This document shows, one piece after another, positions 1 through 64,000 of a stretch of DNA of 64,000 nt. The notes beneath the pieces are model-generated. The model saw only the letters and a program-made list of their open reading frames with translations, did no database searches and was not told the DNA's origin. The DNA lies in NCBI GenBank assembly GCA_019054805.1, contig JAHQIY010000012.1:2728001-2792000 (forward strand). The letters run 5' to 3'. Within the stretch, counting starts at the first letter, position 1, and each line of letters starts with the position of its first letter. Made by a program: the position numbers and the translations under genes. Source of the stretch: Brachionus manjavacas. Its lineage: Eukaryota > Rotifera > Eurotatoria > Ploima > Brachionidae.

Positions 1-2
1 AA

Positions 3-735
3 GACCATAAATGCTCTCTGTTTGGCGCTCCTGCTTATTGAACACTTTTTTTAGTTCTTCAAAAACTATGTTATTTTTCTTGGATGTCTCAAATTCCAAC
101 TGATTATCATACCCATAATATTTACATTTATCTATCAGTTCCATCTTGCTCTTATACTCTATTTCATTTAGTAAATCAAGAGTATTACTAATATAATCTC
201 TGTCATTCTCATCGTTTAATAGCTCTTTTATGATTGATTTAGTGAATTCATTTGCTAAAAGCCTTTCAAAAAATTCTATATGCATTTGTTTGAGCCTAAA
301 ATCAGTCTTCTTGATGTTGTTTATTAGCCTGAGATTAGTTGTTCTGCATCGTTTGGGTATGTAGTACACGTATCTTAACAAGTTGTTATCAAGCCTCGTA
401 ACAACGTTCATATTTGTTTTTGTAAGGCAGATTGTATCCATTCTATACATTAGGACTGGCAAAATATAAGTCTTGTACAAATGTCCCTTTAGAAAAGGAC
501 AAGTGTTTTCTGTAAGAATTTCTAGGTTCTTAAGTCGAGCCAATGCACCAAGAGCAGCCCTTTTTCTTGCTTCTGAATGATTTTGATCGCTATTTTGCTC
601 ATTAAACTCAACTCCCAGATACTTCATGCTTGTAACTCTGCGTATTTTTTCTCTTTCTAGTGTAAGCTCGTCTTGCCACCAATCATCCTTTCGATCTGCA
701 GCGGTTCTTGTCTTTGTACTACTAAAAATGATGTA
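3..735 (-). pseudogene. Non-LTR retrotransposon reverse transcriptase, C-terminal part, cut by a MITE
   Basis: On the minus strand one frame stays open from about 735 to the left window edge, about 243 codons with no stop. It reads through a typical post-catalytic region of a non-LTR reverse transcriptase, including MKYLGVEFNEQNSDQ and HLYKTYILPVLMYRMD. These resemble the thumb segment with the K-[YF]-L-G-V motif. The element at 736-1380 interrupts the frame. If that insert is ignored, the same frame resumes at 1383 and runs to about 1450, with in-frame stops. The 3' end lies outside the window. No start codon is present, so this is a fragment of a longer ORF2. The family is established knowledge; the clade is not resolved. 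Confidence 0.75.
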
Positions 736-1380
736 CAGTAAAGTACGGTTATAACGAAGTCGCTGGGGGAATCAAAAAAAGGTTCGTTATAACCGAACTT
801 CGTTAGATCCGAAAAAGACAAAAAAATTTTTTTTTTAAAGTTTTTATTTAATTAAAACGAACTAAAAAAGAAATAATAATGATAAATATGAAAAAAAATT
901 ATATATTATTTTTTAAAATAATCGGAGATGGTTTTGGTGTTTGCTATCGATAAGCTTTATGTATTTTACTTTTTCATGCAACGTAAAAACCTTACGTTTA
1001 GTTGGTTTTGTTTTTTCTAACATTTTTTTAACATAATATTTTTCCTGTTTTTTTTTATTTTATAAAGGTTAATGTCTGATTTTTCAGAATATTAATTGAT
1101 CATTAAGTAGGGATTAGTTTTAAGATTTTGGTATTCAAGAAAGTTCATACTTATTTGCTGATTTCTATTATTAAAAATTAAGAAACCAATATTTCTCAAA
1201 TGTATTTATTGATATTTTCGTTATAAGCGAATAAAATTTCATTGAAAATTATCAAAAAATGCTTCGTTAAAACCGTAAGAAAATGTATTAAAAGTATTAT
1301 TGTTCTGAACAACAGTGTTTTATTTTTCTTTATAAATGAATTTTCGTAATATCCGTGTTCGTTATAACCGTACTTTACTG
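736..1380. mobile_element. 645 bp MITE, Tc1/pogo type, TA target duplication
   Basis: The ends are inverted copies: CAGTAAAGTACGGTTATAAC at the left and its complement ending at 1380. Each end is flanked by TA (734-735 and 1381-1382). The interior is non-coding and AT-rich. TIRs with GTTATAACGAA are typical of pogo/Tigger-like elements, so a non-autonomous member of that group is likely. It sits inside the reading frame of the neighbouring reverse transcriptase remnant and is therefore younger than it. Confidence 0.85.
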
Positions 1381-1607
1381 TATACCCGACTTCATTATGT
1401 AATTGCTACCTAGCTATCTCTTCTTTTACAGCTGAATCTTCAAATACTTAATCATGAACAATCTGTCACTTTCTGTTTCAATTAATCCTTTTCCCTTCTA
1501 TATTTAAACTTATTTTATTTAAATTATATATTATTTAACCTTTTGATTTTTTTTTAAAGTTTAATTTTATTTTTACTGATAATTTTTAATTTATATTTTC
1601 TTTTTTT

Positions 1608-1635
1608 TCTGAAGGAGCTCTTGCTCGGAACAGAT
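1608..1635. repeat. Dispersed terminal motif with GAGC...GCTC hairpin
   Basis: The sequence GAAGGAGCTCTTGCTCGGAA is a variant of a motif found in the same orientation at 24551-24573, 43644-43666 and 59342-59370, and inverted at 19152-19171 and 24683-24700. The consensus core GAGCATTTGCTC can fold as a 5 bp stem. It looks like the end of a mobile element family. Confidence 0.55.
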
Positions 1636-1639
1636 AAAC

Positions 1640-1967
1640 AAATAAATAGATCTCTTCTTTTTGCCGAAGACTTGGTCACATTCTAAATTTTTAAGAAAAA
1701 AGGAAATCTAGAAAATAAGATAAACAAATACTTGTACGAATCAGAAAAATGGCTCTTCAAGTGAAAGATGAAAACATCTGTTGAAAAGTCTTGCGTCATT
1801 ATATTCGCTAAATATAATAAAGAAAATATAGACTTATATTGAGAGTCAAAAGGAAATCAAGTTCTTAGGTATAAAATTTGATTCAAAACTAACCTTTACC
1901 CCAATGGTTGATGAAATAAAACAGCGTTGTAGTTCACGGTTAAACTTAATAAAAATATTATAACGGG
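1640..1967 (+). pseudogene. Decayed non-LTR reverse transcriptase fragment
   Basis: The plus strand, read through several stops and shifts, shows SLLFAEDLVTF at 1652-1685 (equivalent of the catalytic [YF]-A-D-D box, here FAED). This is followed by an alpha-helical ENKINKYLYESEKWLF segment and then, in another frame, KEIKFLGIKFDSKLTF at about 1850-1905. Order and spacing match the palm and thumb of Jockey-like reverse transcriptases. Several stops make it non-functional. Confidence 0.65.
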
Positions 1968-2094
1968 TGTAGAATAAAAATGGCACAAAATTAATTTTAT
2001 TGTAAGAAATTTTTAATTTAACAAAGGCTCAAAATTTTATTATTATATTATAACTGAACCCTAAAATTTTCAAAAAATAATATCAGTCAAGATA

Positions 2095-2345
2095 TAGAAC
2101 TCCATGACGACGTATTATGCTGAGCCAAGAACGAACATCCTGGCACGGTCTTCTTCAACCGTTGGGTCCTAATTGCTCAGGCAAGTGCGAATTTTGTTTC
2201 CAAATTGCTTTAGATTTTTGGACTTCCAATCACCCTCATAAACTCTGGCTTTCAAATTTCCCCAAAAATCTTCGATTGGTCATGCTTTTGGTACTTTTGC
2301 TGGATTCACTTCTCTGGCAACAAACCTTATATCTTTATTTAACAT
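2095..2345 (-). pseudogene. Tc1-type transposase, C-terminal fragment
   Basis: The minus strand reads REVNPAKVPKA, a stop, then PIEDFWGNLKARVYEGDW, followed by a helix ending near 2110. The P-I-E-D-F-W box carries the last catalytic Glu of the DDE triad of Tc1/IS630-type transposases, and the lysine/arginine-rich tail is typical. The stop before the Pro should be an Arg codon. The two upstream catalytic Asp are not present. It is a dead C-terminal scrap. Confidence 0.7.
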
Positions 2346-2474
2346 TTAATTGTGTACTATATTGGCACAAAGAGATGAAGATAATTACCATCCTGATAAT
2401 ATTCTTTAATCTTTGGTTCAAGTCGTTTTTAAATACACTCTCCAAGTTAGACATGTTGATTGACCGCTAAGCCA

Positions 2475-3540
2475 CTAGGTACAAAATATGGTTCTTCGGT
2501 TGAGTTTGTTCGGCTTTTTGTCGAGTATATTCAATCATTAACACTGGGCGTTTATCAAATTAAGCAAGCTAAATTGTTTACAAAAGATCATTTAAATGAA
2601 GATAAAGATTATGAATTAGAATTCATCCCATGATATTCACATTAGTCATTTACATGAAAAAACAACAAACATGTGTATTGATAGATTATGAACGAGTCAA
2701 ACAAACTAAAGCTATTCAAGAATAATCATGAATTTGAAAAAAAACAAATAGACTCAAAATAGACTCTTTAAGCTTAGATACTGCAAGATTAAAATATGAT
2801 TATTCTTTAAATTAAAAAAAACAAAAAAAAATTTATTGATAAAATTGCTAAATTTTTTTAATACTGGATGAATTTACTACTTACTTTTCCCAAATGGCTA
2901 AAGTAAACTTTAAGGCTTTCAGCTAATGAACTTTTAAATGTGAAATGCTATTTTTGATTGCATTTTTCGCAAGCTAAAGTCTGGACGATTAAAATCGATA
3001 CCACAAAATTTTGAATAAAATACCCCAAATTTTTTATTTTTTCCCAATTATTAAGTTTATACAAAAAAAACTTATTAACACTAATTAAATAGAAATGCAA
3101 AACAATTTGGATAAAACAAAAACACTTTTTACTAAAAAATGAAAACAATTTTTAGAAAAATTAGTAAATACTAATTTATTCATTAAAAACCGCGAGGGTG
3201 ATGTAAAAAAAATTTAATAAAAACTAAAAAAGTCTTTCTAAGTAATTTTAGAGAATAAATTAGAATTTCTTTTATAATTGTGTGAGTCACATGATTTAAT
3301 AGAATTAAAATCAATTTTTTTTTTAGTTTATTTAACGATTTGAAAAATTTAAAAATTCAAGGAAACGACTCATTCTTACTAGTAAGATTTGTTGAGTAAC
3401 TCTTCTATTTTTATTGTCTCTTCGCTGTAGTTATTCAGGCAGTATCAGATAGTTTCAACCATTCCATCCTTTTTTGATTTATGCTGTTGCTTGCGAATTT
3501 TCATTTATCTCTTTACTTGCGTTCACAAAATGTACCTAAA
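2475..3540. other. AT-rich gene-free stretch
   Basis: Only short unsupported frames are present and no recognisable protein family. It consists of homopolymer A/T runs. Confidence 0.5.
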
Positions 3541-3545
3541 ATTAG

Positions 3546-5395
3546 TAGTAGTAGTAGTTTTGACTGTAGCTGGCTAGCCAGGGAGTGTGCTGATAAGGCA
3601 CACTATTACAGCTGATGCGATTTATTGCTGCTCATCCAGCAATCAATCACATGAATTGTCATGAATTCTTTGTTTTTATGATCGTAATGCATAACCACAC
3701 ATTTTGATGTGTTGAAGAGAAGAAGTCAATCTTGAGTCCACTTGAAAATTAAATCTAAATCTGATTGAAGTTTCACTGCGCTTATTTTTTATACCGTTTG
3801 CGAGTATTTTGTATCATCTGCATACATTTTGACACTTTTCCCTATTCTTTTTGGTAGATCATTGATATACAAAACGAACAAAAGTGGATCAATCACTGAT
3901 CCTTGTGGTACACCGCTAAAAATCTCAACCCAATCTGAAAAACTCGTTGTCTTCCATTTTTCAAGAAAGCTTCAATCCATTTTAGTGTCAGACCATCAAA
4001 GCCATACGCTTTCAATTTAGCTATTAGTCGTCTGTGCGGAACAGTATCAAATGCTTTCGCAAAATCTAGCAGAATTACATCAACAGGAATACTTTTGTCT
4101 AGACTCATTGAGATGAAATCTAAAGTTTCCATAAGATTAGATGTACATGACTTTTTCTTGACAAATCCATGCTGTTCTTTAGATTTAATATTGTTCTTAT
4201 AAAGATTATCTTCCATTTTGGTACTTTTTATGCTTTCCATAATTTTACACGGAATTAAAGTTAAAGACACAGGATGATAATTGCTGGCCGTTGATTTATC
4301 ACCTTTTTTAAAAAATGAAGTAATATTTGCTGATCTGAATTGTATTGGAAGCTGACTATTAGATAAAGACTTTCTGAAAATTAAAGTTAAAGGAACAGTA
4401 AAGGCGTTTGCACAGTTTTTTAGCAATAGCGGATGAAACTTGTCATGATTCATTTTGATTAAGGTCTTTTAATTTTTTATAAACCACTTCATAACTACTA
4501 TCATTTGGTTCAATGTCAATTTATTCTGAACAGTTTTCATTAAGTTCAGCTACAAAAGGTGGAAGCTCCCTATCTTGTTCAATAACAAATACATCTTGAA
4601 AACACATATTTAGTAGATTTGATATCTCTTTCGGTTCTTGCGTCAATTCATTGTTTGACTTCTTTAATGCTTTGATTGATTCTCTGATAATTTTTTGATC
4701 ATTTAGATTTTGTAAAATAATTTTGGATTCTTCATAGCTTTATCCACCAAATTTTATTCATTAGTTAGTCTGGCTCTTTTTATTTCCCAAGAAACTAATT
4801 TACAGATACTTTTGTAATCATTAATAAGATTCATATCCTTCCAGTTACATTAACAGTTCCTGTATCTAAGATTTTTTTTATTCCTAATTAAGATCTTGAG
4901 ATCATCTTTTATCCAAGGTTTTGAGATACTTTTCTTTTTAGAGCCATCCGTCACTGGAATGAATCGATTAATAGCTTCGCTGACATTGAAAATAAACTCA
5001 TTGTACATTTCCTGAATATTTAAATTCTCAAATAAGTGCACCCAATCAATATTTGATAAAAAATCAGAAATTTTTTCAAAGTCAGCTTTAATATAAATAA
5101 ATTTTTCAACAATATATGATTCCTTACTAACCTTGTTTTTGAGTACAAAATTGAAAAAGATAACCAGATGTCCTTTATTAATGTTACCAAGCACAAATTT
5201 TGTATCGATTGCATACACACTGCCAGACTGAGTCGTGAAAATCAAAACCAAAGTGTTGACAGCTTTTTCGTTTGACATTTGAAATGTTGGAACATTTACA
5301 TGCTGATATAGAAAAGTGTCGCTTAGCGTCTCGCTGAATTTATGTTCAAAGCCATTTTCGTTTAAGATTTCTGAAATTTCCAAAATTTACGAAAC
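3546..5395 (-). pseudogene. LINE (Jockey/CR1-like superfamily) with internal deletion and conserved 3' tail
   Basis: On the minus strand, 5383-4850 is the linker between endonuclease and reverse transcriptase. 4453-3893 is reverse transcriptase with DFAKAFDTVPHRRL (catalytic Asp of motif A). A frameshift follows, then GVPQGSVIDPLLF and MYADDTKYSQTV (catalytic Asp pair) at about 3865-3780. Compared with the related copy at 46300-47253, the part between about 3690 and 3650 lacks the thumb region, and the frame jumps to the last residues DCWMSSNKSHQL. The 3' UTR then has a GTGTGC/GCACAC hairpin, the palindrome CTGGCTAGCCAG and an (ACT)n tail at 3546-3560. Frameshifts and deletion make it inactive. 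Confidence 0.85.
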
Positions 5396-6265
5396 ATGAG
5401 GTCAATTTACATTTTACAAATAACTCAGTCAAAAGACGCCAAAGCTCTCAGCGTAAAATAAGAGGTAAAATCTAAATCTGCTTCACCAAAAGGTTCAGTG
5501 TTAAATATCTTATTTTCTTAATTTTTCAAGTTACTTATAAAACACTTTTCTAGCTAATTACATCTGTTAAACTACAATAACTTTGAAAGATTAAATAATG
5601 ATTTAGTGAATTTAAAAAAAAAAAAATTTTGGGTTATATTTAGTATTAATGTTTTTACATGTCACTTTATCATTATGAGACAATTAAACTCCGGAGAAAT
5701 AGAGAAACACTTGTAAAAGGGAATTGATTGAAAGATTAGAAAAAAAACTAGAGTACAATTCACTAGCTTGGAAAAACTTAGCGGAGACATTATGAAATTA
5801 TTTTTAAGAGGAAATTTTTACCAAGCTACTTTAAAAACACTGTCTAACAATGAAACTACCAATGACGAATTCCTACAGTTAATTGTCTCTACAAGCCTTG
5901 CTTTGAAAAACTTAATAAAAATTACTACAAATTTATTAAAAATATAATTTTGACACTTAATTTATTTAAAAAAATTAAAACTAGAGAAGAAAAAGAAAAG
6001 CCGACCAAAGAAACTTAAAAAAAACATCCCAAAAAAAATGAATAAATTGGGTAAAATTTGATGAGCCAATAAGTTAAGGAAACATTTTATGACATGTTTA
6101 TGACATGTAAAGTCACTATAAACAACGAGAATTGGAAATATAGTATATGTACATGCGGATTTTGATTAAAAAATTATAAATAGCATCATGTTATTTCATG
6201 TTCATACTTTTTAAAATTGATGAATTTAGAGTAAAAAGAATATGTGATTTATAATGAATGAAGAG
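5396..6265. other. Gene-free flank of palindrome I
   Basis: It is AT-rich. A frame of about 58 codons around 5780-5947 has no family I recognise. No promoter or RNA gene is seen. Confidence 0.5.
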
Positions 6266-6733
6266 AAACAGTTAAAACAATCAAAAAAAGCAAAATTCAA
6301 CTATGAGTTTACTAAAATACGTAAAACATGCAGAGAAACATTAAAAAAAAAGACTCTATAACCAATGCCTAACAAATACAAGACGAATTTTAAATATTTT
6401 TAGTATTTTTAAATTTTTAATAATATAATACTAGTTTCGTATTTTTGTTCAATAAACAATTAAAAAATACACATTAATTATCTTTGTTTATTTCCAATAA
6501 AAACATAGTAGTTTTTAATTAAATTTAAAAAATTTTTTAATAAAAATATTGATTACTTTTAGTATAAACGTTTGATAAAGTTCCTGAAAGACATTATTGT
6601 ATAATAATAATAATTGCACATTTTCAAAAATTATTGTGTTTTAACTAAAAGTGAATATTTTTTTGTACAAGAGTAAAAAACATTTGTTAAGAGATAAAGA
6701 TGACTTTATTGATTGCTAGTTTTTAGATTTAAT

Positions 6734-7732
6734 TTAGAAAGATCCGAATGATGAAAATTGTTCCGAAGAGCCAAGACTTGAGAATGAAGGCAATGGAGCT
6801 GAGAGTTGAGCAGCACCAAATGAAGCTGAACCACCACATGGTGATGGACATGGAGCTGGGCATGGTGGTGGTGGTGGTGGGCAAGTTTGTACTGGAACTG
6901 GGGTTGGGATTGGAACAGGTTGTGGGCATGGAACTGGAACTGGCACTGGTACTGGCTGTGGGCATGGTTGAGGAACAGGCTGTGCTACTGGTACTGGGCA
7001 TGGTTGAGGAACTGGACATGGCAATCGAACTGGATATGGTTGTGGAGTTCTAACTGGAATTGGTACTTCGACTGGTACTGGGACTGGTCTTGGAATTCTA
7101 ATTCTGATTGGGATACGAACTGGGCATGGCACTGGAACTGGTTGTGGTACTGGGTATGGTTGTGGAACTGGTACTCTTACTGGAATTCTAATTGGAGTTG
7201 GAACAGCAACTGGTTGTGGTACTTGATATGGCAATGGTACTTGAACACGATTTATTTGTGGAACTGGTTGTGGAATTTGAACCTGTTGTGGAACTGGAGT
7301 TGGCACTGGGATTTTGAATGGAGTTGGAACTGGAACTCTTTGAGGATATGGAACTGAGACTGGACATGGTCTTGGAACTGGAACTGGAACCGGTCTTGGG
7401 CATGGAGTTGGTACTGGAACCTATTTTTTATTTAAATTAAATAACCTTTTTGAACTGGACCCTTTTTTTTTTTAGATTATTAAATTTTTTCTTACAGTAA
7501 TGTACTGTGGTACTCGTACTGGAGTTGGTACTGGGGTTGGAACAGGAACTGGAATTCTGCATGGAGGTGGTGGGCAAGGAGCTGGACATGGTGGTGGAGG
7601 TGGTGGTGGACATGAGCCACATGATGAGTCGAGCGATGGGAAAGATAAAGGCAATGAAGCTGGTAATTGAGCAGCAGCCAAAGGAGCTGAAAATTCAGCG
7701 CCACCAAACAAAGAAGAATCAAATGAAGCCAT
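6734..7732 (-). CDS. PVP-A copy 1, proline-valine repeat structural protein
   Basis: Two exons: 7732-7496 and 7420-6734, with a 75 bp GT-AG intron, giving 307 residues. The ATG at 7732 (context GTTAACAATGG) starts MASFDSSLFGGAEFSAP. There is no hydrophobic signal peptide or membrane segment. Residues about 1-42 are Ser/Ala/Leu/Phe-rich. Next come a Cys-polyPro block, about 200 residues of alternating Pro with Val/Ile/Thr/Gln (PVPVPQPYPVPQ-like), a second Cys-polyPro block (CPPPPPPCPAPCPSPC) and a 42-residue Ser/Phe/Gly tail ending SSFGSF. AATAAA follows the stop (6709-6704, minus strand). A TATAAATA box lies 78 bp upstream at 7810-7803. The gene is divergent to PVP-B. Function is unknown; a cross-linked structural protein is inferred from composition. 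Long frames on the opposite strand are low-complexity shadows. Confidence 0.85.
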
Positions 7733-8290
7733 TGTTAACGTTATTTTACCGATTTATTAATAAAATAGAAAGTGAATATTCCCAAATGGTTTTTCATGTT
7801 GATATTTATATGTAAGTTGTTCATTAACAACAACATTTTATCAATTTATTTGATCTTTAATTTGAATACATATGAATATATCTTGAACAATGTCGATGCT
7901 TGGGTATATTAGTTATTTGGTAACAATCGAATCGATCATTTGCATAAATGATCATCATCAATTTAAAAGAATTTTTTACTTTCAATAAAACAAACAAAGA
8001 AAATTTAAGTTTTATTTCATATAATTGTGGACATATGATAAATAAACAACATCAAAAAGGATTAATGTAACACTAGAGAACGCTCTTTACTTAAATATTC
8101 TTATATTTGGAATTTTTTGATCAATATTAACCATGATTTTGTTTAAATCGATTTCTGATCAAAATTTTTGATTGTTAGATCGAATTTATTCAAGCAGAAA
8201 CCTTAAAAACCCATATAAATTAAAGTAAAATTTAAAAAAATAAAACATCGGATTTTTATTCATCTAATCTAAAAAAAGAAACAATTCATA
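7733..8290. promoter_or_regulatory. Bidirectional promoter between PVP-A and PVP-B, copy 1
   Basis: The 558 bp between two divergent ATGs holds a TATAAATA on the minus strand (7810-7803) and a TATAAAT on the plus strand (8214-8220). They lie 78 and 77 bp upstream of their start codons. The middle is AT-rich with several GATCA/TGATC motifs. The same arrangement is kept in the three other cassettes. Confidence 0.65.
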
Positions 8291-9285
8291 ATGTTTGGTA
8301 AATAAAAACGACTTACTCTTGAGGGCACTTGATTAAATTGTTATTTTATTTATTTCAGGTTCATTCGACTCCTCATCATTCGGCTCTTCATCATTTGGTT
8401 CATCATGTGGATCATGTGAAACTTCATGTTGTCCACCTCCACCACCACCACCAGCACCAATAAGAGTGCCAGTACCTGTACCAGTTCCACAACCATATCC
8501 AGTTCCAGTTAGAATCCCACGACATGTACCATATCCAATCCCAACTCCAGTTCCACAACCAGTGCCATTTACAATCAGAGTACCAGTGCCAAGACCTGTT
8601 CCAGTACCAACTCCAGTACCTGTGCCACAACCATGCCCAGTACCTGTTCCATTCAAAGTACCAGTAAGAGTACCAGTTCCAGTTCAACTCACTTATCATG
8701 AGCCAGTGCCACAAGCCCAAACTGTTCAAATACCAATTAGAGTACCAGTTCCTCAAGCATGCCCAGTTCCAACCCCAGTTCCAACTCCAGTACCGGTAAG
8801 AGTACCAATCAGAATCCCTGTTCCACAACCATACCCAGTCATTGAACACGTAGATGTTCCATACAGAGTTCCAGTACCAAAACTATACCCAGGTACATTA
8901 AACTTTTTTGTTTCATTCAACTCAACAATTCAAATAATTATTTGACATTTTGTTTTTAGTCCCAGAAAGATACCCAGTTCCAGTAAGAGTACCAGTTCCA
9001 CACAAATACCCAGTACCACAACCAGTACCAGTTCCATTTAAAATTCCAACTCCAGTCCCAGTACCACAACGAGTTCCAATTCCAACACCAGTCCCTCAAC
9101 GAGTACCAGTTCCAGTACCAGTCCCACCACCATGTCCACCACCATGCCCAGCTCCATGCCCAGCTCCATGTCCTTCACCATGTGGTGGTTCAGCTTCATT
9201 TGGTGCTGCTCAACTCTCAGCTCCATTGCCTTCATTCTCAAGTCTTGGCTCTTCGGAACAATTTTCATCATTCGGATCTTTCTAA
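8291..9285 (+). CDS. PVP-B copy 1, proline-valine repeat structural protein with 7-nt first exon
   Basis: Three exons are inferred: 8291-8297 (ATGTTTG), 8359-8892 and 8960-9285, with introns of 61 and 67 bp, all GT-AG and in phase, giving 288 residues. The joined start reads MFGSFDSSSFGSSSFG, which mirrors the MASFDSS start of PVP-A and the shared SSFGSF end. A CCPPPPPPAP block follows, then about 195 residues of PV/IP repeats with a few Tyr, Arg and His. Next come a Cys-polyPro block (CPPPCPAPCPAPCPSPC) and a tail identical to that of PVP-A. There is no signal peptide. AATAAA is at 9309-9314. The tiny exon is inferred from splice sites and frame and was not seen as RNA. Function is unknown; a structural role is inferred. 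Confidence 0.82.
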
Positions 9286-9704
9286 ATTAAATCTAAAAAC
9301 TAGCAATCAATAAAGTAATCTTTATCTCTTAACACATATTTTTCTTTCCAATTATTTATTATTTCGATTTTAATTTGATTAAGAAAAATATCTAAAATAA
9401 ATTAATCCACTATTTTTCCTTTTTTTATTATTTTTTTAATATTCAGCAAAAACTTAATTCATAAAATATTCTAACTTTTTTAATTTTCTGTTTCTGTAAA
9501 AAGTGGTTTTGTTAAATTTAGCTCAAAATAATTAAACAGAACAGAACAATTTGACGTCTAAAAGGCTTCTTAGATTTTCAAATAAAGGTTTTTAACTCAT
9601 TCTAAAAATGCAACATATTGCTACATACATAGTTGAATCAAATGTCAAATCTGCAAAATCTCTGTAAATTGCACCGCGTCTGAAAATGTTGAAATTTAAT
9701 TTCT

Positions 9705-10463
9705 TATTAATTTGCTGAGTTTACATGGCTTTGACAGTTAATGCAAAAATGTGTATTGAGTTTGTTTTTAAATTCATTCTTGGATTTTGAATTTGCAACT
9801 TCAACTGGTAATATTTTCAACTCGTTAACCACTCGATTTGTCAGGAAACAATCTCTATTTTTAATTCTTGTCAATTGTTTGGTCTGTCTTCCTGGTTCTC
9901 TTCGAATTCTTCCAGCTGGGCCATCAGATGAGAGTGCATGACTCTTGATGTGTGGAGTCTGTAATTAAATATAACTTAGACCGTTCATTATTTTGAAGGT
10001 TTCGATTAGGTCTCCACGTTCACGTCTTGCCTTAAGTGTGGTTAGTCTCAATCTTGTAAGTCTTTCTTCATAATCTAAATTTTTTTAAGCTAATTACTAA
10101 AATAATAATTTTGTAGCCTTTCTTTCAACTTGTTCAAGAATTTTTGAGTTTCGTTTGGTAAAGGGGCTCCAGAATGCAACTGCATACTCAAGATGCTTGG
10201 ATAATTGTTAAGTTGTTTTAAATCAATTCCGTTAATAGTTTTATTTTTGAAGAAGATAAATTTGCATTTGTCTTCGTTAAATTTCAGTTGCCAGTCAATC
10301 GACCATTTAGCAATCCTGTCAATGTCCGTTTGCATCTGTTCAACATCAAGACGGTTTCTAATGATTTTTATCATCTGCAAACAGTTTGATTAAGCTTGTT
10401 GCGGCGTTTGGTATGCCGTTTATAAAAATAACGAAAAGAAGAGGGCCAAGTACAGATCCTTGA
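9705..10463 (-). pseudogene. Inverted 3' piece of the palindrome I LINE
   Basis: This is the inverted copy of 14952-15712: the end of a non-LTR reverse transcriptase, from just before its FADD box to the stop and beyond. It is cut at 10463, in the middle of the SVLGP-LLF region, because the palindrome arm ends there. The frame is broken by several shifts in both copies, so it cannot be active. Confidence 0.8.
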
Positions 10464-10940
10464 AATCAGGACAAACACGTCCAATTTAAGGTTTATAAAA
10501 TTGACGTCTCTAGGTATTCTTAACTCTTTGTTTAGGTTAAGTATTAAAAATTCCTTTTCTATTCTTTTCCAAAAAAACCATTTTCCTCAAAATGTGCAAA
10601 ATCGCATTTACAATATTTTTATGGAATTTTGCTGTCACTTGTGAAACACATGCGTTCTCATATAATAATTCGGAGTCAATGTATGAGAAATTAATATCTC
10701 ATTTCATATCGACATGAACAAAATTTTTCCAATTCGGAAAGATAACAATCGTCACAATTCCAATGGAGACAGTGATTTTAATCATCACTTTGATCTTGGT
10801 GTATTTGACAATCCGTCTTATAAAAGGGAGGCCTCACACGCCGACTTCCATCCAAGCAAGTCTACGTGAAAAGCTTCGTGCAAAAATGCTAAAAATTAGA
10901 TTTTAAATCAAATTTTTTCTTATAATTACCCAAAAAAACC
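10464..10940. other. Spacer start of palindrome I, upstream of gypsy remnant
   Basis: No intact gene is present. A short frame from 10591 begins with a hydrophobic leader-like stretch, and another from 10764 has a hydrophobic segment followed by a basic tail. Both are under 60 codons and unassigned. They may be leftovers of the adjoining retroelement. Confidence 0.4.
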
Positions 10941-13340
10941 AAACAATCACAGACAAGACATTAGTCTCAGCCCAAATCAGTCAACGCGAAAGCAGAATAA
11001 ATTTGAATATAAAGGCAACAGTGAGCCTCTTCACGTAATTAACGCTGTGAACTTAAGAAAAGTCCTATACGAGAAAAATCAGTGATAGGTGTGGCAATAT
11101 TCAATAATACAATGGTTAATTACCTATGTGATAGTGGAGCAGATAGGACAATTATCAATACAAAAACGTTCAATCTTATAAAAAGGCGCCTGGAACAGAA
11201 CTCGAAATTCATTCAGGTAGCGAGCTGTTCTCATGCTCAGGTCCTAATAAAATTCTTGGCAAAGTGAGGCTCTCACGCTGGATTGTTTTAAGAGAAGAAA
11301 TCCTTACAAATGAGGAAATCTTGGTGACTGTTATATTTCAAATAATGATTGTCTTTTAGGTAGAGATTTGATTAACAAGCTGAAGCACCTTGAGCCTAGA
11401 TTTGAAGACATAAAGACAATGGTAAAATCAATGTTAGTAAGAAGAATTTTCTAACATCTTATTACTGATGAAGTAAGAAGAATTTTTAGAAAAGAAATGC
11501 GTGAAAAACATTTTAAAACAACCTTGAAATTAGTCACTTACCACAATATGAAAGAGGATGAAGTCGGAAGTATTACAAAATTTGATTTTGAAGTACACCC
11601 CGAAAATAAATTCCAAAAAGGGGAGGGTCTCGTTCCAAAAATCAAATTTGGTGGTACAGTGATTGATATTTAAATCGATGCGGAATTGAAAGAAACTAGC
11701 CCGTCAAAAAATGATCTCCATAGGGAGCCTGTTAAAAACTAAAATTTAAGAAGTTTCGGCAAAATCAGTCTTGGATTTAAAACCAGCCAATAATTCAGAT
11801 GTTGCATTTGAAATAGAGTTTCAAGACCCAAACCAGAAGCCAATCAAATGTAAATGTAGACCACTACCGTGGAATCTGAAAGAGAATGAAAACACTGAAC
11901 TGGATATACAACTGAAGGCTGGGACTATTCGACCAAGTAGAAGTCAATGGTGTTTTCCTATTCAAAAGGTAGACAAGGTTGACGGTTTATTTGAATCACA
12001 GTGGACTACAAGCCACTAAAAAATCTGATAACTATCCAATTCCGTCCATAAAGGATCGTTATGCCAAATTAGCAGATTCACACACTGTTACTAAAATCGA
12101 TATGAAAGCAACATACCACCAAACCCCTGTTCATCCGAACTCAATTCAGTTCACTGCTTTCATCTGTGAATTTGATCTGTTTGAGTATCTTTCAATGCCA
12201 ATCGGCATCATAACTGCCACTGCATGGTTTCAACGTTTTATCGAAGCATGTTTACAACGATTTTGAATCGATAGTTCTCTAAGAGTTTATTTTGATGAAT
12301 TAATTATATTTACAAACAGTGAAAAGAATGGGATCAATTATAATCTTGACACTGAAATGGCTCTTCTGGATACACTGAAAAAGAGATCATTAAAGGTTAC
12401 ATGCGAAAAAAGTATCCCAGTTGAATTTGCAATTCAGTTGTTGGGAAATGTGATATTCAAAGGAAAGATTAAACCAGACCCAAATAGGTCTTTTGGCTTC
12501 GCGAAAAACGGAAAACCAGGAGCAATTAACCAAATTCAGTCTTGGCTGGGCGATCCAATTTTATACCATCGATTCATTTATCAGTACTAGCCAGACATCT
12601 TTATGAGTTAATGAGTTTAAAAAGTGTACCTAATTGTACCTCAATGAATCCGGTGATTATTTTGAGAGACTAAAAGGCGTCCTAAGCAGTGAACTTGAGT
12701 TGGCTTTACCCAATTTCGAGCGTCAAATGATTTTAACAACAGACGCATGTGACTATGGTTACGGTGACGTCCACGAACAAGAATTTGACGGGAAAAGTAC
12801 GTTTTTCACGACAGTTTGGTGGCAAGTATTGAAGAAATTTACAATTAAGTCTCATCATCTTCCGATAGTGAGAATGAACAAAGAAAATGATGCTACACAG
12901 ACTACAAACAGCAGCTCTGATTCGGAAAGTGCAAAAAACGCCGATAGAATAGCTCTGAACCAAAATTCCTCTATCGAGAATGAATTGAGAGCCTGAAAGA
13001 AGAACAAGAAAAGGACGAAGATGTCCAGAGGATAAAAGGACTTATCCTGGAAAATGGGGCTGAGAAGCCTAAAATCTCACTTTTTGAATGCCCAACACAT
13101 CATATGCTATACAAACAGTACGACAACTAAACGCTTGTTGATGGTTTTCAATATCGTCATAGTGAAGATAGGAATGGTTTCAAAACAACACAACTCGTTT
13201 TACCAAAACAAATAGTCGAGTAAATTGTCAACCAGGTTAAAAGCACAATTAACAATGGTTATCTAGGAAAATAAAGGAAATGTCAAAAATAATTGATAGA
13301 TTTTACAGACCATTTCTTAAAGACGAACAGCCCTAAAAGC
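10941..13340 (+). pseudogene. Ty3/gypsy-type retrotransposon pol remnant
   Basis: Domains occur in order on the plus strand but in shifting frames. An aspartic protease with CDSGADRT is near 11127-11150. Reverse transcriptase runs about 11771-12290, with TKIDMKATYHQ and the FEYLSMPIGI box. The catalytic box at about 12283 reads YFDE instead of Y-x-D-D. A connection segment follows, then RNase H with LTTDACDYGYG at 12733-12765. The start of integrase is at about 13000-13330. Many stops and shifts separate them, and no LTRs were found at either side. It is an old, dead copy lying wholly in the spacer of palindrome I and not duplicated by it. Confidence 0.85.
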
Positions 13341-13990
13341 AAAAGAGAAAGTTCACCAAAAATTAAAAATAATCCAAGGTGGAAGGCTATGGAAAATTGT
13401 AATGAGCCTTAACAAAGTGTCACGGACATGATTAATAAGGACCCTATGTTCACAGGAGATATGTCTTCAAATGACATTGATTCAGAATTCGGATTAGATA
13501 GAAAAATCAAATCATTAAATCTAGTGAGGTTCTTCGATGATCTAGTCGTCAGTCGAAGCCTCCTGATCGTCTAGAATATTAAAGTATCTATTAATATATT
13601 ATTTTAAATGAAATAAATAAATAAGTGAAACAAAAAAAATGCAATAAATCAAATGAAAATCAAGCAAATGGCAAAAACCAACCCGATCTTTGATATATAC
13701 GTCCGAAATAAAACGAAGAACAAGGAAAGCAGAAGGAAAACGGCGGAGTCTTTAGAGATCTAAATATAAGGAGATCATCCGGCAGGGTCTGGAGAACCGA
13801 CTGGGACTTAAAGATCACCTTGTTGCAGTTGCCAATGTAAATGTGTAAAGCACATGACGGAATGACCTACATCGCTACCTGTCGAATGGAAAGAACAGAA
13901 CGACACGGCGAAGCGGTCGAATTTATTAACAGCCTAACGTTCGAAGTCCGAAACTCCTGGGCAAGCTAAACTTAAAAAGGTTAAATAATC
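13341..13990. other. Junction of gypsy and LINE debris
   Basis: No recognisable domain. The stretch 13720-13960 is less AT-rich than its surroundings and reads as broken frames in all phases. It may be the decayed 5' part of the LINE that follows. Confidence 0.4.
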
Positions 13991-15712
13991 GGACTAAAGA
14001 ACCTAACAAAGAGAAAATATAAACTCTATTTAAAAATTAAATCCCCATATTACTAACAACACTCAAAAATGAGTACAAAGAAACCTGTTAAGAGTAAAAA
14101 CGAGCGATCAAAGCAACGCGCTTATTTTACGAACAAAAAATTATCAGAGAAAGTAAGATAATTCTTAAATTAAAATGTGGTTGTATAAATCATCAAAGAA
14201 AACACAAAGATAAAAAGATCACTTACTAACCTAAATAGCGATCTTATTCTAGAAAAAAAATCATCACTAACCTGTTTAATGATCAATTTCAAAGATCGTT
14301 CATAATGTTTATGGTTCAGAACTACCTAATTTCGAATCGATTTGCCAAGATATCTTCGCAATTGATACCGAGTTATTATCGCACTCAAATATAATCAAAA
14401 ATATTGGTAGATTGGATAAACGGCAAGCGAATGGTAAATAAAAACTGTGCCGAAAGCTTCTCTAAATTTTTGGAATCAATTTTCGAATAATCATTCACAA
14501 CCGGCAAGCTCCCAATTGAATGGAAGGAAGCTTAAATAACTCCAATTTTTAAATTATCCGAGCTGAGGAACTAAAGACCAATATCAATTACCTCTGTCAC
14601 TTGTAATCATGAAGGGAATCGTTAGAGACGCAATTATGGCTCATCTAAATAGAAACCATCTGATTGCCAATCAACAAAATGGTTTTGTTAAAAGAAAATC
14701 ATGTTTGACAAATCACCTCGAAACAATTGACATAATAACAGAAGCCTCAAACCGAGGATTTGCCTCTGCAGTTGTCTTTTTTTTTTTCTAAAGCATTTGA
14801 CAAATTATCACACCGAGCATTAATAAAAAAAGTACAGGCTTACGGATTCAGCGATAAGATTAAACACTGGCTCACCAATATTTTAAATAGCATGTTGTAT
14901 TGGGCGAAAATGTCTCAGCGTTGAGGGAAGTCTTAAGCGGTGTACTGTTCTCAAGGATCTGTACTTGGCCCTCTTCTTTTCGTTATTTTTATAAACGGCA
15001 TACCAAACGCCGCAACAAGCTTAATCAAACTTTTTGCAGATGATAAAAATCATTAGAAACCGTCTTGATGTTGAACAGATGCAAACGGACATTGACAGGA
15101 TTGCTAAATGGTCGATTGACTGGCAACTGAAATTTAACGAAGACAAATGCAAATTTATCTTCTTCAAAAATAAAACTATTAACGGAATTGATTTAAAACA
15201 ACTTAACAATTATCCAAGCATCTTGAGTATGCAGTTGCATTCTGGAGCCCCTTTACCAAACGAAACTCAAAAATTCTTGAACAAGTTGAAAGAAAGGCTA
15301 CAAAATTATTATTTTAGTAATTAGCTTAAAAAAATTTAGATTATGAAGAAAGACTTACAAGATTGAGACTAACCACACTTAAGGCAAGACGTGAACGTGG
15401 AGACCTAATCGAAACCTTCAAAATAATGAACGGTCTAAGTTATATTTAATTACAGACTCCACACATCAAGAGTCATGCACTCTCATCTGATGGCCCAGCT
15501 GGAAGAATTCGAAGAGAACCAGGAAGACAGACCAAACAATTGACAAGAATTAAAAATAGAGATTGTTTCCTGACAAATCGAGTGGTTAACGAGTTGAAAA
15601 TATTACCAGTTGAAGTTGCAAATTCAAAATCCAAGAATGAATTTAAAAACAAACTCAATACACATTTTTGCATTAACTGTCAAAGCCATGTAAACTCAGC
15701 AAATTAATAAGA
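13991..15712 (+). pseudogene. LINE reverse transcriptase, broken, spanning spacer and right arm
   Basis: In changing frames the plus strand reads TGKLPIEWKEA (about 14500), IVRDAIMAHLNRNHLIANQQ (14615), KSCLTNHLETIDIITEASNR (14696) and KAFDKLSHRALI (about 14793). GSVLGPLLFVIFINGIP follows at about 14955, then LIKLFADD with the catalytic Asp pair at about 15021. The thumb and C-terminus end near 15710. The homopolymer run at 14778 marks one shift. The fragment at 57577-57996 belongs to the same family. The right arm of palindrome I begins inside this element at 14952. Confidence 0.85.
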
Positions 15713-16128
15713 AATTAAATTTCAACATTTTCAGACGCGGTGCAATTTACAGAGATTTTGCAGATTTGACATTTGATTCAACTATGTATGTAGCAATATG
15801 TTGCATTTTTAGAATGAGTTAAAAACCTTTATTTGAAAATCTAAGAAGCCTTTTAGACGTCAAATTGTTCTGTTCTGTTTAATTATTTTGAGCTAAATTT
15901 AACAAAACCACTTTTTACAGAAACAGAAAATTAAAAAAGTTAGAATATTTTATGAATTAAGTTTTTGCTGAATATTAAAAAAATAATAAAAAAAGGAAAA
16001 ATAGTGGATTAATTTATTTTAGATATTTTTCTTAATCAAATTAAAATCGAAATAATAAATAATTGGAAAGAAAAATATGTGTTAAGAGATAAAGATTACT
16101 TTATTGATTGCTAGTTTTTAGATTTAAT

Positions 16129-17122
16129 TTAGAAAGATCCGAATGATGAAAATTGTTCCGAAGAGCCAAGACTTGAGAATGAAGGCAATGGAGCTGAGAG
16201 TTGAGCAGCACCAAATGAAGCTGAACCACCACATGGTGAAGGACATGGAGCTGGGCATGGAGCTGGGCATGGTGGTGGACATGGTGGTGGGACTGGTACT
16301 GGAACTGGTACTCGTTGAGGGACTGGTGTTGGAATTGGAACTCGTTGTGGTACTGGGACTGGAGTTGGAATTTTAAATGGAACTGGTACTGGTTGTGGTA
16401 CTGGGTATTTGTGTGGAACTGGTACTCTTACTGGAACTGGGTATCTTTCTGGGACTAAAAACAAAATGTCAAATAATTATTTGAATTGTTGAGTTGAATG
16501 AAACAAAAAGTTTAATGTACCTGGGTATAGTTTTGGTACTGGAACTCTGTATGGAACATCTACGTGTTCAATGACTGGGTATGGTTGTGGAACAGGGATT
16601 CTGATTGGTACTCTTACCGGTACTGGAGTTGGAACTGGGGTTGGAACTGGGCATGCTTGAGGAACTGGTACTCTAATTGGTATTTGAACAGTTTGGGCTT
16701 GTGGCACTGGCTCATGATAAGTGAGTTGAACTGGAACTGGTACTCTTACTGGTACTTTGAATGGAACAGGTACTGGGCATGGTTGTGGCACAGGTACTGG
16801 AGTTGGTACTGGAACAGGTCTTGGCACTGGTACTCTGATTGTAAATGGCACTGGTTGTGGAACTGGAGTTGGGATTGGATATGGTACATGTCGTGGGATT
16901 CTAACTGGAACTGGATATGGTTGTGGAACTGGTACAGGTACTGGCACTCTTATTGGTGCTGGTGGTGGTGGTGGAGGTGGACAACATGAAGTTTCACATG
17001 ATCCACATGATGAACCAAATGATGAAGAGCCGAATGATGAGGAGTCGAATGAACCTGAAATAAATAAAATAACAATTTAATCAAGTGCCCTCAAGAGTAA
17101 GTCGTTTTTATTTACCAAACAT
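16129..17122 (-). CDS. PVP-B copy 2
   Basis: Exons 17122-17116, 17054-16521 and 16454-16129 on the minus strand give 288 residues, the same protein as copy 1. The second intron is 66 bp instead of 67 (one T fewer in its T-run). The start exon ATGTTTG, the PV repeat body, the Cys-polyPro block and the SSFGSF end are all intact. It is head-to-head with PVP-A copy 2. The lack of any disabling change, despite decayed LINE sequence in the same arm, suggests selection or recent homogenisation (inference). Confidence 0.82.
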
Positions 17123-17679
17123 TATGAATTGTTTCTTTTTTAGATTAGATGAATAAAAATCCGATGTTTTATTTTTTTAAATTTTACTTTAATTTATATG
17201 GGTTTTTAAGGTTTCTGCTTGAATAAATTCGATCTAACAATCAAAAATTTTGATCAGAAATCGATTTAAACAAAATCATGGTTAATATTGATCAAAAAAT
17301 TCCAAATATAAGAATATTTAAGTAAAGAGCGTTCTCTAGTGTTACATTAATCCTTTTTGATGTTGTTTATTTATCATATGTCCACAATTATATGAAATAA
17401 AACTTAAATTTTCTTTGTTTGTTTTATTGAAAGTAAAAAATTCTTTTAAATTGATGATGATCATTTATGCAAATGATCGATTCGATTGTTACCAAATAAC
17501 TAATATACCCAAGCATCGACATTGTTCAAGATATATTCATATGTATTCAAATTAAAGATCAAATAAATTGATAAAATGTTGTTGTTAATGAACAACTTAC
17601 ATATAAATATCAACATGAAAAACCATTTGGGAATATTCACTTTCTATTTTATTAATAAATCGGTAAAATAACGTTAACA
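17123..17679. promoter_or_regulatory. Bidirectional promoter, cassette copy 2
   Basis: Inverted equivalent of 7733-8290, with a TATAAATA at 17602-17609 (toward PVP-A) and a TATAAAT at 17199-17193 on the minus strand (toward PVP-B). Confidence 0.65.
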
Positions 17680-18676
17680 ATGGCTTCATTTGATTCTTCT
17701 TTGTTTGGTGGCGCTGAATTTTCAGCTCCTTTGGCTGCTGCTCAATTACCAGCTTCATTGCCTTTATCTTTCCCATCGCTCGACTCATCATGTGGCTCAT
17801 GTCCACCACCACCTCCACCACCATGTCCAGCTCCTTGCCCACCACCTCCATGCAGAATTCCAGTTCCTGTTCCAACCCCAGTACCAACTCCAGTACGAGT
17901 ACCACAGTACATTACTGTAAGAAAAAATTTAATAATCTAAAAAAAAAGGGTCCAGTTCAAAAAGGTTATTTAATTTAAATAAAAAATAGGTTCCAGTACC
18001 AACTCCATGCCCAAGACCGGTTCCAGTTCCAGTTCCAAGACCATGTCCAGTCTCAGTTCCATATCCTCAAAGAGTTCCAGTTCCAACTCCATTCAAAATC
18101 CCAGTGCCAACTCCAGTTCCACAACAGGTTCAAATTCCACAACCAGTTCCACAAATAAATCGTGTTCAAGTACCATTGCCATATCAAGTACCACAACCAG
18201 TTGCTGTTCCAACTCCAATTAGAATTCCAGTAAGAGTACCAGTTCCACAACCATACCCAGTACCACAACCAGTTCCAGTGCCATGCCCAGTTCGTATCCC
18301 AATCAGAATTAGAATTCCAAGACCAGTCCCAGTACCAGTCGAAGTACCAATTCCAGTTAGAACTCCACAACCATATCCAGTTCGATTGCCATGTCCAGTT
18401 CCTCAACCATGCCCAGTACCAGTAGCACAGCCTGTTCCTCAACCATGCCCACAGCCAGTACCAGTGCCAGTTCCAGTTCCATGCCCACAACCTGTTCCAA
18501 TCCCAACCCCAGTTCCAGTACAAACTTGCCCACCACCACCACCACCATGCCCAGCTCCATGTCCATCACCATGTGGTGGTTCAGCTTCATTTGGTGCTGC
18601 TCAACTCTCAGCTCCATTGCCTTCATTCTCAAGTCTTGGCTCTTCGGAACAATTTTCATCATTCGGATCTTTCTAA
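17680..18676 (+). CDS. PVP-A copy 2
   Basis: Exons 17680-17916 and 17990-18676 with a 73 bp intron give 307 residues. The first exon ends after ...PQYIT and the second starts with VPVPTPCP, in phase 0. The body shows repeating VPVPQPYP/VPIRI units, a CPAPCPSPC block and a tail matching PVP-B. The polyadenylation signal AATAAA follows the stop within 45 bp. Among the A copies only intron length and single bases differ. As in copy 1, no secretion signal is visible. Confidence 0.85.
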
Positions 18677-19384
18677 ATTAAATCTAAAAACTAGCAATCA
18701 ATAAAGTCATCTTTATCTCTTAACAAATGTTTTTACACTTGTACAAAAAAATATTCACTTTTAGTTAAAACACAATAATTTTTGAAAATGTGCAATTATT
18801 ATTATTATACAATAATGTCTTTCAGGAACTTTATCAAACGTTTATACTAAAAGTAATCAATATTTTTATTAAAAAATTTTTTAAATTTAATTAAAAACTA
18901 CTATGTTTTTATTGGAAATAAACAAAGATAATTAATGTGTATTTTTTAATTGTTTATTGAACAAAAATACGAAACTAGTATTATATTATTAAAAATTTAA
19001 AAATACTAAAAATATTTAAAATTCGTCTTGTATTTGTTAGGCATTGGTTATAGAGTCTTTTTTTTTTAATGTTTCTCTGCATGTTTTACGTATTTTAGTA
19101 AACTCATAGTTGAATTTTGCTTTTTTTGATTGTTTTAACTGTTTATCAGTGTCGAGCTAAAGCCCCTTCAGAAAAAAAAAATCAAACAAAATAAAACATT
19201 AAGAAAGTATAAAAGAAAAAGAAATTATACGAAAAGAGTTATCAATTGGTAGACGGTTATTATGGCGTGTATAATTTTGCCGTAATTACTTTGACTTGAT
19301 ACATTAATCGACACTAAATCTTGACATCTATAATTAAGACTTTAATTAAATTAACTAGAATATTTTAGACGAATAATTGATTAG

Positions 19385-19840
19385 ACTAAATATAATTTAT
19401 GGCGAAAAGTACAAGAGTTAGGGTATCAGACCGCTTATAATGAAATTAGTGAGGTTCGTTTATTTTTTAAAAGTATAGCAGCGTTAGTTTATGTGCCTGT
19501 GGATGATGTGATGTATGCTTATGAATTAATTAAAAAAGAAAGTGAAGAGTTTTCAAAAAATTATATCAATTTTATAAAATATTTGGAATCAAAATATATT
19601 GGTGAGGTTAAGTGTGGTAAAGGTGTTGGTCGAAAAGATCCTAAATTCTAACACGATCTTTGGAACGTTTATGTTCGAAATTAAGAAAATATGCCTCGAA
19701 CAAATAATAACATTGAAGGCTGGCACTCAGCATTACAAAATTTTATTCGAAGATCTCCTGTTATTCATGCTTTTATTGATAAAATCAAGTTGGAACAAGC
19801 CAATATGGAAGCTAATATTTCAAACATGTATATATTGGTA
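19385..19840 (+). pseudogene. MULE transposase, C-terminal fragment
   Basis: The plus strand reads ELGYQTAYNEISEVRLFF, SIAALVYVPVDDVMYAYELI, then YLESKYIGEVKCGKGVGR and, after a stop, HDLWNVYVRN. After a further stop and frame change it gives MPRTNNNIEGWHSALQNF (19691-19745) and FIDKIKLEQANMEANI. The P-R-T-N-N-x-x-E-G-W-H box and the following helix are the hallmark C-terminus of animal MULE-type transposases. The catalytic core is missing and there are stops, so it is inactive. Confidence 0.75.
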
Positions 19841-20941
19841 TTATTTTATAAATTTTGTGTTTGTGATATGATGATTCTTAAGATACAGTTTGTAGTTTAA
19901 AAAAGTATCTACGCTCTATTTTCAATTTTTCATAGATAGAGGATTTTTTAAATGCCCCAAACGAAAGTTAATTATCACTAAAAGTCAAAATTTTATAAAA
20001 AAAAACAAAGCCTTTCGAGTCTTGTCAGTTTAATTAACTATAGTTTACCTGTTAATGGAACAATTCTTGTTCTCAGGCTTTATGAACTAGTTCACCTAAT
20101 CTAAAATTTGTTAAACTAGTTTAAAATTTTTTCACTTATTTTGATAAAAGTTAAAGTTATAACAAAAAATAAGATTGAAAAATAACTACATAGAAAATTT
20201 AAATTTTAGCGGACTAGGTAAATTTTACCGAGGAGATTAATCTATTCTTCCCATAGTCAAACACTTGAAGGGTGAAAATTTAATTTTAATTTTCTTTATT
20301 ATTGGTATTTGGGACTGTTGAAAGGGTAATATCAAGTCAAACAGATCAGGGAAAATGCTATTTTTAAAGCTCCATCAAATTATAAAAAAAAACAAAAAAT
20401 TAATAACGATGACAGTTTCGAGAATTAGGCATTCTACTACCCAGTCTATTCAAATTTTCTGTCTCATGCGTAATACAGACTGATACTTACATGTAGCAGA
20501 AATTTTTGTCTGTAATTTTTATGAGTTGAAAAAAATATCCAATAATTTATACAATTCAGAAATCTAAGAACAAGCTCCACCTTTTTTTATCAAAAAAATC
20601 ACTGAATATCTTTGCTCCTCCTTTTTTTTCAAAACTTTAATTAGTTAAAACGATTAACAAAAAAACAGATTCCCTGCATATACTGAAAGAGAGAAGTAAG
20701 CAAAAATGAGTAAACTTAAATCTTTTTTAAGTGATGAATCAAATTCAAATTTATATTCAGTAAGAAAAAATAATTTTTTGTCCTAATAATTCAGTCTCAA
20801 TAGAATATCGGTAAGATAAGAACATAAAAGAATCCAAATTTAAAGATTGATAATTATTAATTATTAAAAAATTTTTTTTTCCTTTTATTTAATTATGTAT
20901 TATGTCCTACAGACTATTTACTAAAATTTAAATTTAGAAAG

Positions 20942-22130
20942 TTCAAAACAAACATATCCATTTATTCAAAATAATCCTGATGGTACAAAGCGGGATGCTT
21001 TAAGCTACAAGCGTGACTTGCTTTTTAGCTTAGAAAACACTATCAAACATAATGGAATTAAAGGTCCCTGTGCATTCGATGGGTTAAAATATTTTCATCC
21101 TTTATTGAATACAAACATTGATAGAATGCATTCAATTTTTCTTGGAGTCGTCAAATCTTTATTTACATATTGGTTTGATTCTACATGTGATAAAGAATAT
21201 TCTTTGAAAAATAAGATGGTATTGATATAACAGCGACTCTCAAAATTAAGACCACCAAGTCATTTTAAAAGTCCACCTAGATCAATAAATGATTGGCGTT
21301 TATGGCGTGCAAGCGAATTTGTGTATTTTATTTAAAATTATTCATTGATTGTATTTAGTAAAAAAATGAAAATAGAATATCTAAATAATCTTGTATTATT
21401 TGTTATATTTCTGGAAATAATTCTGTTATATTTCTGTACTCTTCAGTTCGGTCCGATTAATGCAACAACCTGTTACCAATTTGAGGAACTAAATAGGAAA
21501 ATAACAAGAATTGTCAAAGGCAAAAATTTAATTGGCGAAGAGTTTATTAAATTTTTCAGCGTTTGGCAAGAAATATCTAGTAAGCCAGTAATCAAAGGAA
21601 ATTGTAATTCAGCTTTTAGTGTATTCATTAATGAAAAAGCAGGTCTAAAAACCTCAAACAACAAAAAGAATCTAATACATAATGGAATCGTTCAAATGGG
21701 ACGTTCAAGTTATTATTTTAAAAATAATCACCTTTCAAATTTATTTAAAATGGAACTAGACCAAGATATTTTAGATTTCATTTGTTTTAAAAGTGTACAT
21801 TTTTCTAATCGATGTTTTACTGATGTTTCGTTTAATGGTCGTTTTAGCGATAGTGCTATATTTGATAAAGTAACAAAGCGATATGGTCTAATAAATAATA
21901 TAGTTAATTTCGAAAATCGGATTTATTTATTTTGCAGAGAAATAATTTTATTACATAACCCTTTTTATAATATTAATTATCAAGATATTAAGGCAAAAAC
22001 ATTTATTTGTATACTTGGCAACAATTATTTAATTAGCAAATTAGAAAATGTAGAAAAAATTTTATTTGTAAAAATTGACGAGTATCTAGCTTTCATAAAT
22101 TTTTTTCAAAATAGCCATTTATTTTTATAG
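20942..22130 (+). pseudogene. En/Spm (CACTA)-like transposase remnant
   Basis: Frames 21018-21230 and 21345-22130, joined by stop-containing sequence, read GIKGPCAFDGLKYF, NIDRMHSIFLGVVKSLFTYWF, RLSKLRPPSHFKSPPRSIND and WRLWRASEFVYF. Then come a hydrophobic helix and FGPINATTCYQFEELNRKI. The order D-x-M-H-S-x-x-L-G-V, W-x-A-S-E-F and the aromatic F-E-x-x-N segment is that of animal En/Spm-like (TNP2-type) transposases. At least two stops interrupt it. The N-terminal catalytic part was not found. Confidence 0.65.
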
Positions 22131-22479
22131 AAACGATCAAAAAATGATAATCGATTTTTTTTAATTTTTTTAATCTTAAATTTATTTTTATTAATTCAAT
22201 AAATTTTATATATTTAATAAAATATTTTTGTTTTATTAGCTTTCAATTTTATGTTAAAATCTATGAATCATTCCATATAAATATATTAAAGAAGAAATCC
22301 TTTTAAAACATTTTATAAGTGTTCTGTCAAAAACAAATTCAAGAAAAAAAAAATATATAAAAAAAGAAAAAAAAAACTGTTTTTGTCAGAATCTTAACTT
22401 AGCTCAAGTTCAGCTAAAAGCCGCAACCTTTCTAGCAGTTTATGCTCTGAGGGAAAAGGTAATCAAATTATTTTGTAAA

Positions 22480-23855
22480 TAAATAATTTAATTTTAATTT
22501 ATTTAATAAAACAGAGTGAAAAATGTTTAATGCTTAGTTCAAAAAGAACTAAAATAGACCATTATTTTAAAAATCGATGTAAAAATCAAGTCAGCTCTTC
22601 AATTACCGTCCAAAAATTATCGGACACAGATTTTGCTGATAAATTTGCACTTATCCAATGGGAGACTGACAGAATGTTTGATATTGTTGACGTTAAAAAA
22701 ATTAAGAAAAATAACTTCAGTAACATCAATGAAGGAAATATTTATGATATCAAATATGGAAGCAGTTTTTTAAAAGCTAGTGTAAAACTAATAGGTTATA
22801 GGATATTTAAAATTAATACTGTTTTTTTAACTTTACTTCTTAAAAGGTACAAAATTAGATTGTGAAAAATAATTAAAAGTTTTACGTTCATACAATTTAG
22901 AGGATTTAAAATCTATTAAAAGAAAAAAAATCATTGTCAAGACCAGCATACACATAGTTCTGATCAATCACAAGATATATTGATTGTAAAACAGAAAAAT
23001 AAATTTCTAGAATCCAGTTGAAAGAAACAGATGAGGCTCTTAAAAATGAAAAGTCCAAAAATCATGATCTAATAATTGAACTTAAATAAATGAAAGCAAC
23101 TATTGAGGCTTTGAGAAACACATTTGGTAATTCTTTTATTTAAATCAATCTATTAAAATTTAATATATTAATAAATAATTTTTATAGTAAAGATGATAAA
23201 AAATTAATCAAGATTAAAGAATTAAGTATTAATTTTTTAAAATCATTTTCTTCATTCGAAGAAATATGTCAAATTGGTTTTTACTCATCTGAACAAAAAA
23301 ATAACATTCATATTCTTTCTTCCAATTACAAAAATGTTTCAATTTCAAATGAACTAAAGATTCAGCTTGATAGTCTTATTGAGAATTCAAAGTCAGCATC
23401 TGAGTTCTATCGCAAAGTAATCAGCAATTTGATTACAGACCCTGTGATATGGGCTGGTTCAACGGTGGATAGAATGTTTGAACTATATTCAAATGAAATT
23501 CATGCTTGTTATGGTAATTTTTATTTAGAATTTTTTAATGAGCTAATAATTTTTTTTAAAGAATATATAAAAAAAATCAATACTGACTTTAAATTTGATT
23601 CATATCTTTAAATTTAAATTTGATATTATTAAAAAGCTTTCTCAATTTGATTTCTCAACTCGCATGTGAAGCTCGGAGAGAAATGAAAAAGCTTGGCTTT
23701 TCGATAGAACCAATAAAGAGTGAAAATAAAACAATAGGATATAGTGTTAAAGATAAAAATGGATCAGTACCAAGTTCTTTACAAGGTGTGCCAATTATTA
23801 AACCGAGTGACAGAGAAGAAGAGTTCTGCACTTCTACAGATGAAGAGTCTTGAAT
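22480..23855 (+). pseudogene. Second transposon gene, chromatin-type domain and BEN-like C-terminus
   Basis: 22530-22865 encodes DFADKFALIQWETDRMFDIV and a following strand KYGSSFLKASVKLIG. This is a small beta-barrel arrangement often placed before BEN domains in animal proteins and transposons. After coiled-coil-like broken sequence, 23340-23611 encodes SNELKIQLDSLIENSKSAS and FYRKVISNLITDPVIWAGST, which has the spacing of a BEN-like helical domain. 23620-23853 is a charged tail. Pieces are separated by short AT-rich stretches that could be introns, so it might be a spliced gene. The domain call is tentative. Confidence 0.4.
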
Positions 23856-24579
23856 AATCATGAAAATTAACTAAATTAATATGAATGTTAATACCAAATT
23901 ATGTTATGGAATACGATGATTTGTTGGTTTTTTATTCTTTTCTTTTTAAAATTTAAAATAATTGTACCATTTAATAGTTAAATTTTATTAAACATATAAT
24001 ATTACTTATAAATAAATATTTACAGTTGAAAATTTAATTTTTTTATTCAATAAAAAAAATGATTGATATTTTGATGAGTTCTGAAAATTTTACAGAAATG
24101 TAACAGATTCGAATTTAAAAAAATTCCAAGCATGTCACAGATAAAAAATTCTTAATTTCTCAGAAATGTTGCAGGTCTGTTATTGGAACCTGTACACTCA
24201 CGTTGCATGAAAATTCAATCGACTGGGTGAATAGCTTTAATCAATTTGTTCATATAATCTAAAAATTATTTGCCTAATTCTGTTTTGGTTAACCCTAATT
24301 TTATCTTGAACAAAAAAATTGGGTGAACATATAGTTCACAAAATCTGAGAACAAGAATTTTTCGGATAAAAACTGAACTATGGTTCACCTAACCGACTCC
24401 AGTTTTTTAAAAATTGAATACAAAATATAATCTAAATGAATTATTTATCCATTTTTTTTTCCTTCTTTCCTTTTAATGCACAATTTTATTCTTTTTATTT
24501 ATTTTATTTTTTATAATTAACTAAATTTTTAGTTTTTTCATATTTTTTTATTCTGAATGAGCATTTGCTCGGTTAAAAA

Positions 24580-25869
24580 TAATTAGTATGGTGAATAAGT
24601 GATGGTGTTTTACTTTGAGAGACAAGTATGGGTCCGTGATTTATCTAAAAATTGGAGTTCCGTGTTTTTGTAATAACATCTAGAGCTCCTTCAGAATAAA
24701 TAATAAAAATAAAAAAAAAGTTAATAAAATAGGATAAAATTCATTTTGATAAAAATTTAAAAAGACATATTTTGAAATAAGGTGTTACATGTGACACATG
24801 TTTACATAGTTGAAACTTCAGGAAAAAAAAGAGGAAACAGTTAGGTAGAATTTTCTCAATGGAGTTGGGTATTCAATATCTTGTTTCGAGCTAATTAATC
24901 AATATTTGTTTTGTAACTCAGTATTAAATTAACTAAGTTGAATAAAATCCTAATGTATCATATCTTTTCAATAAGATTTTTTTTCATATTTTCATTTTTA
25001 TTTGAAATAGTCAAATAGATGCCAAAATGACACATTCGGTGTTTTTAAGTAAAACAAAAAATTGGTGTTTCTAGTGTTAAAATGCTCAGAGATAGCCCAA
25101 TATAATTAGAAACAATGTCATCTAGGTTGAAGTACCATTGCATTTCTATAAATCCGTTCACTCTTACAAAGATGATTAATAGTTTTTTCAGATCTGCTTA
25201 AATGTGATGTAAGAATGTGACATATGGAGTTTTTATTGCATTAATTTAAAAAAGAAAAAAAATTAGGAATAGCAGTTGTAAAAGATTTTGATTAGATAAA
25301 ATAATTTCTGTTTTAATTAAAATTGGTCATTTTATTATTATTTAATTAGCATAATTTGACATTAAAATTGGTCAAATTATGCTAATTTTTTTGTTGCATT
25401 CTTTTTTATCCGAAAAAATATTGCATTGTTTCAATGAAAAAAACTTCATATGAGAGATTATTTGACGTATTTTTACACTAGGATTTAGAGATGCATGAAC
25501 CAAGATCATCGAATATGATTGTAAAATATGACATTGATAATAACTGGCATTCGACAATTTCATTTTAAATTTAGCATTTGTCTCAAAAATTGTTTTGATT
25601 TACATTTAAATATTTGAGGAATTTTGAGTCAAGAGTTATTTTCTCAAAACCATGGGTAAATTTCAAAAAGCTTTGCAAAAAAAAATTTAAAAAAAAAAAA
25701 AACTAATTATAAAGCGCTTAAAGGTTATGAAGAAGAATGCTAAATAATGAATGATGAATGAGTAAAGAGACAACAGTTAGATTGTTTCAATTTTATTCAG
25801 GATTTTGTTGACGTTTCCAATCAGCGAAAGATTTGAATTTCAAGCGCTCAAATACTAATAGTTGAAAGG
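24580..25869. other. Gene-free stretch with a 16 bp hairpin
   Basis: No gene is present. Positions 25345-25360 (ATTAGCATAATTTGAC) are complementary to 25371-25386 with a 10-base loop. Another inverted copy of the dispersed terminal motif is at 24683-24700. The rest is AT-rich and featureless. Confidence 0.6.
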
Positions 25870-26129
25870 CTTATATTTTACTCAGTACCTAATTATATAT
25901 TATGGAGAACCAAATAAAATTAAATTCAAAATCAAAAAATTAGTGCCTAATATTTTTTACTAGTACCAAAAATAATTCAATTACACCTAATACGGTTTTT
26001 TGCAGCTAATAGTTTTTAGTTAGAACCAAATATTAATTTCAGTGAAACCAAAAATTGATTCAATTAGAATTAATTATCATTTTATGTTGCACCTCTTGAT
26101 AAAATTAATGAATAGAAAATGCCTAATTA

Positions 26130-27150
26130 ATAAATGGAAAACAAAGGAGCATACAAATAATCTTTAAAAAAATTCTGGAATCAAAATTGGTTTGATTTTA
26201 CTGATAAAATGGGAAAAAACCCACTAACAAGTAGACCATTCTGGAAAAAAATAAATAAATTTAGATCAAAAAAAGGATCAAATTTAATCCCAAATTTGTT
26301 TTTAAATGACAAGGAATTCAAAACTAATGAAGAAAAGGGAAAATGCTTTGGAGAACTCCTATCTTCAATATTTAGTCCTAATTCTGATTTAATAGATCTT
26401 GATAAAGATTTCGAAATACTTAATTCTAATATCAAGTATACTACTATAAGCACCAAAACGAGTCACTTGACTCGTTTGTTTGAAAGTTTTGTTTATAAGC
26501 ACGATACAGGTGATTTACTAAAAATCTCCCAAAGCAAAGACGAAAAAAATGTTCTATTGATTAGTTCTTTTCACGCTTCAGTCTATGTAGAACTAGAAGA
26601 CTACTTTTTACTCAAGAAAAAAACAAATGTTGTGCAAAATAACAAGTCAAAAATTATTGATCAAAGTTTTAATCAGTAAGCTCCAATTAGACGCTTTCCA
26701 ATGCAAGTATTTTATAGCATCATTAATTTAGCTTGCATCAATAGCAGGATCCTATACAAAAGTGTGAATGAATGCGATATATCAAGGCAAGATTTTTTGA
26801 TCAAACTTGTCGAAGAAATCAAAAGTAATTACAAAAAAACTTCGTTTTCATCGCCATCTGGCACCCCTAAAGGCGCTCGTAAAGGGTTGTGAATCAAGAA
26901 AATCAAGAGAATTTATCTCCTTAACGTGTGTTTTGTCGTGTGTCTTGAGAATTCTTATCTTCAATATCTAGTCCTAATTCTGATTTAATTGATACTTAGA
27001 AAGATTTCGAAATACTTAATTCTAACTCTGATTTCCTTAGTAACAATAATCAGTATAATTTTAATGATCCAATTTGCTTAAATGAATTAATTATGGCTTT
27101 AAAAAGATTGAAAAATGAAATGCTCGGTACAGAAAACAAATAAATAATAG
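26130..27150 (+). pseudogene. LINE fragment (endonuclease/RT linker), split
   Basis: 26209-26430 reads SRPFWKKINKFRSKKGSN, LFLNDKEFKTNEEKGKCFG and ELLSSIFSPN, the typical linker before a non-LTR reverse transcriptase. At about 26430 it is interrupted by piggyBac sequence. It resumes at about 26945 with a repeat of the last 75 bases and then NNNQYNFNDPICLNELIMAL and KRLKNEMLGTEN, the helix that normally precedes the first RT motif. Stops in the resumed part show it is dead. Confidence 0.65.
26430..26892 (+). pseudogene. piggyBac-type transposase, C-terminal fragment
   Basis: The frame 26430-26679 contains DEKNVLLISSFHASVYVE, similar to the K-x-V-x-L-L-S-x-x-H stretch of piggyBac transposases. 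After one stop, 26690-26892 reads RRFPMQVFYSIINLACINS and RILYKS, then ISRQDFLIKLVEEIKSN, matching the family's R-R-W-P-x-x-x-F-y helix and the following N-x-x-x-L-Y and R-x-x-F-L motifs. It lacks the catalytic DDD core and is flanked by LINE sequence on both sides. Confidence 0.65.
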
Positions 27151-27877
27151 AAAATAAATAAAAATACATGGCAGATCCAAAAATTATCAGGTTAACAAAA
27201 AATAACTGTGAACTGTTCTGTGCTTCAAGTGATCAACTTTCTGTTCTGTACAACCATCAACATTGTCTATACAACCATGTACATCATCAGTTTAACTATC
27301 AGACTCATTAGAACAACCACCACCATCACAAGAAATATCAGAACCAAAAACAAACTACAAAAAAGGTAAAAATAAAGATCTTATTGTTAAAAGATCAGCT
27401 CGTTTGGCTAAAAAAATATAAATTTTTATTTTTTATTTTTTTTCTTGCATTTTCGTTAATAAATATTTCTTTTTTATTATTAAATAAAATTTTTAAAAAC
27501 GTCAAAAATTACAATTTTTTTTGTGATAAAAATGACTAAAACTTTTAAAGCACTAGAAAATTTACATTTAATTAGGTATAACTAAAACATATTTGGTATT
27601 TCTAAATTATTTTTTGGTACTTGATAAAATATAATTAGGTAATGAGTAAAATGTTGAAATTTTTCCATCCATTTCAATATTTATTTTAATTATCTATTAA
27701 ATTTTTTTTTCGTTTTTCTTGTAAAATTACTAAAACCTTAATTTTTGAACGGACAATCATTTTAAATTAATCTAACAATTATAAATGTTAAGTTAAATCT
27801 TTTAATTATTTTGAAATTATTTTGAAATTTGACTTAATATTAAATAATTAGTTTATTAAAATTGAAATATTTTAAAA

Positions 27878-28633
27878 ATGGAAGAAAGTTTTGAGGATGA
27901 TGAAGTTTATGGCATGATGGATCCCGTCGATTTAAATAAAAAAAAAGAAGCTAAACAAGGAGAGAATGTGGTCACAGAACCGAAAAAAAACAATGCTGAA
28001 GGTGAAGAAGAAGCAGATGAAGAAGAAGAAGGGAAATATGGGGAAAACAAGGATGAATCATTCGATATTAGCTCATCCGAAAGTGATGCGGAAGAAGAAA
28101 ATTTCGATTTAATCGAAAAACTCAAGACTGAAAAAGAGCCCAAAGCTGACGGAGAAAGGCCAGACGAAAAAAAAACTGAGGAAGTAATGCCTGGACCTTC
28201 TAAACCGGCCGAAGTTTCAGACAAAAAAAAACGACTGAGCATGGACACAAATGCTCTAGAGCTAGCAAAAAAGAAAAAAATTGAACAAATAGAAGAAGAA
28301 AACAAAAAAATGCAGGTTTTGATGGCCAATTTTTCCGAAGAGCAGCTGAACAGATACGAAACATTTCGTCGTTCGGCTTTCCAAAAATCCAGCATTAAAA
28401 AAATAATTCAAACTGTTTGTGGCAAGTCTGTGAGCCAAAGTGTGGTAATTGCAATGTCTGGTATATCTAAAGTGTTTGTTGGCGAAATTGTAGAGAAGGC
28501 TCTAGATGTGAAAGAAAAATGGGAAGATTCAGGTCCACTCCAGCCAAAGCATCTTAGAGAAGCATTTAGGCTATTCAAAAATTCAAATCGTCTATCTGAT
28601 TCCATCAAACATAAAAAACCCTCACTTTTTTAA
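27878..28633 (+). CDS. TAF11: Transcription initiation factor TFIID subunit 11
   Basis: Single exon, 251 residues, complete. Residues about 1-145 are acidic, low-complexity and Lys/Glu-rich. Residues about 150-251 form the TAF11 histone-fold domain: [58 protein letters not shown] and [13 protein letters not shown]. In animals TAF11 pairs with TAF13 in TFIID and contacts TFIIA and TBP at core promoters. The ATG at 27878 follows AT-rich sequence, and AATAAA occurs 30 bp after the stop. The end HKKPSLF differs a little from the usual basic C-terminus. An intronless host gene between transposons could be a retrocopy, but it is fully intact and looks functional. Confidence 0.95.
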
Positions 28634-29367
28634 CAAAGTTGAATTAATTTAAAAATGTTTTGTAAATAAATTTTTTTTTAATTAAAACACTTATAGTGTG
28701 GTTAAAATACTAGATTAGAATCAATACTGTTTTTTTTACTGGTAAATTTTTTTTGCATTAACTTGGATAAAAAAAAAACAACAATTTTTGTATAAAAATG
28801 GGAAAAACAAAGCCGTTTTTGATTCACACTGACTCTAATAAAAAGTGGTACATTAATTAGATCCAAAATATTAGAAAAATAAAACTGATTTAAAAAGTAA
28901 TAAAAATTTAATTCGCTTCAGTGAAGCCTGGGTGCATGCAACAAACAAATTACCGCATACCCTGATGATGTGTTTTAAACCTTGAGCCCTCTTTAGAACT
29001 CGAGAATTTACATTAATTATCATTTTTAAAAATATAAAATATATTTTTAGATTATAGACTTAATTTTTATTATTAATTATTATTATTAATATTTTTATGA
29101 TTATTATTAATTTTTAGATTATTATTATAGACTCTGGAGGTTCACTGGCGTATAAAATCTAGAAGAAAATTACAAAAAACATGATTTAATTAAGAAAGAT
29201 TTAAAAACTAAAAGTTTTCTCAATATGTTAGAAAGTTCAATTGCCAGAATTTTAATACATTGTAGAGACAATAAAGGAGATTGATAGATATCCGAAAAAC
29301 CAATTTATTATAACATCTGAAGACTAGACTAACTAACGCAAAATGAAATTTTAAAAACTTTTTAATT
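28634..29367. other. Gene-free, TTATTA-rich
   Basis: It contains the TAF11 polyadenylation signal region and irregular TTATTA/ATTATT runs at 29065-29130. No gene recognised. Confidence 0.5.
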
Positions 29368-29572
29368 TTTTTTCTAATTGTAGAAAAGTGGCTGTGCAAA
29401 AAAGTACGATACTATGAAATTTATTACTTTTATTAATCCAACGTTTTTTCATGGTGTGCATTTTATAGAAATTGGCAGAGTTTTTGAAGAGCTTTAAATT
29501 CGTTTTTACAAGTTTGCACAATATCGTACTTTTTGCAGAGCCACTTTTGTACAATTAGAAAAAAAATCATAA
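29368..29572. mobile_element. Short MITE, about 205 bp, long TIRs
   Basis: The left arm (TTTTCTAATTGTAGAAAAGT, then GGCTGTGCAAAAAAGTACGA, to about 29411) is the inverted match of 29530-29572 (TCGTACTTTTTGCAGAGCC, then ACTTTTGTACAATTAGAAAA). The TIRs are about 43 bp with few mismatches, and the loop is non-coding. Confidence 0.8.
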
Positions 29573-29917
29573 AGTTTTTTTTTATACGGTAATTTTTGTA
29601 CTAAAATTTCACATTAACTAAAAATTGACAACCATAACCTTGTAAAGAGATTTTGATTGTAAAAATTCAAAATTAAAGAATTAAAATTTAAATTCTAAAA
29701 AGCCTCAAAGAAAGCATTAAGAAATTTAAGGTTTAGTTTTTCTATGGTTGAATTTATGGTGACAACAAAGCTTGCTTAAGGGTGTAAAGTATTGTGTTTT
29801 TACGAAAATCTTTTTTAAAGATACGAATTTATGTTACATTGGATTTTATTTAAGTTGAAATGATAATTTGAAAAAAAAAATGCTGCTAAAAGACATCTTT
29901 GAAAAATAAAAATAATT
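29573..29917. other. Gene-free spacer
   Basis: AT-rich, no open frame of note and no repeat recognised. Confidence 0.5.
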
Positions 29918-30293
29918 GCTCATTTTCAAGTTTGTGATCAATTTTTGATGCTCAAAATGATCAAATCAAATTTTAACCGTGAAATGAATTGTTATATTTC
30001 CAATGAATTGGTAAATAGGTACATTTTTGGATATAACATACTTTGTGAAATAGCAAGGTAGACTATGCAAAATCAAAATGCACATTGCAGAGTGGACTAC
30101 ATCTAAATGATGCAATTTTAAGTAAGTTGTATTTTTCAGGATTTGCAGAGAATACCTTTAGATTTCACAAAGTTATTGAGTCCAAAAATGTACCTATACT
30201 TGTATTATATTAAATATTAACATTTTATTTAATAATTTAAAATTTATTTGATCATTTTGAACATCAAAAATTGATCATAAACTTCAAAATGCT
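29918..30293. mobile_element. MITE, about 375 bp, overlapping the palindrome II boundary
   Basis: 29920-29973 (CAAGTTTGTGATCAATTTTT, ATGATCAAATCAAATTTT) is the inverted match of 30240-30292 (AAAATTTATTTGATCATTTT, AAAATTGATCATAAACTT). Inner parts also pair (TAGGTACATTTTTGG at 30016 with CCAAAAATGTACCTA at 30182). The left arm of palindrome II begins inside its right TIR, at about 30267. Confidence 0.75.
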
Positions 30294-30407
30294 ACATTTT
30301 CAAATTATTGGGTTTTAACTAATAGTGAATATTTTTTTGTACAAGAGTAAAAAACATTTGTTAAGAGATAAAGATGACTTTATTGATTGCTAGTTTTTAG
30401 ATTTAAT

Positions 30408-31405
30408 TTAGAAAGATCCGAATGATGAAAATTGTTCCGAAGAGCCAAGACTTGAGAATGAAGGCAATGGAGCTGAGAGTTGAGCAGCACCAAATGAAGC
30501 TGAACCACCACATGGTGATGGACATGGAGCTGGGCATGGTGGTGGTGGTGGTGGGCAAGTTTGTACTGGAACTGGGGTTGGGATTGGAACAGGTTGTGGG
30601 CATGGAACTGGAACTGGCACTGGTACTGGCTGTGGGCATGGTTGAGGAACAGGCTGTGCTACTGGTACTGGGCATGGTTGAGGAACTGGACATGGCAATC
30701 GAACTGGATATGGTTGTGGAGTTCTAACTGGAATTGGTACTTCGACTGGTACTGGGACTGGTCTTGGAATTCTAATTCTGATTGGGATACGAACTGGGCA
30801 TGGCACTGGAACTGGTTGTGGTACTGGGTATGGTTGTGGAACTGGTACTCTTACTGGAATTCTAATTGGAGTTGGAACAGCAACTGGTTGTGGTACTTGA
30901 TATGGCAATGGTACTTGAACACGATTTATTTGTGGAACTGGTTGTGGAATTTGAACCTGTTGTGGAACTGGAGTTGGCACTGGGATTTTGAATGGAGTTG
31001 GAACTGGAACTCTTTGAGGATATGGAACTGAGACTGGACATGGTCTTGGAACTGGAACTGGAACCGGTCTTGGGCATGGAGTTGGTACTGGAACCTATTT
31101 TTTATTTAAATTAAATAACCTTTTTGAACTGGACCCTTTTTTTTTTAGATTATTAAATTTTTTCTTACAGTAATGTACTGTGGTACTCGTACTGGAGTTG
31201 GTACTGGGGTTGGAACAGGAACTGGAATTCTGCATGGAGGTGGTGGGCAAGGAGCTGGACATGGTGGTGGAGGTGGTGGTGGACATGAGCCACATGATGA
31301 GTCGAGCGATGGGAAAGATAAAGGCAATGAAGCTGGTAATTGAGCAGCAGCCAAAGGAGCTGAAAATTCAGCGCCACCAAACAAAGAAGAATCAAATGAA
31401 GCCAT
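30408..31405 (-). CDS. PVP-A copy 3
   Basis: Exons 31405-31169 and 31094-30408 with a 74 bp intron give 307 residues. The protein equals copies 1 and 2 in the visible regions. Intron length differs only in its A/T run. AATAAA lies just beyond the stop. It is paired head-to-head with PVP-B copy 3. Composition is Pro/Val-rich with Cys blocks at both ends and no signal peptide. Confidence 0.85.
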
Positions 31406-31962
31406 TGTTAACGTTATTTTACCGATTTATTAATAAAATAGAAAGTGAATATTCTCAAATGGTTTTTCATGTTGATATTTATGTGTAAGTTGTTCATTAA
31501 CAACAACAATTTATCAATTTATTTGATCTTTAATTTGAATACATAGGAATATATCTTGAACAATGTCGATGCTTGGGTATATTAGTTATTTGGTAACAAT
31601 CGAATCGATCATTTGCATAAATGATCATCATCAATTTAAAAGAATTTTTTACTTTCAATAAAACAAACAAAGAAAATTTAAGTTTTATTTCATATAATTG
31701 TGGACATATGATAAATAAACAACATCAAAAAAGATTAATGTAACACTAGAGAACGCTCTTTACTTAAATATTCTTATATTTGGAATTTTTTGATCAATAT
31801 TAACCATGATTTTGTTTAAATCGATTTCTGATCAAAATTTTTGATAGTTAGATCGAGTTTATTCAAGCAGAAACCTTAAAAACCCATATAAATTAAAGTA
31901 AAATTTAAAAAAATAAAACATCGGATTTTTATTCATCTAATCTAAAAAAGAAACAATTCATA
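31406..31962. promoter_or_regulatory. Bidirectional promoter, cassette copy 3
   Basis: Same layout as 7733-8290, with a few substitutions, some of which are shared with the other arm of palindrome II (for example GATAGTTAGATCGAG at 31843). Confidence 0.6.
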
Positions 31963-32944
31963 ATGTTTGGTAAATAAAAAGACTGACTCTTGAGGGCACT
32001 TGATTAAATTGTTATTTTATTTATTTCAGGTTCATTCGACTCCTCATCATTCGGCTCCTCATCATTTGGTTCATCATGTGGATCATGTGAAACTTCATGT
32101 TGTCCACCTCCACCACCACCACCAGCACCAATAAGAGTGCCAGTACCTGTACCAGTTCCACAACCATATCCAGTTCCAGTTAGAATCCCACGACATGTAC
32201 CATATCCAATCCCAACTCCAGTTCCACAACCAGTGCCATTTACAATCAGAGTACCAGTGCCAAGACCTGTTCCAGTACCAACTCCAGTACCTGTGCCACA
32301 ACCATGCCCAGTACCTGTTCCATTCAAAGTACCAGTAAGAGTACCAGTTCCAGTTCAACTCACTTATCATGAGCCAGTGCCACAAGCCCAAACTGTTCAA
32401 ATTCCAATTAGAGTACCAGTTCCTCAAGCATGCCCAGTTCCAACCCCAGTTCCAACTCCAGTACCGGTAAGAGTACCAATAAGAATCCCTGTTCCACAAC
32501 CATACCCAGTCATTGAACACGTAGATGTTCCATACAGAGTTCCAGTACCAAAACTATACCCAGGTACATTAAACTTTTTTGTTTCATTCAACTCAACAAT
32601 TCAAATAATTATTTGACATTTTGTTTTTAGTCCCAGAAAGATACCCAGTTCCAGTAAGAGTACCAGTTCCACACAAATACCCAGTACCACAACCAGTACC
32701 AGTTCCATTTAAAATTCCAACCCCAGTCCCAGTACCACAACGAGTTCCAATTCCAACACCAGTCCCTCAACGAGTACCAGTTCCAGTACCAGTCCCACCA
32801 CCATGTCCACCACCATGCCCAGCTCCATGTCCTTCACCATGTGGTGGTTCAGCTTCATTTGGTGCTGCTCAACTCTCAGCTCCATTGCCTTCATTCTCAA
32901 GTCTTGGCTCTTCGGAACAATTTTCATCATTCGGATCTTTCTAA
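31963..32944 (+). CDS. PVP-B copy 3, short form
   Basis: Exons 31963-31969, 32030-32563 and 32631-32944 give 284 residues. It lacks one four-residue Cys-Pro unit of the C-terminal block, reading CPPPCPAPCPSPC where copies 1, 2 and 4 have CPPPCPAPCPAPCPSPC. The frame is kept because the change is 12 bp. Otherwise it carries the same start, PV repeats and Ser/Phe/Gly tail. It is the shortest of the eight genes. Confidence 0.82.
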
Positions 32945-33733
32945 ATTAAATCTAAAAACTAGCAATCAATAAAGTCATCTTTATCTCTTAACACATATTT
33001 TTCTTTCCAATTATTTATTATTTCGATTTTAATTTGATTAAGAAAAATATCTAAAATAAATTAATCCACTATTTTTCCTTTTTTTATTATTTTTTAATAT
33101 TCAGCAAAAACTTAATTCATAAAATATTCTAACTTTTTTTAATTTTCTGTTTCTGTAAAAAGTGGTTTTGTTAAATTTAGCTCAAAATAATTAAACAGAA
33201 CAGAACAATTTGACGTCTAAAAGGCTTCTTAGATTTTCAAATAAAGGTTTTTAACTCATTCTAAAAATGCAACATATTGCTACATACATAGTTGAATCAA
33301 ATGTCAAATCTGCAAAATCTCTGTAAATTGCACCGCGTCTGAAAATGTTGAAATTTAATTTCTTATTAATTTGCTGAGTTTACAAGGCTTTGACAGTTAA
33401 TTCTAAAATGTGTAATAAAATGTAATGATATTAAGATCTTTGATTAAGTCGATTGTATAAAATCAGTTAAGCAACGGGAGCAATAAACTACTGAGGATAG
33501 TTGTTTAATGGTTGATGCGGGACGGCGGATTCTACACGGTTTGTACCTAAATCTTTAATTTTTGTTTTGCTGTATAAAATATTTTTTTACTTTTAATCTG
33601 TTAGACCATATGACTACATGATTGCTGACAGCTGAGTGTTTTTCGCCACAGTTCAACATTTCTATCCAGATTAAAGTGCGTAATTTCAATTTCTGGACCA
33701 AATTGCTTTTAATGTAATGGTGAAGGTTAAACA

Positions 33734-34836
33734 TTGCTTGATGTCCTGTTAAGAACCAAAGCTTGCAAAAACTGTAATCAAAAAGGACATTTGACTCAGA
33801 AATGCTCTTTAGCTGAGGAGCTAAAATCGATTGAACGAAAAAAATCGATAATAGTGAACTCGCAAGTCAATAAGAAGAAAAAGAAGGGATTAAAGGATCA
33901 ACCTATAAAGTCATCAAAATACCTTGTTACCAATGTTCAAACAAGTAAGCAAATCAAGGGCGTTGCAGAATCCGACGATTCACAAAGAGCAGAATCGAAA
34001 AAACCAAAAGATCAAACTAATGAAAAGGAAAACAATGAGCTTGATTACGTATTTCTATACAATAATATTGGACACAATTCAAATGAAAGAACACCGGTTT
34101 TATACAAAAACAGGCCAACTCAAGCATTCAATGAAAAAATATTTATCAAGTCAACTTTCCTCTTAGAACAGGTTAGTTATTACACACTGGAATTGTCTGT
34201 ACTTACCTAGTAGGGTTCATCTCTTAGGAAATTTTTCAGTTAAAAAATGTCACGACATTGTTTTCCTCAATGAATTAAAGATTGATTTGAGTGAGGCAAA
34301 TATTATCTTGATTTTTACAATTATCAGTTCATAACAAAACCACAACAAGTATAGAGGAGGAGTAGCCTTTTTAATTAAAGGATGAATTTAATTAATACAG
34401 GATTTTTCTTATGAGAAATTCAATTCCGAACCTCTTTGAGTAAGACTAAATTCACGAAAAAACAATGAATTAGTTGTATTTAATCTTTATAATCCACCCA
34501 ATGTGCTTCTGAACTTTGAGCTTTTTAAAACAGATAATAAAAAATGTAGAAACTACATCTTAGGTGGGGATCTAAACGCTAGAACAAAGCAAACAGGCTG
34601 CATAGGAGAGAATGAAAACGATAAAATGTTGGAAAAAATAATCAATGAATTAGACTTTTCATGAGTCAATTATAAGCGCCCTACTTTCAATATTTAAAAA
34701 AGAATTACTTTGAAATTCTTGATCTTTTTTTAGTTTCATCTTCATTAATTTACAAAATTACCGACCTAAATGTCTTAAATAGTCGAGACAAGGCAAGTGA
34801 CCATTTCCCGATCGAAGCATCAATTTCTATGGGCTA
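33734..34836 (+). pseudogene. LINE ORF1 zinc knuckle and broken endonuclease
   Basis: 33734-34210 is open (158 codons), beginning with a CX2CX4HX4C zinc knuckle (CKNCNQKGHLTQKC, 33764-33805) followed by a Lys-rich charged stretch. From about 34180 an AP-type endonuclease is visible in broken frames: KYRGGVAFLIKG (about 34350), NNELVVFNLYNPPN, then NYILGGDLNARTKQTGCIG (about 34555) and SDHFPIEASISM (about 34797). GGDLNAR and SDH are catalytic motifs of the family. At least four stops are present. It lies in the palindrome II spacer. Confidence 0.75.
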
Positions 34837-35330
34837 ATGATCCAATTTGGATCATTAAAATTACACTTTTTAATTTATTTAGTAATCCTTGATTAATAAA
34901 ATACTGTTCCTTAAGTGATAGTTCCTTTCGACTTCAACAAAATCGGACATGTTTAAAAAATTTTATATATTTTGACATGCGATAATCAGCTTTGATAAAA
35001 AAAGAAAATCTTTTCTTTCAACATAATGACTTTTAATGAAAAAATAAAAATCGTTTAAAAGATATTAAAATTATTACATTTTCATAATTCATTATCACTT
35101 TATTAGAATTTTCTTATTTTTGTAAAGAAATATTCTAAGACTCGAGTCGTTTAACCACACTTTGTGCGACTCAGACTCATGTCTAGGACTCCGAGTCCGA
35201 GTCTCATCAAAAAAATATCTAAGATTCAAACTCGAGTCTCCTTAATAAGTCTCGAGTCGGACTCAAATTCCTAAAGACTCGAGTCTCATTTTTAGAGTCC
35301 CCATCTCTTGATCTTCTAACCTGACCGAAT
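34837..35330. repeat. Palindrome-rich insertion in the LINE
   Basis: It begins with the near-perfect palindrome AATGATCCAATTTGGATCATT (34838-34858, centre T; written here as two halves AATGATCCAA and TTGGATCATT). At 35135-35300 there are many copies of GACTCGAGTC and GACTCCGAGTC-like words in both orientations, giving a fold-back structure. It separates the endonuclease and reverse transcriptase parts of the LINE. Confidence 0.6.
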
Positions 35331-35399
35331 TCATAATTTAAAGTTAATAAACTAACCTTGAAATTCATTAATTGAAATCATAGAACCTTTTAATTTAAT

Positions 35400-35795
35400 T
35401 TATCTCTTAAAGAAAGTAAGGTCCTGAAAGCGTGGAAAACTTCGAACATTCAAAAAAGGCTTCTAATTTACTAAATCCTTTAAATAATAGACCAATTAGT
35501 ATAAAGACTTGTTTAGGAAAGTTTTTGAACAAAAAGTTTATTCAAGATTATACAATTTTTCGGAACAAATTTCACTCCTTATCCACGAGCAATCTCAATT
35601 TAGGAAACACCGGCAAACATCAGATAATCTATTCTTTTTAATTCAAAAACTTGTGGAATCATTTAATAAAAAAAAAGAGCTTGTGGCCTTTTTTGATATT
35701 TCTAAAGCCTTTGATAGGGTTTGGCAAGAAGATTTACATTTTAAATTGAATCCACCTAATTACTTGACTGACTGGTGTTCTTTAACGCCAAATTG
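35400..35795 (+). pseudogene. LINE reverse transcriptase fragment
   Basis: Two overlapping frames (35432-35641 and 35509-35796) together read NPLNNRPISIKTCLGK, KVFEQKVYSRLYNF, HRQTSDNLFFLIQKLVESF and LVAFFDISKAFDRVWQEDLHFKL. D-I-S-K-A-F-D-R-V-W is motif A of non-LTR reverse transcriptases with its catalytic Asp. The rest of the enzyme is missing after 35795, and a frameshift separates the two parts. Confidence 0.75.
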
Positions 35796-35796
35796 A

Positions 35797-36241
35797 GACC
35801 TTAGCGGTAGGACTATTTGTTTCTATTGGTATCTTTCTAATTAAAAAGAAAAAAGTATTTACGGTTCAATTTTTTTTAACTTGAGCCAAAGGCCCGCCTT
35901 CAGGCGCCCATCACTGTTCTTTTTCAACTTTTTGTCTTCTTTCAAACACAATTTAGAGCTGAGCTCTAGGATTTTTCCTTTGGACTGTACAACCGTTCAA
36001 ATGCTAAATTTCCGGAATTTACGATATGATAGGAATTTAAAAAAAAAGTTCTGATCAACCTACCAATATAATAAAAGTTATATTAATTTATCGTGAAATA
36101 TACAGCAAGCTAGTTGAAGAAAATAAGATAAAAATTGGTCATTCCTTTATTTAAATATCATCTTGGAAATTCGACATTCAACCTGACCACTGTTACCACT
36201 GCCAAAAATGTGGTTATTTTATGACTAACTGTCCAAATACG
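35797..36241. other. End of palindrome II spacer with a degenerate zinc knuckle
   Basis: It is mostly non-coding. At 36196-36240 the plus strand reads DHCYHCQKCGYFMTNCP, a CX2CX4(Y)X4C knuckle in which the expected His is Tyr, probably from another LINE ORF1. It ends at the arm boundary. Confidence 0.5.
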
Positions 36242-36941
36242 AAAAACACTCAGCTGTCAGCAATCATGTAGTCATATGGTCTAACAGATTAAAAGTAAAA
36301 AAATATTTTATACAGCAAAACAAAAATTAAAGATTTAGGTACAAACCGTATAGAATCCGCCGTCCCGCATAAACCATTAAACAACTATCCTCAGTAGTTT
36401 ATTGCTCCCGTTGCTTAACTGATTTTATACAATCGACTTAATCAAAGATCTTAATATCATTACATTTTATTACACATTTTAGAATTAACTGTCAAAGCCT
36501 TGTAAACTCAGCAAATTAATAAGAAATTAAATTTCAACATTTTCAGACGCGGTGCAATTTACAGAGATTTTGCAGATTTGACATTTGATTCAACTATGTA
36601 TGTAGCAATATGTTGCATTTTTAGAATGAGTTAAAAACCTTTATTTGAAAATCTAAGAAGCCTTTTAGACGTCAAATTGTTCTGTTCTGTTTAATTATTT
36701 TGAGCTAAATTTAACAAAACCACTTTTTACAGAAACAGAAAATTAAAAAAAGTTAGAATATTTTATGAATTAAGTTTTTGCTGAATATTAAAAAAATAAT
36801 AAAAAAAGGAAAAATAGTGGATTAATTTATTTTAGATATTTTTCTTAATCAAATTAAAATCGAAATAATAAATAATTGGAAAGAAAAATATGTGTTAAGA
36901 GATAAAGATGACTTTATTGATTGCTAGTTTTTAGATTTAAT

Positions 36942-37936
36942 TTAGAAAGATCCGAATGATGAAAATTGTTCCGAAGAGCCAAGACTTGAGAATGAAGGCA
37001 ATGGAGCTGAGAGTTGAGCAGCACCAAATGAAGCTGAACCACCACATGGTGAAGGACATGGAGCTGGGCATGGAGCTGGGCATGGTGGTGGACATGGTGG
37101 TGGGACTGGTACTGGAACTGGTACTCGTTGAGGGACTGGTGTTGGAATTGGAACTCGTTGTGGTACTGGGACTGGAGTTGGAATTTTAAATGGAACTGGT
37201 ACTGGTTGTGGTACTGGGTATTTGTGTGGAACTGGTACTCTTACTGGAACTGGGTATCTTTCTGGGACTAAAAACAAAATGTCAAATAATTATTTGAATT
37301 GTTGAGTTGAATGAAACAAAAAAGTTTAATGTACCTGGGTATAGTTTTGGTACTGGAACTCTGTATGGAACATCTACGTGTTCAATGACTGGGTATGGTT
37401 GTGGAACAGGGATTCTTATTGGTACTCTTACCGGTACTGGAGTTGGAACTGGGGTTGGAACTGGGCATGCTTGAGGAACTGGTACTCTAATTGGAATTTG
37501 AACAGTTTGGGCTTGTGGCACTGGCTCATGATAAGTGAGTTGAACTGGAACTGGTACTCTTACTGGTACTTTGAATGGAACAGGTACTGGGCATGGTTGT
37601 GGCACAGGTACTGGAGTTGGTACTGGAACAGGTCTTGGCACTGGTACTCTGATTGTAAATGGCACTGGTTGTGGAACTGGAGTTGGGATTGGATATGGTA
37701 CATGTCGTGGGATTCTAACTGGAACTGGATATGGTTGTGGAACTGGTACAGGTACTGGCACTCTTATTGGTGCTGGTGGTGGTGGTGGAGGTGGACAACA
37801 TGAAGTTTCACATGATCCACATGATGAACCAAATGATGAGGAGCCGAATGATGAGGAGTCGAATGAACCTGAAATAAATAAAATAACAATTTAATCAAGT
37901 GCCCTCAAGAGTCAGTCTTTTTTATTTACCAAACAT
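36942..37936 (-). CDS. PVP-B copy 4
   Basis: Exons 37936-37930, 37868-37335 and 37267-36942 give 288 residues, with introns of 61 and 67 bp. It has the full CPAPCPAPCPSPC block, unlike its arm partner copy 3, but shares with copy 3 base substitutions that separate palindrome II from palindrome I (for example the codon for Ile in VPIRIPV: ATA here, ATC in palindrome I). Confidence 0.82.
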
Positions 37937-38494
37937 TATGAATTGTTTCTTTTTTTAGATTAGATGAATAAAAATCCGATGTTTTATTTTTTTAAATTTT
38001 ACTTTAATTTATATGGGTTTTTAAGGTTTCTGCTTGAATAAACTCGATCTAACTATCAAAAATTTTGATCAGAAATCGATTTAAACAAAATCATGGTTAA
38101 TATTGATCAAAAAATTCCAAATATAAGAATATTTAAGTAAAGAGCGTTCTCTAGTGTTACATTAATCTTTTTTGATGTTGTTTATTTATCATATGTCCAC
38201 AATTATATGAAATAAAACTTAAATTTTCTTTGTTTGTTTTATTGAAAGTAAAAAATTCTTTTAAATTGATGATGATCATTTATGCAAATGATCGATTCGA
38301 TTGTTACCAAATAACTAATATACCCAAGCATCGACATTGTTCAAGATATATTCATATGTATTCAAATTAAAGATCAAATAAATTGATAAATTGTTGTTGT
38401 TAATGAACAACTTACATATAAATATCAACATGAAAAACCATTTGGGAATATTCACTTTCTATTTTATTAATAAATCGGTAAAATAACGTTAACA
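37937..38494. promoter_or_regulatory. Bidirectional promoter, cassette copy 4
   Basis: Inverted equivalent of 31406-31962, with both TATA boxes kept. Confidence 0.6.
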
Positions 38495-39506
38495 ATGGCT
38501 TCATTTGATTCTTCTTTGTTTGGTGGCGCTGAATTTTCAGCTCCTTTGGCTGCTGCTCAATTACCAGCTTCATTGCCTTTATCTTTCCCATCGCTCGACT
38601 CATCATGTGGCTCATGTCCACCACCACCTCCACCACCATGTCCAGCTCCTTGCCCACCACCTCCATGCAGAATTCCAGTTCCTGTTCCAACCCCAGTACC
38701 AACTCCAGTACGAGTACCACAGTACATTACTGTAAGAAAAAATTTAATAATCTAAAAAAAAAAAAGGGTCCAGTTCAAAAAGGTTATTTAATTTAAATAA
38801 AAAATAGGTTCCAGTACCAACTCCATGCCCAAGACCGGTTCCAGTTCCAGTTCCAAGACCATGTCCAGTCTCAGTTCCATATCCTCAAAGAGTTCCAGTT
38901 CCAACTCCATTCAAAATCCCAGTGCCAACTCCAGTTCCACAACAGGTTCAAATTCCACAACCAGTTCCACAAATAAATCGTGTTCAAGTACCATTGCCAT
39001 ATCAAGTACCACAACCAGTTGCTGTTCCAACTCCAATTAGAATTCCAGTAAGAGTACCAGTTCCACAACCATACCCAGTACCACAACCAGTTCCAGTGCC
39101 ATGCCCAGTTCGTATCCCAATCAGAATTAGAATTCCAAGACCAGTCCCAGTACCAGTCGAAGTACCAATTCCAGTTAGAACTCCACAACCATATCCAGTT
39201 CGATTGCCATGTCCAGTTCCTCAACCATGCCCAGTACCAGTAGCACAGCCTGTTCCTCAACCATGCCCACAGCCAGTACCAGTGCCAGTTCCAGTTCCAT
39301 GCCCACAACCTGTTCCAATCCCAACCCCAGTTCCAGTACAAACTTGCCCACCACCACCACCACCATGTCCAGCTCCATGTCCAGCTCCATGTCCATCACC
39401 ATGTGGTGGTTCAGCTTCATTTGGTGCTGCTCAACTCTCAGCTCCATTGCCTTCATTCTCAAGTCTTGGCTCTTCGGAACAATTTTCATCATTCGGATCT
39501 TTCTAA
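38495..39506 (+). CDS. PVP-A copy 4, long form
   Basis: Exons 38495-38731 and 38808-39506 with a 76 bp intron give 311 residues. Four residues longer than the other A copies, because the C-terminal Cys block reads CPAPCPAPCPSPC in place of CPAPCPSPC. This is the same kind of 12 bp unit gain/loss seen in PVP-B. The start, repeats, tail and AATAAA are as in copy 1. No disabling change. Confidence 0.85.
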
Positions 39507-39650
39507 ATTAAATCTAAAAACTAGCAATCAATAAAGTCATCTTTATCTCTTAACAAATGTTTTTTACTCTTGTACAAAAAAATATTCACTTTTAGTTAAA
39601 ACCCAATAATTTGAAAATGTAGCATTTTGAAGTTTATGATCAATTTTTTA

Positions 39651-40050
39651 TATATGTTTATGATCAATTATTTTAATATAATTATCTAAATAGCCAAAAA
39701 GTTCTAAAAGTAGCAGGGTCAAATAAATAAAATTTATCAAAAGTACAAAAAGTAACAGGGTCAGATAATATAAAATTCTGATAACGCAGAAAAAATACAA
39801 AAAAGAAAATGGTTTTTAAAAGTTAAATCTCATTGTCTATCCATGGTATTTTCGGGTAATTTTTTTATCATAAAACTATGAATTTGCTCAGATTCCTCTT
39901 TCATGGATCATGTCAACACTCTACTAAGCGCATTTTTTGATAATTAAAATTAATAAATCTAAGAAAATTTTATCAAAGTTTTGAATCTCACCAAATTTAA
40001 TATCTACCAAAATATTTGTTATCTCAAACAGAAATTAAGAGTTAAAATAA
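39651..40050. other. Intergenic, upstream of NPRL3
   Basis: AT-rich. It has a short direct repeat, AGTAGCAGGGTCAAATAA at 39709 and AGTAACAGGGTCAGATAA at 39750. No clear TATA box seen. Confidence 0.45.
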
Positions 40051-43000
40051 ATGGATTTGAAAAGTCAAAATGACTCTTTTGAACTCCTGGCCATACTTTT
40101 GGTGTCCCAAGGAAGCAGCGGCTCTCACTTGCTATTCAAATACCCGTTTACCGATCAGGGTCAAATCAAAAATTTCAAACAAAGTACATTATTCAGAAAA
40201 TAATTTCAAATTTTTCAAAAAATTAAATCCTCTAAAATAAGCCAGCAAAAAAAGTCCTTATTCTATTATTTCGACCGAAAACCGTAACCTGTCCCTTCTA
40301 GACCGCGAACAAAAGTCAATTGTCAACGGGCTTCTATGCGGGTAAATTTAAATTTTAGTTGAAATTTTAAATCATTTTGCCAAAGTCTTAATAACGATGT
40401 TCTGGCAAACCTTTGCCAATCAATCAATGAACAGCTGGAGCTCAAAATTGACAATGTTTTTTTCTTGGGCTGCAAAAGCATAATAAAAATAAACCAAGTT
40501 ACATTCAACATTGTTTTTGCACTTCGGTCACCTTTGCCCAGACCTGCCATCCGATGCTACCAAATGCTCTCACTGGCCATTTCCAAATCTCTTCTCAAGG
40601 AAGAGACAAACAGCGGATACCTTACTCATCAATCAAAGATGCTGCAGGACTTTTTGGACGAGCATCAAAATATTGACGAAAATAATCGTCGCTTGGATTC
40701 TAGTTTCAGCGACGTTTTGGACAAGTGTCAGCTTGCTCAGGAGATAAAGATTATTTATGAAAGCATTAGGAAAGACGGCGTTGTCCACATATCTGTAAAC
40801 AATTGTGTTAATTTAAGCTTCTGTCTGCCTCACTTAGCCTATAAAATTTCGGATAAATGTGAACAGAGCAATTTTGTTGAAGTCATTTTTAGCGCTTCAA
40901 AATACCTTGAGTAAAAATTTACATTTGATGCAAATAAAAATTCTACCTTTTTTTTCAGACCTTATTTTGGTATAGTTTTATTAACAAAACGCGAGGAACT
41001 AGTCCGTGCATTGCCCCCAAATAGCAATTTCTATTGTCGGATGTTCATCGAAAAATACAACCCTATATACAGCTTGGCTAACTATTCGGCTGAATTGGAT
41101 ATTCCAATAAAAGAAGTAAATTTTAATTATTTTAATTTATACTTTTGTATTCCTTGGATATTCTTGAATAAAAAGAATATACTTTTTTCGGTTGAAAGGA
41201 TATCAGGAATAGGAGAACACTGCATCTTAAATATTTTTAAAATAAGATACAACTTTGGTGCTTTTTATGATTACCAAGTTTAAAGAGAAACTAATTTCAA
41301 ATAGAGAATATTTTTTATTAAAATTTTTTAATTTTTTTATAAGCTTAATAGAAATTTTTTTAAGTCTAAAATTAACACAAAGTTAAGCTTTAATTCTAAA
41401 ATTTTGAATTTTATTTAAAAAAATTGAAAGATAAAGCATTTTAATGATGACTAGTTCAAATTTTCTTAGCAGGATTTCTTCATTTAAAATTCAGCCTTTT
41501 CTTCTATTAAGTTTTAGTTTTTTAAAAAACAAATTTTTAAGTCTAGTCAAATTTTTGACTCTCGCAGAAGTCTGTTTTTATCTGATTTTTTGGTTTTCTA
41601 AAGAGAAAGAGAATTTAAAAGAAATAAATATTTGATTTACTTGCATAGATTAGAAAAAAAATGTTTAAAATAATTTTGAAGAGATCCTGGACAGGTTGAG
41701 ATGGTAATAGATCATCTTATCAGTCTTATGATTTAAAACAAAAGTGGTTTAATTTTTTGTGTTTGAAAATGTATCCAATGCTGAAATAACATTGAAAAAG
41801 TGCGATGTTTCAATTTTTTTTTCAGTTTCAAAAAAAAATAATTTAAAGTTAATATTGCAAACATGAAAAACTTTGTTTTTTTATAAATTTTGACTTTGGT
41901 TTTGTGATATGATGATCCTTAAAGATAATAATTGTTGTTTAAAAAACAATCTTCGCTCTGTTCTTCATATTTCATTAATTAAGTTTTTTTTTAAATGCAC
42001 CAAACGAAATTAAATTATCACTAAAGTCAAAATTTTATTAGAGGAAAACTGAAAACGGTAAAATATGGTTCACCTGTTACTGCAACAATTCTTGTTCTCA
42101 TGTTTTATGAACTATTAATTGGCCATGACATTATCTAAAAATTGATCAGCTATTTTGAAATTTTTTCATCTATTTAGAAAAAAAGCTAATGTAATGATAA
42201 AAAATAAGATAGAATGAATAATTACATAGAAAATTTAAAGTTGGGCGAAGTAAGTAAATTTTGGGAAAAGATGATTCTATGTTCACCAAAGTCAAACACA
42301 AAAGGTAAAAGATTAATTTTAATTTTCTTTAATTTTTATTATTTATGCTGAAAGGCAAAGATTTAAGTAAAGAGAGCATTTGGGTATTTGGGATTGTTGA
42401 AAAGGGTAATTCCAAGTCAACTAGATCAGAGCAAATGCTAAGCTATTTTTAAAGCTCCTTCAAATTAAATATCAGCTTCGAGAATTAAGAATTCTTTTAC
42501 ATAGTTTTATTCAATCTGTTCACTAATTCTATTTTGGTTCACCCTAATTAAATTTTGAACAAAAAAATTGGGTGAACCGATAGTTCATAAAACCTGAGAA
42601 CAAGAATTTTTTGGATAAAAGTGAACTATGGTTTACCTAACCGGCTAGACCCAGTTTTTCAACAATTGAATAAAAACTTTATTCTAAGTGAATTATTTAT
42701 CTTTAATTTTTAGGGCATTGAATTAATTATTTTAGATAAAGGTATTAAATTTACTAGATATTCAAATAAAAGATAAAAAATATTATTTTGACTAGATATA
42801 TTTATTAATAAGTAGAAAAAAATACAAATTGATATAATATTATATTAATAAGTAGAAAAAAAATAAAAGAATAAAAAATTAAATTCTGCGTTTTTTATTT
42901 TGAGTTTGACTCACAGCGGCATCGCTTGTACTTTTCGCGTCTCTTTTTTTTGCAGAAGTAATTGTAATTTGACTGTTTTTACTTGGTCTACCTCGACCAC

Positions 43001-45288
43001 GTTTCGGCTTAATAGGTTGACTTGGCCCAGGTTCGTCGTTGTCAAATAGTATACGTCCTTTTTTTACAACAATTTGAGCATCATCTTCAACATCGGTGTC
43101 ATCGGCGTTTAAATCGGTTTGAATTTGACTTACCGTTGGTCGCGTGTGTCTAGGTTCAATCTCGTAAGTCTCGGTGTCAGAATCATTGATGGATTCTGTG
43201 GAGCTGTCAGAGCTTATTGAAGAAAAGCTTTCATCAGAGCTCATTTTTGAAACTAAAACTTTAATTTGAGTTCATAAAGTTCTTTTTTAACTTATATAGA
43301 CCACATTTAATCAATTAAAAGAGATGTCAAATTTCAAACTAGTTTCAATCAATTTTTAATGTCAATTAATAGTTTCAATTAATTTTTAATGTCAATTAAT
43401 ATTTTTATATAGCAGATTCATAAGTTTTGTATTCAATTAATATTTCTTTATAGTTAAAAGCAATTTTTATCTAGTAATATATTTTTTTTGATAGGTGTTA
43501 ATTTATTTTTATAGTGTTTAAATTTATTTTCTAGTTATTAATTTTTTTATCTAGTAAAATTAATACATTTTATCTAGTAAAATAATTATTTTATCTTGAA
43601 GCAATTAATATTATGCGAATTTTTAGTATTTTCATTTATTTTTATTCTAAAGGAGCATTTGATCGGTAAAATAAAAAAATGAATTGATTAAAAGTTAAAA
43701 AATAATTTTCAAATTTTTTTTCAAATTTCTAAATTTCCAAATATTTTTCAATTAACTTAAAATTATTTTTTTTTTGAAACTGAAAAAAAAATTGAAACAT
43801 CGCACTTTTTCAATGTTATTTCAGCATTGGATACATTTTCTAATTCAAACACAAAAAATTAAACCAAGTTTATGAAAAAATAAAATCTGTTTTAAATAGA
43901 AGATTTTTTGTAAAAAAAAAATCATTTTTAGAATTTAAATAAATAATTTTTGAATAGTCAGATTATGGATAAATTAAGAAAAAGTGAGTTAAAAAAAACA
44001 ATCAAAAAAAATTAAAGCGTATTTGCGCTTTAGTAAATTTTAAAAAATATTTTTTTTTTCCATTTTTTTGTATTTTTTGAAAACTTAATAAAGATTCAAT
44101 CAACAAATACTAAAATTGATTTTGCGATTTAATTCAAAAAAAATCAAAAAATTCGATTATTTCTAAGCAGTTTTTTTTGTTGGAACTTGTGGTGTTTAGT
44201 ATTTTTACGTAAAATTGCATAAATTTTTTAATTTAAATTTTATTTTATTTTTTTTAACATAACCCTCACAGTGTTCACTGACACATTTTATAATTTGACA
44301 GTCACACATAAAAGGCCATTCACTAGTCAAATGATTATAGAAATTGTAATTAAATTTTCCCTTTAGATCTACGCAATTGTTGAGCATTTGATCTACTGGG
44401 CTAAGGTAAAAGTCATTTATCCGATTAATGAGAACAATGTTTACATCATCAACCCAAATGCTCATCTAAGAATGTAAAATATTTTTCTAAATTTTTTAAA
44501 ATGGATTAAATAATTTAAATTTTATTAGAAATACAAAAATATCAATAGATTTTGGCGATGAGTTCGATAATGCTTCGTACCACTATGTTCTGTCTCTTTT
44601 CTCAGAGGCGCGAGCCTTGTCAGATTTGCTGGATCCAAGATGGCCCAGAGAGAAGCATACAATGTTTATTAACATTGTTATTTGGCTCTTGCAGCGAAAC
44701 ATCCTAATGCAAATGCATGATTATTTGTTTTTGATGCCCAAGAAGTTCGAGCATCAGCGTTTGACATGTGAGAAAATTTCCAAGTTGTCAGATGTGTCCT
44801 ATGGTAAGTGATTGAGACTTTTTGAGACTTTTGATAAAAAAATTCACTAAATTTTAAAGATGAAGAAAATGAGTGTGGTATTAGTCGACTTGAGTGTGGA
44901 GCATGCTCGGAAAATTCAAATGACACTGAAAATGCTGACTACAGAAACTCGTCCCTTTGTTATGACGAGTTTCGCGAAATTTTGTCCGATTTTAAAATAA
45001 GCGAAAAAGACCAGCAGCACATTTTTAAAGCATTCGAAGTAAAGAGTGAAGCAGATATCAAGCTTTTCATGAGGTAGTTAGTTTGATTTATAAAAAAAAG
45101 TTTAATTTCCAATTTTATAAAGATTAGTGCCATATTTCAATGGAATGTACAACATTGAATCTATAGTTTATAAAGAACAAATTTCTTGGTCCGATTTGTA
45201 CACTTTGTTGGATAAATTTAAAGACTTGCTATTCGTAAGCTCTTACGAAGACCCCAATCCTTTGATAAGAATTAATATAAGAATTTAG
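40051..45288 (+). CDS. NPRL3: GATOR1 complex subunit NPRL3
   Basis: Eight exons were reconstructed: 40051-40183, 40242-40341, 40386-40910, 40959-41115, 44367-44473, 44529-44803, 44860-45073 and 45123-45288. Their phases agree and give 558 residues, close to the usual length. Matches to NPRL3 include the N-terminal ILLVSQGSSGSHLLFKYPF, LELKIDNVFFLG, NIVFALRSPLP, SFCLPH, YWAKVKVIYPINENNVYIIN, VIWLLQRNILMQMHDY and YNIESIVYKEQISW, and the end DKFKDLLFVSSYEDP. NPRL3 with NPRL2 and DEPDC5 forms GATOR1, which restrains TORC1 at the lysosome when amino acids are scarce. Introns are 44-62 bp except intron 4 (3251 bp), which holds a transposon. Exon 2-3 edges are the least certain. Confidence 0.92.
42062..42655. 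repeat. MITE derived from element X
   Basis: The ends (GGTTCACCTGTTACTG, CAATTCTTGTTCTCA at 42062-42105; TGAGAACAAGAATTTTTT, GAACTATGGTTTACC at 42594-42640) match the ends of 20035-24405, but only about 590 bp separates them and no coding sequence remains. Confidence 0.65.
42879..43244 (-). CDS. Acidic AT-hook-like protein carried by intronic transposon
   Basis: A single open frame of 121 codons on the strand opposite to NPRL3. The N-terminal half is Ser/Asp/Glu-rich (MSSDESFSSISSDSST). The C-terminal half is basic with KPKRGRGRPSKNSQ, a classic AT-hook core (R-G-R-P) that binds the minor groove of AT DNA, and a nuclear-type end KKRRI. It lies inside the TIRs of the intronic transposon, so an accessory DNA-binding protein of that element is likely. 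It is intact, which is notable among so much decay. No family assignment beyond the AT-hook. Confidence 0.6.
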   Translation of the reverse strand: MSSDESFSSISSDSSTESINDSDTETYEIEPRHTRPTVSQIQTDLNADDTDVEDDAQIVVKKGRILFDNDEPGPSQPIKPKRGRGRPSKNSQITITSAKKRDAKSTSDAAVSQTQNKKRRI

Positions 45289-45725
45289 AAATTGTTATTT
45301 TATCGATTAAAAGTATAATTTACAGAGAACTTCAGCAAAACTACTCTCAGTAAAAAGGTTTTACTAAAATATACTTCAAATTCACTTCTCTTTAAGCTTT
45401 AAACTTCAAAATGTATAACTTTTTTTTTATTTATTTTGAAAATAAACCCATTTATCAAACTTAAATTCATAAAATCACTAATTGATTGATGGCAACATGA
45501 GTGGAAATATACATCGCTCCTCTAAGCAATTTACAAGAAGCATGGTCCATTATCACTTTTTTTCATTTCCTTCTGGTGTTCTACTTGGAAAGTCTAAAAT
45601 GCATTTAAAAAAAAAGAAAAAAAGAATAAATAGAAATTGAGATTGAAGCAATGACAGCTAGTAAAGCAATTTAAAAGTCAAAGTTGTAAAAAACAAGTCA
45701 TTCGACGATGAATGATAATGCACAT
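45289..45725. other. NPRL3 downstream region
   Basis: AATAAA occurs at about 45440, a possible polyadenylation signal. No other feature recognised. Confidence 0.5.
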
Positions 45726-47694
45726 TACTGCTATGATTTTCTGTTTTTACGTAGTTTCACGTAAAATTAGCAAAGTAAAAAAAGTAATTTACCGGATTTT
45801 ACCTGAATTAACGTAAAATTACCGGAAATTAAGTAAATTTTTGTAAAAAGTAAAAATTTCAAAAATACTACTTTTTTTGAGAATTTTGACATTTTTTGAC
45901 TTTTTTAATTCCTGAATTCGGAAAAAAAAAAATTTTTTTTTACGTAATTTTACGTGAAATTTTATTTGAAAATGGTAAATTTTTGTAAAGAAAAGTAAAT
46001 TTTGTACAAATTCTTAAAAAGTAAATTTTTGATAGATGTGGAGATTAAATCTTTTTTAAAAAAAAAGACTCAAATATTATCGCCAAAGATTAATTACTAT
46101 AAAGCAATTTATCCAAACAATATTGTTTAAATTATAAAAAGTAGTGCACATTAAAGATCCATTATTTGGGTCTTTGTCCTGGTGTATTTTAAAGTCTTAA
46201 TCGTAGTTTGGAGCCTCAAATGGTAATAAATCAGATAAAATCTCCTGGTAAAGTTGTGCATCCATTTTGCTCTTAAAAATCCAAAATAATTCTAAAGTCA
46301 AGGATCAGTGATTGGTCCACTTTAGTTCGTTTTGTATATCAATGATCTACCAAAAGGAATAGAGAATATTGTCAAAATGTATGCAGATGATACAAAAACA
46401 TTCTCGCAAACGGTATCAGAAATAAGCGCAGTGAAACTACAATCAGATTTAGATTTAATTTTCAAGTGGACTCAAGATTGGCTTCTTCTCTTCAACACAT
46501 CAAAATGTGTGGTTATGCATTACGGTCATAAAAACAAAGAATTCACTTATTTTATTAATGGTAAACAGTTATCAACGTCTGAAACCGAAAGAGATCTTGG
46601 AGTTATCTTCAATACAAAGTTCAAATGGAAAAACCAAGTGATAGAGGCTACAAACAAAGCAAATCAAATGTTGGGTCGCATCAGGAAATCATTCGCTTGT
46701 TTTGATTGTAAGTTATTTAGATCATTGTATTTAACTTTTGTTCGTCCTCTTTTGGAATTTGCTGTGCCTGTATGGTCTCCATTTCTTAAGTCGGATTGTG
46801 AGAATCTTGAGAGGATTCAACGCAGAGCTACGAAATTTGTTTCTTCAATTAGAAACAAACCGTATGCAGATTGAAGGCTTTGAACATTCCAAATCTGGTA
46901 GAAAGAAGAAAAAGAGGTGATCTAATTCAATTATACTAGTTCATGCATGGAATAGAATTGGTTGAAAAAAGCAACAATTTTAATGTCACCAAAATCCAAG
47001 GAAGAGGTCACTGCTTCAAATATCACAAAGAAATTTCGAGGCTCCAACATAGAGATAACTTTTTTTTTCAACAGAGCCGCTAACAGATGGAACTCACTGC
47101 CAAATCAATTAGTTGAAGCCCCCAATGTTAACAGCTTTAAAGCAGGCATTGATTGCTGGATGAGCAGCAATCAATCACATCAGCTGTCATAGTGTGCCTT
47201 ATCAGCACACTCGCTGGCTAGCCAGCTACAGTCAAAACTACTACTACTACTTAATTAAAAGCTTTTTAGTAATTAATCTTTGGCGATAATATTTGAGTCA
47301 TATCTTTAAAAAAAAGATTTAATCTACCCCAAAGTCTCCCGATTTAAATCCCATTCTTTAGCGTAAATGCCAAATTATATAAATCATTTAAAAAAGGTTT
47401 TTATCTATTTAATTTTCAATTTAATCGTTAAAAAAATATTAATATAGATTAAGGTAATTATAGTGGTTTTAGAAAAAATGGAGACAGGTCGAATCATCGA
47501 ATTATATTGAGATGTGTATAATTGAACATTTTTTAATTTTGAGTTTTTGTTTATTGTTTAAAATTTGCTTTTTTAAAATTTGTAAAAAAATTTAATTTGT
47601 TTTAATTTGGTAATTTTACGTGAAACTACGTAAAATTATGTAAATTTGCGAAATTTCACCTAAAATTACGTAAAAACAGATAATCATAGCAGTA
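45726..47694. mobile_element. Tc1/mariner element with nested LINE, TA duplication
   Basis: The left end (ACTGCTATGATTTTCTGTTT) and right end (AAACAGATAATCATAGCAGT) are inverted and flanked by TA. Both subterminal regions are filled with ACGTAA/TTACGT words. A second inner inverted pair (46044-46110 with 47262-47331) surrounds the LINE. At 47330-47400 the plus strand reads PKSPDLNPI, the C-terminal motif before the last catalytic residue of mariner-type transposases, then stops. The transposase is otherwise gone. Confidence 0.75.
46300..47253 (+). pseudogene. 5'-truncated LINE, same family as 3546-5395
   Basis: It starts abruptly before motif C: VLYINDLPKG (46332), VKMYADDTKTFSQTV with the catalytic Asp pair, LIFKWTQDWLLLFNTSKCVV, ERDLGVIFNTKFKW and FVRPLLEFAVPVWSPFL. 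A frame change follows, then NRWNSLPNQLVEAPNVN and the stop after QSHQLS at 47192. The 3' UTR has the GTGTGCC...GGCACAC-type hairpin, CTGGCTAGCCAG and an (ACT)n tail at 47238-47253. 5' truncation is the usual result of incomplete reverse transcription in this class. Confidence 0.85.
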
Positions 47695-47959
47695 CAGTAA
47701 ATTTATTAATAAATTTTTTTTTCAAAATTTCTAAATTTTAGTTCCGTTCATTTTAAATCTAAAAAGTTATTTTAAATTTTCTTTTTAATTAAAAAATATG
47801 TCCTCTTATCAATTTTGTAACTTAAAATAATTAATTTATCTTTTTAAATTAATGAATTTGTTATTCTGTCTTCCTTTTCCAACTATTTAAACTCAGCTTT
47901 TTCAATAAATTTATAAAATAAAATTTGAAAACATATTTTCCTTGTACTAAAATTGAACA

Positions 47960-48212
47960 TAACCAAATGGATTCAACATCCAAAAATTGGAGATTTATTC
48001 AAGAATTTGAAAGTCATCAAACAGCTATTGTATGGATAGTAAAAGAAAAGATATGAGCCTATGCAAAACATTGCGAAACTGAAGCAGGAAAAAATCCTGT
48101 CCGGATTAAATTGTATGACTTAATAAATAAATCGGATATGTTTAAAAAACCAGAAAATGAACTGATAAAAAAAAAAATTTATCTTTCGAAGGAAAAACAA
48201 TTAAATTTTGAA
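47960..48212 (+). pseudogene. Unassigned transposon-like N-terminal fragment
   Basis: From the ATG at 47968 the frame reads MDSTSKNWRFIQEFESHQTA, then a stop after VWIVKEKI, then continues. A short helix with a conserved-looking W-x-F-I-x-E-F start resembles the first part of some animal MULE-type proteins, but I cannot assign it firmly. Confidence 0.3.
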
Positions 48213-48266
48213 TAAAATTTTAACATAAACAAGTTTTAAATACTATTTTCTCGTAAGAAAAGTTAT

Positions 48267-48455
48267 CTAATTTTCTTTGAGACAAAGCAGTGAAATTATT
48301 TTTTTTAATTTTTCGGTAAAATACCTGCATAATTGTTTGTAATTTGGATTCTGAGAGGCGAACAAACATATTTCCCTCTTTTGTTCTAGAGTCAATTGTG
48401 CCTTTTTTCTCTTAGAGCAAAATAAGCTGAGTTGTTTAAAAGTCACAAGTCTCAA
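48267..48455 (-). pseudogene. CENP-B-type helix-turn-helix fragment (pogo-like)
   Basis: The minus-strand frame contains KRKKAQLTLEQKREICLFAS, then NPNYKQLCRYFTEKLKKI. A basic start and L-x-x-K-x-x-I-C-x-x-x followed by a second helix is the Psq/CENP-B N-terminal DNA-binding domain of pogo-family transposases. Only about 45 residues remain and no catalytic domain is nearby. Confidence 0.45.
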
Positions 48456-48625
48456 ATCAAGTCCAAGTCAAGACTTTTTTTTTTTTTTTTTTTCAAAAGT
48501 CCCACCAAAAACTTTGATTTTTTTTTTTAAAAAAAATTTTAAAAGTCCTGACTTGGACTTTGAAGAAAAAAAAAAAAAAAAAGTCGGGACTTGGGCTTTT
48601 TTTAAAGACTTTTAAGCAACTGTGA
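48440..48625. repeat. Fold-back repeat of AAGTC words
   Basis: TCAAGTCCAAGTCAAGACTT (48457-48476) and later AAAAGTCCTGACTTGGACTT (48540) and AAGTCGGGACTTGGGCTT (48581) form inverted pairs separated by long T and A runs. Non-coding. Confidence 0.6.
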
Positions 48626-48644
48626 AAATAAGCTCTAACAATCA

Positions 48645-48815
48645 CGTGGATTTAACGTGGATAAATTTACGAAAATTTACGTAAATTTACTCTGGCCAAA
48701 AAATGGCAAAAATTGCCGAATTTTTGTAAATTTTGGTAAAATTTCCTACAATAACGTAATTTACGAACGTAAATATACGTAAAATCCACGTGTCAAATCA
48801 TTACTGTATATAATT
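48645..48815. mobile_element. Short MITE with CACGTGGATTT ends
   Basis: CACGTGGATTTAACGT (48653) is inverted at 48782-48792 (AAAATCCACGTG). In between are ATTTACGTAAATTTAC words in both directions and a central GCCAAAAAATGGC hairpin. Confidence 0.7.
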
Positions 48816-49076
48816 GAATTTTATTTGATTTTAAAATTTTATTTAATCAAAAATGGTTTACGATCTTAGACACTTTGAGTACGAACAAAGATTAAGCAAA
48901 CTAGAGTTGATGCCTTTAAGCAAGAAGAGAGCGTGGTGAGGGTCTCTTAAGATTTTTCAAGATCACAAACAGCTCACCAGGTCAAAACAGAGAGAGAATT
49001 TTCTAACAATCTAAAATAAAACTTTTATTTTTTTTAAATAATTATTTAAAATTAAATTAAAACCACGCTTCGCTGC

Positions 49077-50226
49077 CTAGTTTTCGTGGTAACTTATAAG
49101 AATTCTAATGAACAAATTGCTTTTTTCCCGCTTAATTATCTTATAATTTAAAGAATTGAGGCCATCTTTAGTCTGTCGGTTTCTGGAATTTAAGTATTGA
49201 ATAAATCTTTTTGGGTTTCGTTTTTGTTGCTCATGGCAATTTGCATAGTAGCGGCCTTTCTCAGGATCTACCCTCCTGATCTTTGGATACTTGGCCAACA
49301 CTCTCAAACGTGCATCATCATCTTTTAAGAAAATTGAATTTTAAACAAAAAATTTAGAATTATTTCTTTTAAAAAACACTACCTTCAAGACCCCATCCGT
49401 AGTAAACATTGGAAAAACCATTTATAGTTTCAAACTGTTCCTTGGTAAATGCCGTCACGCCACCAAAATGCTTTTCTCTGAAATATCCATCAACTCTATA
49501 CAAAAAATTTAATTAGCACTTTTAATAAACAAATTGCTAGCTTACGAATATCCAAAAGAGCTAATTGTTGTAGATAATAACTTTGGTACTCGTTGATCAC
49601 AAGAGTAATTATTGAAATTGCTTTCAGGTAAAAGATCAACATCCTGCAAAATTTTAAATTAAAAAAATCAATTTTTACTAATTAAATCACATGAAATATA
49701 AAACAGTCCCAGTCATGTTCTTTTTGAGCTTCAACAAAACCAGCGTTCATTGATATTCCTTTGTTAAAAGTCAAATTGCCGATAGGCTCAATGAAAAAAA
49801 AACCGTAATAAATGTTTTGTTGGACTAAAAACGGGTGCAAATACCGCAAAAATATTTTCAAATTTCTAATTCTGTCTCTGTATGGAACAATTATGGCTAT
49901 TTTTGACTTGTACCATCTTAGGATATTTTGTCCTCCGGGCTTCAAGTTTAAATGCTGGAGATCTCGGACTATTTTTTCAAAGTTTTCGCTGTCATCTGAC
50001 GATTTTTTAATTAATTCAACTAGGAATAAGAAAAAATTATAAATTTTATATTGAAAATTTTTTTATTCCAATTTTCTGGCTTACTAATTTGATTAGATTT
50101 GAGATTACAAAATATCGCAGTATTATAGCTGTCCAGACTTGTGAGTATTTTCTCATGAAAGGTAAAAACAACCAACAAAATAGTTAAATTAATGATGATG
50201 AGATTTAGAATTTTTCGGCATCTCAT
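49077..50226 (-). CDS. Beta-1,4-galactosyltransferase family enzyme
   Basis: Five exons on the minus strand: 50226-50085, 50019-49691, 49643-49546, 49495-49383 and 49321-49077. All are GT-AG, and the total of 927 nt gives 308 residues. Residues 6-23 ([18 protein letters not shown]) form a type II signal anchor. The catalytic domain shows [52 protein letters not shown] with the metal-binding [14 protein letters not shown] and [15 protein letters not shown] with the W-G-x-E-D-D-D acceptor/catalytic loop. These are hallmark motifs of glycosyltransferase family 7. It would act in the Golgi lumen, adding Gal or GalNAc from UDP-sugar to GlcNAc. The acceptor choice cannot be told from sequence alone. 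It is fully intact. Confidence 0.93.
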
Positions 50227-52195
50227 TTTCAGGTTAATATTTGGTAAAATAAACTCGGACTGCTTGAATGACTTGATGGAATTATACGCTCTATCATTCT
50301 AATTTAAGCATGCTAATTTTATTTCGTCTAATTTTAGATAAGATTTAATTGAATAAAAAATAATAATAAAATTTTGAGAATTTTTGGTTTTAGTAAAAAA
50401 ATCGATTTTTGAATAAAAGTTAATTTTCTTTTATTTAAATGATATTAAGTGTTAATAAAATATTAATTGAAAAATTTTACAGTCAAAATTGAATCTGGTT
50501 TATTTGCGTCATTTAGACCCATTGTTACTAATTGGTCATTTTCTAAAAAAATTAAATTTTTTTACGCATCATTCTAGATTCAATTTTCATAATAATAGGA
50601 ATCGAATTCCCTGAAGACTTCGAAATCGAGATTTTACTCCTACCTGAGTCTAATTTATTTATCAAATAATGATTTAGGCATTAATTCAGTTCAAAACATT
50701 TAAAATTAATTTTGCCAAAAAGTGACCCTCTTTAAACTAATCTCCAAATTTAATAAAAAGAACAAAATCAATTCATAACACACTATTGAATTAAAAATAA
50801 TAAAATTTTGATTTTTTGGTAACAAATTAACAATGAATATAACAAGTTTGATTTTAATTGAACTTTTTAATCTTTTTTGGAATAAACTGATTTTAAAAAA
50901 TAGCAAATTGATTAGGAATGAAATTGATGTAATAAAAAATTATTTTTTATAGGTCTGAAATATTTATTTATTTGTTTATCTGTTATTCAGATTAACGAAT
51001 ATAAAAAAATATAAATATGATAAATCTTTTCAATATTTTTAATATGTTCATAAAAAATTGAATCTCAAGCTAAATCCAGTGAAAGCATCATAGGGAATCC
51101 GTGCGTACACTGAGAGACGCCGAAAAAATAAAAGTATTCATCACTGTTTTTTTAAATTAAATTACTCAATTAGTAAAAAAAATTTTTTTTTTTATATTAG
51201 AGATGAATTTATTCATTTTTTATTAATTCTATTAATTATGTTATTTTTTATTGAAAAATTACATTACGTTAAGATTAGATATTGTCATAGAAAATTTTTC
51301 GTTGAAAAATATTAAGATTCAAAAGAAAATAAAAAACAATTTATTAAGAAATTAAATAAAATTTGATTTTTATAAGCAGATTATTTTAGATTGTGTTTGT
51401 TTGATCTTTGATTGAGTAAAATGGTGATAGAGATCTTATTTAATTTTGAATATTTTAAATTGTTTTGCTTTTTTCAAATAATGAAAGACAAGTTAAACTT
51501 GAATAAGGTGATTTTGTATGCAGCACTCAAATAGCTAGGGTGTATGATTTAAAAAATGTTTTAATTAAATACTTTAATTAATTTTATACACAAATTCAAA
51601 TTTAATAAAAACGAATCTTTATCTATATTCATTGATTAGAAAAAGTTGCATAGTGACTCTAATGTTAAAATCATTTGTCGAAATGAGGTATTATTTAAGG
51701 AAGTTAATTCAAAGACTTTTTTTGCTTTCTAGTATTTTTATTTAATAAAAATTGTTGTAACTTCTAGCCAAAAGCAAAAAAAGAAAAAAAATTAAAAAAA
51801 TAGAAAAAGGAAAAAAAATAATAATAATAGTATTCTAGAGTTTAAAAAAAAACACTCTATTTAAGTTGCGATTTGGTTTGATTTACATTACAACTACAAA
51901 GAACATTTTATATCATAGTATTATAATTTAACTGAGGAGACAATTGTTGTCGCTTTAGTAAGCGCTACAACATTACATTATTTAATTAGACAACGCACTT
52001 AACTAATTAAAATAAAATTAAAAAACAATATTTTCAAATCGAAAAAATATTTAAAGGCAAGATAAAGCAATACAATTAAATTTGGCTATTTTTTTTTTCA
52101 AAAAGATAGGAAATCTTATTTAGGAAATCATGTATTAAAAGAGCGCTGTAATTCAAGGCTTTTATAATAAAATGTTTCTCAAATAGAAAATGGAG
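50227..52195. other. Gene-free AT-rich stretch
   Basis: It contains the upstream region of the galactosyltransferase gene and long A/T runs. No domain, tRNA or tandem array recognised by eye. Confidence 0.5.
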
Positions 52196-52440
52196 TCTAA
52201 AACCAAAAACATTAGGTAATCGTTACATGTCTGTGATTGGAGCAATCTTGGATCATACTTTTCCTTGTTTAAATTCATTTTCAGAAACTAACATCAAAAA
52301 AATACAAGTTATTCAAAATTCAGCAGTTCTATCTATTTTGAAGCTGAAATATGATACCCCCTCCAATTTTAAGCACCATGATTGAGTCATTCTGTTCCAT
52401 TGGTAGTCAGGTTGAATAATAAAGAGAAGGTTTCTAATCA
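52196..52440 (+). pseudogene. Non-LTR reverse transcriptase C-terminal scrap
   Basis: The plus strand reads GNRYMSVIGAILDHTFPCL, ETNIKKIQVIQNSAVLSILK and LKYDTPSN, then stops. This matches the region after the thumb in Jockey-like reverse transcriptases, where a Y-x-S-x-I-x-x-x-x-D-Y-x-F motif is followed by Q-x-x-Q-N-x-A. No start or catalytic part remains. Confidence 0.6.
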
Positions 52441-53416
52441 AGATTCATCGAATATCCAACTCGATTGTGTAATTTCTATTTTTTTTCATGAACTTTTAAA
52501 TATTTAAACATGTCTAACCTCTAGCTAACGGATGACAATTTAAAATCGAGACGAACTTTAAGTATCATTTTTAATGCTATTTTAATTTCTTTAAAAAAAT
52601 CTCTTTCCATATTCTTATAGTACAGTGGTGATTTGCTTTTTGTATTTTACAAAAATTTACCTAAATTTACGTAATTTTACGTAAATTTACGTAAATTTAC
52701 TTTGGTAAAGAAAGGTAAATTTACGTAAAATCCTAAAAGTCCAAAAAAATTCGATTTTTTAAGTTTTTTTTAAAAAAATATGCAAAATAAATTCCAAAAA
52801 AAATTTACTATTTTTTACGTAAATTTATAGTAAAAAAAAGTAAATTCTGGTAAAAAGAAGTAAAAAATGGTAAATAAAAGTAAAATAAACCGGTTTTTGA
52901 TATTTTAAAATAAGATTTATTGATTAACCTTAAATTTTTTTTGATAACTAAATTAATTAAGTCTTTTGACATTTATTAATGAAATTTTGTTCTTTTTAAA
53001 TTCAATTTTTTCATTCACATTAACTAAATTAAACATAAAAAAAAGTAAAAAATTATGGTTTTTTGGAAGCCTTGTCCATTTTCAGGCTATCAGAAGCCTT
53101 CTTCCAACAACTAGCAAAAGTACTATTTTTTGGCACAAATTTTAGTAGCTCTCCTAAAATTAGCCATAAATAGATTTTTTTTTTGAAAACCAAGTATTTT
53201 TTAAATTACTTTTAATGTCCAACATAACATGGCTATATTTTTCTGATTGTAACCAAGAGTTTTATCTGGGTCTTCTTTAAAACGTTCTTTCAAATGATCT
53301 CTCAATTAAATAGTAAATTCTTTGTTGTTTACTTAATTCCAAAAAGAAAATGAGTACGAATTTTTTAAATACAATAAAGCTTTTTTTGGCAACGCGCTCA
53401 AAAAAAACTTTTAAAT

Positions 53417-54195
53417 TCACCAAAAAAAAAAATTACAAATTGCTTCACTGCCAGAGTCATCAGGCTCATCACTTGAACTTGAAGAAGTCTCCTGAGTTTT
53501 TCGTTTTTGTTGAGGTGAGTTTACTTGAACTTGGCTTGAATTAGCACCACTAAAATATGTTTTGAACTCTTGGTTGTCTTCAGCAATTTTTTTAATGCTA
53601 GAATTGAGATTGAACAGACTTTCTTTTATATTTAAAAGTGTCTTTTCTAAATTCACATTGGTGCCATTTGATTTTCTTTCAATTTCCCAGTCTTAGGTAT
53701 TAGTAAATATAAAATATATAATGATACTTATAAATAATTTAAACATATACTTTGTTTTTTGGTACTTTGAATATCTTATTCAACTCAATTACGGCGTCAA
53801 CAATCAAGTGGTTGTTGTCAATCTCATACACAAATTTTATAGTAGTATTTTTTATAAACTAAGAAAAATCGAGCAATAAAAAAAGCATATAATTAAACAA
53901 TTTTCAGTCAGTTTATTACCTCTTCTCTATCTGTCGGTTCAATTATTTTCGAAACTTCCACACTACCAGCGACCTTATATAGGTGTTGGAATGGATGTTT
54001 TTCATTTGGTATTATAAACTCAATCGCTAACATTTCAATTTCTTCTTCAATTTTATCCTTTTTTTTTTGAGTTTTTTTAGGGGCCTCATTTTCAGAGAGT
54101 GATTCACTTTCTGTCACCTCTTCTCTTAACTTTTTAGCTTTGGGTTTCGGCTTTGAATTAGATTTCTTCGCTTTAGAACTCATTATTTGCAACAA
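53417..54195 (-). CDS. Lys/Ser/Glu-rich accessory protein of the mariner element
   Basis: Exon 1 is 54195-53920. A second exon is likely at 53860-53757, and a third starts at about 53696 with DWEIERKSNGTNVN and ends at 53417. The first part has alternating basic and acidic runs (SNSKPKPKAKKLREEV). A middle segment (FIIPNEKHPFQHLYKVAG) looks folded. The last part is a predicted coiled coil (LLNIKESLFNLNSSIKKI) and a Ser-rich acidic end. The exon 2 to 3 link is one base out of phase in my reading, so either the splice site is wrong or there is a frameshift. No family recognised. It lies between the element's TIRs and is divergent from the transposase. Confidence 0.5.
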
Positions 54196-54381
54196 CTAAA
54201 TTTTAGAATGAATTTTAAAATTTTAGAATAGTCTTTAGAATATACATTATTGTATTCTAAGATTATACAATTTTATTTTAAAGCTAAAAGAAAGATCGAG
54301 TGAATCATGCTTTCAAAAATGTGACTTCAAATTCATTTAAATACACTATGAACATATTATAATCTCAACAAAATTTCAAAA

Positions 54382-55940
54382 ATGAAAGTTAGAAAACAAA
54401 AAAAGAATAGTGAGAAATTTTTAAGAAAAAGAAGAAAAAGAGACACGAAGTTGTTTAAGTTTGAAAAGCAAATTTTGTTTCTTAACAAAAATAGAAAATG
54501 CGATCCAAAAAAAATTAGAAGAGTTCTAAAATTAACTTGCTCAAAGAACACTTTATCATCAATCGCTGTAATTTTTTTTTGAATGATTATTTATTATTTA
54601 ATATTGAGTAATTAGTATAGTAGTAACTGGCACTAATAAATTTTGATAAAATAAAAATAAATAGATGAAGTTTATATTTCTTAATTGATGGATTATTTCA
54701 AGTAATACCTTGCATATAAGCGACTTTGAGATAACACCATTTTCAGACTTTTTAATGTCAGCTCAGACCGAAAATATGTGTCTCTAGATAACGCTTGTAT
54801 GCAAGGTAATCATAAATGATTGTTTTCAAAATCAAACATTTTTTAAAAATTTATTTGTTAAGTACATTAAAAAAATCATCGATAATCATTCAAAAAAAAG
54901 AAAAAAACTAATCCTGTTACAAAAAAACAGTTGATTGATTTTATTAAGGTAAAAATTCTTTTAAATTAAGTTTTATATATTTTCTTTACAACGTAAATTT
55001 TAAGAAAAAGTCATTAGAAAACTATGGCTGTGTATCATCTACTGAACTAGCTTTTAAGATTGAAAGAGAATTAGGATTTCAAATAAGTAGTAGTACGGTT
55101 CGTAGATATCGTTTTGGTCTAGGTATTTATGTGCAGTAAATTCAATGGAGAAATTTTAAAATTAAAAAAAATATTTCTACTTTAGGTCTACGTTATCGTC
55201 GTTTAAGAAAATGCCCTTTATTAACTGATCTACACAAGATACAACGCCTTATTTGGTCCCTAAATTACAAAGATGCTGATTTAGAAAATTACATTTTTGT
55301 CGATGAGACCACAGTTAGAGTTTTTGAAAAACCGTTTTATCACATAAGATTTCCTACAAGTTATCCTACTGCAATACCATGTTCATCAAAATTTGAGTCG
55401 AAACTAAGCATATGGGCTGGAATATCATATAAGGGTGCAACAAATTTTGCAGTAAAGATTATGAATTTTTTTATCGTATTATAATTTTTATAGTTAAATT
55501 TAAGAAATTTAAGGAAAATCTCGATGCAGAATTATACCAAGAGATATTAGATGAATTTCTATTGCCGTTTGGAGCAACCAAATACGATTTTTTTTTTAAA
55601 CTGCATCAGGATAATGACCCTAAACATACTCCAGGGCTTTGTAAGACATATCTAGAAACTAATAACGTCTTATGGGTAATTTTAAATGTTCAAAAACTAT
55701 GATTGAAAGGGGTAAAAATTTTTTGATTTTTTAAGATTAAGTCGCCACCAAAATCTCCAGATCTAAATCCAATTGAACTTGTTTGGAATGAAATGAAAAC
55801 TTTTATACGAAAAAAAAATATAAAAAACGATGACAACGCTTAACATGCAATAGAAGAGTTTCAAAAGTTATTAACAGTTGAAAAATGCAAATCATATATT
55901 AACCATTTAAAAAAAGTTAAATTTATAAAAATTTAAAATA
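54382..55940 (+). pseudogene. Tc1/mariner DD34E transposase, spliced, one stop
   Basis: Exons lie at about 54382-54566, 54901-54948, 55009-55123, 55185-55460, 55500-55676 and 55736-55937, with short GT-AG introns. The N-terminus is basic with helix-turn-helix-like segments (CDPKKIRRVLKLTCSKNTLS, SSTELAFKIERELGFQ). The catalytic core shows YIFVDETTVRVF (first Asp), KLHQDNDPKHTP (second Asp) and KSPDLNPIELVWNEMK (Glu), giving 34 residues between the last two. TAA in NDDNA-stop-HAIEEF breaks the C-terminus, and the join near 55460-55500 is one base off. Otherwise well kept, so inactivation is recent. Confidence 0.8.
54706..54812. mobile_element. Tiny MITE, about 105 bp, in transposase intron 1
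   Basis: TACCTTGCATATAAGCG (54707) is inverted as CGCTTGTATGCAAGGTA (54793-54809). The interior is non-coding. Confidence 0.7.
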
Positions 55941-56459
55941 ATTAATAAAACTTTTTCATTATTTAATTTAAAAGGTAATTAAAATAGTGCTCGAAAAGGA
56001 TGGTGGTTGGTCGAATCATAAAAAAATCAATAAATGTTTATTTAGCCATTTATTTTCATTTAAAAATTGATTTTTATAGAATTAAATAGAAATAAAATAT
56101 TTAATTTTTAAATGTTACAAATTTTACTTTTATTTACCATTTTTTACTTCTTTTTACCAGAATTTACTTTTTTTTACTATCAATTTACGTAAATTTACGT
56201 AAAAAATGGTAAATTTTTTTTGGAATTTATTTTGCATATTTTTTAAAAAAAAATTAAAAAATCGAATTTTTTCGTATTTATTCGAATTTTTTTGGACTTT
56301 TAAGATTTTACGTAAAATTACGTAAATTTACGTAAAATTACCTTTCTTTACCAAAGTAAATTTACGTAAATTTTTGTAAAATACAAAAAGCAAATCACCA
56401 CTGTAAGTTTAATTTTAAATACGATAAAAAGAAATTATTCAATTTGAATTAAAAATCAC

Positions 56460-57360
56460 CAAAATAGATTTAAAGAAGAGGCCCTAAGAATTCGAATGTA
56501 CGCGTTTTTTAAAAAGATTACTTGGAAAGATTTTCACTGTCAGGCATTTTATGGCAGAAAAAAATTCCAAGGAGTACTGTTTACCGAATTTTAAAATGTA
56601 GTGAATATTTTTCACCAGAAAGGAAACAAGGATCTGGTCAAACACCGAAAAAAAGACTAAAGTCAACAACTCAACAAGCTAAAAAAAGCTTTTGATCACA
56701 AAGACAACATAATTCAGCGACAAGCAGCCGAAAAGTTTGATATAAGCCAGCAAATGGTCTCAAAATTGGTGAAGAAACTTCAAATAACCTAGAAATAAGA
56801 TGAAAATCCCTTGCCGAACCGAAAAAAATTAGCTAGAGTTAAATGTAGAAATCTGTATTTAAAAAATCAAAATATTTCCTGGATTTTAGACGATGAATCC
56901 TATTTTACTCCCAGTCGTTGAAAAATCAATGGAAATTATATATTTTACTCAAGTAACATTGTTGCAACACCAGAAAGTACAAAATATACCCAATTTAAGA
57001 AGTTAGAGCAGAAATTACTTGTTTGGTTGGTCATTTCTGAGAGGGGTATTTCGGCGCCAATCATTAGAAAAAATGGACTTGCAGTCAATCAAACTGTCTA
57101 TTTAGACATCATAAAGCGTGGAGTCATTCCGTTTATTAAAAAGCATCATTCAGACGACAACTATAAGTTGGCGAGCCCGAATAGGCGAGCTCTCATTATG
57201 CCAATACAGTGGTCAACTACTTGATTGACCAAAATATCAAATTTGTGAAAAAATGCGAAAACCCTGCAAATGTGACAGAAGTACGATCAATTGAAGATAT
57301 TTGGTCCATTTTTAAGGGAAAAGTGTATGAGAATGGCTGGAGAGCAAAAAACTAAAATAA
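56460..57360 (+). pseudogene. Tc1-type transposase, DD37E-like, inactivated
   Basis: In broken frames: FKEEALRIRMYAFF, an N-terminal helix-turn-helix region with QQMVSKLV-like remains, SWILDDESYFT (first Asp), KLLVWLVISERGISAPII, NQTVYLDIIKRGVIPFIKKH, then HYANTVVNYLIDQNIKFV and VRSIEDIWSIFKGKVYENGW (last Glu). The expected P-D-L-A-S-S-H before HYAN is damaged: the Asp codon reads Asn and one base is lost. With that Asp restored in mind, the spacing to the Glu is 37. At 57480-57590 there is an end sequence that recurs at 59140-59260. Confidence 0.75.
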
Positions 57361-57576
57361 AATAAAGAATAAAATACGACTTTGTCAAGAAATATGGTCC
57401 TAAATCTCGAACATGACCTTTTGGCCTCTACATCCAAACGACTCAATAATATTCGAAGAAATGGACTAATTGAAAAAAGATTAAAATATAAATAAAAACT
57501 AGAATAAAAATGCTATATTCTCTCAAAATGCCGTTTTATTTTGATAAATAATATAGAGGTTATGACCTCTTAAAGT

Positions 57577-57996
57577 TCATCTCGATTTTATGCTGTCACC
57601 CGTTGCTTTTGCAAAATCCATAAAGACTATAGCTGAAGCAAAGCCGCGGTTCAAAGCTTCGGTTACAATGTCGATCGTCTCAAAGAGATTGATCAAGCAA
57701 GATTTCTTAGTTACAAAGCCGTGTTGCTGTTTCGCAATCAAGTTGTACTTGATCAGATGTGCCATCATCGTATCCCTAATAATCCTCTCCATTACCTTAC
57801 AGGGAACGGCAGTAAGCGGGATTGATCTGTAATTTGACGCCTCAGTTTTTTTAACTTTTTTGAAAATAGGGGAGATGATTGCTTCTTTCCACACAGAGGG
57901 TAGTTTGCCTTTTATAAACGAGTTCTTGAAAATTGGTTCCATCAGCATGGCAAAGGTTTGTGCGCAGCTTTGGAGGATGTACTCCGTCTTTCCCAC
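57577..57996 (-). pseudogene. LINE reverse transcriptase fragment
   Basis: An open frame of 139 codons reads FIKGKLPSVWKEAIISPIFKK, ASNYRSIPLTAVPCKVMERI, KYNLIAKQQHGFVTKKSCL and GFASAIVFMDFAKA. It then departs from the family just before the catalytic F-D of motif A, at about 57590, where Tc1-type end sequence begins. It is the same family as 13991-15712, with a cleaner frame, but lacks everything after motif A. Confidence 0.8.
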
Positions 57997-58419
57997 TCGC
58001 TTTCCATTTGTAAAGCTTACTCAATAAAGGTTGGCGCGAGTTTGTTATCGATAGAATTTGCTTATTGCTTCAACCAAAACTTTTGAAATTTTATACTTAT
58101 ATACGTTAGATCTTCATGAATACAAAACACTTTGTATCATACATCTGCTTTGTTTATCACGGAAATTAACAGCATAACCTTGACCCCACGTGAATAATCT
58201 TAATGTCCTTCTAGTTAATGATATTTTTTCAAAAAGTTTTATATATTATCTTATAGATAATTAAACAAGTATCAAAATGATTTATAAATTTTTTTTTCAT
58301 TACAAAAAAAAATTTTTGAAATCCTAGTAGTAAAAGTATCTCTAAGGACTATTCAAAAATCGACACAAGAGAACAAAAATTCTGGTACAAATGTTTACTT
58401 TAAATCTCCTGGAAGACCA
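57997..58419. other. Gene-free spacer
   Basis: AT-rich, no domain recognised. Confidence 0.45.
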
Positions 58420-59150
58420 GTAAGCGTTTCCAATCATATTTAAAAAAACGAATTAGGTCTTTGTCCAAAACTCACTCGCAACGTCAAATTTCTCTTCAAC
58501 TAATGATTTCTGTGGGGCCAGTTTCAAAAATTGAAACTCAAAGTAAATTTCGTAATCAATTTCTAATTTATTTTCTTTTAAAATTTCTTTTTCGTAGTCA
58601 TATAAAAAGAGAAAAATCCCTCTTCTTACCACTAATTATGTCAAAAAGCGTTACTCATTTTCACAGCTTTGGAGGAAAAAAAATAAAATTATGTAAAAAA
58701 AAAACTGATTTTGTTCTCAGATGAAAAAATATTCACTGTGGATGGGGGTTTAAACAAACAAAATCAAAGAATTTATGCAGTTTCTCGCGAAGAAGCTGAC
58801 AAAAAGGGGTAATTATTTAAAATTTTAAAAAGATATTTAATAGATATTTAATAATCGAAAAATTTATTTAAAGGGCATTATGGGATAGATAAAAACCTTG
58901 TTTCAGTAATGGTTTGGATAGGAATGACAGAGTTTGGCCTAACTAAACCTTATTTTATATGCCAGTGTAATTTATTTAAAATAAAAAGTTAATAAATTTA
59001 ATTTTATAATTTCGAAAAGGTGAGACAATAAACTCTTTTAATTACAAGAGAAAAATCTTGCCTTTTGCAAAGCCTGTAGGAAATCGGTTATGTGGAACAA
59101 ATAAATGGGTATTCCAGCAGGATGGGGCGATGGGGAGATTTTATTGAAAT
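58420..59150 (+). pseudogene. Tc1/mariner transposase fragment
   Basis: The plus strand in shifting frames reads DEKIFTVDGGLNKQNQRIYA and VSREEADKKG (58717-58810). A 60 bp possible intron follows, then GHYGIDKNLVSVMVWIGMTEF, a second gap, GETINSFNYKRKILPFAK and TNKWVFQQDGA (about 59100). D-E-K-x-F-x-V-D and V-M-V-W-x-G are standard core motifs, and F-Q-Q-D-G-A holds the second catalytic Asp. Sequence after QQDGA is replaced by an end repeat seen also at 57490-57590. The last Glu is missing. Confidence 0.75.
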
Positions 59151-59341
59151 AGATAAAATAAATGCATATATAAAAACTAGAATAAAAATGCTTTATTCTC
59201 TCAAAATTTCGTTTTATTTTGACAAAAATTTAAGAAGTTATGATCTTTTAAAGTTTGTCTCGATTTTTTGTCATCAACCGTTATTTGAACTTTTTTTTTC
59301 CTTTGAATTTTATTTTTTATTTTTTTAAATTTTTGTATTTT

Positions 59342-59370
59342 ATTCTGAAGGAGCATTTGCTCGGAACAGA
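59342..59370. repeat. Dispersed terminal motif copy
   Basis: TTCTGAAGGAGCATTTGCTC followed by GGAACAGATTTACAAATA. It shares CGGAACAGAT and ACAAATA with the copy at 1608. Confidence 0.6.
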
Positions 59371-60170
59371 TTTACAAATATATAAAATGTCCGACCGACT
59401 GAACCGATTTTGTTCTGATTTTTTTTTTTAATTTTTCTATTTTTTTTAATTAAATTTATATTTTAATAAATAAATAAATTTCCATGATTTTTATTTAACC
59501 AAAAAATTGAAGTTTTTTTAAGATGATTTTTTAATAATTTGGATAAAAAAAAGCACGCTAAAATAATTCTGAAAGATTTCATTATGCAAGTTACCTTTAA
59601 TTTATTCCAAACTTGAAATTTCTTTTTTATTTTTATTTACACCGACTTAAATTGTTAAATTTCAAGCGATTATAAAAAAAAGTTACTTCGTCGACCTTTC
59701 GGCAAACGGTAACCGACCGTCGTTACAAACCGTCAAGATGGTCCGTTCGACCGACTGAAACATCTGACCGAACCGTCCGCCCGTCTAGTCCAAGATTTAC
59801 GATTTTTAACTTTTTAAGAGTAACTTTTTCTAGCTTCTTTAAATTTTACTAAATTTTTGTCAACTCAACTTTTTTCTTCTCTTTTTAATTTTTCTTCTCA
59901 CTGTGGTCCATTTAAAAAATTTGTTTAACAAAAGGCACAACGCTCGCCAGAAGCTAACGCGGAAGAATTACGCGCACTACCCACAGGGGCTAAAGTAAGT
60001 AAAATTGTACAAAACAGATAAAATTGGCAAGATTTAAGAATTCAAAACTAAATATGCTGTAATGATTAAATTATTAAAAATATTTTTAGTTAAAGAATCA
60101 GAATTTGTTAGTTTTATTTTTTTCTTGTAATAAAAAATATAAATTGAAAAAATCTTTGAATTTAAATAAT
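59371..60170. other. Non-coding with CCGACCGACTG repeats and one coding-like patch
   Basis: CGACCGACTGAA occurs at 59387 and 59749, with a GC-richer CCGACCGT/CCGTCCGCCCG stretch at 59705-59790, probably ends of a short element. The patch 59933-59993 is less AT-rich and reads KAQRSPEANAEELRALPTGA, followed by GTAAGT like an exon end. No family recognised. Confidence 0.4.
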
Positions 60171-60174
60171 TTTT

Positions 60175-60425
60175 TTGACTCTTTTATTGAAAAAAAGTTT
60201 CTATTCATTTGACCAATCTCCACCTTTATCTGCAACTATGATCAGTACTTTCTTAAAATGTCTAACTTATTTAGTGCATTTTTCGGCATTTAAATATCTT
60301 TCGTAGCTTCTGATAGTCTCTGTCAGCTCACTTAAGTTTCTACATTGTTTCTCCCTCACATAACTTTTGAGGTCACTCCATAACATCTCTATAGGATTGA
60401 AGTCTGCTGAGTTCGCTGGCGTTTT
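60175..60425 (-). pseudogene. Tc1/mariner transposase C-terminal fragment
   Basis: The minus strand reads TPANSADFNPIEMLWSDLKS, YVREKQCRNLSELTETIRS, then a stop, then KKVLIIVADKGGDWS. N-P-I-E-M-L-W carries the last catalytic Glu. The C-terminal H/V-x-x-K-K-V...GGxWS tail resembles the one after 55900. The first two Asp are absent. Confidence 0.7.
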
Positions 60426-60627
60426 TATATTTTAAATAAATTATTTCTCTATATTAAATAATATTTAATATTTTTATTTAGCCAATTTATAGCATTTTCT
60501 CTTATGAATTCAATACAAAGATTCGAAGTGTGCTTTGTATCATTATTCTGGATTGGGAAGCAGCTTTTTATTCTTCTTCATTAAAATTTGAAATCAAGTA
60601 AGGCTTGAGATAAAACTACAATATATA

Positions 60628-60800
60628 CAGAGTTGGTCAAAAGTCAAACTTTAAAGTCAGAATCGTCAAAAGTCAAAGTCAAAGTCTGACTTTGACTTGA
60701 GTTCAAAATTATTTCAAAGTCAAAGTCTGACTTTGACTTGAGTTCAAAATTATTTCAAAGTCAAAGTCTGACTTTGACTTGAGTCTAAAATAATTATAAA
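60628..60800. repeat. hAT-like left end and 41 bp tandem repeat
   Basis: CAGAGTTGGTCAAAAGTC at 60628 resembles hAT ends. It is followed by three copies of a 41 bp unit (TGACTTTGACTTGAG at 60687, 60728 and 60769). Each contains an AAGTC...GACTT inverted pair. A similar end, inverted, is at 61747-61763 inside the next gene's first intron. Confidence 0.7.
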
Positions 60801-61144
60801 GTCAAAGAAAATGAATATTTATTTATATTTAAGTTTAAGTAATGTTGCTAATGTATGTATCAAAACTTTTGATATTGCAACATTTAATTTTTGTTAATAT
60901 TAAAAAAAATATATTTCAAGCTTTAGAGACTGTTAGACAGTTTCATTAGAATTGATGCTTCTGTATTTAATTTTAATATTTATATAAGTAGGGTTTCATT
61001 AGCGTTTTTAAGAAAAACATGAAAATAATTTTCTAGCTTAATTTAAATTGCTTATTCAACCTTTATATTTTCGATTTGAAATGGGAACAGATAATGATTT
61101 AATTATTTAACTATTAAAATATCATTTATTTATTTAACTATTAG

Positions 61145-63506
61145 ATGGAAAACTCAGCACCTCCTAACTCCCTGCATTTTTCTAAATCTCAAACAAGCGA
61201 AGTTACTCAAGTTGTGCAGCAGGTTGAGGAAACCAATTCGATGCCGTTAACCAAGCCAAAAAAAAAACGATTCCACTTATATTTAAACTTGGGTTTACAA
61301 ATATTGAAAAAAAATGTAAGACTTTTAGCCATTTTTAAAAAATATACTAAATAAAAGCAAGTAAAATTTAATACTAAAAGGTCACTATTTTTTAAATTAA
61401 TTTTTTATTTGAACAAGTTTTTATATAAAAGTTTTTAAAAGTGACACTTTAATGAAATAAGTCAAATGTAAGTCAGTTCTTTGACTTGTTTCAAAAATTA
61501 AAAAATAATCAAATCAAAAATTTTATTAATTTTTAAAATAGAATTAAAATATATGAAAAATCAAAATAAAAAAATTACTTGTTTTAATAAAAATTAAAAT
61601 TGTGACTTTAAATTATCTGAATCAAGTCAAATTCCTGACTTTTTTTTTAATTTATGAATATAGTACTATATTACAAGTTATTACAGAAAAAAAAATATAT
61701 TTTAAAGTCCAAGTCATACTTTGACTTGTTAGACAATTTTTTCTGACTTTTATACCAGTCTGGTTTTTGTAATAGGTTTTCTTTTAATCTTTAATTAAAA
61801 ATGATTCAAATGTAATTAAAAAATTTTATTACTAATTTTACTTTTTTAACAATTAAAGCAAATTCGAAAAAAAAATTATGCACTATGCAAAATGTACATC
61901 ATGCAATGAAATCGTCAACGACTTGGCTTGTAACACCTCGAATTTTATAAGACATTTAAAAAAATGCAATTCAAATATCTACAATGAATTTAAAATCTTA
62001 TATGAAAGAAAACTATCGGTTATGGCATTTGAAAGCAGTGATGAAAAAAAAGAGCTCTCACAACAGAATATAAATTTTTTCATTTTCAAATACTTAATTG
62101 TACTCTGTAGTTTGCCATTAAGACTTGTTGAGACTGAAGGTAAATATAATTTTAATGTCTAATTGCTAAAATTTAAAAAAATTCAATTTTAAATTCTTTA
62201 ATTCGTTGCTTTTAAGAAATCTCGAGTTTAAATTTCCAATTGATTTTTAATCCTCTAATTTACTTCTATAATCCTCACATTGCTTCGATTTGCTTCTCTA
62301 TATTCCTTTAATCGTAACTTAAATTTCATGAATTATTTATTAGAAATTAATTTTAAAAATTTTTAGGTAAATTGTGAATGAAAAACATTTAATAAGAAAA
62401 AGAAAGCATTTTCATTAATTTTTTTTAAATTATACTTTTATTAAAAATTTTTTACTTCTTTAAAGCATTGAGAATAAAATTAAGTCGAATCAACTTAAAT
62501 ATTAAAAAAAATATTTTAGCTAATTAAATTATTGCTTTTTTCAAGAGTCAAAGGATCAAAAATTTTGTTTTTAATTGGTAAAAGTAAAATTAGAGTAAAG
62601 AAGTACAATTTAACTACCGTATCCCCTTGTTTAGCAACGCATGCTTTAATACCATGAATAGGATATTTGGTGCATGGTCTAACATAGACCTCACAATGTT
62701 AAATTTTTTATTTTAAAAGTCCTATGGGTCACATAGTCGATACATATTAAAAACGTAGCGTTTATAATAGAAATTCAAATAGAAAAGCAGAGCTTCAAAA
62801 AAAGTCTTTATTAGAGACTCGGGGTTTTAAACTTAAAAAAAAATTAAATATAAAAAATATTTATTGAGTTTATTTTATAGATGCCACGTTAGAGTTATGG
62901 TAAAAAAAATATTAAAAATATTAAAAAAGTTTAATTTTAATTATTGACCCGGCATTTAAATTTAAAAATTTAAGACAAAAAAGAGAAATAAAAAATTAAA
63001 AAAAATTTTAATTGAATTTAATTTTATCTAATTTTTTTTCTAATTATTTCAAAAAAATTAAAGGATTTCGTATTTTTATGAAACTTGTTTGCCCAAAATG
63101 GATACCTATCACAAGGAGAGGCCTAATATCCATTCAAAAGAATGTTAATTTGTCTATGTTATCGTGCATAAGTGAAACATTAAAAAGTATTGAATACTTG
63201 TCATTAACAGTCGATATATGGAGTGATCGTAGGCTTCGATCCTTCATTGGAGTGACCTGTCATTTCGTAGACGAATTGTTTGAGTTTAAAAGTATTGTTT
63301 TGGCTTGTAGACACATAAACGGTTCAATAACCGGCTTAAAGATTAAAACTGAAATGGACAACGTTTTAGCCTTTTTTGACATTAAGTTTGCTTTTTTGAA
63401 AATATCGCTACATAAATAATAATTTGTTTTTTAAGAAACAAAGTTGTAAAAATAGTAACTGACAATGGAGCAAATATGGTTAAATTCGGAAAACTTCAAG
63501 ATCTAG
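61145..63506 (+). pseudogene. hAT-family transposase with BED zinc finger (partial at window end)
   Basis: Exon 1 is 61145-61315. Exon 2 (61859-62139) carries a BED finger (YAKCTSCNEIVND, FIRHLKKC: CX2C...HX4C). Exon 3 (63064-63385) gives GFRIFMKLVCPKWI, LSLTVDIWSDRRLRSFIGV and VLACRHINGS. Exon 4 (63436-63506) gives NKVVKIVTDNGANMVKF with a catalytic-region Asp. These are core motifs of animal hAT/ZBED transposases, which bind DNA ends and cut and paste the element. Exon 1 needs a one-base shift at its run of ten A (about 61258-61267) and has TGA where TWVYKY continues, so it is probably inactive. The C-terminal dimerisation domain lies beyond 64000. Confidence 0.8.
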
Positions 63507-64000
63507 GTATGTAAAAATGAAGTAAAAACAATTAACATGAATTGAGTTTGAATCTACATTATTAATCAGAAATTTTTAAATGTTTAAAGTCTCAAATCAA
63601 GTGGTTTTGTGAAGTTCAGTACAAAAGAACAAAACAAAGTGTAAAAATTTAATAACGTTTTTTCTAAAAGTTTAAAATTAATTCTTTGAATGCAGAATGG
63701 TGCAACATTAAAATTGCATCAACTGTAAAAGTCTGATGTCCAAAATATCTGCAAAATATAGTACACTCGATTATATTGAAATTTAATATCTGCTGAAATC
63801 TGCAAATTTAGCAGACCTTGATATTTGATAAAACTTTGAATGTTGCATTATGTTGCTTTTACTGAATTTAGTTTAAACCTTTAGAAAAAAATTTATTCTA
63901 TTTTTTTACATTTTTTTTCTGTTCTTTCTATCATTTTGAATATGGCAAATTGAAGTTCATGATAAATGTAATTTTCAAAACAAAATCTTTAGTTTTTGAG
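63507..64000. other. Probable hAT intron or downstream sequence
   Basis: It opens with a GTATGT donor-like sequence. It has TGCAACATT/AATGTTGCA words in inverted order (63698 and 63840) and no exon recognised before the window end. Confidence 0.45.

Follow-up and report, generated by a model that had tools for sequence, protein, structure and literature searches.

The DNA that we analyzed, a stretch of 64,000 nucleotides from Brachionus manjavacas referred to here as the window, contains two inverted repeats that hold four intact head-to-head PVP-A/PVP-B cassettes (c1 to c4). Its TAF11 protein is 92% identical to that of B. plicatilis, which places the source in the B. plicatilis complex. Self-comparison with blastn bore out the preliminary description of four cassettes of about 3.1 kb in two inverted repeats. 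The arms of inverted repeat 1 were 99.74% alike across 4209 columns (5 mismatches), and those of inverted repeat 2 were 98.94% alike across 3409 columns (7 mismatches). The cassette common to all arms was about 3.14 kb long and was 98.7 to 99.0% alike between inverted repeats 1 and 2. The arms, as delimited by blastn self-comparison, and their spacers are as follows.

6266–10473, plus strand: left arm of inverted repeat 1, with c1 and part of a LINE-like repeat
9745–10473, minus strand: 3′ part of the dispersed LINE-like repeat in this arm (start approximate)
10474–14940: spacer 1, with stop-broken gypsy-type pol pieces (ORF pieces, Pfam) and the remainder of the LINE-like repeat
14941–19144, minus strand: right arm of inverted repeat 1, with c2
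30266–33645, plus strand: left arm of inverted repeat 2, with c3
33646–36239: spacer 2, in which no similarity to spacer 1 was found
36240–39648, minus strand: right arm of inverted repeat 2, with c4

The sequence around the genes had been described as broken LINE and gypsy elements. The gypsy part held, since Pfam recognized the stop-broken pieces in spacer 1 (RVT_1, 1e-7 at 11973-12263; RT_RNaseH_2, 7e-8 at 12634-12993). The dispersed repeat lying partly in this spacer was judged LINE-like by eye, and two pieces of it gave no match in Pfam. Its best other genome copies start at query positions 401-405, none being more than 90% alike. Scanning the window for tRNAs and against Rfam (gathering threshold) gave no match. 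The preliminary description needs correcting in that the spacers of the two repeats are unrelated and the layout recurs, this being one of six clusters of its kind.

The genes of the window were predicted from splice-like sites in the DNA sequence alone.

6734–7732, minus strand: PVP-A of c1, exons 7496-7732 and 6734-7420, 307 aa, spliced model
8291–9285, plus strand: PVP-B of c1, exons 8291-8297, 8359-8892 and 8960-9285, 288 aa, spliced model
16129–17122, minus strand: PVP-B of c2, 288 aa, spliced model
17680–18676, plus strand: PVP-A of c2, 307 aa, spliced model
30408–31405, minus strand: PVP-A of c3, 307 aa, spliced model
31963–32944, plus strand: PVP-B of c3, 284 aa, 12 bp shorter, spliced model
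36942–37936, minus strand: PVP-B of c4, 288 aa, spliced model
38495–39506, plus strand: PVP-A of c4, 311 aa, 12 bp longer, spliced model

All eight predicted genes were open, as had been claimed; intactness is established for the window, where the spliced models were built. Stops in some tblastn rows had suggested broken genes, a reading that we rejected because those rows cross introns of the window's spliced models. The few single-base and 12-bp differences between arms proved real: beside the 5 and 7 mismatches, there is one 12-bp length change in A of c4 and one in B of c3, both in frame. All five coding SNP columns were synonymous, and the proteins differ solely by four-residue indels.

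Between the two genes of each cassette lies a divergent intergenic region. That of c1 was aligned to four other clusters, and by eye it shows TATA-like boxes on either side. The region includes a putative PVP-B core promoter motif, AGCAGAAAC-N11-ATATAAA. All 15 exact genome matches of this motif lie just upstream of PVP-B genes, and a backwards control gave 3.

7733–8290: divergent intergenic region of c1
8193–8219, plus strand: putative PVP-B core promoter motif, c1
17193–17219, minus strand: the same motif, c2
31866–31892, plus strand: the same motif, c3
38008–38034, minus strand: the same motif, c4

PVP-A and PVP-B consist of 32 to 34% Pro, with every second residue a Pro, and 4 to 5% Cys. 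Neither matched any Pfam family at E values up to 0.1, the articulin model perhaps not being among the profiles. The structural class considered was that of articulin- or alveolin-like VPV proteins. Peak 10-residue hydropathy within the first 40 residues, a plain measure rather than a signal-peptide predictor, was 1.27 for A and 0.33 for B; the same measure gave 1.06 to 3.18 for five VPV matches and 0.43 to 0.71 for rotifer matches. In two protein searches, in which scoring was limited to the 7986 and 7993 candidates with the most words in common with the query, the clear relative from the genus among those scored was P0015 of B. calyciflorus (E 1.3e-27 against A), a PVP-A-like stretch fused to retroelement-like sequence. 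Low-complexity VPV matches from insects and metagenome sources were rejected as homologues, being low-coverage repeat matches, and the Adineta and Rotaria matches reach query coverages of just 19% and 16%. The insect and metagenome proteins do share VPVPxPYPV-type repeats with PVP (17 match sequences examined), but P0005, a named insect VPV protein, has neither the CGSC start nor the Ser-Phe-Gly tail of PVP. PVP-A and PVP-B are probably intracellular repeat proteins rich in Pro/Val and Cys, and we infer that they are candidates for an intracellular Pro/Cys-rich scaffold, perhaps in the lorica or the intracytoplasmic lamina. The lorica is described as scleroprotein (PMC10246822, excerpt), and the lamina is shown within the epidermis (PMC13403294, excerpt); the literature surveyed, mostly titles and the openings of abstracts, named no genes for either.

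We looked across the genome for further copies of the pair and examined 22 cassettes at seven loci. Six are multi-copy clusters, namely the window (4 cassettes), K311 (4, counting copy 3 with its shortened A), K290 (4), K198 (3), K207 (4), and C1 (2), and the seventh is a single cassette at C1:11862256. These loci lie on contigs C12 and C1, with a subfamily on C15. Inverted copies were present in all six multi-copy clusters, and cassettes within a cluster were 98.3 to 99.8% identical. Compared with the window, the other clusters differed by 4 to 21% over aligned exon parts and, in four of them, by 15 to 46% over introns and intergenic DNA. In both the A and the B exon trees each cluster formed a single group (6 label changes for 7 groups, a value as low being found in 0 of 200 shuffles). 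Likeness was thus greater within than between clusters, in the trees as well as in introns and intergenic DNA, and went beyond what constraint would give; this contrast, like the copies themselves and the intact frames of the window, is shown by the sequence itself. The A and B trees conflict over which clusters are sisters, and A exon 2 of the window and K290 is 96% alike against 65% for their intergenic DNA, so that exchange between clusters is possible.

Such uniformity might merely reflect youth, each cluster having recently and independently expanded by birth and death of copies without lasting conversion. The window suits this account. Its arm ends are abrupt and its spacers unrelated; the arms of inverted repeat 1 are 100% complementary across 8905-10473, and the LINE-like repeat, present in both of them, is truncated where the arm ends. 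Its SNPs are also tree-like. Among 27 SNP columns in c1 to c4, 20 split repeat 1 from repeat 2 (c1=c2, c3=c4), 7 are singletons, and none supports any other two-two split, so that all 20 two-two sites agree and no conflicting pattern was found among these columns. K311 is likewise conflict-free. We rejected it as a mosaic: the sites are each confined to a single copy, apart from two two-two sites, which agree with each other, although the private sites are unevenly placed. The single-cassette locus at C1:11862256 also fits expansion by duplication.

The distribution of SNPs in other clusters is harder to reconcile with duplication only. Introns and intergenic DNA had no SNPs in K290 (0 of 725 columns, against 11 of 739 in trimmed flanks) or in K198 (0 of 724, against 6 of 658), and duplication alone leaves such SNP-free DNA beside diverged flanks unexplained. 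In the window, trimmed by 50 bp, the direction was opposite and the difference not significant (8 of 756 in the core versus 2 of 489 in the flank, p=0.33). The pooled edge/core gradient went from p=2e-7 untrimmed to p=0.002 after 50 bp of trimming; K207 offered no flank usable in the trimmed test, and its earlier flank count of 177/368 came from unrelated flanks and was dropped. Taken alone, therefore, the window is explained equally well by two recent inverted duplications, given its abrupt arm ends and this opposite, nonsignificant result. Among the four-copy sets (the window, K207, K290, and K311), conflicting sites occurred in one, K207, where all three two-two splits were present (11, 2, and 1 sites). 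Duplication only does not account for these conflicting sites, which number 3 of 14 and to which repeat mutation may contribute.

The 3′ ends of the two genes within a cassette also resemble each other.

6676–6883, minus strand: 3′ end of PVP-A of c1 (C-terminal segment and 3′ UTR), near-identical to the 3′ end of PVP-B
9133–9343, plus strand: 3′ end of PVP-B of c1, partner of 6676-6883

The first segment and the inverted second were 95.3% alike across 211 columns, and 97.3% across about 127 bp of coding sequence plus 59 bp of UTR. With one cassette taken per cluster, coding sequence and UTR included and gaps counted, A and B ends within a cassette matched at 97.3% in the window, 98.9% in K311, and 100% in K290, against 66 to 84% between these clusters; on gap-free coding columns only, the between-cluster values rose to 83 to 91%, a smaller contrast. 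Over all cassettes of the three clusters the ends were 92.6 to 99.1% alike across 211 to 270 columns, and in a tree of ends the two genes grouped together for K290 (100/99) and K311 (95/99). In K198 only 116 to 126 columns of A and B matched (70.6% in the end test), so that the likeness appeared in three of the four clusters compared; in K207 and both C1 loci no A/B end match was found. As A and B ends are more alike within a cassette than between clusters, duplication of whole cassettes is insufficient on its own. These matching ends in three clusters, and the conflicting sites in one, are likewise shown by the sequence. With six independent recent bursts required besides, we consider duplication without lasting conversion rather unlikely.

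We also considered whether mirrored or haplotype copies had been misjoined in the assembly. There is precedent in rotifers, in that A. ricciae did not show the palindromes of the 2013 Adineta vaga assembly, and the possibility of scaffolding error has been discussed (PMC5916493 and PMC7953838, in the portions available). Here, however, the inverted pieces are short (3 to 8.5 kb) and differ in their surroundings, the six stretches compared contain no N, the copies carry private in-frame changes, and the layout recurs at six clusters while the TAF11 segment of the same window is single copy. We regard an artefact as highly improbable. The initial view that an assembly mirror was unlikely is thereby strengthened, with the worry reduced rather than removed.

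A further proposal was selection for the inverted layout itself, with paired arms repairing each other as proposed for ampliconic genes of the Y chromosome. The inverted arms are at least 98-99% alike and carry intact genes, eight of them open in the window, and the closest partners are inverted in the window, C1, K198, and the edges of K207. Yet inverted layout was not over-represented, 9 of 15 neighboring cassettes being inverted and 6 direct where about half would be expected by chance. Direct neighbors were equally alike (copies 1 and 2, 99.1% in K290 and 99.0% in K311), and the Cys-Pro genes that form a direct tandem array on C3 were 99.3% alike. On these orientation counts we dropped a selected mirrored layout as the main claim and think it very unlikely. 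Of the interpretation first offered, amplification with genes kept open stands, homogenization by conversion stands mainly on evidence from beyond the window, a need for dosage is no more than a presumption, and protection by palindromes is unsupported.

Concerted evolution is, on balance, the probable explanation. Whole cassettes would have been duplicated repeatedly, often in inverted orientation, and ectopic gene conversion would then homogenize the cassettes of one cluster and also, within each cassette, the A and B 3′ ends, with exchange between clusters rarer, if it occurs. We infer that conversion, not fresh duplication, does most of the homogenizing. The gain would be abundant production of a cross-linked scaffold protein, for which the lorica or intracytoplasmic lamina is the likeliest candidate site. 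A more specific version, which we think doubtful, makes A and B partner subunits of the intracytoplasmic lamina, with 3′-end conversion keeping their cross-linking ends matched. Mainly the shared Cys/Pro and Ser-Phe-Gly terminal segment would then be kept identical while the middle repeats diverge, and the divergent, mirrored layout would enable exchange of the ends.

If PVP is indeed a scaffold of the syncytial epidermis, these genes are candidates for the lorica or intracytoplasmic lamina, and because CRISPR editing is reported as established in B. manjavacas (PMC10395877, excerpt), removal of a cluster should be practical. Since the six clusters combine direct and inverted neighbors, the effect of inversion on homogenization is directly measurable.

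Each module of the hsp16 genes of C. elegans is a divergent gene pair. This system, whose module forms an inverted repeat of 3.8 kb, is the closest precedent in the sources consulted, and an excerpt of PMC3966223 counts the work on it among studies that found evidence for gene conversion. According to that excerpt, hsp16 occupies one locus, encodes heat-shock proteins, and has a 416-bp spacer, whereas PVP forms six multi-copy clusters with larger spacers and, unlike hsp16 as described there, has matching 3′ ends in its paired genes. Clustered structural genes kept alike by conversion are described in extracts on the high-cysteine keratin-associated proteins (PMC4180150) and spider MaSp silks (PMC9779670); these proteins are unrelated to PVP, and the portion of the keratin-associated text available has no head-to-head or palindrome wording. 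Nearer in taxonomy are the mmr-b mate recognition genes of the B. plicatilis complex, the same rotifer complex as the PVP locus, with 1 to 4 copies of 2 to 9 near-identical repeats each and concerted evolution; they differ in that the repeats lie within the gene, the genome layout of the copies being, in the part of that paper seen, not yet known at the time (PMC3495898). The PVP arms can also be likened to the sex-chromosome palindromes that carry ampliconic genes (PMC3403216, in part), whose inverted arms are more than 99% alike with gene conversion (PMC8981503, in part), but the PVP arms measure a few kilobases and lie on contigs C12 and C1, with the subfamily on C15.

The preliminary description had four copies of a 3.1-kb head-to-head gene pair (the cassette, PVP-A plus PVP-B) lying in two palindromes. 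The pair encodes proline/valine- and cysteine-rich repeat proteins. We compared the window with itself and recovered this arrangement, with repeats 1 and 2 being 98.7 to 99.0% alike.

Inverted repeats of the window
Window 6266-10473 and 14941-19144: arms of inverted repeat 1 (cassettes c1 and c2), 99.74% identical
Window 30266-33645 and 36240-39648: arms of inverted repeat 2 (c3 and c4), 98.94% identical

Gene models were predicted from splice-like sites. PVP-A has two exons and 307 amino acids (311 in c4), and PVP-B has three exons, the first of only 7 bp, and 288 amino acids (284 in c3). As had been claimed, all eight genes are open, here in spliced models, and the retroelement pieces outside them are broken; the DNA there is AT-rich. 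Across c1 to c4, the five coding SNP columns are all synonymous and the two 12-bp length changes are both in-frame. Proline codons in c1 (window 6734-9285) are mostly CCA (92/105 in A, 82/93 in B).

The arms end abruptly: over some 100 to 200 bp, identity falls from almost 100% to roughly 40%. Repeats 1 and 2 have unrelated spacers. A dispersed LINE-like repeat that begins at ~9745 occurs in the two arms of repeat 1, where the arm end truncates it, and homology with repeat 2 ends at 9755, about at the junction with this element. Either the element inserted into repeat 1 after the repeats parted, or the copy becoming repeat 2 was cut there. Repeat 1 is split from repeat 2 at 20 of 27 sites, and no conflicting two-two sites were found in the four-copy patterns of the window. 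Two recent inverted duplications are enough to explain the window taken by itself; the case for gene conversion rests on the family.

Window 20400-22400 has 98% pieces at C1:6860400-6862131 and shorter 95 to 96% copies elsewhere. It holds a 261-amino-acid open reading frame without a Pfam match and is probably part of a mobile element. The TAF11 gene (window 27878-28633) is an uninterrupted 251-amino-acid frame (Pfam TAFII28, E 2.7e-39), 92% identical to TAF11 of Brachionus plicatilis and 60% to that of B. calyciflorus. Single copy in the genome search, it is useful as a species marker, and we regard the host as belonging to the B. plicatilis complex.

We searched the genome (G000; 114 Mb, 61 contigs) with the cassette as a DNA query, which gives cassette counts as lower bounds, and fetched and compared seven loci with 22 cassettes in all.

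PVP and PVP-like loci examined in the genome
Window cluster, contig C12: 4 cassettes
K311, C12:3.115-3.150 Mb: 4 cassettes, one with a shortened A
K290, C12:2.90-2.94 Mb: 4 cassettes
K198, C12:1.98-2.01 Mb: 3 cassettes
K207, C12:2.07-2.10 Mb: 4 cassettes
C1 cluster, C1:11.50-11.51 Mb: 2 cassettes
C1 single locus, C1:11.862 Mb: 1 cassette
G000:C12:3136572-3136874: shortened PVP-A of K311 copy 3, a large internal in-frame deletion leaving a 101-aa open frame of the two ends only
G000:C15:2235824-2243649: further PVP subfamily, 3.47-kb inverted pair with a single gene in each arm, 98.5% alike, spacer about 0.9 kb
G000:C3:6399501-6404500: Cys-Pro array, direct tandem, unit about 1.8 kb, 99.3% alike

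Inverted cassette copies, 98.3 to 99.8% identical, were present in all six multi-copy clusters, the largest inverted pieces reaching 8.5 kb (K311), and neighboring cassettes were inverted in 9 of 15 cases. K290 also contains a 10-kb direct copy, and some of its neighboring non-cassette pieces are just 96.8% alike. The C3 array encodes 98-amino-acid Cys-Pro-rich proteins with ends resembling PVP ends, and at least eight short matches occur at its spacing on C3. Other PVP-type matches, among those listed, fell on C1, C3, C12 and C15, with a weak one on C20. Several clusters are found toward the end of their contig, at a distance of about 55 kb on C15, about 0.2 Mb for K311 on C12 and about 0.24 to 0.6 Mb for the C1 loci.

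In trees of A exon 2 and B exon 2, a single branch separated each multi-copy cluster from the other sequences. Either this branch had starred support or the rows were identical; the one exception was the A tree's branch for the window, at 89/88. B exon 2 was identical in all four K290 copies and, over 518 aligned columns, in all three K198 copies. Relative to the window copy, aligned exon parts differed by 4 to 21%, and in four clusters the intergenic DNA differed by 15 to 46% and the introns by 31 to 44%. Since all three diverge between clusters, the low variation within clusters is not due to constraint. We then contrasted SNPs in intron-plus-intergenic columns with those in flanks trimmed by 50 bp: 0/725 versus 11/739 in K290 (p=0.0009), 0/724 versus 6/658 in K198 (p=0.012), 2/793 versus 4/308 in the three full K311 copies (p=0.055) and, in the opposite direction, 8/756 versus 2/489 in the window (p=0.33). 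Pooled over these four clusters, the contrast gave p=0.002.

The picture is not entirely simple: the A and B trees conflict over sister relations among the window, K290 and K311. The closest cluster also differs by region: the window is 96.2% like K290 in A exon 2 and 65.4% in intergenic DNA, as against 93.5% and 85.1% for K311. This mismatch may reflect constraint or old exchange between clusters.

Site patterns in K207 conflict, with two-two splits of 11, 2 and 1, and 10 of the 11 majority sites lie near the edges. K311 has two, mutually consistent, two-two sites, and no two-two SNP sites were found in K290. We also compared A with B at their 3' ends, taking the C-terminal segment and roughly 60 bp of 3' UTR from a single cassette of each cluster and counting gaps. 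Within one cassette they were 97.3% identical in the window, 98.9% in K311, 100% in K290 and 70.6% in K198. Between the window, K311 and K290, they were 66 to 84% alike with gaps counted and 83 to 91% in gap-free coding columns. All cassettes of these three clusters showed the A/B match (92.6 to 99.1% over 211 to 270 columns), with an extra match in the window (60 columns, 91.7%) and K290 (69 columns, 88 to 90%). The K198 match covers 116 to 126 columns at 90 to 92%, and none was found in K207 or the C1 loci. In a tree of 3' ends, A joined B within K290 (100/99) and within K311 (95/99). Exchange between the two genes can yield such likeness, whereas copying whole cassettes does not by itself. 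Of the recombination results, this one is the most telling.

The 558 bp between A and B have TATA-like boxes, picked by eye, on both sides. The motif AGCAGAAAC-N11-ATATAAA occurred 15 times in the genome, always just upstream of PVP-B (window, K290 and K311, four each; K198, three), while a backwards control pattern occurred 3 times. All four K207 copies have N13 instead, and the motif was not found in the C1 loci in the form searched. Its spacer letters are uniform inside each cluster and vary from cluster to cluster.

A and B (32.1 and 30.5 kDa, pI 9.0 and 9.4, as predicted) contain 32 to 34% Pro, at every second residue, 15 to 18% Val and 4 to 5% Cys. At the N terminus, each has a short stretch containing Ser/Phe, together with CGSC; at the C terminus lie a Cys-Pro block and a Ser-Phe-Gly tail. 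Neither matched a Pfam family. Hydropathy gave no clear signal peptide, though A (1.27) overlaps the VPV hits compared (1.06 to 3.18). Uniform multi-copy genes, a conserved promoter motif, Pro/Cys-rich repeats and no clear signal peptide would fit an abundant intracellular scaffold. One passage places the rotifer intracytoplasmic lamina within the epidermis (PMC13403294), and another, referring to Bender and Kleinow 1988, terms the lorica scleroprotein (PMC10246822); a putative lorica or lamina role is therefore our best guess, though a tentative one.

Among the matches listed, from mostly open-access literature, we found nothing on the PVP family or its mirrored clusters, nor on exchange between the partners of a divergent gene pair at multiple clusters. 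The kind of phenomenon is already known. The hsp16 locus of Caenorhabditis elegans has inverted modules with conversion, the same kind as the PVP clusters (PMC3966223); conversion has been described in structural gene clusters (PMC4180150, PMC9779670); and mmr-b of the same rotifer complex shows concerted evolution, as proposed here for PVP (PMC3495898).
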